A DNA stretch of 64,000 nucleotides from Agromyces bracchium (GTDB lineage: Bacteria > Actinomycetota > Actinomycetes > Actinomycetales > Microbacteriaceae): assembly GCF_009709675.1 (NCBI RefSeq), contig NZ_WMLB01000047.1, positions 1 through 64,000 of the forward strand, read 5' to 3'. The stretch's first letter is position 1. Each line of letters starts with the position of its first letter. Made by a program: the position numbers and the translations under genes. Positions 1 to 64,000 of the stretch are shown in pieces. The notes under the pieces were generated by a model. That model was not told the origin of the DNA, made no database searches, and saw nothing but the letters and a program-made list of their open reading frames with translations.

Positions 1-63
1 GTCGGCTCGTCGGCTCGTCGGCTCGTCGGCTCGTCGGCTCGTCGGCTCGTCGGCTCGTCGGCT
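1..63. repeat. 8-bp tandem repeat at window edge
   Basis: Seven perfect copies of GTCGGCTC plus a partial eighth begin at base 1, so the array may extend left of the window. The 8-bp unit is not a multiple of three, so copy-number change would shift any reading frame crossing it. Nothing else is evident up to the first gene at 288. Confidence 0.9.
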
Positions 64-287
64 GCGCGATCATCCGCGATCGAACGCACCCTCGAGCACG
101 CCACCGCCCCCACATGCACGCCACCGCCCCCCACAACCCGCGCACTCCGACGGCACGATCATCCCGCTCCAGGCCCCGTCGTGGCGACACCGACTCGTCC
201 TCCACAGCCCTCGACGGGCTCGATCTCTCCACAGGAAAATGCCCGGTCTGAGGCGCAATCCACGACACTTCGAATGTCGGAGGGTGC

Positions 288-1691
288 GTGCAGGATCGAA
301 GTGTGGACGAACCCCTGGCGACGCTCGAGCGCGAGCTCGGTGCCCTGCGCGACGCCTGGAGTCAGGCGATGCCGGCGTTCGGGTCCATCCCGGGCAACGC
401 GCAGGGCGAACTCGAGCAGATGGGCGACCCCGGGCTCGTCCGGGTCACCGATGGGCTGGCCTCGCTGCGTCGCGGGGTCGATGCGCTGCTCGCGCGCGCC
501 GCCGCAGAGGTCGCCCGGCGATCCGGGCCGGAGTTCGGCGAACTCGGCCTGGCGAAGGCGCAGGGCTTCCACAATGCGGGTCGACTCGTCGCCGCTTCGA
601 CCGGGGCGTCCCGCAGCGATGCCGCCCGGCTCATCGCCGTCGGTTCGGCGACCCGCACCCGTGAATCCTTCGTCGGCGAGCGGATGCCGCCGCGGCGGCC
701 GCACGTCGCAAGCGCCCTCGCTCGCTCTGCGATCAGTCTCGAGGCCGCGTCCGCGATCACGACGATGCTCGACCGCGTGGCGCTACGCGCCGATGCCGGA
801 ATGGTCGAGGTGGCCGAAGCGGCCCTCACCGACCTCGCCGAGCGTGCGCCGCTCGAGCTGTTGGTGCGCGGCATCCGCGAGGCCGAGGCCCGACTCGACG
901 CCGACGGGGTGGAACCGCGCGAAGAGCAGCTGCGCGAAGAACGTTCGCTCACGCTGCGCGAAGACCGCCACGGCGTCGTGCACCTGCACGCCAGGCTCGA
1001 CCCCGAGACGGCGGCACCCGTGAAGGCGGCCGTCGAGGCACTCGTCGGCGACGCGCTCCGGCGACGCGACCCTCTGCCCGGCGAACCGCGCCCCGTCGTC
1101 GACGACCGCCGGTCGATTCCGCAGATGCAGGCCGACGCGCTCGCGGCGATCGCACGTCACGCGCTCGGCTGCGAGACGACCCTGACGCCGCTCGCGAAGA
1201 CCACCGTCGTCGTGCGCGTCGATCTCGACACGCTCGTCGCCGGTCTCGGTGATGCCCGCATCGACGGACTCGACCAGCCGATCTCCGCGGCCACCGCCCG
1301 GCGGCTCGCCGCCGACGCCGAACTGATCCCCGCGGTGCTCGGCGGTCCGAGCCTGCCCCTCGACCTCGGCCGCGCCGCCCGCCTCTTCACCCGTGCCCAG
1401 CGGCTCGCACTCGGCGAGCGCGACGGCGGTTGCGCGTGCTGCGGGCAGAACGTCGGCTACGTCGAAGCGCACCACATCCGCTGGTGGGAGCGGGATACCG
1501 GCCCGACGGACCTCGCGAACGGAGTGCTCCTCTGCAGCTTCTGCCACCACCTGATCCACCGTGAAGGGTGGGAGATCCGCGCGGAATCCGGTGCGATCTG
1601 GTTCATCCCTCCAGCGCACGTCGATCCCGACCGCGTGCCACGGCTCGGAGGGCGGGCGCGATTCGAAGTGCAGATGACGGATGCCGCCTGA
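288..1691 (+). CDS. DUF222 / HNH endonuclease domain protein
   Basis: 467 residues from a GTG start. The N-terminal two thirds is the helical DUF222 region common in actinobacteria. The C-terminus carries an HNH nuclease module: a CACCG zinc knuckle, EAHHIRWW with the catalytic-type histidines, a downstream Asn (LANGVLLC), then CSFCHHLIH. All expected metal-ligand and catalytic positions appear present, so the nuclease fold looks intact. This family is multi-copy in many Microbacteriaceae and has been linked to mobile DNA, but its biological role is not established. It is a single gene convergent with the EF-G-like gene. The family assignment is firm; activity is inferred. Confidence 0.9.
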   Translation: MQDRSVDEPLATLERELGALRDAWSQAMPAFGSIPGNAQGELEQMGDPGLVRVTDGLASLRRGVDALLARAAAEVARRSGPEFGELGLAKAQGFHNAGRLVAASTGASRSDAARLIAVGSATRTRESFVGERMPPRRPHVASALARSAISLEAASAITTMLDRVALRADAGMVEVAEAALTDLAERAPLELLVRGIREAEARLDADGVEPREEQLREERSLTLREDRHGVVHLHARLDPETAAPVKAAVEALVGDALRRRDPLPGEPRPVVDDRRSIPQMQADALAAIARHALGCETTLTPLAKTTVVVRVDLDTLVAGLGDARIDGLDQPISAATARRLAADAELIPAVLGGPSLPLDLGRAARLFTRAQRLALGERDGGCACCGQNVGYVEAHHIRWWERDTGPTDLANGVLLCSFCHHLIHREGWEIRAESGAIWFIPPAHVDPDRVPRLGGRARFEVQMTDAA

Positions 1692-1728
1692 GCGGGAACT
1701 CGAGCGAGCGTGCGCGAGCGACCCACGC

Positions 1729-3789
1729 TCACGCACGCGCCGCGCTCGGCGCCTTCGCGTAGTGGTCGGGTGTGATCGTGAGCTCCGCCTGGCCTGCCGT
1801 GATCGAGCGCAGGTCGAGCACGTACCGCGTGAGCTCGGCCTCGGGCACGTGCGCCACCACCCGAGCCCGCCCGTCGCTCGCGGCCTCGGTCGCGCTCACG
1901 CGACCGCGACGGCCCGACAGGTCCGTGAGCACCGCGCCCTGCAGGTCGTTCGGCACCGTCACGGTCACACTCGACACGGGCTCGAGCAGCACCGTCCCGG
2001 CTTCGGCGAGCGCCGCCTTCACGCCGATCGACGCCGCCGTGCGGAACGCCATGTCCGACGAGTCGACCGAGTGCGTCTTGCCGTCCGTGAGTTCCACACG
2101 CACGTCGACGACGGGGTGGCCCTGCGGCCCGCCCGACGCGAGCGCATCGCGCGCACCCTTCTCGACGGCCGTGATGTACTGGCGCGGCACCGCACCACCC
2201 GTGACCGAGTCGACGAACTCGAACCCGTCCCCCGGTCGCAGCGGCGACACCGTGAGCTGCACGACCGCGAACTGCCCGTGCCCGCCCGACTGCTTCTTGA
2301 GCTTGCCCTCGACCGACGCCGTGCCCGCGATCGTCTCGCGGTACGCCACCGGTGCCGGCCGGGTCTCGACCTTGACGCCGAAGATCCGGGCGAGGCGCTC
2401 GACCGCGACCGCCACGTGCGTGTCGCCGAGACCTCGCAGCACCGTGTGCTCCCCCGCCCGGTCGACCACGAGCGTCGGGTCCTCGGCGGTCAGTCGCGCG
2501 AGCGCCACCGGCAGCTTCTCGTCGTCCGACTGCGACGCGGGCTCGAGCGAGACCGCGTACACGGGCGGACGAGGCGGCGTGGCCGCCGGCCGGGCGGTGC
2601 CCGACGCTCGCGACCACAGCAGCGAACCCGACGGCGATCCGGTGAGCTTCGCGACCGCCCCGACCTCGCCTGCGGCGAGCGTCCCCGCGGTCACGTGCTC
2701 GGCCCCGCGCAGCCGGAACAGCCCGTGGATCCGCTCGTCGACGCCGGTCGTCGCGTTCCGCAGCTTGTCGCCGGTCCGCAGCGTGCCCGAGAGCACCTTG
2801 AGCATCGACACCTGGCCGACGAACGGGTCGGCGACCGTGCGGAAGACGTGCACGAGCGTGTCGCCGTCCTCGTTCGGCGCGACCTTCAGCTCCGACCCGC
2901 CCGACCCCTCGCCGACGAGGATGCGCCCGTCGCGTTCGGTCGCGGCGGGCGTGAGTTCGCAGACGAGGTCCGCGACCCGGTCGACGCCCGTGGCGTTCAC
3001 CCCCGAGCAGACCAGCACCGGCACGGCCTCGCCGGCCGCGACCTCACGCGCGAACGTCCGCTCGAGCTCCGCCACCGACGGCTCGTCGCCCTCGAGGTAC
3101 GCCTCGAGCTGCGCGTCGTCGTGCGAGACGATGTCCTCCGTCACCTCGACGTGCATCGCGTGCTCCTCGGCCTCCGCCTCGGGCGGCAAGGGCTCGTCGT
3201 GATGGGTCCCGTCGCCGTCGTAGACGTGCGCCTCCTCGCTCAGCACGTCGGCGATCGCCCGGAACGCCGCCTCCTCGCCGATGGGCAGCTCGAGCGCCCA
3301 CAGGTGCTCGCCGAACTCGGCGCGCAACTCCGTGAGCACGCGCCGGAAGTCGGCCCGCGCCTTGTCCTCCTGGGTGACCACGACGACGCACGGCACGCCC
3401 GCAGCAGCGGCGGCATCCCACGCCGAGCGGGTCCCCGCGACGACGCCGTCCACCGCGCTGACCGTGATGAGCGCGACATCCGCCACCGACAGCGCCGCAT
3501 CGACGGCGCCCACGAAGTCCGGATGTCCCGGGGTGTCGGCCAGGGTCAGGGTGTACGCCGTGCCGTCGGGCCCGGTCCAGTCGAGGTGGGCGAGCGAGAG
3601 CCCGAGGCTCGTGTGCCGGGCGATCTCCTCGGGCTCGTGGTCGCAGACGGTGTTCCCCTGCTCGACGGATCCCGTCCGCGGGATCGCGCCGGCGCGATGC
3701 AGGAGCGCCTCCGCGAGTGTGGTCTTCCCCGAGCCCGAAGCGCCCACGAGGGCGACGGTCCGGTGGGTCTGGGGCGATGCCGAGTTCAT
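1729..3789 (-). CDS. Elongation factor G-like protein (EF-G2 type)
   Basis: 686 residues with EF-G architecture. The G1 loop GASGSGKTTL is near residues 16-25 and the G3 motif DTPGH follows, then domain II, and domains III-V with the usual order and length. The G4 element reads TQEDK rather than canonical NKxD, so the guanine-specificity Asn is missing, as in divergent actinobacterial FusA2 paralogues. I chose the start at 3789 because GGGAGG lies just upstream; an in-frame ATG at 3825 lacks such a site. It is probably a ribosome-associated or regulatory paralogue rather than the housekeeping translocase, because there is no rpsL/rpsG/tuf context. Confidence 0.88.
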   Translation of the reverse strand: MNSASPQTHRTVALVGASGSGKTTLAEALLHRAGAIPRTGSVEQGNTVCDHEPEEIARHTSLGLSLAHLDWTGPDGTAYTLTLADTPGHPDFVGAVDAALSVADVALITVSAVDGVVAGTRSAWDAAAAAGVPCVVVVTQEDKARADFRRVLTELRAEFGEHLWALELPIGEEAAFRAIADVLSEEAHVYDGDGTHHDEPLPPEAEAEEHAMHVEVTEDIVSHDDAQLEAYLEGDEPSVAELERTFAREVAAGEAVPVLVCSGVNATGVDRVADLVCELTPAATERDGRILVGEGSGGSELKVAPNEDGDTLVHVFRTVADPFVGQVSMLKVLSGTLRTGDKLRNATTGVDERIHGLFRLRGAEHVTAGTLAAGEVGAVAKLTGSPSGSLLWSRASGTARPAATPPRPPVYAVSLEPASQSDDEKLPVALARLTAEDPTLVVDRAGEHTVLRGLGDTHVAVAVERLARIFGVKVETRPAPVAYRETIAGTASVEGKLKKQSGGHGQFAVVQLTVSPLRPGDGFEFVDSVTGGAVPRQYITAVEKGARDALASGGPQGHPVVDVRVELTDGKTHSVDSSDMAFRTAASIGVKAALAEAGTVLLEPVSSVTVTVPNDLQGAVLTDLSGRRGRVSATEAASDGRARVVAHVPEAELTRYVLDLRSITAGQAELTITPDHYAKAPSAARA

Positions 3790-4011
3790 GGGGCCTCCCG
3801 CGCCGGTGCGGTTCCGTTCGTCCATCGTCGCGCGCGAAGGGCGTCAGGTCCAGAGGCCCGAGGTCCCGATCTGCGCCGAATGTCCCGATGCGGTCGCCAG
3901 CGGGCCCGAAGTGCCGCGTTCCGGTCCGCTCCGGATGGCTCGGGCCCGGCCGCGCGGATGCCGCCGCATCCTCCCGATCGGCGACGAGTGCGCCGGACGA
4001 TCCTCCGTTCG

Positions 4012-4881
4012 TCAGCCGACGGCGGCCCGCCGCTCGGCGACGAGCGCACGCGTCGCGGGCGCGATGCGCGCCCCGAGCTCCTCGATCAGCGTCTCGTCGT
4101 CGCCGACGACGATGAACGTGTCGACGCCGTGTCGAGTCGCCAGCTCGGCGAGCCGCTCCGGGTCGGCGTCGCGCGGCCCGACGTTGAGCAGGCGACGGAT
4201 GCTCCGGGGCTCGCGCCCGGCGCCGACCGCCGCCGCGTCGATGATCGCGTGCCCGGCGTCGAGCGAGTCCGTTCCGTGCTCGAGCCGACCGAATGAGGGC
4301 AGCCAGCCGTCGGCGGCGGTCCCGATCAGTCGCAGTCCCCTGGGCTTCAGCACCCCGAGCCAGATCGGCATCGGCCGCTGCACGGGCGCCGGCCCCCGCT
4401 TGGCGCCGCGGATCGGGTAGTGCTCGTTGTGCAGGAAGACGCCGCCCGAGGCATCCGTGTCCTGCAGCTCGCGGATGACGGTGATGGCCTCGCCGAGGGC
4501 CCCCACCTGCTCGGCGGGCGTGCGGCTCGGCGCGCCCATCGCGACCGCGGCCGGCGCGAACCCGCCCGCGCCCAGGCCGAGTGCGACGCGCCCGCCCGTG
4601 AGCAGGTCGAGGGATGCCGCAGCGCGTGCGAGCACGGCCGGCGGACGCAGCAGCAGGTTGTGCACGTTCGCCGAGATGCGGATGCGGCTGGTCCGGGCCC
4701 CGACCCAGCTCATGAGCGTCCACGTGTCGAGGAACCGCGGCTGGTACGGGTGGTCCTGGAAGGTGACGAGCTCGAGCCCGGCGCGCTCGCTCGCGAGCGC
4801 GAGCTCGACGGTGTGCTCGGGGTCGAGCGCCGACGGCGTGATGAAGGTTCCGAATTCGATCGGGCGGCCGTAGTCGGGCAT
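4012..4881 (-). CDS. LLM-class (luciferase-like) oxidoreductase
   Basis: 289 residues with the luciferase-like TIM barrel: the N-terminal strand IEFGTFITPS, then TFQDHPYQPRFLDTW, the ISANVHNLLLRPP strand and the ALGLGAGG glycine loop. Families with this layout use F420 or FMN for hydride transfer. The window holds an F420 gene set, so F420 is plausible, but the substrate is unknown. The gene lies 9 bp downstream of the phosphoribosyltransferase and is probably co-transcribed. The start ATG at 4881 gives a full-length barrel. Confidence 0.82.
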   Translation of the reverse strand: MPDYGRPIEFGTFITPSALDPEHTVELALASERAGLELVTFQDHPYQPRFLDTWTLMSWVGARTSRIRISANVHNLLLRPPAVLARAAASLDLLTGGRVALGLGAGGFAPAAVAMGAPSRTPAEQVGALGEAITVIRELQDTDASGGVFLHNEHYPIRGAKRGPAPVQRPMPIWLGVLKPRGLRLIGTAADGWLPSFGRLEHGTDSLDAGHAIIDAAAVGAGREPRSIRRLLNVGPRDADPERLAELATRHGVDTFIVVGDDETLIEELGARIAPATRALVAERRAAVG

Positions 4882-4890
4882 GCGGCCACG

Positions 4891-5538
4891 CTACGCGAGA
4901 CCCGACCTCCGTGCGCGTGCCGCCTCGAGCAGCGCGAGGACCTCCTCGTCGCTCGTCTGGCGGAAGTCGGCGTACGCCTGACCGACCGCCATGAACCAGT
5001 CCGGGACCTCGACCGCCACGACGGCATCGGCCGACGGCACGCGGGACGAGGCATCCTTCGGCGCCACCGGCACCGCGAGCACCACGCGGCGGGCGCCGCG
5101 GGCGCGCGCGACTTCGCACGCCGCCTCGGCGGTCGCGCCCGTCGCGAGGCCGTCGTCGACGACGAGCGCCGTGCGGCCGGCGAGAGGCTCGGGCGCGTGT
5201 CCGCCGCGCAACTGCGCGACGCGGCGGTCGAGGGTCTGCTGCTCCTGACGCTCGACGTCGGCGAACCGCCGATCCGAGACGTGCGCGCGGCGCACGATGG
5301 CGTCGTCGACGACGCGAACGCCCCCCTCGCCGATCGCGCCCATCGCGACCTCGGACTGCCCGGGGATGCCGAGCTTGCGCACGACGATCACGTCGAGGGG
5401 AGCGCCGAGCCCCTCCGCGACGGCGGCCGCGACCGGCACGCCCCCGCGCGGGAGCCCCAGGACGACGACGTCCTCGTCACGGAAGGCCTCGAGCCGTTCC
5501 AGCAGTGCGGATGCCGCGTCGGCGCGGTCACGGAACAT
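4891..5538 (-). CDS. Phosphoribosyltransferase domain protein
   Basis: 215 residues. It contains the type I PRTase core: the LPRGGVPVA start region, a KLGIPGQSEVAMGAIGEGG segment, and the PRPP-binding loop around TALVVDDGLATGATAEAA. It resembles stand-alone PRT proteins of actinobacteria that are often annotated as predicted phosphoribosyltransferases, whose base substrate is unknown. The in-frame extension upstream of 5538 is Arg/Pro-rich and not family-like, so I start at ATG 5538 (MFRDRADAAS). It precedes the LLM oxidoreductase on the same strand. Confidence 0.82.
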   Translation of the reverse strand: MFRDRADAASALLERLEAFRDEDVVVLGLPRGGVPVAAAVAEGLGAPLDVIVVRKLGIPGQSEVAMGAIGEGGVRVVDDAIVRRAHVSDRRFADVERQEQQTLDRRVAQLRGGHAPEPLAGRTALVVDDGLATGATAEAACEVARARGARRVVLAVPVAPKDASSRVPSADAVVAVEVPDWFMAVGQAYADFRQTSDEEVLALLEAARARRSGLA

Positions 5539-5584
5539 GCCTCCAGCATGCGCGCGGGGCGTCGACGTTGCGGGGTACTTGGTC

Positions 5585-5615
5585 CCCGCGACACCGGATC
5601 GCGCGGTGTCGCGGG
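5585..5615. promoter_or_regulatory. 12-bp perfect inverted repeat between divergent genes
   Basis: CCCGCGACACCG and CGGTGTCGCGGG flank a 7-base loop in the 311-bp gap between the divergently transcribed phosphoribosyltransferase (start 5538) and alcohol dehydrogenase (start 5850). There is no trailing T-run and both neighbours start here, so an operator or leader hairpin is more likely than a terminator. The rest of the gap (5539-5849) shows no convincing gene. Confidence 0.5.
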
Positions 5616-5849
5616 ACGCACAGCCGCCGGACGGCGCGGCGGCGCAGTTCCGCCGGATGCCGCCGCGTCGCGGCGAGCAGGGCGCCGGAGCGACGCGGCC
5701 GACACGAGCGCGGGTCGGTCGGGAGGCGCCGCGGGGTGACCTTCGTCCTCCGCGCGCCGGGGCATCCGTCGCACGCTGGCTTTCGAGGCGACCGGCGCGA
5801 TCGACCGGGCGGAACCCGGGTGGCGCGACCTGACGGAGCGGGGGCCGAG

Positions 5850-6839
5850 ATGGATGCCTGGACGACGCGCGGCGACGGACGCCTGACCGCCGACGCACTG
5901 CCCGACCCCGAGCCGGCCGCCGACGAGCTCGTCGTCGAGGTCGCCGCGTGCGGGGTGTGCCGCACCGACCTGCACGTGGTCGACGGCGAGCTCGATCCGC
6001 ATCGCAGTCCCGTCGTGCCCGGTCACCAAGTGGTCGGCCGCGTCGTCGCGACCGGCGGCGGGGTCCGTCGCACCGCGGTCGGCGACCTCGTCGGCATCGC
6101 GTGGATCCGCTCCACGTGCGGCACGTGCCGCTGGTGCCGGTCGGGGCGCGAGAACCTGTGCCCCGACGCGCGCTTCACCGGCTGGGACGCCGACGGCGGC
6201 TATGCGCGCTTCGCCACCGTGACGGAGGCGTTCGCCTACGGCCTGCCGAACGACGCCGACCCGGTCGCCGTCGCACCACTGCTCTGCGCGGGGATCATCG
6301 GCTACCGCGCGCTCGGCCGCGCGAACCTCCCGCCGGGCGGCCGGCTCGGCCTCTACGGCTTCGGCTCGAGCGCGCACCTGACGGCGCGGCTCGCGATGGC
6401 CGCGGGTGCGAGCGTCGTCGCGATGACGCGCGGCGAGGCGAACCAGCGACTCGCCCGCGAGCTCGGCCTCGACTTCGTCGGCGGCGAGCGCGACGCCCCG
6501 CCCGAACCGCTCGACGCGGCGATCGTCTTCGCACCGGCGGGCGACCTCGTGCCCGTCGCCCTTGAGGCGACCATCCGCGGCGGCACCGTCGTGCTGGCCG
6601 GCATCCACATGACCGATGTGCCGGCCATGACCTATGCCGACCACCTCTTCCTCGAACGCGACCTGCGCACCGTGACGGCGAACACGCGGGCCGACGGCGA
6701 CGAGTTCCTGCGGCTCGCGCTACGCCTCGGCATCGCGCCGACCGCGACGCCGTACCCCTTCGAGCGAGCGGATGCCGCGGTCGACGACCTCCGATCGGGC
6801 CGCGCGTCGGGCTCGCTCGTGCTCGTGCGCGATGCCTGA
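5850..6839 (+). CDS. Zinc-binding alcohol dehydrogenase family protein
   Basis: 329 residues, medium-chain dehydrogenase. The catalytic-zinc motif is CGVCRTDLHVVDGEL with GHQVVG. The structural zinc lobe has four cysteines (CGTCRWCRSGRENLC). The NAD(P) region is a divergent Rossmann loop, YGFGSSAHL. Closest in style to the AdhA-type alcohol dehydrogenases of actinobacteria. I place the start at ATG 5850 (MDAW) because a GGAG lies about 12 bases upstream and the longer frame is Arg-rich. A strong hairpin follows about 95 bases after the stop. Confidence 0.86.
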   Translation: MDAWTTRGDGRLTADALPDPEPAADELVVEVAACGVCRTDLHVVDGELDPHRSPVVPGHQVVGRVVATGGGVRRTAVGDLVGIAWIRSTCGTCRWCRSGRENLCPDARFTGWDADGGYARFATVTEAFAYGLPNDADPVAVAPLLCAGIIGYRALGRANLPPGGRLGLYGFGSSAHLTARLAMAAGASVVAMTRGEANQRLARELGLDFVGGERDAPPEPLDAAIVFAPAGDLVPVALEATIRGGTVVLAGIHMTDVPAMTYADHLFLERDLRTVTANTRADGDEFLRLALRLGIAPTATPYPFERADAAVDDLRSGRASGSLVLVRDA

Positions 6840-6934
6840 TCCGACCGACCCGATGCGACCCGATGCGACCTGCGCCGCCCGCGCGCCCGGCGTGGCTCTC
6901 GATTCCAGGCCCTCCGGCGCATGAGATTTCAGGA

Positions 6935-6958
6935 GATGGGCGCCCTCGGGCGCCCATC
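6935..6958 (+). terminator. Hairpin terminator after alcohol dehydrogenase
   Basis: GATGGGCGCCC and GGGCGCCCATC form a perfect 11-bp stem around a two-base centre, about 95 bases after the dehydrogenase stop and before cofD. There is no T-run, which is usual in high-GC actinobacteria. Confidence 0.65.
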
Positions 6959-6999
6959 GACCGGATTCTCATTCGCCAGTCGCAGCGCAGCCCCCTCAC

Positions 7000-7030
7000 T
7001 GCTTGCTTGCCTGCCTGCCTGCTGCTTGCC
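7000..7030. repeat. Tetranucleotide-like simple repeat upstream of cofD
   Basis: Near-perfect TGCT/TGCC four-base repeats run for about 31 bases and end about 48 bases before the cofD start codon. The tract sits where a promoter or 5' leader would lie, so slippage there could alter expression. Confidence 0.7.
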
Positions 7031-7077
7031 GGGCAGCATCCGGGCGGCACGCGCTCACGCGGCGCTAGCGTGGAACG

Positions 7078-8139
7078 GTGAAGATCACGGTGCTCGCGGG
7101 CGGAGTCGGGGGCGCGCGGTTCGCGCGCGGCGTGCGCGAGGAGTGCGCCAGGCGGTGGCCGACTGCGCCCAGCGCCGACCCTGCCGCCGACGGCACCCCG
7201 GCGAGCGCCGCCGGCGTCACCGTCGTCGTGAACACCGGTGACGACCTCTGGCTGTCGGGCGTTCGCCTCATGCCCGACTTCGACTCGCTCCTCTACGCGC
7301 TCGCGGGCGTCAACGACACCGAGCGCGGCTGGGGTCGCGCCGGCGAGTCCGAACGCGTCGCGGCCGAGCTCCGCGAGTGGGGCGTCGGCTGGCCGTGGTT
7401 CACGCTCGGCGACCTCGACCTCGGCACGCACCTCGCGCGCACGTCGTGGCTGCGCGACCGGATCGCCCCGTCCGGCGTCGCCGAGCGCCTCCAGCGCCGG
7501 TGGCGGCTCGGCGTGCGACTGATCCCCGCGACCGACACCGAGGTCGACACGCACGTCCGCATCGACCCCGCGCACCCCGACGCCGCGGGCCGCGACGAGC
7601 TGCACTTCCAGGAGTGGTGGACCCGCTACCGCGCCTCGATCCCCGCGCTCGGCTTCGAGCAGCGCAACCTCGCCGATGCGCGGCCCGCACCCGGCGTCGA
7701 GGCCGCGATCGCCGACGCCGACGTGGTGCTCCTCGCCCCCTCGAACCCCGTCGTGTCGATCGGCACGATCCTCGCGATCCCCGGCATCCGCGCGGCGCTC
7801 TCCGCGACCGCGGCGCCCGTCGTCGGCGTCTCCCCGATCATCGGCGGCCGGGTCGTGCGCGGAATGGCCGACTCGTGCCTCTCGGCCATCGGCGTCGAGA
7901 CGGATGCCGCGGCCGTCGCGCGCCACTACGGCGCCCGTTCGGCGGGCGGCGTGCTCGACGGCTGGCTCGTCGACGAGACGGATGCCGCGGCCGTGCCCGG
8001 TCTCGTCGACGACGGGTTCGCCGCGGCATCCGCCCCGCTCTGGATGCACGACCTCGACACCTCGGCCGCGCTCGCGGGCGCGGCGCTCGACCTCGCGGCG
8101 AACGCCGCGGCCGGCACCGCACCCGCGCGGCGCGACTGA
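7078..8139 (+). CDS. cofD: 2-phospho-L-lactate transferase (CofD/FbiA)
   Basis: 353 residues from a GTG start. CofD transfers the phospholactyl (or phosphoenolpyruvyl) moiety from the guanylylated intermediate to the deazaflavin Fo, giving F420-0 or its dehydro form. Family signatures are the N-terminal VLAGGVGGARF, NTGDDLWLSG, MPDFDSLLYALAG, and VLLAPSNPVVSIGTIL with VVGVSPIIGG. The length is close to characterised CofD/FbiA. In many actinobacteria it sits beside cofE; here cofE and cofC are about 26 kb away. It is convergent with a secreted-protein gene. Confidence 0.93.
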   Translation: MKITVLAGGVGGARFARGVREECARRWPTAPSADPAADGTPASAAGVTVVVNTGDDLWLSGVRLMPDFDSLLYALAGVNDTERGWGRAGESERVAAELREWGVGWPWFTLGDLDLGTHLARTSWLRDRIAPSGVAERLQRRWRLGVRLIPATDTEVDTHVRIDPAHPDAAGRDELHFQEWWTRYRASIPALGFEQRNLADARPAPGVEAAIADADVVLLAPSNPVVSIGTILAIPGIRAALSATAAPVVGVSPIIGGRVVRGMADSCLSAIGVETDAAAVARHYGARSAGGVLDGWLVDETDAAAVPGLVDDGFAAASAPLWMHDLDTSAALAGAALDLAANAAAGTAPARRD

Positions 8140-8140
8140 A

Positions 8141-8181
8141 TCGGTCGGCCGCCGTCGGTCGGCCGCCGTCGGTCGCCGCCG
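8141..8181. repeat. 14-bp direct repeat between convergent genes
   Basis: TCGGTCGGCCGCCG occurs twice perfectly, then once with a one-base deletion, in the 42-bp gap between the convergent cofD and secreted-protein stops. The sequence is partly self-complementary (CGGCCG) and may act in termination. Confidence 0.6.
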
Positions 8182-8655
8182 TCAGCCGCCGTTCCGCGGC
8201 AGCGGGATCACCGGGCACTCGAAGTACCGGAGCACCCCGCCGATCGCGAGGTCGCCCGCGGCGGCCGCCGCCCAGAGCTCCTCGTCGGAGTCGAGGACGC
8301 CGTCGTCGTCGAGGTCGCCCGAGGCGAGCGCGGCGCCGTAGCCGTTCGGCAGCAGGACTTCGGTGACGACCCAGCGACCGCCCCGGTACCCGGGGTCGCC
8401 CGGTGCGGCCGTGGCGACGTTCGCCTGCGTGTCCTCCGGGAAGGCGTAGATCGGCTGGAACGACGACGCGGGCGCGCCCGTGCCCGAGAAGTCGGTCGTC
8501 GTGCCGACCGTGCGGTACTGCTCGCCGTCGACCCAGAACGCGGGCCCGGAGACGCCGGCGGCGTTCGCGGCCGGTGCTCCCGCCAGGACCCCGCCGACGG
8601 CGAGCGCGGCAGCGGCGACGGTTCCGAGGAGCGGGCGGATTCGGGTGGTGTGCAT
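8182..8655 (-). CDS. Secreted protein of unknown function
   Basis: 157 residues. A Sec signal peptide is clear: positive MHTTRIRP, a hydrophobic alanine/valine core and an APAANAAG cleavage region near residue 32. The mature part is about 125 residues and contains an acidic SGDLDDDGVLDSDEELW stretch resembling a calcium-binding DxDxDG (dockerin/EF-hand-like) loop. I chose the start at 8655 because AAGGGGAA precedes it; the longer frame has no signal peptide at its start. I do not recognise the family. Convergent with cofD. Confidence 0.72.
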   Translation of the reverse strand: MHTTRIRPLLGTVAAAALAVGGVLAGAPAANAAGVSGPAFWVDGEQYRTVGTTTDFSGTGAPASSFQPIYAFPEDTQANVATAAPGDPGYRGGRWVVTEVLLPNGYGAALASGDLDDDGVLDSDEELWAAAAAGDLAIGGVLRYFECPVIPLPRNGG

Positions 8656-8815
8656 GAGGTTCCCCTTCCGTTCGGCCGCCGGTTCCGACGGCCCTCCAGC
8701 AGTCAATGCCGGAGCCGCGCGCGCGGCGACGGGGCAGCGCTGACGGTGCGCTTACCGTCCGCTTACGTGGGGATTACGCAGGGCGCGCAGGCCGGCGGCG
8801 ACCCCGTCCCGGTGC

Positions 8816-8845
8816 GCGGCGCGGCGCGGCGCGGCGCGGCGCGGC
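8816..8845. repeat. Pentanucleotide repeat (GCGGC)6
   Basis: Six perfect GCGGC units lie just downstream of the ligA-like stop at 8875, between the 3' end of that minus-strand operon and the start of the secreted-protein gene. The array is outside coding sequence. Confidence 0.8.
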
Positions 8846-8874
8846 GACGGAATCGCGACCTGGGCGACCGACGC

Positions 8875-9222
8875 TCAGGGGATGTAGTCGACGAGCCCCT
8901 GCGGTGCGACGGCGGCGCGGTAGCGCTCGACGAGCTCGCGCCATCCGGAGCCCTCGGTGTACTCGTGCTCGTACACGGCCTCGGTGAAGTGCCACAGCAG
9001 GTAGGGGTGCGCGCCGAGCGCGTACAGCGCACCGAAGTCGCGCGCGGCGAACGCGGCCCGCTCGGCCTCGGTGAGGAACCGGTCGTCGGTCGGGCGGACG
9101 GGCGTGCCGCCGCCCGCGAGCCAGCGTTCGACGAACGCAGGCGGGTCGGCGACGTACTCGGCGACCGTCGCGTCGCCGAGCTCGACCGCCCGGATGAACT
9201 TGTCGACCATGTAGGCGCTCAT
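8875..9222 (-). CDS. LigA-like small subunit of class III extradiol dioxygenase
   Basis: 115 residues, all-helical and of LigA type. The motif region PYLLWHFTEAVYEHEYTE is near the C-terminus and VDKFIRAVELGD near the N-terminus. In protocatechuate 4,5-dioxygenase the alpha subunit LigA caps the LigB active site. The start ATG shares one base with the stop of the upstream ligB-like gene (TGATG), which implies translational coupling and a stoichiometric heteromer. It is the last gene of the 13841-8875 operon. Confidence 0.84.
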   Translation of the reverse strand: MSAYMVDKFIRAVELGDATVAEYVADPPAFVERWLAGGGTPVRPTDDRFLTEAERAAFAARDFGALYALGAHPYLLWHFTEAVYEHEYTEGSGWRELVERYRAAVAPQGLVDYIP

Positions 9223-10064
9223 CAGCGGGTGCTCCAGAGGAAGAACGGACTCGTGGAGAAGCGCGACTCGGGCACGTCGACGAAGTCGGCGGCGCGGCCG
9301 CCCATCGCCGCGAGCGCCGCGACCGCGTTCAGGAACTGGGAGGTCATGCTGCCGGCCGCCGTCAGGCGGTCGACGTCGCTGCAGACCCGGATCGCGCCGT
9401 CGAGGTCGCCGTCGCGCATCCATCCGGCGGCGAGCGCGTCGAACTCGGGGTCGGGCGACCCGGCGAAGGTGCGTGGGCCGCCGACGTCGTTCGCCATGTG
9501 GCCGGAGGTGAGGATCCCGACGCGCGCATCCGAGTCCCAGTCCTCGATCGCGCGCCGCAGGTGCTCCCCCAGCGCGACGAACCGGCGCACCGACGGCACG
9601 GGCGGCATCGACGCGTTGGCGTGGATCGGCACGACCGGGAGGTCGAGCTCGGGCCGCACGTACTGCAGCGGGATGACGAACGCGTGGTCGAGGCGCCACT
9701 CGAGGCTCACCGAGAAGTCGATGGCGTCGGGTTGCACGCTTCGGCCCGCGATCCGGTCGGCGAGCTCGCGGTGACCGACGACCTCCGCATACTCCATGCC
9801 GAACGTGCGCACCTCGTTCTCCCAGGTGCCGTGGTACGCGTCGGCCTTGCCGATCGCGAACGCGGGGGAGTTGTCGTAGAAGAACTGCCGGAGGTGGTCG
9901 GTGCCGATCACGACGAGCACGTCGACCTCGTGCGACGCGACCGCCTCGCGGATGCGCGCGAAGTTCGCCGCGATCGGCCGCAGGTCGTCGGGCACGGGGT
10001 CGGTCATGGCGCGCCAGAGCAGCGGGTTGTGCGGCGTGACCGCAGCGAGCACGAGCTCGGCCAT
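9222..10064 (-). CDS. LigB-type catalytic subunit of extradiol ring-cleavage dioxygenase
   Basis: 280 residues of the class III (LigB) fold. Putative Fe(II) ligands are the N-terminal His of TPHNPLLW (about residue 12) and the His of VVIGTDHLRQFF. SGHMANDVGG supplies the expected catalytic-base His. LigB enzymes cleave catecholic rings beside a hydroxyl; the substrate here cannot be read from sequence. The gene is followed immediately by its LigA-like partner and preceded by the amidohydrolase 49 bp away, which supports a ring-cleavage plus ring-fission-product pathway. Confidence 0.86.
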   Translation of the reverse strand: MAELVLAAVTPHNPLLWRAMTDPVPDDLRPIAANFARIREAVASHEVDVLVVIGTDHLRQFFYDNSPAFAIGKADAYHGTWENEVRTFGMEYAEVVGHRELADRIAGRSVQPDAIDFSVSLEWRLDHAFVIPLQYVRPELDLPVVPIHANASMPPVPSVRRFVALGEHLRRAIEDWDSDARVGILTSGHMANDVGGPRTFAGSPDPEFDALAAGWMRDGDLDGAIRVCSDVDRLTAAGSMTSQFLNAVAALAAMGGRAADFVDVPESRFSTSPFFLWSTR

Positions 10065-10113
10065 CGGGTTCCTTTCGTTGCAGCGGGTCGGCTCCGCGGA
10101 GGTCTCGGGCGGC

Positions 10114-10977
10114 TCAGATCCCGAACAGCCCGCGGGCGTTCTCGAGCAGGATCTTCCGCCGCGACTCGTCCTTGAGGGGCAGCTCGGCGAACTCGTCCAT
10201 CCACCGATCGGCGGTCATCACGGGCCAGTCCGACCCGAACAGCACGCGGTCGGTGATGAGCGAGTCGGCGTACCGCACGACCTCGGGCGGCAGGTACTTC
10301 GGCGCCCACCCCGACAGGTCGAGGTAGACGTTCGACTTGTGCCACACCATCGCGAGGTTCTCGAGGTGCCACGGCCAGGCCGGGTGGGCGCTGATGATCC
10401 TCAGCTCGGGGAACTCGGCGGCGACGTCGTCGATGTAGGGCACAGGTCTGGCATTCTCGAGTCGGTAGCCACCGCCGCCCGGCGTGCCGGCGCCTGCACC
10501 CGGGAACCCCGAGTGGAACATCACGACGAGCCCGAGCTCGGCGCAGGTCTCCCAGATCGGGAAGAACCGCGGGTCGTTCGCAAGGAACTTCTGCCGCGAC
10601 GGGTTGAGTTCGCCGACCCCCTTGATGCCGTACTCGTCGTGCATGCGGCGGATCTCGGCGATCGCGGCCTCGCCCTTCCACGGGTCGATGCCCGCGAAGG
10701 CGATGAACACGTCGGGGTGGTCGGCCTGCGCCCGACCGAGCAGGTCGTTCGGCGCGCCCTTGATGCCCGACGTCGTCTCGGAGTCGGAATTCACGATGAC
10801 GGCCATCATGCGCCGCTCGCGGTACTGGTCGGCCTGTTCGGCGAACGAAACCACGGGCCGCTCGCGCCCGAAGTGCTTCGCCATCTGCTGGTGGCGCCGG
10901 CCCATCGCTGCGAGGAACTCCTCGGTCTGCGGGTGCGTGTGCACGTCGATCGCGACGAGGTCGTCGGTGCGGGTCAT
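10114..10977 (-). CDS. Amidohydrolase family 2 (TIM-barrel hydrolase, hydratase or decarboxylase)
   Basis: 287 residues. Metal-site features include IDVHTHPQTEEF at the N-terminus, FHSGFPG and SAHPAWPW in the middle, and the C-terminal RVLFGSDWP aspartate followed by ILLENARGLFGI, diagnostic for Amidohydro_2. Relatives include 2-pyrone-4,6-dicarboxylate hydrolase (LigI), 4-oxalomesaconate hydratase (LigJ) and several decarboxylases, all acting after extradiol cleavage. That fits the adjacent LigAB genes. The ATG overlaps the CoA-transferase stop by four bases (ATGA). The exact reaction is unknown. Confidence 0.86.
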   Translation of the reverse strand: MTRTDDLVAIDVHTHPQTEEFLAAMGRRHQQMAKHFGRERPVVSFAEQADQYRERRMMAVIVNSDSETTSGIKGAPNDLLGRAQADHPDVFIAFAGIDPWKGEAAIAEIRRMHDEYGIKGVGELNPSRQKFLANDPRFFPIWETCAELGLVVMFHSGFPGAGAGTPGGGGYRLENARPVPYIDDVAAEFPELRIISAHPAWPWHLENLAMVWHKSNVYLDLSGWAPKYLPPEVVRYADSLITDRVLFGSDWPVMTADRWMDEFAELPLKDESRRKILLENARGLFGI

Positions 10978-12251
10978 GCGCGGGTCCCTTCGGGTGCGGT
11001 GACGGATGCTGCGGCCGCGCCGTCGCGGTCGGCGCCGTCGTCGGGCGGTGCGCTGACGGATGCCGCATCGCGGGCGAGCACGTCGGCGTTCCCCTCGCCG
11101 AGGCGCGGCGCCGCCCGCAGCGCGGGCCGTCCGCTGGCGTGGAACACGGTGCTCGGGGCGGGCACGCACAGCGTCGCGCCATCCGGCCCCTCGATCTCCT
11201 CGACGAGGCCCATCGAGGCGACCTGCGGATCGTCGAAGAGGTCGGCGACCGTGTTCAACGGACCGTGCGGGATGTCGTGCGCGACGAGCCGGTCGAGCCA
11301 GTGCTGCCGCGGCATCCGCTCGGTGATCGCCTTCAGCTCGGCATCGAGCTCGTCGTAGTTGCGGACGCGCGCCTCACGGGTCGCGAAGCGCGGATCACCC
11401 GCGAGGTCGGGACGCTCGAGCACGTCGAGGAGTCCGGTCCAGAACTTCTCGGGCACCGACATGTGGATGACGAACGCCTTCCCGTCGGAGCCGACGCACG
11501 CGTACGCCTGCGCGCGCCGCGGGCGCGAGTCGGGCCCCGCGACCTGCCCGGTCTCGAGGTAGGTGGCCGCCGCCTCGGTGAGGAAGTCGATGAGCGAACC
11601 GACCATCGACACCTCGACGTGCTCGCCCTCGCCGGCCGGCCGCTCGCCGCGGGCGTGCAGCGCCGCGAGGATCGCCTGCGAGGCGGAGAGGCCGGACAGC
11701 AGGTCGGAGAACGCCGGCCCGAGCGGCCGGAGCGTGTCGGCGGGCACGACCTGGCTGTACATCGCGCCGACCGCCGAGATGACGGTGTCGTAGGCGGGCC
11801 GGGCGGCGTAGGGGCCGCTCGGGCCGAAGCCCGTGATCGAGCAGGTGACGAGCCGCGGGTTCAGCTCGTGCAGGGCGTCGGGTCCGAAGCCGAGGCGGTC
11901 GGCGACGCCGGGGCGGAAGTTCTCGATGAGCACGTCGGCCTCGGCGGCGAGGTCGCGCAGCGCTGCGAGCCCCTCGTCGCTCTTCAGGTCGAGCACGACC
12001 GCGCGCTTGCCGCGGTTGTACGCGGCGAACTGCGGGCTCATCGCGCCGTGGCCCTCCCAGCGCCGCATCGGGTCGCCGTCGGGCGACTCGACCTTCACCA
12101 CGTCGGCGCCGAGGTCGGCGAGCAGCTTCGCCGCGTACGGTCCGGAGATGTACTGGCCGAGCTCGATCACGCGGATGCCCGCGAGCGGGCCCGCCGCGCG
12201 GGCCGGATCGGCGCCGCGTGCCGGGTCGTTCATGCCCTTATCGGCATTCAT
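10974..12251 (-). CDS. CaiB/BaiF family class III CoA-transferase
   Basis: 425 residues. Typical family blocks are PLAGIRVIELGQYISGPYAAK at the N-terminus, LADLGADVVKVESPDGDPMR, GKRAVVLDLKSDEG, IENFRPGVADRLG, and GFGPSGPYAARPAYD. The family moves CoA between acyl donors and carboxylic acids, and some members act as racemases. In this operon it probably activates a carboxylate formed by ring opening. It is coupled on both sides: ATGA with the upstream OsmC-like gene and ATGA with the downstream amidohydrolase. The start at 12251 is set by that overlap; the second methionine (MNDPARG) is possible. Confidence 0.88.
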   Translation of the reverse strand: MNADKGMNDPARGADPARAAGPLAGIRVIELGQYISGPYAAKLLADLGADVVKVESPDGDPMRRWEGHGAMSPQFAAYNRGKRAVVLDLKSDEGLAALRDLAAEADVLIENFRPGVADRLGFGPDALHELNPRLVTCSITGFGPSGPYAARPAYDTVISAVGAMYSQVVPADTLRPLGPAFSDLLSGLSASQAILAALHARGERPAGEGEHVEVSMVGSLIDFLTEAAATYLETGQVAGPDSRPRRAQAYACVGSDGKAFVIHMSVPEKFWTGLLDVLERPDLAGDPRFATREARVRNYDELDAELKAITERMPRQHWLDRLVAHDIPHGPLNTVADLFDDPQVASMGLVEEIEGPDGATLCVPAPSTVFHASGRPALRAAPRLGEGNADVLARDAASVSAPPDDGADRDGAAAASVTAPEGTRA

Positions 12252-12844
12252 CGGGTCTGCTCCTCTCGGTGCTCGTTCCTGAGGTCGTCGGGGCGGGTGT
12301 CGAGGACGGTCCAGCCGCGCTGCACGAGCACGAGGTGCAGCGGTACGGCCTTCGACACGAGCGAGGTGGTCGGGCACCGCCGCGCGGCCTCGCGCAGCAG
12401 CGCCACGGCCTGCTCGGGCGCCGCGTCGTCGTCGATCCGCAACTCGACCACGAACCAGAGCGGATGCGCCGGCGCGCCCTCGACGAGATGCTCTCCTCGG
12501 AGGTCGAGGCACGTGCGCACCTCGGCCTCGAGCGAACGGACCGCGACATCCGCCGCCGCCCAGGTCTTCGCGGCCCAGCCGAGCATGCAGAACGCGATCG
12601 AGCTGAGCAGGTACCGCATCGGGCTCGGCGCCGAGTCGTGGCCGCCGCGCTCGGCGGACTCGTCGGACCGGAACGAGTAGTGCGTGCCGTACTGCTCGAA
12701 CTCCGAGACCGACGCGACGTCGCCCTCGAGTCGCGCGTCGACCCAGGGCCGCATGCGGGCGGATGCCGCGTCGGCGCGCGTCCGCTCGGCGATGCGCTGC
12801 AGCGAGGCGCGCAGCCGCGGCCGATCGATGAGGTCAGCGGACAT
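12248..12844 (-). CDS. OsmC-like protein
   Basis: 198 residues. The central segment APSPMRYLLSSIAFCMLGW, with a Cys after the conserved Pro, and the later ARRCPTTSLVSKAVPL with a second Cys, match the two-cysteine OsmC/Ohr-like fold. OsmC proteins reduce organic peroxides or handle reactive intermediates. Here it is embedded in a catabolic operon, overlapping the dehydrogenase by 11 bp and the CoA-transferase by 4 bp. It may therefore serve a pathway-specific role rather than stress defence. The family call is moderate-to-good; the function is open. Confidence 0.74.
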   Translation of the reverse strand: MSADLIDRPRLRASLQRIAERTRADAASARMRPWVDARLEGDVASVSEFEQYGTHYSFRSDESAERGGHDSAPSPMRYLLSSIAFCMLGWAAKTWAAADVAVRSLEAEVRTCLDLRGEHLVEGAPAHPLWFVVELRIDDDAAPEQAVALLREAARRCPTTSLVSKAVPLHLVLVQRGWTVLDTRPDDLRNEHREEQTR

Positions 12845-13841
12845 CGATGATCACCTTGCCCGGGGTCGTGGTGGGGAACTCGCGGTACGCGCGCCGCACG
12901 TCCTCGAGCGGGTAGCGCGCGCCGATGCGTGGCCTCACGGCGCCGTCCCGCACGAGGTCGAGCGCGCGGCGCACCTGGTCGAGGTCGGCGCTCGCGACGC
13001 CGATGAGGCGCTTGCGCGAGAGGTAGAACTCGCGCGCGTCGATGGTCAGGCGGGTGTCGACGGATGCCGCGCAGAACACGGCTCGGCCGCCCCACCCGAG
13101 GGCGGCGATCGCCTGCCCGAGGAGTGCGGCGCTGCCGCTCACGTCGACGACGGCGTCGAAGCGGTCGCCGGGAGCCAGTGCCCCGGCCAGGTCGGCGTCG
13201 GGTCCCGTGACGAGCACCCGCACCCCGTCGGGCGCGTCGTCGAGCGGATGCCGCGTCGCCGCGGTGACGTCGGCGCCGAGGTGCACGGCGTACTCGAGGG
13301 CCGCGCGGCCCAGCACGCCGCCCGCACCGGTGACCAGGAGGCGATCACCGGCGCGGACGGCTGCGGCGTCGAACGCGTTGACGACGATGGGGAGGCTGTG
13401 CACGGTCGCCGTGGCGATCTCGGCGGGGAGCCCCGCACGCTCGAAGGCGACCTCGGCCGGGACGACGACGAACTCGGCCGCCCCACCGTCGCGGTGCACG
13501 CCCACCACCCGCTGCGCGGGGCAGGTCGACTCGCGCCCCTCGGCACAAGCATCGCAGCGACCGCACGGGATGTTCGGCTTGACGACGACCATCTCCCCCA
13601 CACGCTGCTCGGAGACGCCGTCGCCGACGGCCACGATCACGCCGGCGGGGTCGATCCCGAGCACCCGCGGCAGCTTGGCGGCGGCGCCGGGCCCGTGGCC
13701 CGCGATGACGTTGAGGTCGAGCTGGTTCACGCCGACCGACTCGACACGGATGAGCACCTCGCCCGCACCCGGCTCGGGAACGTCGACGTGCGCGACGTCG
13801 AGTCCGTCGAGGCCATGGGCCTGGAGGAGGGCTGCACGCAC
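12834..13841 (-). CDS. Zinc-type medium-chain alcohol dehydrogenase / quinone oxidoreductase
   Basis: 335 residues. The N-terminal catalytic domain ends with LGIDPAGVIVAVG. A structural zinc lobe is visible (CGRCDACAEGRESTC). The Rossmann loop is LLVTGAGGVLGRAALEYA at about residue 150. The usual Cys of the catalytic-zinc site is replaced in VGVNQLDLN, as in quinone-oxidoreductase-like members. It is the first gene of the LigAB operon. A perfect 19-bp palindrome lies 41 bp upstream of the start, so it is probably controlled by the GntR-type regulator. Confidence 0.86.
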   Translation of the reverse strand: MRAALLQAHGLDGLDVAHVDVPEPGAGEVLIRVESVGVNQLDLNVIAGHGPGAAAKLPRVLGIDPAGVIVAVGDGVSEQRVGEMVVVKPNIPCGRCDACAEGRESTCPAQRVVGVHRDGGAAEFVVVPAEVAFERAGLPAEIATATVHSLPIVVNAFDAAAVRAGDRLLVTGAGGVLGRAALEYAVHLGADVTAATRHPLDDAPDGVRVLVTGPDADLAGALAPGDRFDAVVDVSGSAALLGQAIAALGWGGRAVFCAASVDTRLTIDAREFYLSRKRLIGVASADLDQVRRALDLVRDGAVRPRIGARYPLEDVRRAYREFPTTTPGKVIIDVR

Positions 13842-13881
13842 GGTTCGCCTCGTTTCCGGTCGGTCGCGGCATCCGCGCCGC

Positions 13882-13900
13882 TTTGGATACCGTATCCAAA
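13882..13900. promoter_or_regulatory. Operator-like palindrome A
   Basis: TTTGGATACCGTATCCAAA is a perfect palindrome around one central base, and contains TGGAT-N5-ATCCA. It lies 41 bp upstream of the zinc dehydrogenase start that heads the LigAB operon. The same core recurs at 13983, 22617, 36244 and 37198. Confidence 0.8.
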
Positions 13901-13982
13901 AATGCGTCGGTTCGTCCAGACCGAGATCGAACCCATCGTCCCCCGAAGACGTTCGTCAGCAAACCGTGGACAGAAGCTCCAG

Positions 13983-14001
13983 TTTTGGATACGGTATCCA
14001 G
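13983..14001. promoter_or_regulatory. Operator-like site B
   Basis: TTTTGGATACGGTATCCAG is a second copy in the same divergent intergenic region, 69 bp upstream of the binding-protein start at 14070. All 14 positions outside the N5 spacer are identical to site C at 22617. Two sites about 100 bp apart could serve both divergent promoters. Confidence 0.8.
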
Positions 14002-14069
14002 CAATTCGCGAGAGGCTCCGCTCTCCGCGGGACGCCGACCGCGAGTCAACCCGCCAAGAATGGAGAGTC

Positions 14070-15155
14070 ATGCGCAGATCCATCCCTCGCTCCGGCCTCG
14101 CCGCGGCCGCCGGCCTGGCAGTGTTCGCACTGCTCACCGGCTGCGCCGCGGGCGCCCCCGCAGCAGGCAACGACACCGAGCCCGTCGAGCTCGCCGACGG
14201 CGAACCCGGCGAGCCGGAGGACACCGACATCACGGTGGCCATCCCCTTCCCCGACATCACCATGTACTCGATGTACGTGCTCGCCACCGACCTCGGCTAC
14301 TACGAGGAGGAGGGCCTCACGGTCGAGGTCATCACGGCCGACAACGTCACCGCGGCCGTGGCATCCGGCAGCGCCGACATCGGCGTGGAATCGACCGGCA
14401 CGGTCATCGAGGCGATCCGCGGCGGCGTGGAGGTCGACCTCGTCTCCGGGCACTACTGCCGGCAGAACTTCGACTTCGCCGTGCAGCCCGACATCGAGTC
14501 GGTCGAGGACCTCGAGGGCACCTCGATCGTGCTCGCCGGCACGCCCGGCGACCCGGCCGAATTCCAGCGGGCACGCGTGCTCGCCGAGGAGGGCTGGGAC
14601 CTCGAGGGCGTGAACGTCGAGGTCGTCTACCCCGGCCCCGGCTCGGAGTCGTGGACGGAGTTCTTCGTGAACGACCGCATCACGCTGCAGCCGTTCTACG
14701 GCGACGACCGCCCCGCGCTGGAGGAGGCCGGCGCGAAGTTCCCGGTGGAGGCGCTGCGGAACTGGGCGAACGACGTCATGGTCGCGGGCAGCGGCTACGT
14801 GCAGGAGAACCCGAACACGCTCGTGCGATTCCTGCGGGCGACGCTGAAGGCCGTCGACTTCATGACCGCTCCGGCGCCGGGCGAGTTCCCCGACAACGTC
14901 AGCGAGGTGCTCGACATCTACGAGGCGAACGACTTCGACGTCGAGGCGCTCCGCGGCTCCGACAGCCCCTGGGTGCTCGACGGCCACCTCGCGTGCCAGA
15001 ACCTCTACTTCGACACCGAGGCCTGGGACACCACCGTCGAGACGCAGAGCCTCGAGCCGATCGAGTTCGACACCGCGCAGCTCGTCTACCTCGAGAAGGC
15101 CCAGGAGCTCCTCGGCCTCGACAACTCCGGTCCGGAGACGCTCCCCTACCCCTGA
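14070..15155 (+). CDS. ABC transporter substrate-binding lipoprotein (NMT1/THI5-like)
   Basis: 361 residues. The lipoprotein signal peptide ends in the lipobox LLTGC. The mature part has the NMT1/THI5 pattern: ITVAIPFPDITMYSMYVLATDLGYYEEEGL, then a DIGVESTGTVIEA ligand-site region. These proteins feed NitT/TauT-type importers for thiamine precursors, riboflavin, pyrimidines, taurine and other small molecules. No permease or ATPase is adjacent. The matching permeases and ATPase lie at 16.6-19.1 kb without a binding protein, and both loci carry the same operator motif. GGAGA precedes the ATG. Confidence 0.88.
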   Translation: MRRSIPRSGLAAAAGLAVFALLTGCAAGAPAAGNDTEPVELADGEPGEPEDTDITVAIPFPDITMYSMYVLATDLGYYEEEGLTVEVITADNVTAAVASGSADIGVESTGTVIEAIRGGVEVDLVSGHYCRQNFDFAVQPDIESVEDLEGTSIVLAGTPGDPAEFQRARVLAEEGWDLEGVNVEVVYPGPGSESWTEFFVNDRITLQPFYGDDRPALEEAGAKFPVEALRNWANDVMVAGSGYVQENPNTLVRFLRATLKAVDFMTAPAPGEFPDNVSEVLDIYEANDFDVEALRGSDSPWVLDGHLACQNLYFDTEAWDTTVETQSLEPIEFDTAQLVYLEKAQELLGLDNSGPETLPYP

Positions 15156-15173
15156 CCCGATCCCCCGCACGAT

Positions 15174-15215
15174 CGACGGGCCCTCGCCGCAGCGCATGAC
15201 GGCGGGGGCCCGTCG
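15174..15215 (+). terminator. Terminator after binding-protein gene
   Basis: CGACGGGCCC (15174-15183) and GGGCCCGTCG (15206-15215) form a perfect 10-bp stem. An inner CGCCG/CGGCG pair extends it. It starts 18 bases after the stop codon. Confidence 0.75.
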
Positions 15216-16106
15216 CGTGCCCGGCTGCGGCGGTCACAGGTCGCGGCCCGGATCGGGCACTGATGTGATTCCACAGGTCGGGTGGAGAGGTATGCGCGGT
15301 TCACCTTTCCACCTCGACATTCATGAACAGATCGACTGCGGGTGCGATCAGTGTGCGCCGTCAGCGGCGGCCACGCCGTCGCTCGACGCAATGACTCGCG
15401 CCCGGATTCCAAGTCCGTGAGGGATCCGGTCGACGCAATCCGGGAGAAAAGGAGAACTGAACCACCTTTCTCCCTCAGTTCACGAGTCCATCGTCGTCTC
15501 GCGTTCGTGCGACGGCGGCTACCCGGACACCGTTGATGCATGGTGGGTGAACACCATCCGGCGGAACCGCTCGGTCGCCGGTCCACCGACGATGGTCGCT
15601 GAGCGTGAGCAGGGTGTCCTGTCACCAGGACGCGTCACTACGATGACCAGGTTGGTTTCCGCCGGCGTGAGGAAGAGGACAGCTCGCTCTTCGGCGTTGT
15701 GCTGGGTGGTGTCGGAGCTCTCGCGATGGCGTGGGGATGTGGTGGCTCGCGGCCTACATCTTTGCGTCTGTCGATGGTGACGTCCTTGTTCCCCTCGCTG
15801 AAGGGCGTCTCGCCGGCCACCGACCTTGGTCCTCCTCGTCCTGTTCGGGCTCGGGGGACTCCTCGGGGTCGGTGCGTTCGGATTCATCGTGTGGATCCTG
15901 ATCTTCACCGCTTGGGAGGGCAGGCGTGGGCGTGCATAGCGCGCAGGCGTCTCGCTGACGGTAGCTGACTGGGCGGTCGCGGTCTTCGACGCCGCGAAGG
16001 GATCGGCGCGAGCGTCGTCATGGAGCACCCGTCCGATTCTGGTCACAGTGAGGGCACCCATCGGACGACGCGGACCGGGCCGGAACCGGCGCTCCAGCGC
16101 AGAGCA
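15216..16106. other. Gene-poor interval of about 0.9 kb with lower GC
   Basis: No intact gene is convincing. The DNA is visibly less GC-rich than its neighbours (AT-rich patches around 15300-15480 and 15640-15800). Possible short frames on both strands lack family resemblance, ribosome sites or actinobacterial codon bias. The best coding signal is the broken membrane-protein gene annotated at 15640-15939. The composition is compatible with an old insertion or decaying foreign DNA. Confidence 0.6.
15640..15939 (+). pseudogene. Frameshifted remnant of a small membrane protein
   Basis: Three consecutive frames carry protein-like segments that would join into one polypeptide after one-base shifts. 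The first, from about 15640, reads HYDDQVGFRRREEEDSSLF, then GVVLGGVGALAMAW. The second, from about 15736, reads MWWLAAYIFASVDGDVLVP. The third, from 15826 to the stop at 15937, reads LVLLVLFGLGGLLGVGAFG and continues FIVWILIFTAWEGRRGRA. The last is a clear hydrophobic helix with a positive C-terminal end. No start codon or ribosome site fits. I call it a decayed membrane-protein gene; sequencing error is less likely because two shifts are needed. Confidence 0.45.
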
Positions 16107-16143
16107 GCCGGCCCCCGTCATCGCGCATGAGACGGGGGCCGGC
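16107..16143 (-). terminator. Terminator of the RidA/transporter operon
   Basis: GCCGGCCCCCGTC and GACGGGGGCCGGC form a perfect 13-bp stem with an 11-base loop, 24 bases beyond the RidA stop codon on the minus strand. Confidence 0.8.
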
Positions 16144-16167
16144 GGTCTGGGGCGAGCGGATGCCGCG

Positions 16168-16620
16168 TCAGCCGCTCCGCGGAGCGGCGGGTTCGGGCGG
16201 GGAGGCGGGCGCGGCGACATCCGCCCGCGACGGCACCGCCGCGATCGCCTCGATCTCGAACCGGTACTCGGGGCCGGCGAAGCCGGCGACCTGCACGAGC
16301 GTCGACACGGGGAAGTCGTGCGTGAAGTACCGGGCGCGGATGTCGCGCACGTCGTCGCGCACGAGCCGGAAGTCGTCGCGGACGAACACGTTCACCTTGA
16401 CGACGTCGGCGGGGGTCGCGCCCGCGGCATCCAGCACCGCGGCGAGGTTGGCGAAGGCGAGCTCCACCTGCTCACGGGCGTCGGGCGGCATCGTGCCATC
16501 CGCTCGCATGCCGATGATGCCGCTGACAAACACCAGGTCGCCACCGGAGACGCGGATGGCCTGGCTGAAGTCCGCCGTCGGCGGGTAGACCCCGACGGGC
16601 CGGATGATCTGCTTGAGCAT
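16168..16620 (-). CDS. RidA/YjgF family protein
   Basis: 150 residues. The Rid fold is recognisable from the N-terminal PVGVYPPTADFSQAIRVSGG, DLVFVSGIIGM, and the C-terminal strand region STLVQVAGFAGPEYRFEIEAIAAVP. RidA enzymes hydrolyse reactive enamine/imine intermediates; catabolic-cluster members such as RutC clear unstable ring-opening products. The key Arg of active deaminases is not obvious to me near the C-terminus, so catalysis is uncertain. A Pro/Ala tail of about 15 residues is unusual. It is the last gene of the operon starting at 22537, followed by a strong terminator. Confidence 0.84.
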   Translation of the reverse strand: MLKQIIRPVGVYPPTADFSQAIRVSGGDLVFVSGIIGMRADGTMPPDAREQVELAFANLAAVLDAAGATPADVVKVNVFVRDDFRLVRDDVRDIRARYFTHDFPVSTLVQVAGFAGPEYRFEIEAIAAVPSRADVAAPASPPEPAAPRSG

Positions 16621-16631
16621 GCGCGAGCCCC

Positions 16632-17471
16632 CTACGACGCCCCGACGATCTTGCGGTCGTCGTACCAGGGGGCGAGCCGGCGACGCAGCGTCGAGATGAG
16701 CCACAGCGTGAGGTTCGCGATGATCACCATGACGATCACCAGGGCGATCGCCTCGGCCATCATGAACTGGTACGCCGCGAACTCGAGCAGGTGCCCGAGG
16801 CCGCCCGTGCCGCCGAGGAACTCGCCGAGCACCTCGCCCGTGAACCCGAGGGCGGCGCCGCGCTGAATGCCCGAGAGGCTGTACGGCAGGGTCGCGGGGA
16901 AGATCACCTTCCAGCCGAGGTAGACGCCGTTCACGCCGAAGACGCGGCCCGCGCTCACGAGCGACGGGCTTACGGCGACGGCGCCCTCCATCGTGTTGAG
17001 GATGATCGGGAACACCGCGAGCAAGAACACGAGCGCGATCTTCGACTCGTTGCCGAGCCCGAGGATCAGGATGAAGAGCGGCGCGAGCGCCACCTTCGGC
17101 GTCGAGTACAGCAGCCAGAGGAACGGTGCCACGGTGAAGCGCAGCACCGGCGACCAGCCGACCGCGAGGCCGACGACCACGCCGACGACGATCGCGAGGG
17201 CGAGACCGATCAGCAGGTTCTGCATGCTGTAGACGAACGCCTGCCAGAACTCCGGTTCGCCGAGAAGCCGGACGAACGCGGCGATGATCTCGGTCGGCGG
17301 CGGCAGGAACGCCGCGGGCACGAGCTGCAGCCAGCTCACCGCGGCCTCCCAGATGAGCAGGACGGCTGCGACGACGCCGACGAGCAGCCACGCCCACTTG
17401 CCCTCGCCGGAGCGGACGACCCGGCGCGGACGGACGATGCGGTTCGTCCCGGTCGCTGAGGTGACGGTCAT
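16632..17471 (-). CDS. ABC transporter permease (NitT/TauT type), subunit 2
   Basis: 279 residues with about six membrane helices and the BPD_transp_1 EAA-type loop near GWKVIFPATLPYSLSGIQRG. The cytoplasmic coupling region contains RVFGVNGVYLG. It forms an apparent heterodimer with the neighbouring permease (17468-18301), sharing a four-base ATGA overlap. NitT/TauT importers carry small organic anions or heterocycles. The start at 17471 is fixed by that overlap. Confidence 0.88.
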   Translation of the reverse strand: MTVTSATGTNRIVRPRRVVRSGEGKWAWLLVGVVAAVLLIWEAAVSWLQLVPAAFLPPPTEIIAAFVRLLGEPEFWQAFVYSMQNLLIGLALAIVVGVVVGLAVGWSPVLRFTVAPFLWLLYSTPKVALAPLFILILGLGNESKIALVFLLAVFPIILNTMEGAVAVSPSLVSAGRVFGVNGVYLGWKVIFPATLPYSLSGIQRGAALGFTGEVLGEFLGGTGGLGHLLEFAAYQFMMAEAIALVIVMVIIANLTLWLISTLRRRLAPWYDDRKIVGAS

Positions 17472-18301
17472 CGGCGTGCCTTCCTCGTCCACGGTGCGAC
17501 CCAGCGCTCCACGAGGGTCACGACCTGCGTCATTCCGACGCTCCACACCACGACGAGCGCGATCGCCGCGAACGCCTGGTCGGTCTGGTAGGTGTTGGCG
17601 GCGCGGATGATGACCGCGCCCATTCCCTGCGCCGAACCGGTGAGCTCGGCCACGACCATGCCGATCGTCGCGAGCACGACCGCCTGCCGGAGCCCGGCGA
17701 AGAGGAACGGCACGGTCGACGGCAGGTACACCGACCGGTACAGCTGGAACCGGCTCGCACCGAACACCGTGCCGGCCCGGATGATCGACGGATTCGTCGT
17801 CCGCATGCCCGCCGCCACGTTCAGCAGGATCGGGAAGACCGCACTGATCGCGACGAGGAAGATCACGGGACCGATGCCGAACCCGAACCACGCCTTCGCG
17901 AGCGGCTGGTAGGCGATCGTGGGCGTCGCGTAGATCGTCCACGCGATGGGCCCGACGACGCGGTCGACGGGCAGCGACGTGCCCATGAGCAGGCCGAGCG
18001 GGATCCCGATCGCGACCGCGATCGCGAAGCCCGTGAGCCACGCCTGCAGCGACACGAGCGCGTTCGTCGCGAGCACCCCGCTCGACCACAGCTCGAGGAA
18101 GCCCTGCCAGATCGCCGACGGCGGCGGGAAGAACACCGGGTTGATCCAGCCGAGCACGCCGACGACGAGCTGCCAGAGCACGAGCATCACGACGACCTCG
18201 GCGGCGAGCACGAGCGCCTTGCCGCGCGCGCTCAGCCCGGCGAGCCACGCTCCGATGCCGCCGCGACCGAGGTTCGGTCCCGAGGCGAGGAACGTGCTCA
18301 C
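17468..18301 (-). CDS. ABC transporter permease (NitT/TauT type), subunit 1
   Basis: 277 residues with about six hydrophobic helices and the EAA-like coupling loop around YRSVYLPSTVPFLFAGLRQA. It overlaps both the ATPase (ATGA at 18298-18301) and the second permease (ATGA at 17468-17471), a tight three-gene transporter block. No binding-protein gene sits in this operon. The lone binding lipoprotein at 14070 is the best candidate partner. Confidence 0.88.
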   Translation of the reverse strand: MSTFLASGPNLGRGGIGAWLAGLSARGKALVLAAEVVVMLVLWQLVVGVLGWINPVFFPPPSAIWQGFLELWSSGVLATNALVSLQAWLTGFAIAVAIGIPLGLLMGTSLPVDRVVGPIAWTIYATPTIAYQPLAKAWFGFGIGPVIFLVAISAVFPILLNVAAGMRTTNPSIIRAGTVFGASRFQLYRSVYLPSTVPFLFAGLRQAVVLATIGMVVAELTGSAQGMGAVIIRAANTYQTDQAFAAIALVVVWSVGMTQVVTLVERWVAPWTRKARR

Positions 18302-19131
18302 TTCGACACCGCCGCTGCGGTCGCCTCACCCTGCAGCGCGTCCCACAGGTGGTCGCGGAGCTCGAGGAAGCGCGGGTCGCTCTGGATGCTGCGCTCCGAC
18401 CGCGGTCGCGCGAGTCCGGTCTCGATGACCTCCTTGATGGCGCCCGGATGGCTCTTGAACACCACGATCCGGTCGCCGAGCAGGATCGCCTCCTCGATGG
18501 AGTGCGTGATGAAGAGCACCGTCTTGCCCGTCGCCGCGATGAGCTTCTCGATCTCGGCGCGCATGACCTCGCGCGTGAGCGCGTCGACCGCGCCGAGCGG
18601 CTCGTCCATCAGCAGGATCCGCGGTTCGGCGACGATCGCGCGAGCGAGACCCACGCGCTGCTGCATGCCGCCCGAGAGCTCGCGCGGGTACGAGTGCTCG
18701 AAGCCGCTGAGCCCGACGAGCTCGATCGCCTCCTGCACGCGGTCGCGCCATCCGCTGCCCTTCAACGCCTTCTGCATCTCGAGCCCGAACTTCACGTTGT
18801 CGAAGACCGTGCGCCACGGCAGCAGCGCGTAGTCCTGGAACACGACCGCCCGGTCGGGGCCGGGGCCCGTGACCGGTTCCCCGGCCACGAGCACCTGCCC
18901 CGACGTGGGCTTCACGAGCCCCGCGATCACGTTCATGAAGGTCGTCTTGCCGCAGCCCGACGGCCCGAGCACGGTCACGAACTCGCCCTCGCGGACGTCG
19001 AGGTCGACGCCCTCGATCGCCACGAGCTTCTTGCCGGTCCGGGCGACGTCGTAGCTCACGGTCAGGTCGCGCACCGAGATCAGCGACGAGACGGATGCCT
19101 CGTCCTCGGCCGGCTCGATGGTGGTCGTCAT
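18298..19131 (-). CDS. ABC transporter ATP-binding protein (NitT/TauT type)
   Basis: 277 residues. Walker A is GPSGCGKTT, the Q-loop follows in VVFQDYALLPWR, the signature is LSGGMQQRV, Walker B is ILLMDEPLGAVD, and the switch His lies in LFITHSIEEA. The YALLPWRTV Q-loop is typical of SsuB/TauB-type importers. I chose ATG 19131 because AGAGGGGA precedes it; a longer in-frame start at 19155 lacks one. Confidence 0.92.
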   Translation of the reverse strand: MTTTIEPAEDEASVSSLISVRDLTVSYDVARTGKKLVAIEGVDLDVREGEFVTVLGPSGCGKTTFMNVIAGLVKPTSGQVLVAGEPVTGPGPDRAVVFQDYALLPWRTVFDNVKFGLEMQKALKGSGWRDRVQEAIELVGLSGFEHSYPRELSGGMQQRVGLARAIVAEPRILLMDEPLGAVDALTREVMRAEIEKLIAATGKTVLFITHSIEEAILLGDRIVVFKSHPGAIKEVIETGLARPRSERSIQSDPRFLELRDHLWDALQGEATAAAVSK

Positions 19132-19168
19132 CGCAGTCCCCTCTCCCATGTCCACGGGGCACCCTCGA

Positions 19169-20176
19169 TCAGGTCAGCGCCGGCTCGGCGGCGCGCTGGC
19201 GCATCTTCGGCAGCACCTCGGTGCCGAGCAGCTCGATCTGCTCGAAGAAGCGGTCGAACTTGAACCGGAAGTCGAACACGAGGTGCTCGGTGCCGATCGC
19301 CTCGAACTTGCGGAGCTCCTCGACCGCCTCGTCGGGGTCGCCGACGATGAGCTGGCCCTCCAGGTCCTCGACGGTCTCGAACGTACCCGAGGGCGGCTTG
19401 ACGGCGAACTTCGCCTTGTTCGCCCAGGCGAGCAGGCCCGGGATGTTCACGTGCTTCAGGGCCTCCTCGCGCGTCTCCTCGATGGAGGTGGGCGGGATCA
19501 CCGACACGGTCGGCATCGGGCGGCCCGAGGCATCCGTCAGCTCGCGCATGTTGGCGATGCGCTTCTCCATGGTCGCGAGCGAGATGCGCCCCGGCATCCA
19601 GCCGTCGGCGTACTCGGCCGCGAGCCGCGCCGAGCGCGGGGTCGCGCCGCAGTACCAGAACGGCACGCGCCCGCCGACGGGCTTCGGCTCGATCGTGACG
19701 TTCTCGAACGAGAAGATGCCGTCGTCGTAGGTCACGTCGTTCTCGGTGAACACGCGCTTCAGGATCTCGGCATTGGAGCGGACCGCCTCGACCCGGTCGA
19801 GGTCGCCCCAGCCGATCGCCTCGAACTCGTGGTCGAACGTGCCGGCACCGAAGCCCAGGATGAGGCGCGGGCCGACGAGCTGGGTGATCGTGCCGGCCAT
19901 GAGCGCGGTGACGAGCGGGTGACGGAACGGGATGAGCGACCCGGTGCCGAGCTCGAGCCGCTCGGTGACCGCGCCGATCGCGGTGAGCGTCGTGAGCGCG
20001 TCGTAGAAGGTGCGGTTCGGCTTCTCCATCTCGCCGTGCGGCTCGAAGACGAGGTGGTCGCGCACCCACACGGAGTCGAAGCCCATCTTCTCGGCGAGCT
20101 GCGAGCCCTCGAGCAGCTTCTCGCGACTGGCCTCCTCGCCGAAGTGCGGCAGCAGCAGTCCGAATTTCATCGCCAT
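19169..20176 (-). CDS. LLM-class oxidoreductase, probably F420- or flavin-dependent
   Basis: 335 residues of luciferase-like TIM barrel. Landmarks are MKFGLLLPHFGEEASREKL, SVWVRDHLVF, ELGTGSLIPFRHPL, a glycine-rich ILGFGAGTFDHEF, and FWYCGATPRSARLAAEYADG. It is too short to be a clear RutA. In this operon it follows the hydantoinase-like gene by one base and precedes the transporter ATPase. The nearby, similarly regulated cofE-cofC-fgd operon makes F420H2 a reasonable cofactor guess. A hydride-transfer step on a cyclic substrate before ring hydrolysis would fit the order of enzymes. Confidence 0.82.
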   Translation of the reverse strand: MAMKFGLLLPHFGEEASREKLLEGSQLAEKMGFDSVWVRDHLVFEPHGEMEKPNRTFYDALTTLTAIGAVTERLELGTGSLIPFRHPLVTALMAGTITQLVGPRLILGFGAGTFDHEFEAIGWGDLDRVEAVRSNAEILKRVFTENDVTYDDGIFSFENVTIEPKPVGGRVPFWYCGATPRSARLAAEYADGWMPGRISLATMEKRIANMRELTDASGRPMPTVSVIPPTSIEETREEALKHVNIPGLLAWANKAKFAVKPPSGTFETVEDLEGQLIVGDPDEAVEELRKFEAIGTEHLVFDFRFKFDRFFEQIELLGTEVLPKMRQRAAEPALT

Positions 20177-20177
20177 G

Positions 20178-21590
20178 TCAGTTCCCTTCCGTTCCGGCCG
20201 TCTCGGCCGAGATGTCGGCCGGCGCGGCCGCGAGCTTCCCGTATCCGGGTTCGCCGACGACGGCGCCGTCGGCGTAGACGTCCCGGCCGCGCACGAGGGT
20301 GCGCTCGATCCGGGTGCTGATGGTGCGGCCGTCGTACGGCGTCCAGCCGATCTTCGAGAGCACGTCGTCGTTCGTGATCGTCCACTCGTGCTGCATGTCG
20401 GCGATCACGATGTCGGCGTCGGCCCCGACCTCGAGCGTGCCCTTCACCCCGGCGAGCCCGAACTTGTCGGCGGGGATCCGGGCGACCATGTCGACCGCAC
20501 GCTCGAGGGTCAGCTCGCCGCGGTTCACGGCGTCGAGCATGAGCTCGTAGTAGTACTGGATGCCCGGCGTGCCGGTGTGGGCGCTCCACATCTCGGTCCA
20601 GCCGATCTCCTTCTCCTCGCGCGTGTGGGGCGCGTGGTCGGAACTCGCGATGTCGATCGTGCCGTCGCGCATGCCCTCCCAGATCGCGGCGCGGTTGTCG
20701 TCGGGCACCCAGTACGACAGCGCGTACGGGCCGAGCGTCTCGACGTCGTGCCAGGTCGAGAGGAACGGCGCCCAGTGGTTGACCTCGCACGTGACGTCGA
20801 TGCCGGCGGCCTTTGCACGTCGCACGGCCTCGATCGAGCGGCGTGTCTGGATGTGCGCGATGTGCACGGGGCATCCGGATGCCTCGGCGAGACGCAGGAT
20901 CACGTCGATCGCCGTGTCCCAGATGACGCCCTCGCGCGCGGCGTACGCCGAGGCGTAGCCCTGCGGCGTGTTCTCGCCGCGCGCCAGCACCTCGCCCTCG
21001 ATGTAGTCCATGAGCGCCTGGTCGTGCGGGTGCACGATGAACCGCTTGCCGGTGCCGGCGATGCGGTCCATGATCTGCAGCAGGTGGCCGTGGTCGTGGA
21101 TGCCGGTGCCCGCGGGGTGCGGGTAGGTGCGGCCGGTGTCGACGACCATGTAGATCTTGTAGGCGTTGATGCCCATCTCGGCCATCGGCACGATGTCGTC
21201 GAACTTCGTCGGCGCCGGGTTGTGGTTCCAGTCGACGATCGACGTCGACGCGTACCGCTCGAAGACGTCGGTCAGCGTCTCGACGTCGACGGTCGGCGGG
21301 TTCAGGTTCGGCATGCCGAAGATGGTCGTCACGCCGCCGGCGGCGGCCTGCCGCGTGGTCGTGAGGATGTCGTCCTTGTGCTCGTAGCCGGGCTCCCGGG
21401 TGTGCACGTGGACGTCGACCATGCCGGGCAGCACGAGCCGCCCGGTCGCGTCGATCGTGCGGGCGGCGTCGACGGCGACGCCGGGTGCGACGAGGCCGGC
21501 GATCCGGCCGTCGTCGACCAGCAGGTCGGCGGTGGTGGGGCCGGACGGCGTCACGACGACGCCGCCGGCGATCCTCAGGTCGATGGTCAC
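20178..21590 (-). CDS. Hydantoinase / dihydroorotase-like cyclic amidohydrolase
   Basis: 470 residues with a complete binuclear-metal active site. HxH is in GMVDVHVHTRE (residues 61 and 63), the carboxylated Lys in NAYKIYM (about residue 150), two His in FIVHPHD and VHIAHIQT, and the catalytic Asp in IASSDHAPHT. The family opens cyclic amides such as dihydropyrimidines, hydantoins, dihydroorotate or allantoin; the specificity here is not readable. It starts with GTG overlapping the upstream hydrolase stop (GTGA). There is no pyrimidine-biosynthesis context, so a catabolic role is more likely. Confidence 0.88.
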   Translation of the reverse strand: MTIDLRIAGGVVVTPSGPTTADLLVDDGRIAGLVAPGVAVDAARTIDATGRLVLPGMVDVHVHTREPGYEHKDDILTTTRQAAAGGVTTIFGMPNLNPPTVDVETLTDVFERYASTSIVDWNHNPAPTKFDDIVPMAEMGINAYKIYMVVDTGRTYPHPAGTGIHDHGHLLQIMDRIAGTGKRFIVHPHDQALMDYIEGEVLARGENTPQGYASAYAAREGVIWDTAIDVILRLAEASGCPVHIAHIQTRRSIEAVRRAKAAGIDVTCEVNHWAPFLSTWHDVETLGPYALSYWVPDDNRAAIWEGMRDGTIDIASSDHAPHTREEKEIGWTEMWSAHTGTPGIQYYYELMLDAVNRGELTLERAVDMVARIPADKFGLAGVKGTLEVGADADIVIADMQHEWTITNDDVLSKIGWTPYDGRTISTRIERTLVRGRDVYADGAVVGEPGYGKLAAAPADISAETAGTEGN

Positions 21591-22537
21591 TGCGGTGCCT
21601 CCATGCGATCGATCGACTCGCCCAGGCCGGGCGAGCGGGTGGTGCGGACGTCGACGTGGCTCGGGCGCACGTAGCGGTCGAGCCAGTCGACGATCAGCGG
21701 GGTGGTCTCTTCCCAGTAGCGGTCGTAGGCGGCGTAGTGGGTGGTGTGCCGCTGCATGACGAGCTGCCTGGGGCCGCGGGCCGCGGCGTACAGCCGCTCC
21801 GCGTGGTCGGTGGGCGTGGTCGCGTCGCCCTCGACGCCGATGACGAGGAGGGGCGTGGTGAGCCGGGCGGCGGCGTCGATCGGCCGGTAGCCGAGGATCT
21901 CCTCGGCGCACGAGAGCGGGATGGCGCTCGGGATGCGGTCGTCCACGTCGGCCTTGATCGTCGTCGCGCGACGCTCGGGCGTCGGGACCATGATCTCCTC
22001 GCGCGGGTGCACGAGACGCCCCTCGCCGGTCGTGACACGGCGGCGCCGGTCCTCCTCGAGTCCGGCCAGGAACGCGAGCCACTCGTGCTCCTGGCGCATG
22101 CGGTGCAGCCAGTCGGTGCCGTCGGCGACCGGGACCTGGCTCACGGCCGCCTTGACGCGCGGGTCGGCGTCGGCGAGCAGGACGGCGTTGCCGCCACCCG
22201 TGCCGCCGGTGCCGAAGACGCCGATCGCGTCGGCGTCGACGTCGTCGCGCGTGGTCAGGTAGCTGACCGCGTTGACGAGGTCCTGCAGCTGCCGGGCGGG
22301 GGAGAGGATGCCGCGGTCGCCGCCCGAGTCGCCGAAGCCGCGGTAGTCGAAGACCAGCACGGCGAAGCCGGCGGCCACGAGGGCCTCGTGGTAGCGGACG
22401 TAGAGCTTGGCGTCCTTCAGCCCGAGCCATCCGGGGCCCTGGACGATGGCCCGGTACGGGCCCGCCTCATCGGGGGTGCGCCAGAGTCCCGCGAGGCGGT
22501 CTCCCTCGCTGTAGAACTCGACCGGTGTCGTCTGCAT
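21587..22537 (-). CDS. Alpha/beta hydrolase-fold protein with an altered nucleophile elbow
   Basis: 316 residues. The fold is evident: the oxyanion region IVQGPGWLGLKDAKL, VFDYRGFGDSGG, the strand DADAIGVFG, a C-terminal acid in LLVIGVEGDATTP, and the late His in QRHTTHYAAYD. The nucleophile elbow reads GTGGTGGGN where relatives have GxSxGG, so the expected Ser, Cys or Asp appears to be Gly. It could use another mechanism, be non-catalytic, or be a lyase-like variant. It is the first gene of the seven-gene operon ending with RidA. AAGGA precedes ATG 22537, and operator-like site C lies 80 bp upstream. Confidence 0.82.
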   Translation of the reverse strand: MQTTPVEFYSEGDRLAGLWRTPDEAGPYRAIVQGPGWLGLKDAKLYVRYHEALVAAGFAVLVFDYRGFGDSGGDRGILSPARQLQDLVNAVSYLTTRDDVDADAIGVFGTGGTGGGNAVLLADADPRVKAAVSQVPVADGTDWLHRMRQEHEWLAFLAGLEEDRRRRVTTGEGRLVHPREEIMVPTPERRATTIKADVDDRIPSAIPLSCAEEILGYRPIDAAARLTTPLLVIGVEGDATTPTDHAERLYAAARGPRQLVMQRHTTHYAAYDRYWEETTPLIVDWLDRYVRPSHVDVRTTRSPGLGESIDRMEAPQ

Positions 22538-22616
22538 GGATGCGACGTCCTTCCGTTGAACGCTGCGACGCGTGGTTCGGGTGGATTCCAGCACCCGTGA
22601 TTTGGATCATGCACCA

Positions 22617-22635
22617 TTTTGGATCCAGAATCCAG
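22617..22635. promoter_or_regulatory. Operator-like site C
   Basis: TTTTGGATCCAGAATCCAG matches the TTTTGGAT-N5-ATCCAG pattern of site B exactly outside the spacer. It lies in the divergent region between the hydrolase operon (80 bp upstream of its start) and the proposed F420-0 binding-protein gene (137 bp upstream). Extra GGAT half-sites flank it (22582, 22602 and an ATCC at 22642), suggesting cooperative binding. Confidence 0.78.
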
Positions 22636-22771
22636 TATTGAATCCATTTCCACCGCGTGGAATGATGACGAGTGACCGCCGGTTCGGATTGACCGGTCGG
22701 GCCGGCCCGGGATTGGGCCGCGAGTCGCCGACGTTCGTCGGATCACGCACGCACACCGTCCCGGAGGCCCC

Positions 22772-23791
22772 ATGTCCACGTTCACGAATCCCCGATCCCG
22801 TGCCGCGCGCGTCGTCGCGCCGCTCGCCGCCGCGGCATCCGTCGCCCTGCTCGCCGCGTGCGCCTCGACGGCGAACGCCGGCGCCGACGACGCGAGCGGC
22901 GGCCAGGACGCCGCAGCGTCCGGCTTCCCCGTCACGGTCGACAACTGCGGCACCGAGGTGACCTTCGACGCCGCCCCCGAGCGCGTCGTCACGATCAAGT
23001 CGTCGACGCTCGAGCTGCTGCTCGCGCTCGGCCTCGAGGACCGCGTCGTCGGCGCCGCGTTCACCGACGGACCCGTGCCCGACGAGAACGCCGACGCCGC
23101 TGCGGGCATCGAGATCCTCTCCGACAAGGTGCCCTCGCAGGAGGCGACGCTCGCCGCCGAGCCCGACCTGGTCTTCGCCGGCTGGGAGTCGAACCTCACC
23201 GCAGAGGGCGCGGGCGACCGCGCGACCCTCGAGCAGCTCGGCGTGCACACCTACGTCGCGCCCGCCGCGTGCAAGGCGGAGGGCTACATGCCCGACCCGC
23301 TGACCTTCGACGGCGTGTTCGCCGGCTTCGAGGAGGCGGGCGAGATCTTCGGTGCGACGGATGCCGCGGCCGACCTCGTCGCGGAGCAGCGCGCCGCGCT
23401 CGAGGCGATCGAGCCGAGCGACGACGGCCTCACCGCGCTCTGGTACTCCTCGGGCGACGACCAGCCGTTCGTCGGCGCCGGCATCGGCGCACCGCAGATG
23501 ATCATGGAGGCCGCGGGCCTCACGAACGTCGCCGCCGACGTGCACGACACCTGGACCTCGCTCTCGTGGGAAGCCGTCGTCGACGCGAACCCTGACGTGA
23601 TCGTGCTCGTCGACGCCGCGTGGAACACCGCCGAGGCGAAGATCGAGAAGCTCGAGGCGAACCCCGCGACGGCCGCGATGCCCGCCGTGCAGCAGGGCCG
23701 CTACGTGATCGTCGACTTCCCGTCGACCGAGGCGGGCGTCCGCAACGTCGACGCCGTCGCCTCGATCGTGGAGCAGCTCGGGGCACTCTGA
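22772..23791 (+). CDS. Substrate-binding lipoprotein of proposed F420-0 type ABC importer
   Basis: 339 residues. The lipoprotein signal ends LLAAC. The mature part is a helical-backbone (cluster A, FecB/BtuF-like) binding protein: a PERVVTIKSSTLELLLALGL entry, GLEDRVVGAAFTDG, and EPDLVFAGWESN. It resembles the family predicted in silico to import F420-0 precursors and usually encoded near F420 genes; that substrate has not been proven as far as I know. The stop shares a base with the permease start (TGATG), so binding protein, permease and ATPase form one operon. Confidence 0.82.
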   Translation: MSTFTNPRSRAARVVAPLAAAASVALLAACASTANAGADDASGGQDAAASGFPVTVDNCGTEVTFDAAPERVVTIKSSTLELLLALGLEDRVVGAAFTDGPVPDENADAAAGIEILSDKVPSQEATLAAEPDLVFAGWESNLTAEGAGDRATLEQLGVHTYVAPAACKAEGYMPDPLTFDGVFAGFEEAGEIFGATDAAADLVAEQRAALEAIEPSDDGLTALWYSSGDDQPFVGAGIGAPQMIMEAAGLTNVAADVHDTWTSLSWEAVVDANPDVIVLVDAAWNTAEAKIEKLEANPATAAMPAVQQGRYVIVDFPSTEAGVRNVDAVASIVEQLGAL

Positions 23792-24948
23792 TGGCGATGC
23801 AGGCGGGCAGGGCGACGGATGCCGCGGGGCGGCCGTCCGTCGAGCCTGCCCGCCGTGCGGGGCGGGCGTCGGGGCCGCACGGCGGGCCGAGCGAGCCGCA
23901 CGGCGGACCCTCGGCCGGTGACCGGACTCCGCGGCGCGCGGGCACGGCGACCGCGGTCGGCGTGGGCGGCGCGCTCGTCGCGCTGCTCGCGGCATCCGTG
24001 GTGCTCGCCGTGACGATCGGGCCGGCCGGGCTCGCGCCCGGCGACGTGCTCGCGTCGATCGCCGCGCACCTGGGGCTCGGCGAGCCGACGCTGTCGCCGC
24101 TCCGCGACGCGATCGTCTGGGAGCTGCGCATGCCGCGCGTGCTCACGGCCGCCGCGGTCGGCGCGGGGCTGGCGATCTGCGGCGTCGTCATGCAGGCGCT
24201 CACCCGAAACCCGCTCGCCGACCCGTACCTGCTCGGCCTCTCGTCGGGCGCGTCGGTCGGCGCGGTGATCGTGCTCGTGCTCGGTATGGCCGTCGCCCTG
24301 CCCGTGGCGGCGTTCGCGGGCGCGCTCGCGGCGCTCGCCGCGACCCTCGGACTCGCGCGCGCGGCCGGCGGGCTCAGCCCGACCACGACCGTGCTCGCGG
24401 GGCTCGCCGTGTCGGCCGTGTTCGGCGCCGTGACGAGCCTCGTCATCTTCTGGAGCGCCACGACCGACAGCTACCGCGAGATCCTGAACTGGCTGCTCGG
24501 CTCGCTCGCCGGCGCCGGATGGCCCGCCGCGGCGCTCGCCGGCGCCGCGATCGCGATCGTCGGGCTGCCGCTGCTCGCGACCGGGCGCACGCTCGACGCC
24601 TTCGCGTTCGGCGACACCGCGGCATCCGCCCTCGGAATCCACGTGCCGCGCACGCGCGCGCTGCTGCTCGTCGCGACCGCGCTGCTCACCGGCGCACTCG
24701 TCGCGGTGAGCGGGGCGATCGGGTTCGTCGGGCTGATCCTGCCGCACGCGGTGCGGCTCGTCGTCGGCGCGCGGCACCGCGCGCTGCTGCCGCTGTCGGC
24801 GCTCGCCGGGGCGGTCTTCCTGGTCTGGGTCGACACCGGCGCCCGCACGCTGTTCGATCCGCGTGAGCTGCCCGTCGGGATCCTCACCGCGCTCGTCGGC
24901 GGGCCCGTGTTCGCGGCGCTGCTGCTTCGCGCACGGAGGGCGTCGTGA
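23791..24948 (+). CDS. FecCD-type ABC permease (proposed F420-0 importer)
   Basis: 385 residues. An unusual hydrophilic Gly/Arg/Pro-rich N-terminal extension of about 50 residues precedes a FecCD/BtuC-type core with about nine to ten helices. Signatures are LRMPRVLTAAAVGAGLAICGVVMQ, the NPLADPYLLGLSSGASVGA loop, and near the C-terminus GFVGLILPHAVRL. A siderophore- or cobalamin-type permease is the family; the F420-0 assignment rests on context and the binding protein. It overlaps both neighbours. Confidence 0.86.
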   Translation: MAMQAGRATDAAGRPSVEPARRAGRASGPHGGPSEPHGGPSAGDRTPRRAGTATAVGVGGALVALLAASVVLAVTIGPAGLAPGDVLASIAAHLGLGEPTLSPLRDAIVWELRMPRVLTAAAVGAGLAICGVVMQALTRNPLADPYLLGLSSGASVGAVIVLVLGMAVALPVAAFAGALAALAATLGLARAAGGLSPTTTVLAGLAVSAVFGAVTSLVIFWSATTDSYREILNWLLGSLAGAGWPAAALAGAAIAIVGLPLLATGRTLDAFAFGDTAASALGIHVPRTRALLLVATALLTGALVAVSGAIGFVGLILPHAVRLVVGARHRALLPLSALAGAVFLVWVDTGARTLFDPRELPVGILTALVGGPVFAALLLRARRAS

Positions 24949-25877
24949 GCGGCGTGCGGGCCGGCGGCGGCCGCGTTCCCGAGGCGCCGTGCGGGCTCGG
25001 CGCATCCGGCGGGGCGAGCACGGCAGGCGGGAGCTGCCCGGCGCGGCCCGGCACCGGCCTCGAGGGCTCGCGGGTCTCGTTCGCCCGCGGCTCGCGGCTC
25101 GTGGTCGACGGGGTCGACATCACCGTGCCGCGCGGCGCGGTGGGCGCGCTCCTCGGCCCGAACGGCGCCGGCAAGTCCACGCTGCTGCACCTCCTCGCGG
25201 GCGTCGAGCGTCCGGAGGTCGCCGCACTCACACTCGACGGCGACGACCTCGTCGCGCTGCGGCGACGCGAACGCGCCCGGCGCATCGCGCTCGTCGAACA
25301 GGACGCGCAGGCGCCCGACGGCCTCGCCGTCGAGCACGTCGTCGGCCTCGGCCGCATCCCCCACCAGTCCGCGTGGGGCGGGGACTCCGCCCGCGACCGC
25401 GAGGTCATCGCGCACGCGCTCGACGCCGCCGACGCGACCGCGTTCGCGAGCCGTCGCTACGACGAACTCTCGGGCGGCGAGCGCCAGCGCGTGAACCTCG
25501 CGCGCGCGCTCGCACAGGAGCCCGAACTGCTCCTCCTCGACGAGCCCACGAACCACCTCGACATCCGCGCCCAGCTCGCAACGCTCGGGCTGCTCCGCCG
25601 ACTCGCCGACGACGGGCTCAGCGTGCTCGCCGCCCTGCACGACCTCTCGCTCGCCGCCTCGTACGCCGACCACGTGGTCGTCCTCGCGAACGGCGTCGTG
25701 GTCGCCGCCGGCGACCCCGCCGACGTGCTCACCCCGCCGCTCATCCGCGCGGTCTGGGGCGTGGAGGCGAGCGTGCTGCGGCATCCGTCGACGGGTCGGC
25801 CGCTGCTCGCGTTCGCGCCCGCCGACGCGGACGAGACCGTCGCGCCCGAACCGGCGCCTGCGCCCGAACCGGCCTGA
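24945..25877 (+). CDS. ABC ATP-binding protein (FecE/BtuD type, proposed F420-0 importer)
   Basis: 310 residues. An N-terminal Gly/Ala extension of about 40 residues precedes the ATPase core: Walker A GPNGAGKST, signature LSGGERQRV, Walker B LLLLDEPTNHLDI, and the H-loop in ALHDLSLA. The C-terminus is Ala/Pro/Glu-rich. The GTG start overlaps the permease stop (GTGA), completing the importer operon. Confidence 0.9.
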   Translation: MSGVRAGGGRVPEAPCGLGASGGASTAGGSCPARPGTGLEGSRVSFARGSRLVVDGVDITVPRGAVGALLGPNGAGKSTLLHLLAGVERPEVAALTLDGDDLVALRRRERARRIALVEQDAQAPDGLAVEHVVGLGRIPHQSAWGGDSARDREVIAHALDAADATAFASRRYDELSGGERQRVNLARALAQEPELLLLDEPTNHLDIRAQLATLGLLRRLADDGLSVLAALHDLSLAASYADHVVVLANGVVVAAGDPADVLTPPLIRAVWGVEASVLRHPSTGRPLLAFAPADADETVAPEPAPAPEPA

Positions 25878-25917
25878 GCGGATGCCGCGACGCGGGCATC
25901 GGCGTAGCGTGGCCGCC

Positions 25918-26403
25918 ATGGCACAGGTGACCGAGGACCGCCGGGCGCTCGTCGAGTCCGTCGCGGAGGAGTTCCTGCACAACTCGTGGCGCGGGCGGCG
26001 GCTCGTCGCGGTGGAGGGCGCCTCCGAGGCATCCGCCGCACGGTTCGCCGACGACCTCGCGGCGACGCTCGTCGAACGCGGGCAGCCCGCCGTGCGGGTC
26101 TCGCTCGGCGACGTCTCCGAGGCCGATCTCCGTGCGGAGACCGTCGAGCCGTTCCGCGCCGGCACGCTCGCGGGGGCCGAGGCCGACGACGCCGTGCTCG
26201 TCGTCGACGGCCGGCGTCTGCTCAACGACGCCGTACGGGGCATCTGGCACTTCACGGTCTGGACGCTCGCGGGCGACGAACTCCCCCACGCCTCGACGAA
26301 CGTCGTCATCGACCTGACCGACGAGTCCGCGCCGACTCGCTACTTCTACGACCTCTGCAAGCTCCCGCCGAGCGTCGGCGAGCGCCGCGCCGCGACCGGC
26401 TGA
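25918..26403 (+). CDS. Uridine-kinase-like protein lacking a P-loop
   Basis: 161 residues from ATG 25918. The order of segments resembles actinobacterial uridine-kinase-like proteins: a first strand RRLVAVEGASEAS, a helix RFADDLAATLVERG, VRVSLGDVSE, then DDAVLVVDGRRLLN and a WHFTVWTL segment. But where GxxxxGKT should be, the sequence is VEGASEASAARFA, with no Lys. Nucleotide phosphorylation is therefore unlikely, and it may be a scaffold or a decaying gene. It is in the same frame as the truncated flavin-binding gene directly downstream. Confidence 0.6.
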   Translation: MAQVTEDRRALVESVAEEFLHNSWRGRRLVAVEGASEASAARFADDLAATLVERGQPAVRVSLGDVSEADLRAETVEPFRAGTLAGAEADDAVLVVDGRRLLNDAVRGIWHFTVWTLAGDELPHASTNVVIDLTDESAPTRYFYDLCKLPPSVGERRAATG

Positions 26404-26895
26404 CCGCGGGGGCGAGCGACCGGCGCCGAGCACGGCGACCTCGACGTCTCGCCGAAGGGCGATCCGGCGGGGTTCGTGCACGTGCTCGACGACACGACCA
26501 TCGCGATCCCCGAGCGCCCCGGCAACCGACGTGCGGACGGCTTCCACAACGTGCTGCGGAACCCGCACGTCGGGCTGATCTTCGTCGTGCCCGGCCGCGG
26601 CGACACGCTCCGCATCAACGGCCGCGCGACGATCGTGCGCGACGCGCCGTTCTTCGACCACCTGGTCGTGAAGGGGCACCGTCCCGCGCTCGCCCTCATC
26701 GTCGACATCGACGAGGTGTTCTTCCACTGCTCGAAGGCGTTCCTCCGCTCGCAGGCGTGGAAGCCGGAGTCGTGGACCCCCGACGCCGTCCGTCGCCGCG
26801 CGCTCATCGCCAAGACCCTCGAACGGCCCGAGGCGGATGTCGCCGAGCTCGACGAGTACTACGGCCCGTCGTACGCCGATCGCATCTACGGGTAG
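26404..26895 (+). pseudogene. Pyridoxamine-phosphate-oxidase-like flavoprotein, 5'-truncated
   Basis: The frame after the TGA at 26401 reads GAEHGDLDVSPKGDPAGFVH, then IAIPERPGNRRADGFHNVL and GLIFVVPGRGDTLRINGRA. These are hallmarks of the MSMEG_1061-type PPOX-like family. Full-length members have about 40-50 more N-terminal residues before the DVSPKGDP block. None are present, and no start codon occurs between the TGA and GTG 26476, which would delete the DVSPKGDP motif. A 9-bp direct repeat, GCGACCGGC, flanks the junction (26392 and 26416). This points to a deletion that fused it to the upstream gene. Confidence 0.62.
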
Positions 26896-26945
26896 CGCGA
26901 GGCCGCGGCATCCGCTCGCGACCCGGCTGAGCCGCAGCCACCCCG

Positions 26946-27869
26946 CTACGAGAGGATGTCGCGCGTCGCGAACCGCCACGCCGCGAGCCCGCCGAACACC
27001 GCGATCCACGCGGCCTGAAGCATGGCGTTGTCGCCGAAGGACTCCCACGACGGCGGCGAGCGCAGCAGGTCGGCGAAGTCGAACCAGCGGTCGGTGAACA
27101 GGAACGGGTGCGTCCACTCGAGTTGGGGGATCGCGCCGATGATCTGCGCGACGACGGCGAGGATCGCGGTGGCCGCCATCGCGCCGACCGGCACGACCGT
27201 GAGCGTCGAGGCGAACAGGCCGATCGCCGAGAGCCCGAGCATCGAGACGGCGACGTATGCGCCGATCGCGAGGAGGCGGAGCAGCCCCTCGCCGACGGAG
27301 ATCTCGCCGCCCGAGAGCAGCGTCACCGGCCCGATCGGGAACAGCACCCAGCCGATGAGCGTGCCCACCACGATGACGGTGAGCGCGGCCGCCGCGCAGA
27401 ACACGGCGGCGACCACGTACTTCACCGACAGCAGGCGCAGGCGACCGGCCGGCGCGATCAGCAGGTAGCGCAGGGTGCCGAGGCTCGCCTCGCCCGCGAT
27501 CGTGTCGCCCGAGACGACCGCGATGGTGAGCGGGAGGAAGAGCGGCGTCGCGACGACGAGCGCGGTCACCCCGACGAAGAGTCCGTTGCCGGCGACCTGG
27601 TCGAGGAAGGCCGGTCCACGGCCCGGACTCGACGGCCCCGCGACGCGGATCGCGATCGCGATGAGGATCGGGATGAGCGCGAGCGCTGCGAGCATCGCCC
27701 AGGTGCGCCAGCGGCGGAAGAGCGTCGCGGTCTCGGAGGCGAGGAGGGAGGCGAGGCCGCCGCCGCGCGGGCGTGCGGGGTCCGGCGCGGCGGCGGCGGT
27801 GCCGCCGTGGCCGTTGGCCGCGCCGAGCCCGACGGCGCCGACCCCGGCAGCTGGCTCAGGCGACGACAT
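26946..27869 (-). CDS. ABC transporter permease (ABC-2 type exporter)
   Basis: 307 residues. A Gly/Ala/Pro-rich cytoplasmic start is followed by about six helices (TWAMLAALALIPILIAIAI, then ALVVATPLFLPLTIAVVSGD and later helices). The loop SGDTIAGEASLGTLRYLLIA is characteristic of ABC-2 permeases that pair with CcmA/NatA-type ATPases. It overlaps the ATPase gene by 14 bp. Likely an exporter or antibiotic-resistance-type transporter; the substrate is unknown. Confidence 0.84.
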   Translation of the reverse strand: MSSPEPAAGVGAVGLGAANGHGGTAAAAPDPARPRGGGLASLLASETATLFRRWRTWAMLAALALIPILIAIAIRVAGPSSPGRGPAFLDQVAGNGLFVGVTALVVATPLFLPLTIAVVSGDTIAGEASLGTLRYLLIAPAGRLRLLSVKYVVAAVFCAAAALTVIVVGTLIGWVLFPIGPVTLLSGGEISVGEGLLRLLAIGAYVAVSMLGLSAIGLFASTLTVVPVGAMAATAILAVVAQIIGAIPQLEWTHPFLFTDRWFDFADLLRSPPSWESFGDNAMLQAAWIAVFGGLAAWRFATRDILS

Positions 27870-28938
27870 CGAAGCCCTCCCCCGTGAGCTCGACGAAGCG
27901 CTGCTCGAGGCTCGTGCGGCGGATCGCGAAACCGCGCACGCGCACGCCGTCGCGCACGAGCGCGGCGACGATCGCCTCGGCCGCGGGCCCGTCGGGGTCT
28001 CGGTCGACCGGGGCCGGGCCGTCGCGCAGGCCCAGGGCCGGGCCCAGCGCCGGGTCGTCGGCCGGGCCATCGGGCAGGGCGTGGTTCCGGTCACCGGGCA
28101 GGGCCGCAGTGACGAGCGCGTCCCCGGACCCACCGGATGCCGTCGCATCCGCTGCCCGCTCGACGGATGCCGCGGCATCCGTCGCCAGACCCAGGCGACT
28201 CAGCACCGCGAGCGCGGCCTCGGGGTCCGGCGTGACCACCTCGACCCGCGACTCGCCCGATCGATGGAACTCCTCGAGCGTTCCCTGGGCGACGAGGCGC
28301 CCGGCGCTCATCACCCCGACGTGCGTGCAGAGCTGCTCGACCTCGGCGAGCAGGTGGCTCGAGACGAACACGGTCGTGCCGTCGGCCGCGAACGAGCGGA
28401 TGAGCGAGCGCACCTCGCGCGTGCCCTGGGGATCGAGCCCGTTCGTCGGCTCGTCGAGCACGAGGAGGTCGCGCGGCATGAGCAGGGCGTTGGCGAGCCC
28501 CAGCCGCTGCTTCATGCCGAGCGAGTACGCGCCCGCCTTCTTGCGCGCGGCGTGCGAGAGTCCCACCCGGTCGAGGGCGTCGGCGACGCGCCGGGCGCGC
28601 GTCGACGGCGCCGCGTGCCGGTCGGCGGCGTCGAACCGGGCGAGGTTCGCCGCGCCCGACAGGAACGGCGCGAACGCGGGCCCCTCGACGAGCGCGCCGA
28701 CGCGCGGCAGCACGTCGTCGAGCCCTTTCGGCATGTCGGTGCCGAGCACCTGCGCGGTGCCGGCGGTCGCGCCCACGAGGCCGAGCAGCATGCGGATGGT
28801 CGTGGTCTTTCCCGAGCCGTTCGGCCCGAGGAAGCCGAAGACCGAACCGCGCGGCACCGCGAGGTCGATGCCGTCGACCGCGACCTGCGCGCGGAAGCGC
28901 TTGGTGAGCCCGTCGGTCCGGATGGCGAGATCGCTCAC
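27856..28938 (-). CDS. ABC exporter ATP-binding protein with C-terminal insertion
   Basis: 360 residues. Walker A is GPNGSGKTT, the signature is YSLGMKQRLGLA, Walker B is LLVLDEPTNGLDP, and the H-loop is FVSSHLLAEVEQ. This is the CcmA/NatA type, with the usual C-terminal regulatory part. That part is interrupted at about residues 270-325 by a low-complexity Gly/Ala/Asp/Pro segment, after which the family ending SLEQRFVELTGEG resumes. The LSGGQ motif is SLGMK, a common exporter variant. It follows the LolA-like gene by 10 bp on the same strand. Confidence 0.88.
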   Translation of the reverse strand: MSDLAIRTDGLTKRFRAQVAVDGIDLAVPRGSVFGFLGPNGSGKTTTIRMLLGLVGATAGTAQVLGTDMPKGLDDVLPRVGALVEGPAFAPFLSGAANLARFDAADRHAAPSTRARRVADALDRVGLSHAARKKAGAYSLGMKQRLGLANALLMPRDLLVLDEPTNGLDPQGTREVRSLIRSFAADGTTVFVSSHLLAEVEQLCTHVGVMSAGRLVAQGTLEEFHRSGESRVEVVTPDPEAALAVLSRLGLATDAAASVERAADATASGGSGDALVTAALPGDRNHALPDGPADDPALGPALGLRDGPAPVDRDPDGPAAEAIVAALVRDGVRVRGFAIRRTSLEQRFVELTGEGFDVVA

Positions 28939-28948
28939 CGGCGGCCCG

Positions 28949-30292
28949 TCAGCGACCCGACTCGGCGTACCCGACGAGCGTGTCGACCGGCACCGACCCG
29001 GCGAGCACGCGACCGTCGTCGGTGAACAGCACCGACAGGAGCGACGTCTGCAGCGCGCGGCCGCCGTCGACGGGGGTCGTCAGCGTGTCGAGCAGGTCGA
29101 GCGCCTCGCCCTCGGTGAAGTGCGCCTCAGTCGCGGGGGCGACGCCCTCGCCCGCGTCAGGGTCGGCGTCGGCACCGGTCTCGGCACGGTGCTCGGCCAT
29201 CGCCTCGGCGACGGTCGCGGCATCCACCTCGACCACCGTCGCCCAGCCCTCGCCGTGCACGACCGGCGGCGGCACGTCGGCCGCGTCATCCGCTTCCCCG
29301 CCCTCGCGCGCCTGCGCCTCGGCGACCCACTGCTGCAGCTCCGCCACGGTCGGCAGGGGGAGTTCCTCCTGCTCGACCGCGTACGACGCGCTCGGCTCGA
29401 AGACGAACACCGACGGATCGGGCGCGGCGAACGAGACGTCGGTGAACCCGGTCTCGAACGCGGGCGCGTCGGCGCCTCGCGCGGTGACGGATGCCGCCAG
29501 CGCCGCCCCGTTCTCGCCGTCGACCGCGACGCGGATCTCGCCGACGAGCGTCTCGTCGGTTCGCGGCTCGAGCACGAGCTCGTACACGTCGCGGCCGGCG
29601 ACGCGCCCGTCGGTCCCGACGGAGACCTCAGTGGTCTCGTCGAGCCGATCGAGCGCGCGGTCGAGCAGCTGCTGGGGGGTCGGCAGCTGCTCGCCGTCGG
29701 GAAGTTCCGCCTCGACCTCCGCCTTCGCCGCGTCCTTCGCTTCGGCGGCGAGCCGCTCGAGCTCGGCCTCCAAGCCTTCGACGTCGGCGTCATCGGCCAC
29801 GCTCAGGCGCGTGGCGGTCTGCGACTCGGAGTCGACGAACCACGCCTCACCCGGATTCACGTAGACGTTGCGCTCGGCCATCCGATCGAGCACCTGCAGC
29901 CGGGCGTGCTCGCCGTCGAGGTAGACGTTCGCGTCGAAGCTGCCCGTCGCGAGCGACACGAGATCCGAGAACGTGTCGGATGCCGCGGAGTCGCCGCCAT
30001 CCGCGTCGCCGGCGCCGGGGCCCGGGTCCGAGCCGGCGCCAGAGCCGCCCATGAGCGCACCGAGGTCGGGCAGGCCGAGTTCGGACCGCTGCTCGATCGT
30101 GCCGGACAACGCGTCGACGTCGCTCGACTTCACGAACGCGATGAGTTCCTCGGGCGTCTTGTCGGGCAGGTCGACCGTGGCGTTCGCCTGCATCGGCACC
30201 AGCACCGCGACCGCGATCGCGACCGGCACCCCGACGGCGGGGACGACGGTGCGGGCTCGGAATCGAGACGGCCCGGTACGACGTGGGCTCAT
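28949..30292 (-). CDS. LolA/RseB-like secreted lipoprotein-carrier-fold protein
   Basis: 447 residues. A Sec-like N-terminal hydrophobic segment (VPAVGVPVAIAVAVLVPMQA) ends ANA. The mature protein has the LolA-like beta pattern: ALSGTIEQRSELGLPDL, then SFDANVYLDGEHARLQVLD, ERNVYVNPGEAWFVDSESQT and GRDVYELVLEPR. Linkers are acidic and low in complexity. In actinobacteria such genes often sit beside an ABC-2 transporter, as here, perhaps as a cell-envelope lipid-binding or signalling partner. The short spacing suggests an operon with the exporter. Confidence 0.76.
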   Translation of the reverse strand: MSPRRTGPSRFRARTVVPAVGVPVAIAVAVLVPMQANATVDLPDKTPEELIAFVKSSDVDALSGTIEQRSELGLPDLGALMGGSGAGSDPGPGAGDADGGDSAASDTFSDLVSLATGSFDANVYLDGEHARLQVLDRMAERNVYVNPGEAWFVDSESQTATRLSVADDADVEGLEAELERLAAEAKDAAKAEVEAELPDGEQLPTPQQLLDRALDRLDETTEVSVGTDGRVAGRDVYELVLEPRTDETLVGEIRVAVDGENGAALAASVTARGADAPAFETGFTDVSFAAPDPSVFVFEPSASYAVEQEELPLPTVAELQQWVAEAQAREGGEADDAADVPPPVVHGEGWATVVEVDAATVAEAMAEHRAETGADADPDAGEGVAPATEAHFTEGEALDLLDTLTTPVDGGRALQTSLLSVLFTDDGRVLAGSVPVDTLVGYAESGR

Positions 30293-30483
30293 GCCCTCAG
30301 GCTACGCCCGCCCTGACACGTCGAGCCCGGTGCGGGGCGAATTCGCAGGCTGCCGGGCCCCGCGTCGACCCCGCCCGCCGCCGTCGCCGGTCGACCACCG
30401 CACCGCGCAACCCCATTGCCCGGTGTCGCCGTCCGGGTCTACGGTGGGCAGCATTCGCTTGTAACCAGTTCGGGGGGTATCCC

Positions 30484-32331
30484 ATGGTCGACACCGAAGT
30501 CCGTTCCCGCTCCGCGCTCCGGCGCGCGGGCGTCCTCACCGCCGCCGCGCTCGCGGCCGGAGGGCTCGTCGCCGCCGGTCCGGCGGCCGCCCTGCCGTCC
30601 GCGGCGCCACCCGGTGCGAGCGTGAACGCGGGCAGGCCCGCGCCGCCGTCGCCCGCGACCTCGACGGGAACCGGCGGCGCCGTGTCATCCGTCGACGCCG
30701 AGGCCAGCCGCATCGGACTCGAGGTGCTGCGCAAGGGCGGCAACGCCGCCGACGCCGCGGTCGCCACCGCCGCCGCGCTCGGCGTGACCGAACCGTACAG
30801 CGCCGGCATCGGCGGCGGCGGGTACTTCGTGTACTTCGACGCTGCCTCAGGCGAGGTCACGACGATCGACGGCCGCGAGACCGCCCCCGCCGCGATGGAG
30901 AGCGACGCGTTCATCGACCCGGCGACGGGCGCGCCGTACCCGTTCTTCGACGCCGTGTACTCGGGGCTGTCCGTCGGCGTGCCCGGCACGCTCGCGACCT
31001 GGGAGTCGGCACTCGACGAGTTCGGCACCGAGTCGCTGAAGGAGATGCTGAAGCCGTCGATCCTCCTCGCGACGCGCGGATTCGAGGTCGACGAGACCTT
31101 CCGGGCGCAGACCGAGGCGAACCAGGCCCGCTTCGAGCAGTTCCCCGCCACGGCCGAGCTGTTCCTGCCGGGCGGAGAGCTCCCCGTCGTCGGCTCGACC
31201 TTCCGGAATCCCGACCTCGCGAAGACGCTCCGCGAGATCGCCCTGCGCGGCACCGACGCATTCTACGAGGGGGCCATCGCCGACGAGATCGCCGACCTCG
31301 TGCAGGACCCGATCACGACCGACGACGCCACGCTGCCGGCCTATCCGGGCGCCATGACCGCCGACGACCTCGCCGACTACGCGACCCTGCTGCAGGACCC
31401 GACCCACGTCGAGTACCGCGGCCTCGACGTCTACGGCATGGCGCCGTCATCGTCGGGCGGCACGACCGTGGGCGAGTCGCTGAACATCCTCGAGAACTTC
31501 GAGCCGTCGGCGGATGACCCGGGGCAGGCGCTGCATCTCTACCTCGAGTCCACCGCGCACGCGTTCGCCGACCGTAACGCCTACGTCGGCGATCCGGCGT
31601 TCGTCGACGTGCCGACCGAGACGCTGCTCAGCCAGGAGTTCGCGGACGCCCGGGCGTGCGAGATCGACCCGGACGCGGCATCCGTCAAGCCCGTCGCACC
31701 GGGCGCGCTCGACGCGACCGGCTGCGCCGCGGCGGCCGCGGCGATGCCGGAGGGCGCCGAGGGCCCGTCGACCACGCACCTCTCGGTCGTGGACCGCTGG
31801 GGCAACGCCGTCGCCTACACGCTCACGATCGAGCAGACGGGCGGATCGGGCATGACCGTGCCGGGTCGCGGGTTCCTGCTGAACAACGAGCTGACCGACT
31901 TCAGCTTCGTGCCGAACCCCGACGACCCGAACATCGTCGAGCCCGGCAAGCGCCCGCGCTCCTCGATGTCGCCCACGATCGTGCTCGACGACGGCGAGGT
32001 GCGCTACGTGGTCGGCTCGCCCGGCGGCTCGACGATCATCACGACGGTCGTGCAGATCCTGCTGAACCGCATCGACCTCGGCATGACCATGCCCGAGGCC
32101 GTGGCGGCGCCGCGGGCGACGCAGCGCAACACCGCAGCGGTCCTCGCCGAAGCCGACTTCATCTCGGAGTACGCCGACGATCTCGCGCCCTACGGGCACG
32201 TGATCAACCCGACGGGCGAGATCGGCGCGGCCGCGGCCATCGAGGTTGACGCCGACGGGCTCATGACGGCCGCGGCCGAACCCGAGCGCCGCGGCGGCGG
32301 CACCGGGCTCGTGCTCGAACCCGCCGACTGA
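30484..32331 (+). CDS. ggt: Gamma-glutamyltransferase (secreted)
   Basis: 615 residues with a secretion signal (ALAAGGLVAAGPAAALPSA). The heavy-chain part has the family start AVSSVDAEASRIGLEVLRKG and GNAADAAVATAAALGVTEP. The autoprocessing site is in EGPSTTHLSVVD, with the N-nucleophile Thr at about residue 430. Small-subunit residues are GRGFLLNNELTDF and RPRSSMSPTIV. It cleaves gamma-glutamyl bonds (glutathione, gamma-Glu peptides) outside the membrane. F420 carries an oligo-gamma-glutamate tail and the F420 operon is the next locus. A role in F420 tail turnover is only an idea; the plain family role is glutathione metabolism. Confidence 0.93.
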   Translation: MVDTEVRSRSALRRAGVLTAAALAAGGLVAAGPAAALPSAAPPGASVNAGRPAPPSPATSTGTGGAVSSVDAEASRIGLEVLRKGGNAADAAVATAAALGVTEPYSAGIGGGGYFVYFDAASGEVTTIDGRETAPAAMESDAFIDPATGAPYPFFDAVYSGLSVGVPGTLATWESALDEFGTESLKEMLKPSILLATRGFEVDETFRAQTEANQARFEQFPATAELFLPGGELPVVGSTFRNPDLAKTLREIALRGTDAFYEGAIADEIADLVQDPITTDDATLPAYPGAMTADDLADYATLLQDPTHVEYRGLDVYGMAPSSSGGTTVGESLNILENFEPSADDPGQALHLYLESTAHAFADRNAYVGDPAFVDVPTETLLSQEFADARACEIDPDAASVKPVAPGALDATGCAAAAAAMPEGAEGPSTTHLSVVDRWGNAVAYTLTIEQTGGSGMTVPGRGFLLNNELTDFSFVPNPDDPNIVEPGKRPRSSMSPTIVLDDGEVRYVVGSPGGSTIITTVVQILLNRIDLGMTMPEAVAAPRATQRNTAAVLAEADFISEYADDLAPYGHVINPTGEIGAAAAIEVDADGLMTAAAEPERRGGGTGLVLEPAD

Positions 32332-32341
32332 GCGCGACGAT

Positions 32342-32375
32342 CGGTGGTCGAGTCGCCGCGAGCGCTCGACCACCG
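32342..32375. terminator. REP-like hairpin between convergent ggt and fgd
   Basis: CGGTGGTCGAG and CTCGACCACCG form a perfect 11-bp stem around a 12-base loop. It lies between the convergent stops of ggt (32331) and fgd (32386), so it can terminate from both sides. A related sequence occurs at 52740-52856. Confidence 0.75.
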
Positions 32376-32385
32376 GTGCGACCGG

Positions 32386-33411
32386 CTACCCCAGCGCGCG
32401 CAGCCTCGGCGCGAGGTCGCGCTCGAACAGCTCGAGGAATCGCAGCTGGTCGTGGCCGGGCGCGTGGAACACGAGGTGGTTGAAGCCCCAGTCCACGTAC
32501 TGCCCGATCTGGGCGACGACCTCGTCGGGGTCGGTGCCGACGATCCAGCGGCCCGCGATCTCCTCGATCGGCAGCGCGTCGGCGGCCTGCTCCATCTCGA
32601 CCGGGTCGGTGATGTCGTGCTTCTGCTGCTTCGAGAGCGACAGCGGCGACCAGAACCGGCAGTTGTCGAGCGCGTCGTCCTCGTCCTCCTCGTACGACAG
32701 CTTGATCTCGATCATGCGGTCGTACCCGTCGAACGCGAGTCCGTCGCCCCGGGCCTCGAGCCCGTCCTTCACGGCCGGCATGAGCTGGTCGACGTAGAGC
32801 CCTGCCCCCTTGCCCGACGTGCAGATGAAGCCGTCGCCGGCCCGGCCGGCGTACTTCGCGACCTGCGGCCCGCCCGCCGCGATGTAGATCGGCACGCCGC
32901 CATCCGGTCGGTCGTAGATCGACGCGTCGTGGGTCGAGTAGTACTCGCCCTCGAAGTTCACGCGCTCGCCGTTCCAGAGCGCGCGCATCAGCCGGACCGC
33001 CTCGCGGAGTCGCGCGTAGCGCTCGCGGAACTCGGGCCACTCCTGCTCGCCGGCCCCCTGGAAGCCGGTCGCGATCTCGTTGAGCGCCTCGCCCGTGCCG
33101 AAGCCGGCGATCACGCGGTCGGGATACATGACGCCGAGCGACGCGAACGCCTGCGCGAGCACCGCCGGGTTGTACCGGAACGTCGGCGTCATGACGCTCG
33201 TGCCGATCTTCACGGTCGAGGTGCGCTCGCCGACGGCCGCCATCCAGGTGAGCGAGAAGGGCGCGTGCCCGCCGGTGTGGCGCCAGGGCTGGAAGTGGTC
33301 GCTCGCCCACACGGACTCCATGCCGTGCGCCTCGGCCGCGACGGCGATCTCGACGAGCTGGCGCGGGTCGAACTGCTCGGCGCTGGCCTTGTATCCGAGG
33401 GTCAGGGTCAC
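32386..33411 (-). CDS. fgd: F420-dependent glucose-6-phosphate dehydrogenase
   Basis: 341 residues. It matches mycobacterial Fgd1 along its whole length as I know that sequence: [81 protein letters not shown]. The active-site His39, Asp38, Trp43, Glu12 and Glu108 correspond to H40, D39, W44, E13 and E109 of the M. tuberculosis enzyme. It oxidises glucose-6-phosphate and produces F420H2. A short GAGEQE insertion occurs after residue 115. The GTG start overlaps the cofC stop (GTGA), so it is co-translated with F420-maturation genes. Confidence 0.95.
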
Positions 33412-34298
33412 GATGCTGCCTTCCTGTCTGCGCCGTGCGGCGCGGTTGCGGCGCCCGTGGGCGCGGTCGATGGGTCGAGCGGATGCCGCGGCGCGGCGCC
33501 GTCGGCGAGGTCGACCCGGTCGCCGAGCCCGCCGACCACCTCGGCGGTCCGGACGTGCACGCCGAGCGCGATGGCCTCGCGCAGCTCGCCCGCGGTGTCG
33601 ACGTCGCGGCGGAGTCCCGGCGCGATCGCGCGAGGCTCGAGCGCGACGAGGTCGGCGAAGCCGGCCGCGCGGTGGCGGGCGGCCGAGTCGGGCCCGAAGT
33701 GCGCGGTGAACGGCACCCCGGCGAGCGCGGTCGCGAGCGTGGTGCCTGTCCCTTCGGCATCGGCCACGAAGGCGAGCGGATGCCGCGCCGCGGCCTCGAG
33801 CGCCGCATCGAGGTCGTCCGGCCCCATGGCCGGCAGGTCCCCGAGCAGCACCGCGACCGCGCCATCCGCCCCGCTCGCCGCTTCCTCGCGGGCCTCCGCG
33901 GTCTCATCGAAACGTCCCGGATGGCGAGCAGCACCCTGCATCCGCGACGTCTCGATCGCGGGAGCGGTCGACGGCAGCGTCGGCGGCGCGGCCGCACGGG
34001 CGACGGCGATGCCGTGCGCGATCGCAGCGGCGAGGCCGCGCGGACCGAACTCGGGCACGACGTCGACCCCGGGCACGCCGCGCAGCTCGCGCTCGACGAC
34101 CGGCTCGTCGGACACGACGACGACCCGCCGCACGGCACGCGCCGCACGCGCGGCGTCGATCGTGTCGAGCGCGAACGCCCGCGCGAGCGCGGCCCGCTCC
34201 GCGGGCCCGAGCTCGGGTGCGAGCCGGGTCTTCGCGCCCGTGAGCGATTTCACTGGCACGACGACGATCCAGCCGGGCGCGTCGTTTCGCGGACTCAT
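33408..34298 (-). CDS. cofC: 2-phospho-L-lactate guanylyltransferase (CofC/FbiD)
   Basis: 296 residues. It activates 2-phospholactate or phosphoenolpyruvate with GTP for CofD. Family blocks are [65 protein letters not shown] and [14 protein letters not shown]. At nearly 300 residues it is longer than usual (about 210-230). A roughly 35-residue linker interrupts the core between the [11 protein letters not shown] helix and AVLLGDLPA, and an Ala/Pro-rich tail follows. Both additions look disordered. It is coupled by ATGA to cofE upstream and GTGA to fgd downstream. Confidence 0.9.
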
Positions 34299-35164
34299 CG
34301 GGGCACCCGCTCCCGCTCGACGGCGGCGAGCGCGGCGGCGAATCCCTCGGCGAAGCCGATCGAGCGGCCGGCCGAGTACCCGGCGGTGCGGCCCGCCGTC
34401 ATGCCCTGCGCCATCGCCTCGTCGGCGCCGAGCCGGAACAGGTCGCGCTCGGCGGGCCGGACGATCGACCTCGCGCCGGGCAGGTCGAGCGGTCCGACGA
34501 GGTGCCCGACGCCCGAGACGACGGCCACGGGGCATCCGCTCGCCTTGCCCTTGACCAGGTCGCCCGCCGCGGCGAGCTCGTCGGCGACGCACGGCATGGT
34601 CACCGAGAGGGGCTTGCCCGCGGCATCCGTCGTGCCCCGCAGGTCGTCGAGCACCTGCACGCCGGCGGCGCCGATCGCGACGTCGGTCTGCCCCTCGCGC
34701 CATGGGCGGCCGAGGGTGTCGCTGAGGATGACGCCGATCCGGCGGCCGGTCCGCGCCAGCACGCCCTCGGCGATCCGGCGGGCCGAGGCGTCGGGGTCGA
34801 CGGGCAGCAGCAGCACGGTGCCGTCCTCGGTGTTGCTGGCGTCGACGCCCGCGGCCGCCGCGACGATCCCGAGCCGGTTCTCGACGATGCGGGTGATGCC
34901 GCCCTCGTGCGCCCGGGTCGCGACGACGCGCACCGTCTCGTCGGTGATCGCCTGCTCGCGATCCGCCGCTCGAACGATCCGCCCCTCGGCCTTCGAGACG
35001 ACCTTCGAGGTCACGACGAGGATGTCGCCGTCGACCAGCGTGTCGCCGGCCGACGCGAGCACGACCTCCACGAGATCGTCGCCGGGGCGGATCTCGCCGA
35101 TGCCCTCGAGCACGCGCACCGCGAGCGTCGGGCCCGCCGGCTGCGCGCTGGTCGCCGTGCTCAT
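34295..35164 (-). CDS. cofE: F420-0:gamma-glutamyl ligase (CofE), copy 1
   Basis: 289 residues. Conserved CofE blocks are [56 protein letters not shown], a [18 protein letters not shown] motif and [20 protein letters not shown]. The enzyme adds gamma-linked glutamates to F420-0. It lacks the C-terminal nitroreductase-like domain of mycobacterial FbiB, so it is the short CofE type. The operon order LLM oxidoreductase, cofE, cofC, fgd has four-base overlaps throughout, and operator-like site D sits upstream. Confidence 0.92.
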
Positions 35165-36153
35165 GCGCGCAGCCCCGGAAGCACGTCGCGGCCGAACACC
35201 TCGAGGAACCGCTGCTGGTTGCGGCCGACGTTGTGGAGGTAGATCCGGTCGAAGCCGAGGTCGAGGTGGCGCTGGAGGTGCGCGCGGTGCACGTCGGGGT
35301 CGGAGGACACGAGCATCCGGCCCTCGAAGTCCTCCGGTCGCACGGTGCGCGCCAGCTGCTCGAACTCGAAGGGCGAGCGGATGTCGCTGCGCGAGAACCG
35401 CATGCCGCCGATCGGCCACTCGGTCAGGGCGTTCCGCATCGCCTCGGCGTCGGTCTCGGCCCACGACACGTGGAGCTGCAGCACTCGCGGCATCGCGCTC
35501 GCGTCGCGGCCCGACTCGCGGGCGCCCTCGGCGAACCGGGCGACCAGCGCGGCGAGCCGGTCGTACGGCCCGCCCGTCGTGATCAGCCCGTCGGCCGCCT
35601 TGCCGGCCCGACGTGCGGTGACCGGACCGTTGGTCGCGACGAGCACCTGGGGCGCGACGGGCGGCATGGTCCAGAGTCGCGTCGTCTCCATTCGGAAGTG
35701 CGGGCCGTGGTGTCGCACCTCGCGGCCGGCGATCGAGGCGGCGAAGAGCTTGCGGATGACCTCGACGGCCTCGAACATGCGCGCGATGCGCTCGTGCGCC
35801 TCGGGCCAGTACTCGCCGACGACGTGCTCGTTGAGCGCCTCGCCGGAGCCGATCCCGAGCCAGTGCCGGCCCGGGTACATGGAGGCGAGGGTCGCGCTGG
35901 CCTGGGCGACCACTGCCGGGTGGGTGCGGAAGGTCGGCGTCGTGACACCCGGGCCGAAGTCGCCCCGGGTGCGCGCGCCGATCGCGCCGAGCACGCTCCA
36001 AACGTGCGCCGACTGCCCCTGCTGCGGGAGCCAGGGCTGGAAGTGGTCGGTCGCCATGGTGCCGGAGAACCCGTGCCGTTCCGCCAGTTCCGCATACGCG
36101 ACCGCGTCGGATGGAGGGAACTGCTCGAGCATCGCGGCGTAGCCGATGTGCAC
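35161..36153 (-). CDS. FGD-family LLM oxidoreductase (F420-dependent)
   Basis: 330 residues, closest to the Fgd-like subfamily: a [14 protein letters not shown] start, [15 protein letters not shown] (the same Asp-His-Phe-Gln-Pro-Trp as Fgd), [20 protein letters not shown], and [13 protein letters not shown]. The F420-site residues are kept, but GGHAPFS, part of the sugar-phosphate side in Fgd, reads GQSAHVWS. The substrate is therefore probably not glucose-6-phosphate. I prefer GTG 36153 because GGAGG is seven bases upstream; GTG 36159 is nearly abutted by it. First gene of the cofE-cofC-fgd operon. Confidence 0.88.
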
Positions 36154-36243
36154 TGACACCCCTCCATCCTGACGCGTCGTCGCAGTGGTGTCATTCGGGG
36201 CCGGTCGGCCCGAACGGCGGGTCCACCTCCCGCTCGTCCATTA

Positions 36244-36262
36244 TTTCGGATACTGGATCCAG
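36244..36262. promoter_or_regulatory. Operator-like site D
   Basis: TTTCGGATACTGGATCCAG fits TTTTGGAT-N5-ATCCAG with one mismatch (C for T). It lies 91 bp upstream of the FGD-family gene that heads the cofE-cofC-fgd operon. On the minus strand it shares TTCTGGATCCA with sites C and E. Confidence 0.75.
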
Positions 36263-36303
36263 AATGCAAGCATGGACTTCGAGCGCCACGTGGCGCGGAG
36301 CGG

Positions 36304-36391
36304 CTCGGGCTGGAGGGACTCAGCCGCGGACTCCTCGGGCTGGAGGGACTCAGCCGCGGAGCAGCTCAGGCTGGAGGGACTCAGCCGCGCG
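36304..36391. repeat. Three tandem 30-31-bp hairpin repeats at the GntR 3' end
   Basis: Three copies of CTCGGGCTGGAGGGACTCAG followed by CCGCGGA begin at 36304, 36334 and 36365 (the last with two changes). Each contains GGCTG-N8-CAGCC, a self-pairing stem. The stop codon of the GntR gene (36381-36383) lies inside the third copy; the other two are downstream of it. They may terminate the GntR transcript or protect its 3' end. There are no unique spacers, so this is not CRISPR. Confidence 0.8.
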
Positions 36392-37154
36392 AACGCCGAC
36401 GACGGGCCGGCGCCGCCTGCGCGAGGGACTCCGCCTCGAGCATCTCGAGCACGCCGTCGCGCACGCCCTCGAGGTGATGCTGCAGCAGCTGCACGGCGGG
36501 TTCGACCTCGCCCGCGGCGACCGCATCCGTGAGCTCGTCGTGCGAGTGGTGGTGGGTGTCGTCGCCGACGAGGCGCCACCCGAGCATGTAGCGGCCGACC
36601 TTCAGCCGGAGCTGCTCGATGAGCTCCCACTGGATCGGTCGACGGGCGGCATCGTAGAGCTCCGCGTAGAACGCGGTCCGGGCGTCGACGAAGTCGCCGC
36701 CCTCCTGCTTCGCATCGGCGGTCCGCCCGAGCTCGCGGAGGCGCGCGAGCCGCTGGTCGGTCATGTCGGCCATCGACTGCCGCAGCGCCGCCGTCTCGAG
36801 CAGGATGCGCAGCTGGTAGACCTCGCGCGCCTGTTCGACGGAGAGCGACTTGACGACGGCACCGCGCCGGTCGTGGAACTCGACGAGGCCGTCGGATTCG
36901 AGCTGGATCAGAGCCGAGCGCACGGGCAGCCGCGAGACGCCGATCAGCTCGGCGAGCGTCTCCTGCCGCAGCTTGTGCCCGGGCGGGAGCGTTCCGTCGA
37001 GGATCGCCTCGCGGATGATGTCGTACGCCATGACGCCCACCGACCGGTACCCGACGGCGTGGCGCCCGGCGAGCCGCGCGAGCGCCGCCTCCGGATCGCT
37101 CGGCGTCCCGACCTCGATGGACTCGTCCGCGCCGTTGCGCTCGCCTGCCGTCAT
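36381..37154 (-). CDS. GntR-family regulator, FCD subfamily
   Basis: 257 residues. An N-terminal winged helix-turn-helix (AYDIIREAILDGTLPPGHKL, then LIGVSRLPVRSALIQLESDG) is followed by an all-helical FCD ligand domain (VYQLRILLETAALRQSMADM to HSHDELTDAVAAGE) with His residues suited to metal or ligand binding. FCD regulators usually sense organic acids and repress catabolic operons. Operator-like sequences lie just upstream (37198-37212 and 37157-37173), suggesting autoregulation. I use ATG 37154; an in-frame GTG at 37181 is possible. The C-terminal tail is Arg-rich and ends inside a tandem repeat. Confidence 0.9.
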   Translation of the reverse strand: MTAGERNGADESIEVGTPSDPEAALARLAGRHAVGYRSVGVMAYDIIREAILDGTLPPGHKLRQETLAELIGVSRLPVRSALIQLESDGLVEFHDRRGAVVKSLSVEQAREVYQLRILLETAALRQSMADMTDQRLARLRELGRTADAKQEGGDFVDARTAFYAELYDAARRPIQWELIEQLRLKVGRYMLGWRLVGDDTHHHSHDELTDAVAAGEVEPAVQLLQHHLEGVRDGVLEMLEAESLAQAAPARRRRSRG

Positions 37155-37212
37155 GGATCCCGAATGTATCCGAAAGATCACGGCGAAGTCTGCATCTTGG
37201 ATCCAGAAATCA
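37154..37212. promoter_or_regulatory. Operator-like site E and half-sites before the GntR gene
   Basis: TTGGATCCAGAAATCA (37197-37212) has the TGGAT half-site and the same CCAGA spacer as site C, but a degenerate right half. It is 44 bp upstream of the GntR ATG. Closer to the start, GGATCC and TATCCG half-sites (37155-37173) abut the start codon. Together they suggest autoregulation. Confidence 0.65.
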
Positions 37213-37244
37213 CGATCCGCGTCGTGCCGTCGGGCGCGAACCCG

Positions 37245-38027
37245 TCACTCCGCGCGCAGCGGCCCCTCGGCCTGCGCCTCGTCGAAGCCCGCGCGGTAGC
37301 CCTCGTCGTACGCCTCCTCGGCCCCCTGGCGGAACAGGTCGCGATCGGCCGGCCGCACGATCGTGCGGGCGCCCGGCAGGTCGAGGTCGCCGACGAGGCG
37401 GCCGAGCCCGCGGACGACCGCCACCGGCACCCCTGCGGACTTGCCCTTCACGAGCTCCGCCGCGCCGGCGAGCTCGTCGGCCACGCACGGCATGGTCACC
37501 GCCAGGGGCTTGCCCGAGGCATCCGCCTGACCCCGCAGGTCGTCGAAGACGTGCACGCCGGCCGCGCCGATGGCGATGTCGGTCTGGCCCTCGCGCCACG
37601 GCCGGCCGAGCGTGTCCGAGAGCAGCACGCCGACGCGAGCGCCGGTGAGCGAGCGGATGCCGGTGGCCAGCGCCCGCGCGGACGCGTCCGGGTCGACGGG
37701 CAGGAGCAGTACCGTGCCCTCCGGGGCGTTCGACGCATCGACGCCCGCTGCGGCGCCGATGATGCCGAGCCGGTTCTCGACGATGCGGGTCGTGAACTCG
37801 CCCGTCTGGCGCGTCGCGACGACGCGGACGGTCTCGTCCGTGATCGCCTGCTCGCGATCGTCGGCCTGCACGATCCGCCCCTCGGCCTTCGAGACGATCT
37901 TCGAGGTGATGACGAGGATGTCGCCGTCGGCGAGCGGTTCGCCGATCGCGCCGACGATGAGCGCGGCCAGGTCGGCCCCGACGCCGATCTCGGGGAGACC
38001 GCCGACGCCCTCGATGCTGTACCTCAC
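37245..38027 (-). CDS. cofE: F420-0:gamma-glutamyl ligase (CofE), copy 2
   Basis: 260 residues, strongly similar to copy 1 at 34295-35164 and sharing [36 protein letters not shown], the [18 protein letters not shown] motif and [19 protein letters not shown]. Differences cluster at the N-terminus ([19 protein letters not shown]) and the C-terminal tail, where copy 1 has an Ala/Gly-rich extension. GTG 38027 has GGGAGG eight bases upstream. It stands alone upstream of the GntR gene on the same strand. Paralogues 2 kb apart suggest either duplication with divergence of tail length or substrate, or separate regulation. Confidence 0.9.
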
Positions 38028-38127
38028 GTGCCCACCCTCCCGCTCGGCCCTCCTCACATCTTGGCAGCAGGCTCGGCCGCTGTCAGACTTCGGTCAGGGC
38101 GCGCGGGGCGCGCCGGGGGAGGGTCGG

Positions 38128-38493
38128 ATGTCGGAGGACGTCGCCGCACCCGCGAAGCGGCCCGTCATCGTGTGGGACCTGGTGCTCACCATCGTGCTGC
38201 TGGTGCTCATGGCGGGCCTGGCGTTCATGCTGCTGTTCTTCTCGTTCTTCCTCGCGTTCGCCGGCGACTCGTGCGGGGCCTCGTCGACGTGCGACTACGA
38301 CCGCATCGGCACCGGGATGCTGCTCGCGATGATCCTGCCGATCGTCGTCGCCGCGATCGCACTCGTCGCCGCGGTCGTCGTGCTCGTCCTGAAGCGCATC
38401 GCGTTCTGGATCCCGATCGCCGGGATGGTGCTCATGGTCGGGGCGTTCGCGCTCGGCGCGGCCATCACCGCGTCCGGCGTGCAACCGGCGTAG
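38128..38493 (+). CDS. Small four-helix membrane protein
   Basis: 121 residues. A short polar start is followed by helices VWDLVLTIVLLVLMAGLAFM and LLFFSFFLAFAG, a Cys-containing loop (DSCGASSTCDY, probably extracytoplasmic with a disulfide), then ILPIVVAAIALVAAVVVLVL and FWIPIAGMVLMVGAFALG. It resembles small DUF-type membrane proteins of Microbacteriaceae; I cannot assign a function. It is divergent from cofE copy 2 and 10 bp ahead of the DUF6328 gene. Confidence 0.75.
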   Translation: MSEDVAAPAKRPVIVWDLVLTIVLLVLMAGLAFMLLFFSFFLAFAGDSCGASSTCDYDRIGTGMLLAMILPIVVAAIALVAAVVVLVLKRIAFWIPIAGMVLMVGAFALGAAITASGVQPA

Positions 38494-38503
38494 CATCCCG
38501 GCC

Positions 38504-39019
38504 ATGACGTCAGACGCAGTGCACGGGTCGGCAGCGGAGCGCTCGGGAGCGGCCGAGGAGCGTCACGAGACCGAGGCGGAGCGCTACGACCGGAAGTTCA
38601 ACGACATCCTCCAGGAGCTGCGCGTCGTGATGACGGGGACGCAGCTCATCACGGGCTTCCTGCTGGCCGTCGCATTCCAGCCGAAGTTCGCCGAGCTCGA
38701 CGCCCAGGAGGTCGTGCTCTACCTCGTCCTCGTCATCCTCGCGACGACCGCGACCATGCTCGGCCTCGCTCCGGTGATCCTGCACCGGCAGCTGAGCGGC
38801 AAGAAGCAGAAGGACCGGGTCGTGCGGATCGCGAACTCGCTGCTGCTCATCCTGCTGGTCGTGGTGTCGCTCGTGGCCGCAGGCGTCGCGATGCTCATCT
38901 TCGACGTCACCGTCAACCGCCAGGCCGGGTACGTCGCCGGAGCCATCGCACTGCTGCTCCTGCTCGCGTTCTGGATCGTGGTGCCGCGCATCGGCCGGCA
39001 CGAGCCGCGCCGGCGCTGA
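38504..39019 (+). CDS. DUF6328-type membrane protein
   Basis: 171 residues. An acidic, charged N-terminus (HETEAERYDRKFNDILQELR) precedes VVMTGTQLITGFLLAVAFQP, typical of DUF6328. Four membrane helices follow, the third beginning NSLLLILLVVVSLVAAGVAM, with a positive C-terminus. The function of the family is unknown. Probably co-transcribed with the preceding membrane-protein gene. Confidence 0.8.
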   Translation: MTSDAVHGSAAERSGAAEERHETEAERYDRKFNDILQELRVVMTGTQLITGFLLAVAFQPKFAELDAQEVVLYLVLVILATTATMLGLAPVILHRQLSGKKQKDRVVRIANSLLLILLVVVSLVAAGVAMLIFDVTVNRQAGYVAGAIALLLLLAFWIVVPRIGRHEPRRR

Positions 39020-39064
39020 CGCCCGCGTAGGGCGGGGTCGGCGGGCGACCCTAGGCTGGAATCC

Positions 39065-39910
39065 ATGCGCATCGCCACCTGGAACGTCAACTCGATCCGC
39101 ACCCGCTACGGCCGCGTGGTCGACTGGATGGTGCGCGAGGACGTCGACGTGCTCGCGATGCAGGAGATCAAGTGCAAGCCCGAGCAGTTCCCGCACGAGG
39201 CGTTCGAGCAGGCGGGCTACGACCTCGCGCTGCACGGGCTGAACCAGTGGAACGGCGTCGCGATCGCGAGCCGGCTTCCGATCGCCGACGTCGAGACCGA
39301 GTTCCCCGGCATGCCCGGCTTCCTGAAGGGCCACGAGGGCCCCGACCTGCCGAAGGAGGCGCGCGCGATCGGCGCGACGGTCGACGGCATCCGCCTCTGG
39401 AGCCTCTACGTGCCGAACGGGCGATCGCTCGGCGACCCGCACTACACCTACAAGCTCGACTGGCTCGCGGCGCTCACCGACCTCGCCCGCGCCGAGACGA
39501 CCGCGCACCCCGAGCGCCCGTTCGCGCTCATGGGCGACTTCAACATCGCCCCGCTCGACGAGGACAACGGCGACCCGACCGTCATCGAGGGCGTGACGAC
39601 CCACGTCTCCCCGCCCGAGCGCGCGGCGTTCCGCGCCCTCGAGGAGGCGGGGATGACCGACGTCGTCCGCCCCATCGTCCCCACGGGCTACACCTACTGG
39701 GACTACAAGCAGCTCCGCTTCCCCCGCAACGAGGGCCTCCGCATCGATTTCGTGCTCGGGTCGGCGGCGTTCGCCGACCAGGTGACGGATGCCTCCATCC
39801 ACCGCAACGAGCGCAAGGGCGACGCACCCAGCGATCACGTGCCCGTCCTCGTGGAACTCGCGCGCGACGAAGCGGGCGACGACGACGACCTGCCGATGAT
39901 CTTCGGCTGA
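39065..39910 (+). CDS. xth: Exodeoxyribonuclease III (AP endonuclease family)
   Basis: 281 residues. All catalytic blocks of the ExoIII/EEP family are present: ATWNVNSIRTR, MQEIKCKPEQFP (metal-binding Glu), YVPNGRS, MGDFNIAP (Asp/Asn), the late RIDFVLGSAAF and SDHVPVLVEL (catalytic Asp-His). Acts in base-excision repair, cutting at AP sites and trimming 3' ends. An independent gene, typical length. Confidence 0.94.
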   Translation: MRIATWNVNSIRTRYGRVVDWMVREDVDVLAMQEIKCKPEQFPHEAFEQAGYDLALHGLNQWNGVAIASRLPIADVETEFPGMPGFLKGHEGPDLPKEARAIGATVDGIRLWSLYVPNGRSLGDPHYTYKLDWLAALTDLARAETTAHPERPFALMGDFNIAPLDEDNGDPTVIEGVTTHVSPPERAAFRALEEAGMTDVVRPIVPTGYTYWDYKQLRFPRNEGLRIDFVLGSAAFADQVTDASIHRNERKGDAPSDHVPVLVELARDEAGDDDDLPMIFG

Positions 39911-39988
39911 TCCTCCGGCGCTGCACCGTCCGGCCGCCCGTCCGCAACCCCGATCCGACGTCCAGCGCGAGGGGTTACCCTTCGTCAG

Positions 39989-41281
39989 ATGGACTCCCCC
40001 ACGGAACAGGTCGCGAATCCCGCGACCGACCCGGTCCTCGGATCGATCCTGGCCGACCGGTACCGCGTCGACGGCCTCATCGGGCGCGGCGGCATGGCCG
40101 CGGTGTACCGGGCCGACGACCTTGCGCTCGGCCGCCGGGTCGCCGTCAAGGTCTTCACGGCCTCGGCCGAGGGCATCGACGACGCCGACCGGCGCCGTTC
40201 CGAGACGGCGCTCCTCGCGAGCCTCACCCACCCCGCCCTCGTCACGCTCTACGACGCGGCGAAGGACCCGGCGAGCCGGCGCGAGTTCCTCGTCATGGAA
40301 CTCGTGGACGGCGAGGACCTCCGCCGGGTGCTCGACCGCGGCCCCATCCCCCTCCGCGACGCTGCGCGCGTGCTCGCCGACCTCGCCGAGGGCCTCCACG
40401 TCATCCACTCCCGCGGCATCGTGCACCGCGACGTGAAGCCCGCGAACGTGCTGCTCGCACCCGCGCACCTGCCGACGCGGCGGTGGAACGCGAAGCTCGC
40501 CGACTTCGGCATCGCGCGGCTGCTCGACGAGTCGCGGCTGACCGCGACCGGTCGGATCATCGGCACGCCCGGCTACCTCAGCCCCGAGCAGGTGCGCGGC
40601 GAGGCGGTGGGCAGCAGCGCCGACGTGTACTCGCTCGGCCTGCTCCTGCTCGAGGCCGTCACCGGCGCTCAGCCCTACCCGGGGCCGGCGCTGGAGTCGG
40701 CGAGCGCACGCCTCGTGCGCGACCCGCACATCCCGACCGAGCTTCCGGCCGGATGGCGCGACCTCCTGGCCGCGATGACCGCACGCGATCCCGCGGACCG
40801 TCCGACCGCGCTCGACGTGGCGCTCGCGACCGAGTCCCTCGTGACCGACGGCGCCGACCCGGGCGAGACCGGTGCGGCGACCGCGATCTTCACGCCCGCC
40901 GTTGCGGACGACGGTGACACGCGGGTCCTCCCCGCCACACGGGTGGACGGGTCCGCGACCCCGTCCGCCGCGGCGTCCGACGACGACGCGACGGCGGACA
41001 CCCGCGTGCTGACCGGCTTCGCCGCCGCGCCCGCGGTACCGGGACCGGCGAGGGCCGCAGACGGCGTATCGGCACCGAGACGACTGCCGCGACGGCTCGT
41101 CATCGCGATCGCCGCCGCCCTCGTCGTCATCGGCGCGGCCGTGATCGTGCCCGTCGCGGTCGGCGCCCTCGCGGGCGGCGGTGCCGCGACCGAGCCGACG
41201 CCGTCGGAGGCGCCGATGCCGAGCGTGGAGGGCGACCTCGGAACGCACCTCGACCAGCTGGAGGAGGCGGTCTCGCCATGA
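39989..41281 (+). CDS. Membrane-anchored Ser/Thr protein kinase
   Basis: 430 residues. The kinase domain (about residues 15-275) has glycine loop IGRGGMAAVYRADD, the VAVKVF lysine, catalytic HRDVKPANVLL, DFGIARLLDE, and GTPGYLSPEQVRGE. A Thr/Asp/Ala-rich juxtamembrane linker follows (repeated DTRVL motifs, possibly phosphorylated). One helix (LVIAIAAALVVIGAAVIVPV) and a short extracytoplasmic tail of about 40 residues end it. No PASTA or other sensor domain is present. The stop overlaps the next gene (ATGA), so a small lipoprotein is co-translated and may be the external partner. Confidence 0.93.
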   Translation: MDSPTEQVANPATDPVLGSILADRYRVDGLIGRGGMAAVYRADDLALGRRVAVKVFTASAEGIDDADRRRSETALLASLTHPALVTLYDAAKDPASRREFLVMELVDGEDLRRVLDRGPIPLRDAARVLADLAEGLHVIHSRGIVHRDVKPANVLLAPAHLPTRRWNAKLADFGIARLLDESRLTATGRIIGTPGYLSPEQVRGEAVGSSADVYSLGLLLLEAVTGAQPYPGPALESASARLVRDPHIPTELPAGWRDLLAAMTARDPADRPTALDVALATESLVTDGADPGETGAATAIFTPAVADDGDTRVLPATRVDGSATPSAAASDDDATADTRVLTGFAAAPAVPGPARAADGVSAPRRLPRRLVIAIAAALVVIGAAVIVPVAVGALAGGGAATEPTPSEAPMPSVEGDLGTHLDQLEEAVSP

Positions 41282-41730
41282 CCTCGCGACTGCGCCGCGC
41301 GGTGGCCGCGGCATCCGTCACCATCGCCCTCGCTGCGGGCCTCGCCGGCTGCGCCACCGCGCAGGACGACGCCGGCCAGGCGACCGGCTTCCGGACGCAG
41401 GTGGTCTCGATCGCCGAGTCCTCGGCGGCCGGCGACTTCGCCGACGCGCTCGCGCGCCTGGACGCCCTGCAGGCGGAGGTCGATGCGGCGCTCGCCGACG
41501 GCACCCTCGACGCCGACCGCGCGGCGAGCATCACCGAGGCGATCGCGCTCGTCCGCGCCGACCTCGACGCGGCGATCGCCGCGGCGACGCCGACCCCGTC
41601 GCCGACGCCCACCGACGCGTCGGACGACGACGGGGACGAGACCGAGGACGAGGCCGACGACAGCGGTCCGGGCAACGCCGACGACAAGCCCGGCAAGGGC
41701 AAGGGCCGCGACAAGGGCGGCGACGACTGA
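41278..41730 (+). CDS. Small lipoprotein co-translated with the kinase
   Basis: 150 residues. The lipobox is LAGC after a hydrophobic signal. The mature part is an all-helical segment (DFADALARLDALQAEVDAAL, continuing to RADLDAAIAAA), then a Thr/Pro linker, an acidic run and a basic Lys/Gly/Asp tail. The kinase/lipoprotein coupling recurs in actinobacteria and suggests a sensor or partner role. No specific family recognised. It is convergent with the SDR gene. Confidence 0.75.
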   Translation: MTSRLRRAVAAASVTIALAAGLAGCATAQDDAGQATGFRTQVVSIAESSAAGDFADALARLDALQAEVDAALADGTLDADRAASITEAIALVRADLDAAIAAATPTPSPTPTDASDDDGDETEDEADDSGPGNADDKPGKGKGRDKGGDD

Positions 41731-41737
41731 CCCGGGA

Positions 41738-42574
41738 TCAGCCCCGGCCGGTGAACCGCTCCATCGAGCGGTAGACGCCGAACCCGTCGCCCACGACCCG
41801 GTCGAACACGCGCGTCGGCAGCAGGCCGCGCAACGCGCGCGAGAGCCGGACGCTGGCGGGCAGTTCGACGAGGGGCCGTCCGGCGAGCATCGCGCGCCAG
41901 ACGCGGTCGACGACGAACTCGGGCTCGAGGACCGGCGCGAGGATCGGGCCGCGCGCGCCGTGGAACATGCCCGTCGAGATGTACGAGGGGGTCACGGTCG
42001 TGACCGTCACGTGCCGGTGGCCGGCCTGCTCGAGCTCGAGGCGGAGCGAGTCGCTCCAGCCGTTCAGCGCCGCCTTGGAGGCGGCGTAGGCGGCCATGCG
42101 CGGGTTCGCGAGCGTGCCCGCCGCGCTGCCGACGTTGACGATCCGGGCGGGTCGGCCGCGCGCGATCATCGCGGGCAGGAACTCGCGCGTGACGTACATC
42201 GGCGCGAGGGCGTTGACGAGCATCGTCGGCCGCATGTCGTCGCCGCTGTCGGTCTCCCAGAAGTAGGCGTTGCCCCGCACGATGCCGGCGTTGTTGACGA
42301 GGATGTCGGGTGTGCCGAGGTCCCGACGGACCTTGTGCGCCGCCTTCGCGATCGCCCCCGACTCGGCCACGTCGACCACGTACGAGCGGACGCGCGTGCG
42401 CCCCTGCGCCTGCCGCCCGAGTTCGTCGGCGGTGCGCGCGAGTGCCGACGCGGCGCGGTCCCAGAGCACGACGGATGCCGCTCCCTCCGAGACGGCCCGC
42501 TCGGCGTACATGCGGCCCATGCCGCCCGCCGCGCCGGTGATCAGGAGGTTCGCTCCACGAACGGTTCTCGCCAT
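41738..42574 (-). CDS. Short-chain dehydrogenase/reductase
   Basis: 278 residues. Classical SDR motifs: TGAAGGMGRMYAE (nucleotide loop), Asp-Val in SYVVDVAE, NNAGI, catalytic Ser in IVNVGSAAG, and YAASK. An extra C-terminal part (RPLVELPASVRLSRALRGLL) resembles membrane-associated or lipid-acting SDRs. The substrate is unknown. The start at ATG 42574 is uncertain because another ATG lies at 42583 and neither has a strong ribosome site. Confidence 0.88.
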   Translation of the reverse strand: MARTVRGANLLITGAAGGMGRMYAERAVSEGAASVVLWDRAASALARTADELGRQAQGRTRVRSYVVDVAESGAIAKAAHKVRRDLGTPDILVNNAGIVRGNAYFWETDSGDDMRPTMLVNALAPMYVTREFLPAMIARGRPARIVNVGSAAGTLANPRMAAYAASKAALNGWSDSLRLELEQAGHRHVTVTTVTPSYISTGMFHGARGPILAPVLEPEFVVDRVWRAMLAGRPLVELPASVRLSRALRGLLPTRVFDRVVGDGFGVYRSMERFTGRG

Positions 42575-42644
42575 GGGGATCATTCTCGCAACCCGGCGCG
42601 GCGCCGCGCGCCGCGCCGGCGTCGTGGGCGGCAGAATCACCCCC

Positions 42645-43115
42645 ATGACCGACTCCGAGGTGCGACTCGTGCTGATGTCCGACGCCGAGGTCGCCGCGTG
42701 GCTGCCCACCGCGATGGCGCTCTACGAGCAGGCACGACTCGACGCCGGCGACACCCCCGAGCAGGCGGCGGCAGGCCGACGCGCCTCGGAGGAGCGCTTC
42801 TTCCCCGACGGCCGCCTCGTCGACGGCCAGCTGCTGCACGCGATCCGCGTCGACGGCGAGGACGCCGGGTGGCTGTGGCTCGGGCCGTGGGACGAGCAGG
42901 GCGACCTCTGGTGGATCTGGGACGTCGAGGTGCACCCCGACTTCCGGCGGCGGGGCATCGCCCGTGCGGCCATGCTCGCGGGCGAGGGGATCGCGCGCGA
43001 GCACGGGGCGGCGCGGCTCATGCTCAACGTCTTCGGCGGTAACGACGGCGCGATCGCGCTCTACCGCGGCCTCGGCTACGAGGTCGCGTCGCTGCACCTG
43101 GCGAAGCCGCTCTGA
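42645..43115 (+). CDS. GNAT-family N-acetyltransferase
   Basis: 156 residues. The acetyl-CoA-binding region is WDVEVHPDFRRRGIARAAML, with the RxxGxA P-loop, and the end is ALYRGLGYEVAS. The N-terminal helix region LMSDAEVAAWLPTAMALYE is variable, as expected. Substrate unknown. Divergent from the SDR gene. Confidence 0.88.
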   Translation: MTDSEVRLVLMSDAEVAAWLPTAMALYEQARLDAGDTPEQAAAGRRASEERFFPDGRLVDGQLLHAIRVDGEDAGWLWLGPWDEQGDLWWIWDVEVHPDFRRRGIARAAMLAGEGIAREHGAARLMLNVFGGNDGAIALYRGLGYEVASLHLAKPL

Positions 43116-43277
43116 CCCGCGGCCGCAGCTCCGGCGGCGCGACCCGGACGCCGTGACCCATCACCGCGTGTGACGCCGCGTGTCGCGCGGGTGTTACGCC
43201 GTGCTTCGCCGGCACGGCGGCGGAGAGCACAATCCGGTTAGCGTCGAGCGACCACCCACACCGACCCGGAGCACGCC

Positions 43278-44156
43278 ATGGCCACCGCACGAACCGCACC
43301 CGCCGGACCCGCGTCCGCCGGCGCCGCGACCGCCGCACCCGCGGCGCCCGTCGCGCTGCGCGGGGTCGGCCGCGCGTTCACGGCGCCCGACGGCGGCACG
43401 CGCGACGTGCTGCGCGGCGTCGACCTCGACGTCGCCGCGGGCGAGATCGTCGCGATCCTCGGTCCGAGCGGATGCGGCAAGTCGACGCTGCTGCGGATCG
43501 TCGCGGGCCTCGACCATCCCACCTCCGGCGAGGTCGCGATCGACGAGGCTCCGGTCCGCCCGTACGACGTGCGCTGCGCGGTGGGCTTCCAGGAGCCGCG
43601 GCTGCTGCCCTGGCGGAGCATCGAGAAGAACGTCGCGCTCGGCCTGCCTCGCGGCACCGCACGTCGCGACGGCCGCGCGCAGGTCGCACGCCTGCTCGAA
43701 CTCGTCGGCCTCGCCGAGTTCGCCGGGCACCGCCCGCACGAGGTCTCCGGCGGCATGGCGCAACGCGCGTCGCTCGCCCGCGCGCTCGCGCGCAACCCCG
43801 AGGTGCTCCTGCTCGACGAGCCGTTCGGCGCGCTCGACGCGCTCACGCGCCTGAAGATGCAGGACCTCCTGCTCGACGTCCACGCGGCCGAGCCGACGAC
43901 CGTGCTGCTCGTCACGCACGACGTCGACGAGGCGCTGCAGCTGGCCGACCGGATCGTGCTGCTCGGCACCGACGGCGACGAGCCCGGAGCCGGCATCCGC
44001 CAGACCGTCGTCGTGCCGGGCCACCGCCCGCGCGACCGCGGCTCGGCCGAACTCGCCGAGCTCCGCGGCCGCCTGCTCGACGGCCTCGGCATCGACCGGC
44101 ACGGCGCCGCACGCGGCATCCAGGCCACCACGACCATCCCGCACTACCCGTACTGA
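43278..44156 (+). CDS. ABC importer ATP-binding protein (SsuB/TauB type)
   Basis: 292 residues. An Ala/Pro-rich start of about 30 residues, then Walker A GPSGCGKST, Q-loop VGFQEPRLLPWRS, signature VSGGMAQRA, Walker B VLLLDEPFGALDAL, and H-loop LVTHDVDEA. The RLLPWR Q-loop is typical of aliphatic-sulfonate/taurine-type importers. First gene of a complete ATPase, binding protein, permease operon. It is separate from the NitT/TauT permeases at 16.6-19.1 kb. Confidence 0.92.
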   Translation: MATARTAPAGPASAGAATAAPAAPVALRGVGRAFTAPDGGTRDVLRGVDLDVAAGEIVAILGPSGCGKSTLLRIVAGLDHPTSGEVAIDEAPVRPYDVRCAVGFQEPRLLPWRSIEKNVALGLPRGTARRDGRAQVARLLELVGLAEFAGHRPHEVSGGMAQRASLARALARNPEVLLLDEPFGALDALTRLKMQDLLLDVHAAEPTTVLLVTHDVDEALQLADRIVLLGTDGDEPGAGIRQTVVVPGHRPRDRGSAELAELRGRLLDGLGIDRHGAARGIQATTTIPHYPY

Positions 44157-44224
44157 CCGGCGACGACGGCCAGACCACAGCACCGCCGTCGACGCCCGAC
44201 CCACCCCACCGAGAAGGAGCACCC

Positions 44225-45250
44225 GTGTCCCGCACCACCGTCTTCCGCACCGCGCTCGTCGCGGGCGCCGCCGCGACCGCCCTGCTGCTGTCGGGCTGCG
44301 TCGCCGGCGAGAACCAGCCAGCCGAGGCCGTCGCCGAGGGCGACTCGCTCGAGGGCCAGGCCCTGAACATCGACTTCGCGACCTACAACCCGCTGAGCCT
44401 CATCATCAAGGACCAGGGCTGGCTCGAGGACGAGGGCCTCGAGGTCACCTGGGTCCAGTCGGCCGGCTCGAACAAGGCCAACGAGGCGCTGCGTGCCGGC
44501 GCGATCGACGTCGGCTCGACCGCGGGTTCTGCCGCGCTCCTCGCCCGCGCCAACGGCTCGCCCATCAAGACGATCGACATCTACTCGCAGCCCGAGTGGT
44601 CGGCGATCGTCGCGGGCCAGGGCAGCGAGATCGACGAGGTCGCCGATCTCGAGGGCAAGACGGTCGCCGCGACCAAGGGCACCGACCCGTACTTCTTCCT
44701 CCTGCAGACGCTCGAGGCCGAGGGCCTCTCGCCCGACGACATCACGGTCGAGAACCTCCAGCACGCCGACGGCTGGGCCGCACTGCAGAACGGCGCCGTC
44801 GACGCGTGGGCGGGCCTCGACCCGATCATGGCCGGTGCCGAGGAGGCGGGCGCGACGCTCATCTACCGCAACGTCGACTTCAACAGCTACGGCTTCCTGA
44901 ACGCGACCGAGTCGTTCCTCGAGGAGAAGCCCGCGCTCGCGCAGGCCGTCGTCGACGCGTACGAGCGGGCGCGCGCCTGGGCGGCCGAGAACCCCGAGGA
45001 GACCGCCGCGATCCTCGCCGAGGTCGCCGGCCTCGACGAGTCCATCGCCTCGAAGGTCATCCTCGAGCGCTCCAACCTCGACGTCGACCCGGTCCCCGGC
45101 GACGCGCAGGTGGCGCTCCTCGAGAAGATCGGGCCGGTGTTCGTCGAGCTCGGCGACGTGGCCTCGCAGGACCAGGTCGACGAGGCGCTCGCGACCCTCA
45201 TCGACGACTCGTACGTCACGCAGGCGGACCCCGAGCGGTTCGCGAAGTAG
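44225..45250 (+). CDS. Sulfonate-type ABC substrate-binding lipoprotein
   Basis: 341 residues from GTG with GAGAAGGAG upstream. The lipobox is LLLSGC. The mature part is SsuA-like: NIDFATYNPLSLIIKDQGWL, DEGLEVTWVQSAGSNKANEA, AIDVGSTAGSAALLARANG, and DLEGKTVAATKGTDPYFFL. Binds a small anionic solute, probably an alkanesulfonate or similar. It lies between the ATPase and permease genes. Confidence 0.9.
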   Translation: MSRTTVFRTALVAGAAATALLLSGCVAGENQPAEAVAEGDSLEGQALNIDFATYNPLSLIIKDQGWLEDEGLEVTWVQSAGSNKANEALRAGAIDVGSTAGSAALLARANGSPIKTIDIYSQPEWSAIVAGQGSEIDEVADLEGKTVAATKGTDPYFFLLQTLEAEGLSPDDITVENLQHADGWAALQNGAVDAWAGLDPIMAGAEEAGATLIYRNVDFNSYGFLNATESFLEEKPALAQAVVDAYERARAWAAENPEETAAILAEVAGLDESIASKVILERSNLDVDPVPGDAQVALLEKIGPVFVELGDVASQDQVDEALATLIDDSYVTQADPERFAK

Positions 45251-45275
45251 CCGGAACCCATCCAGGGAGCAGACC

Positions 45276-46259
45276 ATGACGACGGATGCCGCGAAGACGA
45301 CGGACACGGAGCGCTCGGGCCTGCCCGACGGCTCGGTCGGGTCGGCCTTCGCGGCACCCGTCGCGGTCGGCGGGCGGCCAGTGGCCGCGGCGGATGCGAC
45401 GGGGCCGGTCGGCGTCGACGCACGGCCATCCGGGGACGAGGAGCGGCCCGCGGCAGCATCCGTCATCCGTCGCGGCGGACCGGGTCGCGACCGCCGCGCG
45501 CTCACCTCGCGCCGGTGGTTCCGCATCGTCGGCGGCGCGCTGATCCCGCTCGCGCTGCTCGCCGCCTGGCAGGTCGTGTCGACGTCGGGCGCGGTGCCCG
45601 TCTCGCAGCTGCCGAGCCCCGAGATGGTGTGGCTCGCGGCGGTCGACCTCGCCGAGCGGGGCCTGCTCGGCCTCTACGTGGCGATCTCGACGCAGCGCGT
45701 GTTCATCGGGTTCGCGTTCGGCGCGCTGTTCGGCCTGCTCGCGGGCGCGGTCGTCGGCCTCTCGCGGCTCGGCGACGTGCTGTTCTCGCCGACGCTCGGC
45801 GCGGTGCGCGCGGTGCCGTCGCTCGCGTGGGTGCCGCTGCTCATCCTGTGGTTCGGCATCGGCGAGGACTCGAAGGTCATCCTCATCTCGATCGGGGCGT
45901 TCTTCCCCGTCTACACGATCGTCGCCGCGTCCCTGCGCCACGTCGACCGGCGCCTGCTCGAGGCCGGCCGCGCGTTCGGCCTGCGGGGCGCGACCCTCTT
46001 CGCGACGGTGCAGCTTCCGGCCGTGGTGCCCTCGGTGATCGCGGCGCTCCGCCTCGCGCTCGCGCAGGCCTGGCTCTTCCTCGTCGCGGCCGAGCTCATC
46101 GCCTCGTCGATGGGCCTCGGGTTCCTCCTCAGCGACTCGGGCAACACGGGCCGCATCGACCGCATCTTCCTCGCGATCATCCTGCTCGCGGTGCTCGGCA
46201 AGCTGAGCGACGCGCTCGTCGGGCTGCTCGAGCGGTGGGCGGTGCGCCGCTGGGCGTGA
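45276..46259 (+). CDS. ABC importer permease (SsuC type)
   Basis: 327 residues. A long polar N-terminus (about 75 residues, Gly/Ala/Asp-rich) precedes about six helices; the EAA-type loop is ALRLALAQAWLFLVAAELIA. AFGLRGATLFATVQLPAVVP is the usual coupling segment. It completes the SsuBAC-type importer. The N-terminal extension is longer than in typical relatives. Confidence 0.9.
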   Translation: MTTDAAKTTDTERSGLPDGSVGSAFAAPVAVGGRPVAAADATGPVGVDARPSGDEERPAAASVIRRGGPGRDRRALTSRRWFRIVGGALIPLALLAAWQVVSTSGAVPVSQLPSPEMVWLAAVDLAERGLLGLYVAISTQRVFIGFAFGALFGLLAGAVVGLSRLGDVLFSPTLGAVRAVPSLAWVPLLILWFGIGEDSKVILISIGAFFPVYTIVAASLRHVDRRLLEAGRAFGLRGATLFATVQLPAVVPSVIAALRLALAQAWLFLVAAELIASSMGLGFLLSDSGNTGRIDRIFLAIILLAVLGKLSDALVGLLERWAVRRWA

Positions 46260-46312
46260 GCCCGGCGGGCCCGTGCGGCATGAGGCGGGCGGCGTAAGGC
46301 CTGCGCTCGGGC

Positions 46313-48046
46313 TCACTCGACGAGCGGCACCGCCTCGACCCGGTCGCCCGGTCCGACGAGCACGAGCACCCGCCGAGCGGTCAGGCCCTCGAGCGCGGCG
46401 ACGACCCTGGCGGCATCCGGACCGGCCCCGGGCGCCGACGGCTCGACGACCGCAGCGGGTTCGACGCCGGGTTCGACGGCGGCCCGGAGGCTGGGCTCCG
46501 CACCCGCCTCGACAGCGACCGGCTCGCCCGCGCCGACATGCGCCTCCGCCCTGCGCCACACGACCACGCTCGCCCCGGTCGCGTCGGCGATCGCGCGTTC
46601 GGCCGCGTCGGTGTCACCGGCCGCGACGAGCACCACTCGTGCGATGCGCCGGCCGGGCGCGACGCCCGCCTCCGCGATCAGCGCCCGATCGCGTCGCCAG
46701 ACCGCGAAGTGGTAGGCGAACACGAGCGCGGTCGCGACGAGCAGTCCGAGCGGCGCACGGATCCGGTCGACGAGCGACGCGCCCGTCACGGGGTCGAGCA
46801 CGAACTCGAAGACGCGATACGCCACGACGAGGAGCGTGATGAGTGCGACCACCGCGCTCGCGCCGAACACCGCGATGAGGTAGATCCGTCGCCCCACGTC
46901 GACGGCGTCGGCGGGCTCGGGTCGATGCGTCGGCCGCCAGTTCAGCCACCAGACCGGCCCGCCGACCACGATCGCGCTGATCCCGCCGAGCAGCAGCGCC
47001 CGGTTCCCGGAGGACGCGAGCGGCGACGACAGCTCGGCCAGCAGCGCGTTCACGACGACCCCGATGCCGGATGCCGCGGCGACGAGCCCCAGGCCCGACA
47101 TCACGAGCACGGCCGCGCGTCGCGTGGCGTCGGAGTGCGCTCGGGCGATGCGCGAGTGCACGATCCAGACGATCGCGCCCACCGCCGCGGCGGCGATCGC
47201 CGTGCCGAGCGGGACGAGGACGGCGCCGGCCGGCTCGCTCGGGTCGAAGGCGAGCCGGAGCCCGACGAAGAGCGCGGTGCCGATGCCGCCCAGCATCGCC
47301 GCGGCGCCGCCGAGCACGCCGACGACGACGAGCGCGACCGCGGCGAACCCGGTCGGGATGCGCCTGACGTCGTCGCGCACCCAGTGCCACCACCAGACCA
47401 GCGCGCCGATCACGGTCCAGACGAGGGCGTCGAGCGCCGCCTGGCCCCAGGAGTCGCGGCCGACGAGCACCGTCTCGGAGGCCCCGCGGATCGCGGCGTC
47501 GAACACCGCCGCCAGGGCGGCGATCGCCCCGCGCGCGCCGACGATCAGCCCGTAGGCCGCTCCGATCACGAGCGGCACCGTCGCGAGGCGCGTCGGGCCC
47601 TTGACGGGATGCCGGAGCATCCACCGGTGCCACAGCCAGACCAGTGCCCAGACGAGCCCGATCGCGAGGCCGCCGGGATTCCAGCGGCCGCCGACGAGGT
47701 CCGCGAGGCCGCCGGCGATCGACATCGTGGCGACGACCAACGAGACGGTGCCCATCGCGGTGAGGTAGAGCGCCCACGCGATCGAGCCGCGTTCGGCGGG
47801 CTCCGCCATCCGTCGCCACGACGCCCACCAGAGCAGGGCGGCGAGCGGGCCGCCGATCAGGGTGAAGGCCAGTTGGAGCGCGAGGTCGTCCGCGCCGCCC
47901 GCCGCGAGCGTGCGATCGACGTCGAGCGCACGCTCGAGGAGACCGCCGAGGCCGATCGCGGTGATCGCGACGAGCACGAACAGCAGGACGAAGACGATCA
48001 GGCGGCGCACCGTGCCCTGGGCCGACCCCGCGGTCGGGGCGCTCAT
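46313..48046 (-). CDS. DUF5671-type multi-helix membrane protein
   Basis: 577 residues. About twelve hydrophobic segments with repeated blocks (FTLIGGPLAALLWWASWRRM; VWTVIGALVWWWHWVRD; SAIVVGGPVWWLNWRP) show internally repeated DUF5671 units, each with a Gly-Gly-Pro/Trp-Trp pattern. A cytoplasmic C-terminal domain of about 130 residues is Ala/Glu-rich. The function is unknown. It is coupled by ATGA to the next gene upstream and convergent with the SsuC-type permease. Confidence 0.82.
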   Translation of the reverse strand: MSAPTAGSAQGTVRRLIVFVLLFVLVAITAIGLGGLLERALDVDRTLAAGGADDLALQLAFTLIGGPLAALLWWASWRRMAEPAERGSIAWALYLTAMGTVSLVVATMSIAGGLADLVGGRWNPGGLAIGLVWALVWLWHRWMLRHPVKGPTRLATVPLVIGAAYGLIVGARGAIAALAAVFDAAIRGASETVLVGRDSWGQAALDALVWTVIGALVWWWHWVRDDVRRIPTGFAAVALVVVGVLGGAAAMLGGIGTALFVGLRLAFDPSEPAGAVLVPLGTAIAAAAVGAIVWIVHSRIARAHSDATRRAAVLVMSGLGLVAAASGIGVVVNALLAELSSPLASSGNRALLLGGISAIVVGGPVWWLNWRPTHRPEPADAVDVGRRIYLIAVFGASAVVALITLLVVAYRVFEFVLDPVTGASLVDRIRAPLGLLVATALVFAYHFAVWRRDRALIAEAGVAPGRRIARVVLVAAGDTDAAERAIADATGASVVVWRRAEAHVGAGEPVAVEAGAEPSLRAAVEPGVEPAAVVEPSAPGAGPDAARVVAALEGLTARRVLVLVGPGDRVEAVPLVE

Positions 48047-48507
48047 CCCGGTACCACCGTCGGGTCGCAGATCGCGAGCGGCCACGGGGCGACCTCGATG
48101 CGCCACTCGCCGCCGACGCGCACGAGGTCGAACACGCCGGGCTCCTCGTACTCGGAGGATCCGAAGGGTCCGCTGTCGAAGGTCGTGACGATGAGCACGT
48201 CGACGTCGGCGGTGTCGTCGCGCTCGGTGGTGTCGACGAGCGTCACGCGCATGCCGGCGCGGTCTCCGAACGGCATGCGCACGCAGTCCTCGGCGACGGC
48301 GGGGTCGAGGTACTCCATCGCGGCCGCCTCGTCGCCGTCGATGACGGCGGCGGAGTACCGCTGGACGACGCCTTCCGGGGTGCTCTCGTCGAGTTGCGCC
48401 GGCTCGCCCCGCGTGAAGACGGCGATGAGCGCGACGACGACGAGCACCCCCAGTACGGCGAGGATGACGACGAGCGTGCGATCGGGTTTCGGGCGCTGGC
48501 CTTCCAT
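48043..48507 (-). CDS. Single-helix membrane-anchored protein of unknown function
   Basis: 154 residues. A basic start (MEGQRPKPDRT) leads into one helix (LVVILAVLGVLVVVALIAVF). The external domain starts TPEGVVQRYSAAVIDGDEAA and has the NTF2/DUF4878-like look of small envelope proteins. Coupled by ATGA to the DUF5671 gene. No firm family. Confidence 0.72.
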   Translation of the reverse strand: MEGQRPKPDRTLVVILAVLGVLVVVALIAVFTRGEPAQLDESTPEGVVQRYSAAVIDGDEAAAMEYLDPAVAEDCVRMPFGDRAGMRVTLVDTTERDDTADVDVLIVTTFDSGPFGSSEYEEPGVFDLVRVGGEWRIEVAPWPLAICDPTVVPG

Positions 48508-48597
48508 GCTCGTATCTTGGCCCGCGCAGGACCCGCCGCGACGGACCGAAGGTCACGCGATGCGGCCGTGTCGGGCCGGCGCGCGGGACGCGGCCGC

Positions 48598-50172
48598 TCA
48601 GCGTGGGCCGTGGCTGACGAGTGCACCGGCTCCGGGCAGCGAACCGGCGAACTGGTCGTCGACGCTCACGACCGCGGCGCCCCTCGCCCGCAGCCCGTCG
48701 ATGATCGCCGGGACCGCCTCGATCGTGTCCTCGTGCGTGTCGTGCATGAGCACGATGCTTCCGGGCACGGCACCGCCGACGGCCCGTTCGACCACCACGT
48801 CGACGCCCGGGTCCTGCCAGTCGCGGGTGTCGACGTCCCAGACCACGAACGGCATCGGGACGAGTTCGCGCACGTGCGGGTTCGAGGCGCCGTACGGCGG
48901 TCGCAGGCTCGTCGCGCGTACTCCGGTCGCGTTCGAGATCGCCTCCTGCGCCCGCCGCACCTCGTCGCGCACCTGCTGGTCGGTGAGCTTGGTCAGGTTC
49001 GGGTGCGCCCACGTGTGGTTCGCGATCTCGTGCCCGGCGGCGACGATGCGCGCCGCCGTACCGGGATTGCGCGCCACGGCCGACCCCTGGACGTAGAACG
49101 TCGCCGCTGCGCGTTCGCGGTCCAGGACGTCGAGCAGTGCCGGGGTCAGGGAGCTCGGGCCGTCGTCGAAGGTGAGCGAGACGCACGCCAGGAGCGTGCA
49201 GTCGACCGGGTCGCCGCCGGCCGGCGCCGACGCCGGCTCGTACGGCTCGCCGGAGACCGCGGCCGCCCGGACCAGCGATCCGGCTTCGGAGAGGAACGGG
49301 TCGAGCAGGCGCCACGGCACGAGCACGGATCGCGGGCGGGATCGTTCGGCGCCCGGCACGGACAGGGTGACGACGACCCCGACCTCGGCGGCGGACGAGT
49401 CGACGAGCAGCGCGCGGGCCGCCTCGGGCGCCAGCCGTGCGAACGGGTCCTCGCCGGGGGCGATGCGACCCGCGGCGCGGAGCGCCTCGGCGACGAGGGC
49501 GAGCACCCGCGCCTCGGAACCCTCCGCGTAGAGGGCGGCGCCGTCGTGCGGCGCACCTCCCGCGCCATCCGCGTACCAGACCTCTCGGGCGACCTCGGTC
49601 GGTGCGCCGTCGGCCGTGCGGGCCGTGACGAGTCGCTCGCCGATGACGCCGCCGGAGGCCACGACGATCGAGCAGTCGACGGTCAGCCTCGTCGGGTTCG
49701 CCGCGAAGGCGCTTCCACCGGCGCAGGGCGCGCTCGCGCCGCCCGCCACGAGGTCGAGGCCCGGCGTCCATGCGGCACCGTTCGCCTCGGCGAACCCGCG
49801 GACCGCGGCCGCGACACGGGCGGTGAGCGCCTCGCCGAACGCGGTCGCGCCGGGAGGGACCGCCCATCGAGCGGCGGCGACGAAGCCCTCGGTACGCATC
49901 GCGGCCAGGCGCGGCACGAGCGCGGTGACGCGATCGCCGCCCAGCACGACGGGCCCCGGCACGACGCGCGGGCCGGCCTCTGCGGTCGGCTGCGGCGACG
50001 CGGTGGCAGCGGATGGCGCGGACCCGCTCGGCGTCGCCGACGGCAGCGGCGCGTCGGTGCCAGGAGCCGTGAGGACGGCGTCGCAGGCGGTGAGCCCCAG
50101 GGCGATCGTGGTCGCGACGAGGATCGCGGACGCGGTCCGCGTCCGTCGGCGTCGCCCCGTCGCCGCCTGCAT
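48598..50172 (-). CDS. Polysaccharide deacetylase lipoprotein with N-terminal RsiV-like domain
   Basis: 524 residues. The signal ends in a lipobox (LGLTAC). After a Ser/Pro/Thr linker, a roughly 200-residue domain resembles DUF3298/RsiV-type folds. The C-terminal NodB domain follows: LTFDDGPSSLTPALLDVLD (catalytic Asp pair), HTWAHPNL (metal His), RPPYGASN and VVWDVDTRDW, with VLMHDTHEDT at the end. It probably deacetylates peptidoglycan or a wall polysaccharide at the cell surface. Confidence 0.9.
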   Translation of the reverse strand: MQAATGRRRRTRTASAILVATTIALGLTACDAVLTAPGTDAPLPSATPSGSAPSAATASPQPTAEAGPRVVPGPVVLGGDRVTALVPRLAAMRTEGFVAAARWAVPPGATAFGEALTARVAAAVRGFAEANGAAWTPGLDLVAGGASAPCAGGSAFAANPTRLTVDCSIVVASGGVIGERLVTARTADGAPTEVAREVWYADGAGGAPHDGAALYAEGSEARVLALVAEALRAAGRIAPGEDPFARLAPEAARALLVDSSAAEVGVVVTLSVPGAERSRPRSVLVPWRLLDPFLSEAGSLVRAAAVSGEPYEPASAPAGGDPVDCTLLACVSLTFDDGPSSLTPALLDVLDRERAAATFYVQGSAVARNPGTAARIVAAGHEIANHTWAHPNLTKLTDQQVRDEVRRAQEAISNATGVRATSLRPPYGASNPHVRELVPMPFVVWDVDTRDWQDPGVDVVVERAVGGAVPGSIVLMHDTHEDTIEAVPAIIDGLRARGAAVVSVDDQFAGSLPGAGALVSHGPR

Positions 50173-50234
50173 GCATTCAGGCTACGCGTGCGTTCCGACG
50201 CCGTCCGGGTGCACGGCCGCATGCCGCCGACGAG

Positions 50235-50272
50235 GACGGGCGCGGCGGTCGATCCGACCTGCCGCGCCCGTC
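50235..50272 (-). terminator. Strong terminator after the repeat-built secreted protein gene
   Basis: GACGGGCGCGGC and GCCGCGCCCGTC form a perfect 12-bp stem, extended by an inner GGTCG/CGACC pair to about 17 bp around a three-base loop. It lies 24 bases beyond the stop of the minus-strand gene ending at 50296. Confidence 0.8.
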
Positions 50273-50295
50273 TGCGGTGCGCCCCCGAACCGGCC

Positions 50296-50868
50296 TCATC
50301 GGCCGCTCCCGAGCGGGGAGACATCGGCCTCGGGCGACTCCGTCGCCGGAGCTTCCCGCATGGCGTCGGCGTACTCCGACAGCCGCTGGCCCTGCATGTC
50401 CGCGCTCGTCGTCGACGACGACTGCATCGCCTCGGCGTACTCGGAGAGCCGGGTGCCCTGCATCTCGGCGCTGCCGCTCGCGGCCGCCCTCGAGTGCAGC
50501 TCGCGACGCGCGTCGGCGCTGATCGCGCCCTGCTCCGTCGGCACGACGACCGAGTGCAGCTCACGGCGCACGTCGGCGCTGAACGGGGTGACCGAGCTCG
50601 GCTGCGTCACCGCGTGGAGTTCGCGGCGTGCCTCGGCGCTGAACCCCTGCACCTGGCCGAGACCCTCGAAGATCGAGGAGACCGATTCGCCCGTCGCTGC
50701 CGGGGAGAGGTCGTCGCGCACGATCACCTGTCCCCGAGCGAGGCCCACGGCCGACGGGACGCGGTCCTCCCGGACCGGGCCGCCCCATGCGGCGGACGCG
50801 GTCCCGCCGCCGATGAGCATCACGAGCGACCCGGTGAGGATCACCGTCGTCGCCGTCCTTGTGTTCAT
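50296..50868 (-). CDS. Secreted protein built from short tandem repeats
   Basis: 190 residues. A Sec signal peptide (VILTGSLVMLIGGGTASAAW) is followed by a unique region of about 40 residues. Three roughly 20-residue units follow, each carrying SA(E/D)xRRELH(A/S) (SAEARRELHAV, SADVRRELHSV, SADARRELHSR). Two 22-residue units follow with SAEMQGTRLSEYAEAM and SADMQGQRLSEYADAM. All five start with Ser-Ala-acidic. There is no membrane anchor or sorting signal, so it is probably released or wall-bound. I do not recognise the family. A ribosome-site-like GGAAGGAA precedes the ATG. Confidence 0.8.
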   Translation of the reverse strand: MNTRTATTVILTGSLVMLIGGGTASAAWGGPVREDRVPSAVGLARGQVIVRDDLSPAATGESVSSIFEGLGQVQGFSAEARRELHAVTQPSSVTPFSADVRRELHSVVVPTEQGAISADARRELHSRAAASGSAEMQGTRLSEYAEAMQSSSTTSADMQGQRLSEYADAMREAPATESPEADVSPLGSGR

Positions 50869-50984
50869 GGCTCCATTCCTTCCATCGATCGAGCCTGCTG
50901 TCGGGATACGGCCAAGCTACGAACGGCTCGGGACTGCCGGATCCGTGCGCGCCCGCGAAGGTGAACCCGGTTTTCCCGAGCTTC

Positions 50985-51041
50985 CCTCAGTACTGCCGTG
51001 CCGTCGCCTCAGTACTGCTGCGCGATCCCCCTCAGTGCTGC
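50985..51041. promoter_or_regulatory. Three evenly spaced CAGTACTG boxes (iteron-like)
   Basis: CCTCAGTACTGC occurs at 50985-50996 and 51007-51018, and CCTCAGTGCTGC at 51030-51041. The steps are 22 and 23 bp, about two helical turns, so all face one side. The core CAGTACTG is itself a palindrome. The 382-bp gap (50869-51250) separates the divergent repeat-protein and DUF6421 genes and holds no other evident gene. Confidence 0.7.
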
Positions 51042-51250
51042 GCGCGGCGTACGTGCTCCGAACGGCGCACCGCACGATCGTCGCCGTCCGCAGGAACCGC
51101 GCGCGATTTCGCGCCGGGACGCAACATTCCCGCGCCGAACCGCAATCAATCGCGGAGGCGGCGCACGTAGCCTTGGAATGCGCGCGGATTCGCCGCGCCC
51201 ACCCGATGCCGCCTCCGAGCGGCCCGACCCATGAGGAACGGAGGTTTCCG

Positions 51251-52717
51251 ATGTCACAGAGCACCATTGAGACGATCGTTGGCGAACCCGAGGTCCTCGA
51301 GGACGAGGCTGCCCGCATCGAGATGACCCCCGAGCGCATCACGCTCGCCGACGGGGTCGAGTCAGACCCCGCCTGGGTCCGCCTGAAGGAGTCGGCCACT
51401 GCGCTGCAGGGCCTGCAGGTGAAGGACGGCTCGGTCCCCGAGGAGTCCGACAAGCCCGAGGCATCCGCCCTCGTCGACGTCATCGTCGAGTCGGTCGCCG
51501 CACTCGCGCCCCGCTTCCCGCACGAGGCCGCGTACCTCGAGGCGCTGCAGGCCGACTTCCGGAAGTGGCAGGCCGACGGCCTCGGCGTGCCCGACTTCCT
51601 CGACTCGCTCGTCGAGTTCCAGCCGCAGCTGCACCGCGTCGACGGCATCCGCCACCTCGTCGTGTTCCCGATGTACACCCAGAACGGTTCGCTCGACCGG
51701 CACGTCGAGGCGCTCGTCGTCGAGACGATCTGGCCCGAGTTCATCGCGCACCTCGAGGCCGGCGACTACGGCAACAAGCTCTTCGTGAGCCTGCGCCTCG
51801 TCGACTTCACGCCCGGCTACGACACGAACTCGGCCGTGCTGTTCCCCGAGACGGTCGCGATGCGCGAGATCCCGCCGTTCACGTGGGGCGCGATCTTCCA
51901 GGACCGCGAGGCGGCCCGGTACCGCCGGGTCGTGCGCGCGGCATCCGAGATCACCAAGCTCGAACTGCCCGATGACGCGGCGAGCCTCCTCGAGGACCAG
52001 GACCTCGCCGAGCGCACGTTCGTGATGTGGGACATCATCCACGACCGCACGCACATGCGCGGCGACCTGCCGTTCGATCCGTTCATGATCAAGCAGCGGA
52101 TGCCGTTCTTCCTCTACTCGCTGGAAGAGCTGCGCTGCGACCTCACCGCGTTCCGCGAGTCGGTGAAGATCCAGCGCGGGCTCGACGCCCGTCTCGCGGC
52201 CGGCGAGCAGCTCAGCGACGTCGAGGAGCAGATGCGCTCGACGGGCAAGCTCGTGCAGTACGCCGTGATCTTCGACCGGATCTTCCGGTTCGCGATCACG
52301 GGTTCGCGCGTGCGCAACTACGACGGGCTCGGCGGCCAGCTGCTCTTCGCGTGGCTGCACCAGAAGCACGTGCTCGACTGGACCGACGTGAAGCTCACGT
52401 TCGACTGGGAGGCCGTGCCCGACGCGGTCGTCGAGCTCGGTGACGCGATCGACGAGCTCTACTGGAAGTCGATCGACCGGCCGAAGACCGCGCACTGGCT
52501 CGCCGCGTACGAGCTGGTCCGCGGGGTGCTGACGCCCAACCCGGCATCGGTGTGGGCCGAGGGGCTGCCGCGCGAGGTGCTCGCCGGCCCGCCCAAGGGT
52601 TACACCGACCTCGTGATGGACGACGAGTTCCCCCTCTCGATGTTCTTCGAGGCGCTCGACAAGAAGATGAAGCCCGTCATCGAGTCGACCGTGGGCATCA
52701 CCGCCGCCGACGCCTGA
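51251..52717 (+). CDS. DUF6421 family protein
   Basis: 488 residues, soluble, with no signal or helices for membranes. It shows DUF6421-type sequence: VFPMYTQNGSLDRHVEALVV, ETIWPEFIAHLE, a WDIIHDRTHMRGDLPFDPFM block with His and acidic residues that could bind metal, and RNYDGLGGQLLFAWLHQKHV. The role is not established. A short-chain dehydrogenase gene follows, a pairing seen in related actinobacteria. AACGGAGG lies nearby upstream (about 10 bases). Confidence 0.85.
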   Translation: MSQSTIETIVGEPEVLEDEAARIEMTPERITLADGVESDPAWVRLKESATALQGLQVKDGSVPEESDKPEASALVDVIVESVAALAPRFPHEAAYLEALQADFRKWQADGLGVPDFLDSLVEFQPQLHRVDGIRHLVVFPMYTQNGSLDRHVEALVVETIWPEFIAHLEAGDYGNKLFVSLRLVDFTPGYDTNSAVLFPETVAMREIPPFTWGAIFQDREAARYRRVVRAASEITKLELPDDAASLLEDQDLAERTFVMWDIIHDRTHMRGDLPFDPFMIKQRMPFFLYSLEELRCDLTAFRESVKIQRGLDARLAAGEQLSDVEEQMRSTGKLVQYAVIFDRIFRFAITGSRVRNYDGLGGQLLFAWLHQKHVLDWTDVKLTFDWEAVPDAVVELGDAIDELYWKSIDRPKTAHWLAAYELVRGVLTPNPASVWAEGLPREVLAGPPKGYTDLVMDDEFPLSMFFEALDKKMKPVIESTVGITAADA

Positions 52718-52739
52718 CGGCCTCGAGATCGCTGCGATG

Positions 52740-52856
52740 CCGGTGGCCGAGTAGCACGCGAAGCGCGCGTATCCAGACCCCTCACGGGTCTCGATGCGGC
52801 CGCGAGCGGCCTGCTCGACCACCGGCGCGTGGAGCGCGCACCCCGAGACCCGTGAG
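52740..52856. repeat. REP-like composite inverted repeat
   Basis: Nested inverted repeats fill the DUF6421-SDR gap. CTCACGGGTCTCG (52781-52793) pairs perfectly with CGAGACCCGTGAG (52844-52856). CCGGTGGCCGAG (52740-52751) pairs with CTCGACCACCGG (52814-52825) with one mismatch. The CTCGACCACCGG core matches the arm of the hairpin at 32342-32375. It resembles intergenic repeats common in Micrococcales genomes. Confidence 0.7.
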
Positions 52857-52869
52857 AGGATCCCCTACC

Positions 52870-53529
52870 GTGAACACCCTCCAGGACAAGGTCGTCGTCA
52901 TCGCCGGCGCCACGAGCGCCTCCGGTCGCGCGGTCGCGCGCGCCCTCGTCGAGCACGGCGCGAAGGTCGTCGTCGTCGGCACGCACCAGGGCCGCCTCGA
53001 CGAACTCGAGGTCGAGCTCCCCGGCGTCGTCGGCGAGCGCGCCGACCTCACCGACGGCGACGACGTGCTCGAGCTCGCGATGCGCGTGCACGCGAAGCTC
53101 GGCGACGTCGACGGCGTGGTGCACCTCGTCGGCGGATGGCGCGGCGGCGGCGGAATCCCCGGCCAGACCGAGGAGGACTACCGCCTCCTCGAGCGCTCGC
53201 TCACGGCGCTGCGGTACGCCAGTCGCGTGTTCTGGGAGGACCTCGTCGCCTCACCGGCCGGCCGGGTCGCGATCGTGTCGTCGACGACCGTCGAGAAGCC
53301 GACCGCGGGCGGCGCGAACTACACCGCGATCAAGGCCGCGAGCGAGTCGTGGATGCGTTCGCTCGCCGACGGCTTCGCGAAGGCCGACTCGCCGGGCGCG
53401 GCCGTGACCTTCCGCGTGAAGGCGCTCGCCGGGCTCGAGCAGCGGCTCGCCGACGAGGTGGTCGCGCTCTGGTCGACGGATGCCGCGGCCTCCGACCTCA
53501 ACGGGCGGGTGACGACGCTCCAGGCGTGA
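52870..53529 (+). CDS. Short-chain dehydrogenase/reductase, divergent nucleotide loop
   Basis: 219 residues from GTG. The loop GATSASGRAVARAL fits SDR Gly-rich spacing loosely. AIVSSTTVEKPTAGGANYTA includes the catalytic Ser region, and YTAIKAASESW is the Tyr-x3-Lys motif. The substrate is unknown; it is the downstream neighbour of DUF6421. It overlaps the opposing gene (53498-53989) by 32 bp at the 3' ends. Confidence 0.84.
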   Translation: MNTLQDKVVVIAGATSASGRAVARALVEHGAKVVVVGTHQGRLDELEVELPGVVGERADLTDGDDVLELAMRVHAKLGDVDGVVHLVGGWRGGGGIPGQTEEDYRLLERSLTALRYASRVFWEDLVASPAGRVAIVSSTTVEKPTAGGANYTAIKAASESWMRSLADGFAKADSPGAAVTFRVKALAGLEQRLADEVVALWSTDAAASDLNGRVTTLQA

Positions 53530-53989
53530 CGTCCCGGTCGTCGGTCGCGGGCTCGGTCGTGGTCTCGGCGGGAGTCGGCTCGCCGTCCTCGCCGACGGGC
53601 TCGACGGCGTCGTCGTCATCAGCGAAGACGGCCACCCCGTCATCGCCGTCCGCGTCGGCATCCGCATCGGCATGGGCATCGGCGAGCGCCGCCGCCGCCT
53701 CGGGACGCGGGGCGAACGCGCGGATGCTTCCCGCGATCGCGATCGTCGCGAGCGACACGACCACGGCGAGGATGCCAGCGGTCAGGATCGCAGCGGCGAC
53801 CGTGACGCGGGACTGGCCGCCGTACACGTCCGCGGCCGTGGCATCCGGGCTGTTCAGGGCCGCGACGAGCGCGTCGTTCTCGGCGATCGTCATCACGATG
53901 CCGATCACCAGGACGGCGATCGACGCGATGAGCTCGAACGGCGGGATGACGAGCGCGGCGAGGGAGATGGAACGGCGGGACGCGGGCAT
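53498..53989 (-). CDS. Two-helix membrane protein with acidic repeat tail
   Basis: 163 residues. Two helices (LAALVIPPFELIASIAVLVI and VTVAAAILTAGILAVVVSLA) are joined by a loop. The cytoplasmic tail has (Ala-Asp)n repeats (ADAHADADADADGDD), then Asp/Glu- and Thr-rich sequence. No family recognised. It is antiparallel to the SDR gene, with convergent overlap of 32 bp. Confidence 0.7.
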   Translation of the reverse strand: MPASRRSISLAALVIPPFELIASIAVLVIGIVMTIAENDALVAALNSPDATAADVYGGQSRVTVAAAILTAGILAVVVSLATIAIAGSIRAFAPRPEAAAALADAHADADADADGDDGVAVFADDDDAVEPVGEDGEPTPAETTTEPATDDRDVTPGASSPAR

Positions 53990-54201
53990 GGAGACCTCGG
54001 TTTCATTCGGCGACGCGGTCGGCGTCGGTTCGGACCCGACCGACCCTAGGGACGGCGCTTATGCGTGGGCTGTGGATCGCCGGTGCGCCCACGAGCCCGT
54101 CGGCCGAGCGCGATTCGGGATTCGCGCGCACGCGGAGTAGCATTCCCGCGCCCCCTGACGTGCCGTCACCCGCGGCCACCCCGAACGAGAGCATCACCCC
54201 C

Positions 54202-55044
54202 ATGCGCAAGCGCACCGTCGCGCTCATCACCGTGTCCGCCGTCGTCCTCGCCGCGGTCGGCGCGGCCTACTGGGCGGGCCGCGACCTGTTCCACGAACCG
54301 AGCGCGCGAGGCGTCGACTCGGTGGTGGCCGAACTCGACGGCGAGCGCGTGCTCGGCGTCTTCGCCCACCCCGACGACGAGCAGACCGTCAACGGCCTGT
54401 TCTGGCGCGCGTCGCAGGACGGCGCCGAGACGGCGATGATCACGGCGACGCGCGGCGAGGCCGGGCACCAGGTGCCCGTCGTCGCGCGCCAGGAGGACCT
54501 CGGCACGGTCCGCGCCGCAGAGGCGCTGAAGAACAGCTTCAACCTGGGCGTCGACGAGCACGAGGTCTGGGAGTATCCCGACGGCGGCCTGCCCGACATC
54601 GACGAGGACGAGCTCGTCGAACGCGTCGCCGACGCGATGCGCGACTTCCGCCCCGACGTCGTCGTCGCGTTCTGGCCCGAGAGCGGCGCCACCGGCCACG
54701 CCGACCACATGGAGATGGGCCGCGTGACCGAACTCGCGATCGCCGAGCTCGAGGAGTCCGGCGGCTCCTACACCGGACCCGACCACCTCGTGTACACGAT
54801 CAGCCCGACGAAGGCGCTCACGACCTTCGGCGGCGAGACCGGCGCGTTCGTCGTCGCGAACCAGCCGGAGCCCGACTACGCGATGCCGGCCGAGGTCGGC
54901 AAGAAGTTCGAGGGCTGGCAGATCCACGCGTCGCAGCGCGACTTCATGCCCGCGTCGTACATCCTGCCGACGTGGGTCGTCTACGCGCTCTGGGACCACG
55001 AGTTCTACACCGTGCGCGACCTCGGGACCGACCCGCTCGCCTGA
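54202..55044 (+). CDS. PIG-L family deacetylase, membrane-anchored
   Basis: 280 residues. A helix (TVALITVSAVVLAAVGAAYW) anchors or secretes it. The PIG-L core has GVFAHPDDEQTVNG (zinc motif HPDDE), ATRGEAGHQV and the distal ligand GHADHMEMG. Such enzymes remove N-acetyl groups from GlcNAc derivatives (mycothiol MshB/Mca, wall sugars, GPI-like lipids). I start at ATG 54202 because the longer frame is not family-like. Confidence 0.87.
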   Translation: MRKRTVALITVSAVVLAAVGAAYWAGRDLFHEPSARGVDSVVAELDGERVLGVFAHPDDEQTVNGLFWRASQDGAETAMITATRGEAGHQVPVVARQEDLGTVRAAEALKNSFNLGVDEHEVWEYPDGGLPDIDEDELVERVADAMRDFRPDVVVAFWPESGATGHADHMEMGRVTELAIAELEESGGSYTGPDHLVYTISPTKALTTFGGETGAFVVANQPEPDYAMPAEVGKKFEGWQIHASQRDFMPASYILPTWVVYALWDHEFYTVRDLGTDPLA

Positions 55045-55096
55045 GCGCGGGCGCCCGGATAGGGTGCATCCACACGACCCGGAAGGGGGGCGGACC

Positions 55097-55918
55097 GTGG
55101 TCGACCTCATCGCATCCGACGGCACGCGGCTGAACTACCTCGAGTACGGCGACCCTGCCGGGCGCCCGGTCGTGCTGGTCGCGGGCTTCAAGGCCCCCGC
55201 GACGAGCTGGCGGTACCAGGTGAAGCCGCTCGCCCGCGCCGGGTACCGCGTCATCGCGCTCGACCGGCGGGGGCACGGGAAGTCCGAGGCGGGCGAGGGC
55301 GAGCCGACGATGGAGCGGCACGGCCGCGACATCCTCGACCTGCTCGACGGTCTGGACCTCACGGACGCGACGCTCGTCGGCCAGTCGATGGGCGGCGACG
55401 CGCTGTGGGCGCTCGTCGCCGAGCACGGCACCGAACGGATCCGCGACCTCGTGATCGTCGACCAGACGCCGTGCATGCTGAACTCGGCCGACTGGCCGCA
55501 CGGGTTCTACGACTACGACGAGGGCAACCGCGACACGTACTTCGCGACCGGAATCCCCGATCCCGGGCGTTTCCCCGCGAAGTCGAAGGGACTCGTGCGC
55601 ATCGCACGGCTGCTGACCTCGCTCGAGGTGCCGCGCGGCGGGGCGCCCGCGTTCACCGAGGCCGAGCTCGCGCTCCTGAACGACCACGCCAGACGAGACT
55701 GGCGTCCGGTCGTCGCCGCGTGCGACGTGCCGGTCCTCTTCGTCGCGGGCGCCGAGAGCGAGTTCTGGCCCGCCGAGCACGCCGCGGCCGCCGCCGCGCT
55801 CAACCCCCTCGCCGACTCGGTGGTCATCGCCCGCGACGGGCACGCGGCGAACATCGAGCAGCCGCTCATGTTCAACCGGATCCTGCTCGAACGGTTGAAG
55901 GGCACGCCCGCCGGCTGA
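55097..55918 (+). CDS. Alpha/beta hydrolase
   Basis: 273 residues. Landmarks are VVLVAGFKAPATSWRYQVKP, ALDRRGHGKSE, the nucleophile elbow VGQSMGG with catalytic Ser, VLFVAGAESEFW with the acid, and a terminal His in ARDGHAANIEQP, giving a complete triad. This contrasts with the hydrolase-fold protein at 21587. The GTG start follows GGAAGGGGGG. Function not specified; similar genes include haloperoxidase- or esterase-like enzymes. Confidence 0.88.
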   Translation: MVDLIASDGTRLNYLEYGDPAGRPVVLVAGFKAPATSWRYQVKPLARAGYRVIALDRRGHGKSEAGEGEPTMERHGRDILDLLDGLDLTDATLVGQSMGGDALWALVAEHGTERIRDLVIVDQTPCMLNSADWPHGFYDYDEGNRDTYFATGIPDPGRFPAKSKGLVRIARLLTSLEVPRGGAPAFTEAELALLNDHARRDWRPVVAACDVPVLFVAGAESEFWPAEHAAAAAALNPLADSVVIARDGHAANIEQPLMFNRILLERLKGTPAG

Positions 55919-55935
55919 GCGCGGCGGCCACGGAC

Positions 55936-57393
55936 TCAGGCGGGGAACGCCTTGCCCGGGTTCAGCACGCCGTGCGGGTCGAGCGCTCGCTTGACCGCCC
56001 GGTGCAGCTCGACCACGCGCGGACTCAACTCGTGCGCCGCTCCGGGCAGCTTCAGCAGGCCGACGCCGTGCTCGCCCGTGACCGTGCCGCCGAGGGCGCG
56101 GCAGTCGTCGACGATGCGGTCGAACGCGAGCTTCGCCCGCGCCTTCGCCGCGTCGTCACCCTCCGGCGCGATGATGAGCGGGTGCAGGTTGCCGTCGCCG
56201 GCGTGGGCGATGTTCGCGATCACGACGTCGTGGTCGCGCGCGCTCGCCTCGATCCGCCGGAGCATCTCGGGCACGCGGCCACGCGGCACGCAGATGTCCT
56301 CGGTGAGCACGGGGCCGAGGCGCTCGAGCGCCGGGTAGGCGAGCCGTCGCGCGAGGAAGAGCCGGTCTGCGGCCTCCGTCGAGGCGCCGCGCTCGACCGT
56401 GAGGGCGCCGGCCTGCGACATCCGCTCGGCGACCCCGGCGGCGAGGGCCTCGCCCGCCGCGCCGACCTCGTCGACCCGAGCCAGCAGCATCGCCTCGACG
56501 CCGTGCGGCAGGCCGAGCGACTGCCAGGCGTCGACGGCCTCGATGCAGGTGCGGTCGATGAGCTCGAGGGCGGATGGCACGATGCCCGCGGCCGAGATCG
56601 CCGCGACCGCGTCGCCCGCCGCCTCGAGCGAGTCGAACGAGCCGACGATCGCGCGGTCCTCGCGCCCGCCGAGCGGGAGCAGCTTCAGCGTCAACTCGAC
56701 GATGATGCCGAGCGTGCCCTCCGAGCCGACCATGAGCGCCGTGAGGTCGTAGCCCGTGACGCCCTTCGCGGTGCGGCGTCCGAGGCGCACGACCTCGCCG
56801 TCGGCGAGCACGACGGTCAGGCCGAGCACGTAGTCGCGCGTCACGCCGTACTTCACGCAGCAGATGCCTCCCGCGTTCGTGGCGGCGTTGCCGCCGATCG
56901 TCGAGATCCGGTAGCTGGCCGGGTCGGGCGGATACCAGAGCCCATGCGCCGCGACCGCCTGCCGCAGGTCGTCGTTCAGGACCCCCGCCTCGGCGACCAC
57001 GAGCCGCTCGTCCGCGTCGATCTCGAGGATGCGGGTCATCCGCTCGAGCGAGACGACGATGCTGCCCGCCATCGCGTTCGCACCGCCCGAGAGCCCCGTC
57101 CCGGCGCCTCGGGGCACGACGTGCAGGCCGGATGCCGCGGCCGCGCGCACCGCGGCGGCGACGTCGTCGACGGACTCGGCGAGCACCACGGCGAGCGGTT
57201 CCGCGAAGTCGGCCCACTCCGCGTCGTCGTGCGCGTAGCGCGCGAGATCGGATGGCTCGGTGAGCAGGCGCGCCGGGTCGAGCTCGCGGCGGAGCCGCTC
57301 GAGCGCGGCGGCGGGCGGCGCAGCGCGGTCGGGTGCGGTGTGGCCGGCCACGGCGGGGCCGTGCGTGATGGGCTCGGGTGCGGCATCGGGCAT
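55936..57393 (-). CDS. FAD-linked oxidase (GlcD/D-lactate dehydrogenase type)
   Basis: 485 residues. The FAD-binding domain has VVPRGAGTGLSGGANAM, and SYRISTIGGNAATNAGGI. The C-terminal substrate domain has VIANIAHAGDGNLHPLIIAP and TVTGEHGVGLLKLPG, which are diagnostic for the GlcD/DLD family. Oxidises a 2-hydroxy acid (glycolate, D-lactate or similar). It is 34 bp downstream of the MFS gene on the same strand, so transport and oxidation may be linked. Confidence 0.92.
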   Translation of the reverse strand: MPDAAPEPITHGPAVAGHTAPDRAAPPAAALERLRRELDPARLLTEPSDLARYAHDDAEWADFAEPLAVVLAESVDDVAAAVRAAAASGLHVVPRGAGTGLSGGANAMAGSIVVSLERMTRILEIDADERLVVAEAGVLNDDLRQAVAAHGLWYPPDPASYRISTIGGNAATNAGGICCVKYGVTRDYVLGLTVVLADGEVVRLGRRTAKGVTGYDLTALMVGSEGTLGIIVELTLKLLPLGGREDRAIVGSFDSLEAAGDAVAAISAAGIVPSALELIDRTCIEAVDAWQSLGLPHGVEAMLLARVDEVGAAGEALAAGVAERMSQAGALTVERGASTEAADRLFLARRLAYPALERLGPVLTEDICVPRGRVPEMLRRIEASARDHDVVIANIAHAGDGNLHPLIIAPEGDDAAKARAKLAFDRIVDDCRALGGTVTGEHGVGLLKLPGAAHELSPRVVELHRAVKRALDPHGVLNPGKAFPA

Positions 57394-57427
57394 GGGGCAG
57401 GGCTCCTCGTTACGGCGGCGGGCGGAG

Positions 57428-58828
57428 TCAGGACGTCGGAGGCGGCAGCGTGGCATCCGTCGCCGGTTCGTCACCGGAGCCGCCGTCGCCCGCGCCCTCG
57501 CCGTCACCGACCTCGTCGCCGGCGGTCACCTCGCGCGCCGTGTCGGCCGGGTCGTGCTCGGCGCGGCTGAGGAGCACGAACGGCGCGGCGAGCACCTGCA
57601 CGGCGCCGCTGCAGAGCAGCGAGAAGCCGTACCCGCCGAGGTCGGCCGCACGGCCGAGCGCCGGCTGGATCACGGCCCCGCCCGCGCTGCCGAGGAGCGA
57701 GTCGAACGACAGCACCGTCGCGCGCTGCTTCGACGGGATCATGTCGTTGAGGTAGGAGCGGTGCACCGGGTCGTCGATCGAGGACGCGACGCCCCAGAGC
57801 GCGATGAGCACGACCGCGAGCCAGAAGTCCGCGACGAGCCCGAGGGCGAGGAGCACGATCGTGCTGAGCACGGTCGCGAGGAGGATCACGGACGTCCGCT
57901 TGCGGAACCGCCGACGCACGAACGGCGCGAGGAAGCCGCCGACGATGCCGGCGCCGGAGAGCAGCGCCGCGGCGAGTCCCGCGATCGAGTAGGCGCCCTC
58001 GTCGCCCCACAGGTCGAGCAGGTAGGGCTGGAGCGCGTAGAACGCGTAGAAGCCGACCCCGGTCGTGAACGGAGTGGTGAACATGAGCCAGCGCACCGGG
58101 CGGCGCCCCAGGCCGTACTTCACGGAGGCGCGGAGGACCTCGCCCGTCGCCTTCACCGGCCCGAGCCCGCGTTCCGGGGTGAATCCGAGGTCGCGCATGA
58201 GCATCGCGGCGACGCCGAACATCACGACGAGGATCCCGGCGCGGACGAGGAAGGGCACCCCGAGGTTCGTCAGCTGCGCGATCACGCCGCCGAGGACCGA
58301 GCCGCCGAGCATCGCGACGTTGCCGACGATCACCGCACGGCCGAAGACCGACTCGAGGCTGCCCCGGTATCCGGTCGCGCGGAGCGCGTCGACGAGCCAC
58401 GCGTCGACCGCGCCCGAGAAGAACGTGAAACCGAGCCCGAGCAGCACCGACACGATCGCCCAGGCCCAGAAGGGCGACTGCCACACCCAGAGCATCCAGT
58501 ACATCGCGGTCGTCGCCGCGAGCGTCAGGGTGCCGAGCAGGTACGAGGCCCGTCGGCCGACGGTGTCGGCGACGACGCCCGTCGGGATCTCGAAGACGAA
58601 CATGCCGAGGCTGAAGAAGGCGTTCGCGGCGAACGCCTCGAGGTTGGTGAGGCCGGCGTCGAGCAGGAACAGGGTGTTGATGCCCCAGATGAACGAGGCG
58701 GCGAGCGTGTTTCCGAGCGTCAGCGTGTAGTAGGTGCCCTGCACGCGGCGGGCGGCCCGCCCTCCGTCGTCGTCCGACCCGGCGGCGGTCTCCGCCGATC
58801 GACTCGGACTCCCCACGGGGTCCATCAT
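57428..58828 (-). CDS. MFS transporter
   Basis: 466 residues. About twelve helices with MFS motifs (FEIPTGVVADTVGRRASYLL with Arg-Arg after the second helix; ILGFTFFSGAVDAWLVDAL-like segment in the middle). Extensions at both ends are Ser/Asp/Gly-rich and polar. The pattern resembles small-solute or drug-efflux transporters. Convergent features are lacking on the right; the next gene is divergent. Confidence 0.88.
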   Translation of the reverse strand: MMDPVGSPSRSAETAAGSDDDGGRAARRVQGTYYTLTLGNTLAASFIWGINTLFLLDAGLTNLEAFAANAFFSLGMFVFEIPTGVVADTVGRRASYLLGTLTLAATTAMYWMLWVWQSPFWAWAIVSVLLGLGFTFFSGAVDAWLVDALRATGYRGSLESVFGRAVIVGNVAMLGGSVLGGVIAQLTNLGVPFLVRAGILVVMFGVAAMLMRDLGFTPERGLGPVKATGEVLRASVKYGLGRRPVRWLMFTTPFTTGVGFYAFYALQPYLLDLWGDEGAYSIAGLAAALLSGAGIVGGFLAPFVRRRFRKRTSVILLATVLSTIVLLALGLVADFWLAVVLIALWGVASSIDDPVHRSYLNDMIPSKQRATVLSFDSLLGSAGGAVIQPALGRAADLGGYGFSLLCSGAVQVLAAPFVLLSRAEHDPADTAREVTAGDEVGDGEGAGDGGSGDEPATDATLPPPTS

Positions 58829-58942
58829 GCCCGCCCCCGGGGCGCGCGCGCCAGCGTCCGGGGTTCACGCGGTGGGCACCCCCCGTTCGTGGTCCTTTTG
58901 CCGCAGAACGTTAAAAGCCGCGCGTCAAGCGATTTCTTTTGC

Positions 58943-58972
58943 TTGACCGCGGTGAGACAAATGCCGTAGTGT
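58943..58972 (+). promoter_or_regulatory. Probable promoter with adjacent inverted repeat
   Basis: TTGACC and TAGTGT are separated by 18 bp, ahead of the isomerase gene at 59110. The -35 region overlaps the right arm of a GTCAAGC-N10-GCTTGAC inverted repeat (58924-58947) in an unusually AT-rich patch, suggesting an operator. The 281-bp gap 58829-59109 holds no other gene. Confidence 0.5.
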
Positions 58973-59109
58973 CCGAAAAAGTTCGTGGCGCCAACTCACG
59001 AGCAACGGTGCGAAGAGTGGCTAGGTGACCCTTTGCGCCGGGCGCGGTCACAACCCCGCGTCGCGGGCGTTCCGCCCGACCCCACAACGGTTCAGTGCAA
59101 GGGAGCATC

Positions 59110-60264
59110 ATGGATGAACTGACGGAACAGGCCGAGCACGACGCCCGGCTTCTCGGGACCCGACTGGGTCTCACCCGCCGGCAGCTGCTCGCGGCGACGA
59201 CGGGCATGGCGGCCGCGGCAGCGGTCGGCCTCGCGGGCGGTCACACGCACGCGCACGCTGCGCCAGGCAACGGCAACGGGGTGCTCGTCCCGCCCGGCAA
59301 GCGGGGCATCATCCTCTACACGGTCCGCGACGCGGTCGGCCGCAACCCGCTGACCTCCGACCTGCCCTCAGGCTTCAAGGAGGTGCTGCAGGAACTCGCC
59401 CGCATCGGCTACAAGCAGATCGAGTTCGCCGGCTACGGGCAGAACGCCAACTCCGAAGGCGGCAACAACCTCGGCACGCCGCAGGGCGCCCAGCTCCTGC
59501 GGACGTGGCTCGACGACAACGGGCTCGAGGCCGAGGGCAACCACGGCCAGGTCCCGTCGACGATCACCGACGCGACGATCGCCCAGTTCGACGCGGCGTG
59601 CGAGGTTGCGAACATCCTCGGATTCGGCCACATCGGCACCGGCCAGGACCCGACGGGCAGCTCGTACCTCGCCGAGTGGCAGGCGGCGGCCGATCGCTGG
59701 AACTTCTTCGGCGAGCGCGCCGCGACGCACGGGCTCAAGCTCTACACGCACAACCACGATGCGGCGTACAGCTTCCTGCTCGACAGCACGCCCGACCCCG
59801 TCACCGGCCTCCCGACCCGCTCGACCGGCCTCCGCCGCCTCGAGTGGTTCCTGCAGAACACCGACCCGAACTACGTGTACCTCGAGATGGACATCTACTG
59901 GGCGCACGTGGCCAAGCACCGGTTCCAGAGCTACACGGCGCCGGACGGCTCGACCGTCTCGAACGTGTTCGACCCCGCCGGTCTCGTCGCGGCGCAGACC
60001 ACGCGGTTCCCGCTCTTCCACGCGAAGGACGGCGCTCTGCGCCCCGACCTCGCAGCGGGCTACTCGATCGTGCCGTTCGGCTCGGGCGACATCGACTTCA
60101 CCACGTTCTTCCAGCGGATCGGGGCGAAGGGCTACCACAACGCCATGTACGAGCAGGACAACGCGAACACGACCAACACGCTCCACCAGACCGCACCCTC
60201 GGCCTCGCTGTCGCTCGAGAACTCGGCGTACAGCTACGGCAACCTGGCCGCGCTCCGCGGCTGA
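59110..60264 (+). CDS. Sugar phosphate isomerase/epimerase-like protein, Tat-exported
   Basis: 384 residues. A twin-arginine signal (LTRRQLLAATTG then a long Ala-rich hydrophobic run) ends near AHAAPG. The mature part is a xylose-isomerase-like TIM barrel: GIILYTVRDAVG, IGYKQIEFAGYG, NGLEAEGNHGQVPS, LKLYTHNHDAAYS, YVYLEMDIYWAHV and FPLFHAKDG, with His, Glu and Asp ligands. It probably acts on a free sugar or keto-sugar outside the membrane. It lies in front of the secreted sugar dehydrogenase. AAGGGAG precedes ATG 59110. Confidence 0.87.
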   Translation: MDELTEQAEHDARLLGTRLGLTRRQLLAATTGMAAAAAVGLAGGHTHAHAAPGNGNGVLVPPGKRGIILYTVRDAVGRNPLTSDLPSGFKEVLQELARIGYKQIEFAGYGQNANSEGGNNLGTPQGAQLLRTWLDDNGLEAEGNHGQVPSTITDATIAQFDAACEVANILGFGHIGTGQDPTGSSYLAEWQAAADRWNFFGERAATHGLKLYTHNHDAAYSFLLDSTPDPVTGLPTRSTGLRRLEWFLQNTDPNYVYLEMDIYWAHVAKHRFQSYTAPDGSTVSNVFDPAGLVAAQTTRFPLFHAKDGALRPDLAAGYSIVPFGSGDIDFTTFFQRIGAKGYHNAMYEQDNANTTNTLHQTAPSASLSLENSAYSYGNLAALRG

Positions 60265-60273
60265 CGCATCACC

Positions 60274-60342
60274 CCGGCCGCGCTCCGCGGCCGGCGTACG
60301 ACCCCGGGCCGCGCGGGTGACCCAACTCCCCGCGCGGCCCGG
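60274..60342 (+). terminator. Two consecutive hairpins between isomerase and sugar dehydrogenase genes
   Basis: CCGGCCGCG-CTC-CGCGGCCGG (60274-60294) is followed by a 14-bp stem: CCGGGCCGCGCGGG (60304-60317) with CCCGCGCGGCCCGG (60329-60342), 11-base loop. Both lie before the next ribosome site, so the second gene may be attenuated or separately promoted. The first hairpin repeats the last 15 bases of the isomerase reading frame. Confidence 0.7.
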
Positions 60343-60395
60343 ACACCACATGGATCCCGCCGAACCTCCTTCCATTCGTTGACTGGAGAACATCC

Positions 60396-63158
60396 ATGCA
60401 CATCGCACGTTCACGCCTTGCGGCGCTGGTGGTCGGAGCCGCGGTCGCGGCATCCGTCATCGTCGCGGGGCCCGCTGCCGCCCACGATGGCGTAGACCAC
60501 GGTGACGAGGTCTCGGCCACGACCTGGGCCAACTACGAGCGCGTCAGGCTCGCCGGCACCCAGGGCGTCGGAGAGCCGATCGACCTCGCGGTCCTCCCCG
60601 ACTCCCGAGTCCTGCACACGACGCGGAACGGCCAGCTCCGCCTCACCGACCCCGCACTGGGCACGACGACGACGGTCAACACCATCGACGTCTACTCGAA
60701 CTCCGAGGACGGCCTGCAGACGGTGACCCTCGACCCGGACTTCGAGGAGAACGGCTGGGTCTACCTCTACTACGCCCCGCGCGAGATGGAGGCACCGTAC
60801 CCGGCGACGACGCCGGTCGGATCGGCGCCGAACACGCTCCCGGCCGGGCAGGACGCCTCGTACTGGGACCAGTGGAAGGGCTACAACCAGCTCAGCCGCT
60901 TCAAGTGGGACGCCGAGGCATCCGCACTCGACCTGTCGACCAAGCAGGACATCATCAAGGTCGAGGTCCAGCGCGGGCAGTGCTGCCACGTCGGCGGTGA
61001 CGTCGCCTTCGACGACGAGGGCAACCTGCTCCTCTCGACGGGTGACAACACGCCGGCCAGCACGCCGGGCGCGAGCGGCTACGCGCCGAACAACGACCGT
61101 CCCGGCTACAACCCCGGCTTCGACGCGCGACGCGGTGCGGGCAACACCAACGACCTGCGCGGCAAGATCATCCGGATCGACGTGCAGGAAGACGGCAGCT
61201 ACACGATCCCCGAGGGCAACCTCTTCGCGCCGGGCACGGCCGAGACCCGCCCCGAGATCTTCGTGATGGGCGTGCGGAACCCGTTCCGCATGGACTTCAA
61301 CACCGTCACCGGTGCCGTCACGTGGGGCGACTACGGCCCCGACGCGGGCACGGCGAGCGACCTGCGCGGCCCCATGGGCTACGTCGAGTGGCAGTCCACG
61401 ACCACCGCGATCAACGGCGGATGGCCGTACTGCCACGGTCCGAACGCGAACTACAACGACTGGGACTTCGAGACCGCGACCCAGGGCGAGTGGTTCGACT
61501 GCGAGGGCACGCTCATCAACACGAGCGCCTACAACACCGGCCTCGACCAGCTCCCGACGGCGACCGAGCCGCAGCTCTGGTACGGCGACCGACCCGAGCA
61601 CCAGCCGTGGCCCGAGTTCGGCTCGGGCGGCCAGGCCCCCATGGGCGGCCCGACCTACGTCTACGACGAGGAGAACCCCTCGGAGACGAAGTTCCCGGAG
61701 TACTGGAACCACAAGACGTTCATGGGCGAGTTCTCGCGCGACCGCGTGTTCGTCTTCTCGCAGGACGAGGGCGACGGGCCCGTCACGAAGATCGAGGACT
61801 TCCTCCCGAACGCCTCGCTGAACGCCGCGGGCATGCCGCCGTGGGACAACGTGATGGACATGGAGTTCGGCCCCGACGGTTCGCTCTACGTGCTCGACTA
61901 CGGCGACGGCTTCTTCCGCCCGAACCCCGACGCAGGCCTCTACCGGGTCGACTACGTCGTGGGCACGAAGGGCCCGCGCGTCATCCTCGAGGCCTCGCCC
62001 ACGTCGGGTGAGGGACCGCTCGAGGTCGACTTCGACGCCTCCGACTCGACGCACCCCGACGGGCTCGCGCTCAGCTACGCCTGGGACTTCGAGGGCACGG
62101 GCACGTTCGAGGAGGGTGACGCGACCGCGTCGCACACCTTCACCGAGGACGGCCAGTACCAGGCCCGCGTGCGGGTCACCGACGAAGGCGGACGCGTGAG
62201 CCTCGCCTCGGTCACGATCACGGTCGGCAACACCGCGCCCGTCGTCGAGATCGTCTCCCCGGCGAACGGCTCGTTCGCCGACTGGGGCGACGAGATCGAG
62301 TTCGTGGTCGAGGTGACCGACCCCGACGAGACGATCGACTGCGACCGCGTGCTGTGGAGCTACGGCCTCGGCCACGACAACACGCACACGCACCCGCTGT
62401 TCACGGGCAACGGCTGCACCGCGACGATCGAGATGGCGCTCGAGGCCGGCCACGGCGACACCGAGAACATCTACGCCCAGATCGGGGCGTCGTACACCGA
62501 CGCCGGCACCGACACCGCTCCCGCACTGACGGGTGACGACGTCGCGCTGCTCAACCCGCGGGCGCTGCAGGCCGAGCACAACGACGCCCGCAGCGGCGAG
62601 GTGACGGTCGTCGACGACGAGTCGGCCGAGGGCTTCCGCCACCTGGCGGGCCTCGACGCCGGCGAGTGGATCGCCTACCAGCCGGTCGAGTTCGGCGGCA
62701 TCACCGGTGCCACCGTCCGCGCCTCGGGTGAGGGCGAGGTGTCGCTGCACTGGGGTGACGCCGACGCCGACGCCTTCGCGACCTTCGCGGTCGACTCCGA
62801 GGGCTGGGCGGATGTCTCGGTGCCGCTCGTGACCGTGCCGGAGGGCACCGGTCGCGTGGTCGTGACCTCGACGGGCGGGGTCGTCCTCGACCAGTTCGTG
62901 TTCACGACGTCGGTGGACGACATCCGGGCGCTCCTCGCGGCGCTGAAGGCCGACGGCAGCATCACGCGCGGCGTCCAGGCCTCGTTCGGCGATGTCCTCG
63001 CCGAGGTCGACGCGGCACTCGACGCGGAGGACACCGCGACGGCGATCGCCCGGCTCGAGTTCATCGCAAGCCAGGTGCCGAACCGGGTCCGCACCGACGC
63101 CGACGCGGCGGCGCTCATCATCCGCGCAGTCGAGGCGGTGATCGCCGAGCTCGAGTAG
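60396..63158 (+). CDS. Secreted PQQ-type sugar dehydrogenase with PKD, CBM6-like and FIMAH domains
   Basis: 920 residues. Sec signal (LAALVVGAAVAASVIVAGPA, then AAAHDG). The GSDH/sorbosone-dehydrogenase propeller spans about 40-530: SEDGLQTVTLDPDFEENGWV, CCHVGGDVAFDDEGNLLLST, RGKIIRIDVQEDG, and NGGWPYCHGPN. A PKD domain follows (about 540-625), then an Ig-like segment. A CBM6-like domain (about 710-825) contains AGEWIAYQPVEF. A FIMAH-like helical end starts DDIRALLAALKADGSI. No wall-sorting motif. It probably oxidises plant or algal sugars outside the cell, bound by its accessory domains. GGAGA precedes ATG. Confidence 0.88.
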   Translation: MHIARSRLAALVVGAAVAASVIVAGPAAAHDGVDHGDEVSATTWANYERVRLAGTQGVGEPIDLAVLPDSRVLHTTRNGQLRLTDPALGTTTTVNTIDVYSNSEDGLQTVTLDPDFEENGWVYLYYAPREMEAPYPATTPVGSAPNTLPAGQDASYWDQWKGYNQLSRFKWDAEASALDLSTKQDIIKVEVQRGQCCHVGGDVAFDDEGNLLLSTGDNTPASTPGASGYAPNNDRPGYNPGFDARRGAGNTNDLRGKIIRIDVQEDGSYTIPEGNLFAPGTAETRPEIFVMGVRNPFRMDFNTVTGAVTWGDYGPDAGTASDLRGPMGYVEWQSTTTAINGGWPYCHGPNANYNDWDFETATQGEWFDCEGTLINTSAYNTGLDQLPTATEPQLWYGDRPEHQPWPEFGSGGQAPMGGPTYVYDEENPSETKFPEYWNHKTFMGEFSRDRVFVFSQDEGDGPVTKIEDFLPNASLNAAGMPPWDNVMDMEFGPDGSLYVLDYGDGFFRPNPDAGLYRVDYVVGTKGPRVILEASPTSGEGPLEVDFDASDSTHPDGLALSYAWDFEGTGTFEEGDATASHTFTEDGQYQARVRVTDEGGRVSLASVTITVGNTAPVVEIVSPANGSFADWGDEIEFVVEVTDPDETIDCDRVLWSYGLGHDNTHTHPLFTGNGCTATIEMALEAGHGDTENIYAQIGASYTDAGTDTAPALTGDDVALLNPRALQAEHNDARSGEVTVVDDESAEGFRHLAGLDAGEWIAYQPVEFGGITGATVRASGEGEVSLHWGDADADAFATFAVDSEGWADVSVPLVTVPEGTGRVVVTSTGGVVLDQFVFTTSVDDIRALLAALKADGSITRGVQASFGDVLAEVDAALDAEDTATAIARLEFIASQVPNRVRTDADAAALIIRAVEAVIAELE

Positions 63159-63164
63159 CACCCC

Positions 63165-63193
63165 GCGGCGGCGGGGCTCGTCCCCGCCGCCGC
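63165..63193 (+). terminator. Terminator after sugar dehydrogenase
   Basis: GCGGCGGCGGGG and CCCCGCCGCCGC form a perfect 12-bp stem with a five-base loop, six bases after the stop codon. Confidence 0.85.
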
Positions 63194-63258
63194 GCACCAG
63201 ACCGGTGCGGTCGGGAAACGACCTTGGCGGGATCCTCCGGCCGCACCAAGAACGGGTC

Positions 63259-63285
63259 GGGCCGCGTCCTCATGGGGCGCGGCCC
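63259..63285 (+). terminator. Second hairpin downstream
   Basis: GGGCCGCG and CGCGGCCC form an 8-bp stem around 11 bases, inside an imperfect larger pair. A backup terminator, or the leader of the holin-family gene at 63389. Confidence 0.4.
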
Positions 63286-63388
63286 GTTCCCATGCCCGGC
63301 GACACCCGATCCGGCACTCGGGCTCCGGGCCCGGCGGCGGGCCGTTCGGCTCTGTCCCACGGGGCTCGCACGGCGCTAGCCTTCGCTC

Positions 63389-63781
63389 ATGATCCGCTTC
63401 CTGATCAACATCGCGATCTCGCTCATCACGGCGGCCATCGGCCTGCTGGTCACGTCCTGGATCCTCCCGGACTTCCACCTCGACGCGGCCGGCTTCATCG
63501 TGGCCGTGCTCGTCTTCACGATCGCGCAGGCGATCCTCGCGCCGTTCATCTTCAACATGGCCCGGCAGTACGCCTCGGCCATCCTCGGCGGCATCGGCCT
63601 CGTGTCGACCTTCGTCGCGCTGCTCATCGCGTCGCTGTTCCCGAACGGCATCCGCGTCGACGGCATCGTGACCTGGATCCTCGCGACGCTCATCATGTGG
63701 ATCATCACGGCGCTCGGCACGTGGCTGCTCGGCCTCTGGTGGCTGAAGGGACGCGTCGAGGAGCGCCGCGCGAACTCCTGA
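63389..63781 (+). CDS. Phage-holin-4_2-family membrane protein
   Basis: 130 residues. Four hydrophobic helices (INIAISLITAAIGLLVTSWI, then FIVAVLVFTIAQAILAPFIF, ILGGIGLVSTFVALLIASLF and a final IMWIITALGTWLLGLWWL) with the family link NGIRVDGIVTWILATLI. The family name is historical; most members are chromosomal and of unknown role. No phage genes are nearby. Confidence 0.85.
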   Translation: MIRFLINIAISLITAAIGLLVTSWILPDFHLDAAGFIVAVLVFTIAQAILAPFIFNMARQYASAILGGIGLVSTFVALLIASLFPNGIRVDGIVTWILATLIMWIITALGTWLLGLWWLKGRVEERRANS

Positions 63782-63803
63782 ACGTCGCGTCGCGGGCCCG
63801 GGC

Positions 63804-64000
63804 TCACGCCTCCGGGCGGTAGGCGAGCACCGAGCCGTCGACCGACACGCGCACGTCGGTGCCGCGCGGCACGACGCCCGATGCGGTGACCCGGGCGCGC
63901 AGCCGCACGCCGTCGGCGAGCGCGAGGGCGAGCATCGCGTCGTGCCCGGTGTACTCGACGTCGGTCACGATGCCGTCGAGCGCGCCGTCGTCCGCGCGGC
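63804..64000 (-). CDS. ABC importer ATP-binding protein, C-terminal TOBE part (partial)
   Basis: The reverse-strand frame reads LDGIVTDVEYTGHDAMLALA, then LADGVRLRARVTASGVVPRG, then TDVRVSVDGSVLAYRPEA and a stop at 63804. This is the TOBE_2 domain of PotA/FbpC/UgpC-type ATPases. The nucleotide-binding part lies beyond the right edge. No substrate can be inferred. Confidence 0.75.
   Translation of the reverse strand, partial: RADDGALDGIVTDVEYTGHDAMLALALADGVRLRARVTASGVVPRGTDVRVSVDGSVLAYRPEA

Follow-up and report, generated by a model that had tools for sequence, protein, structure and literature searches.

A putative GntR/FCD regulon linking catabolic operons and F420 genes in Agromyces bracchium

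Gene Content of the Locus

A 64,000-nt stretch of Agromyces bracchium DNA (assembly GCF_009709675.1, contig NZ_WMLB01000047.1, positions 1–64,000, forward strand), hereafter the window, was analysed computationally for gene content and order, operator-like sites and promoter geometry, and for their conservation and co-segregation in related genomes. Genes assigned by profile matches to an alcohol dehydrogenase (ADH), an OsmC-like protein, a CoA transferase III, an amidohydrolase 2, LigB and a LigA-like protein (under the Pfam cut-off) occupy 8875..13841 on the minus strand. An NMT1/THI5-like binding protein is encoded separately on the plus strand (14070..15155), the frame and ribosome-site reading placing its start at 14070; its nearest solved relatives include, at a weak match, a formyl-aminopyrimidine binding protein. 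It is the likely partner of the ATPase and two permeases of an ABC importer encoded on the minus strand (16632..19131), next to a RidA-family protein (16168..16620, minus strand, profile match). The same strand carries the core pathway enzyme LLM_A, a luciferase-like oxidoreductase by profile and fold searches (19169..20176), a cyclic amidohydrolase of the hydantoinase/dihydroorotase/allantoinase type (20178..21590; under the cut-offs of all NCBIfam models shown), and an alpha/beta hydrolase (21587..22537; over the cut-offs of Pfam families, under that of the UilS-like one). None of the solved relatives of the binding protein, LigB, amidohydrolase 2, cyclic amidohydrolase or alpha/beta hydrolase names a substrate. 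The alpha/beta hydrolase, cyclic amidohydrolase and LLM genes form a core found together in 69 of 80 loci, and all three molybdenum hydroxylase subunits are also present in 15 of the 80. We infer that the substrate is a nitrogen-heterocyclic compound.

The F420 genes surround this set. cofD (7078..8139, plus strand; TIGR01819, 296.8 bits against a cut-off of 257.45) lies on one side, and on the other a plus-strand operon (22772..25877) encodes a binding protein, a permease and an ATPase of putative F420-0 ABC transporter families, an assignment that had escaped the sequence-only reading. The first two proteins exceed the cut-offs of TIGR03868 and TIGR03869 (486.2 against 392.4 bits for the binding protein, 497.4 against 437.35 for the permease), and the ATPase is just under that of TIGR03873 (352.9 against 372.4 bits). 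About 14 kb of catabolic genes thus sit between cofD and importer genes that are mostly neighbours in species without the catabolic genes. Farther on, the minus strand carries LLM_B, cofE1, cofC and fgd (32386..36153), this cofC being the only one over the cut-off in the genome, then gntR (36381..37154) and cofE2 (37245..38057), a copy found also in species without the catabolic genes.

The 257-aa product of gntR is an FCD-type GntR regulator, with both domains over the Pfam cut-offs (GntR, 1.1e-17; FCD, 1.9e-18) and a predicted fold matching TM0439, CGL2915 and the VanR protein Atu1419 among PDB entries. The usual FCD metal site, which is common and not universal, consists of D-x3-H and two further histidines. 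Here it reads R159-x3-Y163, H205 and H227, so that two of the four metal-ligand positions are replaced. The same R-Y-H-H arrangement, not D-H-H-H, was found in 41 of 43 aligned regulator rows, and the protein therefore appears to belong to a variant of the FCD subfamily, not to lie outside it.

Operator-like Sites in the Window and the Genome

The sequence-only reading had placed five related sites upstream of genes in this region, and all five were located at those positions. Three match TGGAT-N5-ATCCA exactly. Operator A (13882..13900, minus strand; match at 13884–13898, TGGATACCGTATCCA) precedes the ADH–OsmC–CoA transferase–Amido2–LigB–LigA operon; the earlier label of a LigAB operon fits its end, and the leader is a zinc alcohol dehydrogenase-like gene. 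Operator B (13983..14001, plus strand; match at 13986–14000, TGGATACGGTATCCA) precedes the lone binding-protein gene. Operator C (22617..22635, given without strand; match at 22620–22634, TGGATCCAGAATCCA) lies between the divergent alpha/beta-hydrolase operon and the fepB-like importer gene. The remaining two have one mismatch each: operator D (36244..36268, minus strand), with two overlapping registers at 36247–36261 and 36254–36268, precedes LLM_B–cofE1–cofC–fgd, and operator E (37190..37208, minus strand; pattern at 37191–37205) precedes gntR and is the weakest, being conserved in part. As had also been noted, B and C have the same letters except in the spacer, and TTCTGGATCCA is common to the minus strands of C, D and E.

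When gaps of 3–8 bases were allowed, the exact pattern was found three times in the window against 0.08 expected by chance, and none of 100 shuffles yielded three or more. The 19-mer with up to three mismatches gave 11 matches against 0.38 expected, several of the 11 being one site counted on both strands. Far from being frequent outside promoters, exact TGGAT-N5-ATCCA occurs at three places in the whole 4.16-Mb genome, all inside the window, and the reversed control at none. With one mismatch allowed, 21 places were found against 4 in the control; one-mismatch sites are therefore unspecific by themselves. A sixth site, missed in the sequence-only reading, lies outside the window (G000:C44:305991-306005) and precedes a PotABCD-like importer operon.

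Promoter Geometry

Operator A covers a -10-like TACGGT (13889–13894), with a -35-like TGGACG (13913..13918, minus strand) at 18 bp, and operator B covers the same hexamer at 13990–13995, with TGGACA (13967..13972, plus strand) at 17 bp. Across distinct promoters, T[ATG]GAC[AG], a -35 pattern picked post hoc after the promoters had been inspected, occurs at a spacing of 17–18 bp in 24 of 26 binding-protein promoters and in 21 of 25 ADH promoters, where none of the other spacings between 8 and 39 yields it. At the LLM_B promoter, operator D occupies the spacer between a -35-like TTGCAT (36264–36269) and a -10-like AATAAT (36240–36245).

These arrangements bear on whether GntR would bind its sites as an activator, at all promoters or at certain ones. 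Such a role would suit operator E, which lies 36–54 bp ahead of the gntR start with no evident -10 beneath it, and certain sites whose distance from the start codon exceeds 100 bp. However, the ADH and binding-protein promoters have the -10 (TACNGT) within the operator and the -35 hexamer 17–18 bp upstream, which favours repression, and the occupied spacer at the LLM_B promoter likewise speaks against activation, so that we regard it as improbable.

Conservation and Co-Segregation

LLM_A, GntR and the operator-like pattern go together: of 41 Agromyces genomes, 20 have all three and the remaining 21 have none of them. Those 21 genomes keep F420 genes but lack the catabolic core and GntR as well as the operator pattern, and GntR and the operator are both missing from five island-free loci with cofE–LLM_B–cofC–fgd; among the 41 genomes, cofE exceeds the cut-off in 40 and cofC in 38. 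None of these 41 genomes keeps the catabolic core and lacks the sites, all 20 with the core having both GntR and the operator-like pattern. On a tree of 22 Agromyces rows (16 with and 6 without catabolic genes, drawn from Agromyces loci not all among the 41 genomes; G442 and G483 being two rows for one assembly, hence 21 genomes), the trait changes three to four times, at least two changes being forced by well-supported branches. The co-segregation thus depends on few independent gains or losses.

In the sister species G142 all five promoters retain their sites, either exactly or with a single mismatch. Across 22 further genomes bearing the cluster, 55 of 68 exact sites were listed in or beside the cluster (2 of the 55 placed by sequence likeness only) and 13 outside it, one duplicate genome having been dropped and the sites of two genomes not included. 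A comparison set of 83 sources (the window, L047, L048 and 80 loci; 1.62 Mb) contained 64 exact sites, whereas 29 permuted palindromes averaged 0.72 and reached 9 at most; at one mismatch, one permuted control reached 174 matches against 100 for the real pattern. In this set, exact sites precede 16/27 ADH, 15/24 binding-protein, 23/26 fepB and 26/69 alpha/beta-hydrolase leaders, the last two kinds sharing one exact site, and 2/373 unassigned leaders. Operator C is exact in 18 of the 20 alpha/beta-hydrolase promoters shown, and allowing one mismatch still leaves 28 of the 69 alpha/beta-hydrolase leaders without a site. The sixth site recurs, at up to two mismatches, in 15 of the 17 genomes that carry the PotABCD-like operon, whose binding protein is absent from all four island-free Agromyces tested. 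A chance motif was rejected on the genome-wide scarcity and cluster location of exact sites, the permuted controls and the co-occurrence across Agromyces genomes.

Autoregulation of GntR, through site E, is less sure. None of the 12 gntR leaders in the 83 sources has an exact site, three have one with a single mismatch, and several Agromyces have no site at up to one mismatch there. The weak site E diminishes the argument from autoregulation, and GntR binding is itself a prediction; the sites could accordingly be read by another transcription factor, with GntR merely a neighbour. This is very improbable in our judgement, given that GntR is the only regulator detected by Pfam among 30 proteins from 8185 to 38057 (three without any match), that it accompanies LLM_A and the operator-like pattern in all 20 genomes that have them, and that a relative occurs near the core, within the flanks taken of 35 of 80 loci, even in distant actinobacteria.

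F420 Supply and the Role of LLM_A

The genome holds cofC, cofD, two cofE genes and fgd, and a search with the CofH model only (TIGR03551) gave no match in it; FO is therefore probably salvaged, not made, by A. bracchium. The presence of cofC and cofD also makes FO a likelier cargo of the putative importer than F420-0. A text search of a 2021 F420 review (PMC8498797) returned, in the passages it covered, nothing on salvage, scavenging, uptake or auxotrophy of FO, and the sole transporter passage found there concerns possible export by an endosymbiont.

LLM_A would use F420. Were it instead an FMN enzyme, with LLM_B as the target at operator D, the regulon could be real and the F420 genes mere passengers. 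LLM_A does fall short of the cut-off for the F420 family that it matches best (TIGR03619, 156 against 166.9 bits), its predicted fold resembles FMN enzymes as well as the F420 enzymes Mer and FGD, and in a CofH search of 41 genomes, 16, most of them with LLM_A, gave no match. Nevertheless, Mer and FGD are among its best solved relatives by sequence and come first by fold, and cofC and fgd, with a second cofE in some species, follow operator–LLM_B in Agromyces and several Microbacterium, which leaves the passenger reading unlikely, although the least so of the alternatives.

Proposed Regulon

We consider it quite likely that the GntR/FCD protein is a ligand-released repressor of the catabolic and F420 operons. 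Without inducer, a GntR dimer would sit on palindromes near TGGATNC-N-GNATCCA, which cover either the -10 of a sigma-70-like promoter or the spacer between its -35 and -10, and would keep RNA polymerase off. Release would follow when an effector, which is probably the pathway substrate or one of its intermediates, enters the modified FCD pocket. The alpha/beta hydrolase–cyclic amidohydrolase–LLM_A–importer operon, the separate binding protein, the ADH–CoA transferase–LigAB operon and LLM_B–cofE1–cofC–fgd would then be induced jointly, together with the distant PotABCD-like importer and probably the divergent F420-0/FO importer; induction of gntR itself is less sure. In a bacterium that seemingly does not make FO, this would raise F420 import, completion and reduction by Fgd, increasing the supply as the pathway consuming reduced F420 comes on. 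The earlier suggestion that one regulator couples a catabolic pathway to F420 maturation and reduction is thus supported by the sites and the co-segregation, with "maturation" too narrow a term, since import of a probably salvaged precursor has to be added.

More tentatively, and with somewhat less than even confidence, a horizontally spread catabolic island with its own repressor may have inserted into, and captured, an F420-salvage locus. Foreign-made FO would be imported, completed and reduced only on demand for a dearomatising, F420-dependent N-heterocycle breakdown, and a metal-free R/Y/H/H FCD pocket, common to the regulators of this pathway across actinobacteria, would sense the inducer. 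Spread by plasmids was rejected, LLM_A having no match in 72,556 plasmid records.

If the proposal is true, a regulon ties a degradation pathway to F420 import and completion in bacteria seemingly unable to make FO. Two questions then become testable, namely whether F420 precursors that other organisms release sustain soil bacteria, and which compound is degraded by the alpha/beta hydrolase–cyclic amidohydrolase–LLM core.

Comparison with Known Systems

Among openly licensed papers, judged by titles and abstract openings, none apparently deals with such a regulon. The FCD-type GntR catabolic repressors VanR (Atu1419), LldR (CGL2915) and TM0439 have the GntR and FCD domains in common with this regulator, and known repressors of this type bind short palindromic operators. 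Unlike them, the A. bracchium protein has R159 and Y163 at two metal-ligand positions, and its regulon would reach F420 genes and an importer elsewhere in the genome. Reduced F420 is used catabolically by actinobacteria in picrate and dinitrophenol degradation by Nocardioides and Rhodococcus, with other enzymes than here and apparently another type of regulator; these systems are not known to be linked to F420 salvage. Two of the three subunits of the putative F420-0 transporter families TIGR03868/03869/03873 are over the cut-off in the window and, as a difference from those families, cofC and cofD are present. The breakdown of N-heterocycles such as pyrimidines and nicotinate involves a cyclic amidohydrolase, an alpha/beta hydrolase and RidA, all shared with the present locus, as are the molybdenum hydroxylase subunits in the minority of loci that have them, whereas the LLM core, the CoA transferase and LigAB set the pathway described here apart.

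Palindromic Sites and Their Specificity

The regulon proposed by the sequence-only reading is well supported computationally, appears larger than claimed, and is tied to the import and completion of F420; it would be of the known catabolic repressor type. All five palindromes of that reading were found in place, upstream of the ADH operon that ends in LigAB (A, 13882..13900), a binding-protein gene (B, 13983..14001), the alpha/beta hydrolase gene and divergent fepB (C, 22617..22635), LLM_B-cofE1-cofC-fgd (D, 36244..36268), and gntR (E, 37190..37208). A genome-wide search found the exact pattern TGGAT-N5-ATCCA only three times in the 4,159,874-base genome, always within the window (A, B, and C), while D and E have one mismatch each. 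Most sites fit the form TGGATNC-N-GNATCCA, and site D contains two overlapping registers.

In 83 sources (the window, L047, L048, and 80 loci; 1.62 Mb), 64 exact sites were counted versus a mean of 0.72 and a maximum of 9 for 29 control palindromes obtained by permutation of the same letters. One-mismatch sites numbered 100 versus a control mean of 18.2; a single control reached 174, so a lone one-mismatch site needs further support. Exact sites preceded ADH in 16 of 27 leaders, the binding-protein gene in 15 of 24, and fepB in 23 of 26, but only 2 of 373 unassigned leaders, these counts not being independent since many loci are closely related. Among 69 alpha/beta-hydrolase leaders, 26 carried an exact site, 15 more a one-mismatch site, and 28 neither; the exact and one-mismatch counts were one and five for LLM_B (n = 11), and zero and three for gntR (n = 12).

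An exact-pattern search of 29 genomes gave a match to the reversed control in a single genome. Across 22 genomes that carry the cluster, 68 exact sites were counted, of which 55 fall inside or adjoin the cluster; this count leaves out G451 (a duplicate of G251) and the lone site in each of G456 and G457, and includes two sites (G243, contig 16) assigned solely by resemblance to those of G447 and two (G454) located 9–11 kb from LLM_A. Four Agromyces genomes without the catabolic genes contained 0, 1, 0, and 0 exact sites.

Conservation and Co-Segregation in Agromyces

Conservation of the sites in relatives keeping the genes, one of the checks proposed in the sequence-only reading, was largely borne out in Agromyces. 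In the sister species (G142) the cluster is inverted, yet the site is kept at all five promoters. LLM_A (19169..20176, minus strand), GntR, and an operator-like pattern (21 bases derived from D, up to two mismatches, which C or E can also match) were each found in the same 20 of 41 Agromyces genomes, the remaining 21 having none of them. Operator-like matches were listed at C only in G461, G479, and G485; nevertheless, a D-like site is present in G461 (L175). By comparison, cofE and cofC scored above cut-off in 40 and 38 of the 41 genomes. In trees built for 22 Agromyces rows, which represent 21 assemblies and are not all among the 41, the trait requires three changes (tree of one protein) or four (trees of three proteins), at least two of them forced by well-supported branches; the linkage was therefore made or broken more than once, though not often.

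Promoter Geometry

In the ADH and binding-protein promoters, palindrome bases 5–10 usually read TACNGT, resembling a -10 element. A T[ATG]GAC[AG] hexamer lies 17 or 18 bp upstream of it in 21 of 25 distinct ADH promoters and 24 of 26 distinct binding-protein promoters, versus one occurrence in total at 30 other spacings (range 8–39); the hexamer pattern was defined after viewing the promoters, while the spacing scan was not. In the Agromyces LLM_B promoters shown, the operator occupies the 17–18 bp that separate a TTGC(A/T)T-like from an AATAAT-like element; 22 of 29 LLM_B rows carry the site at two or fewer mismatches, and of the remaining seven rows at least three are truncated by the locus end. 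Since the candidate operators cover core promoter elements, this geometry would argue for repression. Site E is clear before gntR (36381..37154, minus strand) in the window and in some relatives such as G142 and G338, but was not found at one or fewer mismatches in several species, making autoregulation the least certain part.

Probable F420 Salvage and Possible Insertion of the Catabolic Genes

The window contains genes for cofE (two), cofC, fgd, and cofD (7078–8139). The importer binding protein (fepB) and permease (22772–24948) scored above the cut-offs of putative F420-0 transporter families, and the ATPase just under. No match to CofH (FO synthase, TIGR03551) was found in the A. bracchium genome (47 contigs, rated 100% complete); across 41 genomes, several of them metagenome assemblies, 17 had a match above cut-off, 8 weaker matches only, and 16, including A. 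bracchium, none. The lack of a CofH match despite the presence of cofC, cofD, two cofE, and fgd suggests FO salvage, and, given cofC and cofD, FO is a likelier cargo of the putative importer than F420-0. The sole above-cut-off cofC of the genome lies inside the operon under candidate operator D.

In the window, the catabolic genes (8875–22537) lie between cofD and fepB (interval 8139–22772). These two genes were seen together in 12 of 16 loci of Agromyces without LLM_A, separated by 107–924 bases in nine loci, 1.7–1.8 kb in two (one of them, L196, rearranged), and 4.2 kb in the twelfth, at times with small predicted genes in between. Of the other four, L189 and L194 ended before both genes were visible, and the pair was not seen in L186 and L198. 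Judged from gene order, this neighbourhood is a putative natural empty site. The small gene at 8182–8655 may belong to the resident locus, since its 79% relative in L191 also lies between cofD and fepB. Similarly, five loci without catabolic genes (L174, L176–L179) have adjoining cofE-LLM_B-cofC-fgd with neither GntR nor operator, while species that carry the catabolic genes have GntR between cofE and LLM_B.

Predicted Catabolic Pathway and a Candidate Sixth Promoter

Of 80 loci, 69 have the alpha/beta hydrolase, the cyclic amidohydrolase, and LLM_A together. A full set of three molybdenum hydroxylase subunits lies nearby in 15 of 80, and some loci also carry an isochorismatase, a ThDP enzyme, a class II aldolase, or a cupin. 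This gene set suggests a route in which a nitrogen heterocycle is hydroxylated, reduced, and opened by hydrolysis. LLM_A scored under the cut-off of the best F420 family; its model (pLDDT 88.9) matched F420-dependent Mer and FGD first, with FMN enzymes closely behind.

A one-mismatch site (G000:C44:305991-306005) was also found elsewhere in the A. bracchium genome, upstream of genes for a PotA-like ATPase, a permease, and a binding protein with weak family matches. The orthologous operon adjoins LLM_B in four Microbacterium loci (77–79% identity for the ATPase), where the site that precedes it is exact in three and has one mismatch in the fourth. Among 17 genomes with this operon, the site precedes the ATPase start at two or fewer mismatches in 15 (one or fewer in 12), and two have none. 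This operon's binding protein was detected in 17 genomes of the 29 searched, one of which was present twice, and in none of four Agromyces without the catabolic genes (0/4).

Genes of a meta-cleavage lower pathway (for hydroxymuconic semialdehyde dehydrogenase, pentenoate hydratase, and one further protein) lie close to this operon in L046 (12472-15772) and are kept near LLM_B in four Microbacterium loci; they may act on what the LigAB branch yields. Three extra exact sites occur in Microbacterium sp. MYb62 (L072:14304-14371 and 19470-19484), two upstream of an additional ABC importer region and one upstream of the next ABC gene downstream of LLM_A, perhaps reflecting a larger regulon in this strain.

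The GntR Regulator

A GntR relative (E ≤ 1e-8) was found within the fetched flanks of 35 of 80 loci, the Agromyces gene often lying outside them. In distant loci, where GntR is 35–40% identical, the promoter palindromes diverge (e.g., TGTATCAATTATCCA in Jiangella). One Agromyces genome has a second copy with 54% identity to the window GntR (G461:C2:142227-142916), and in Pseudolysinimonas kribbensis (L050:9354-10018, the same place as L092) the relative is split over two frames, which may be a broken gene or an assembly error. The 19-base stretch ctggagggactcagccgcg is present three times, about 30 bases apart, at 36310-36389, in the space separating operator D from the gntR stop.

The regulator comprises GntR and FCD domains. 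The four positions that commonly hold metal ligands in FCD proteins are R159, Y163, H205, and H227 here and read R-Y-H-H in 41 of 43 rows at identities down to about 32% (five shorter matches left out, some rows twice from one genome), the other two reading H-H-H-H and N-H-H-H; a 24-row alignment shows no variation at R159, Y163, or H205. This altered pocket common to the regulators suggests a common non-metal effector. The predicted fold (pLDDT 82, pTM 0.70) matches those of FCD regulators, among them TM0439, CGL2915, and Atu1419 VanR.
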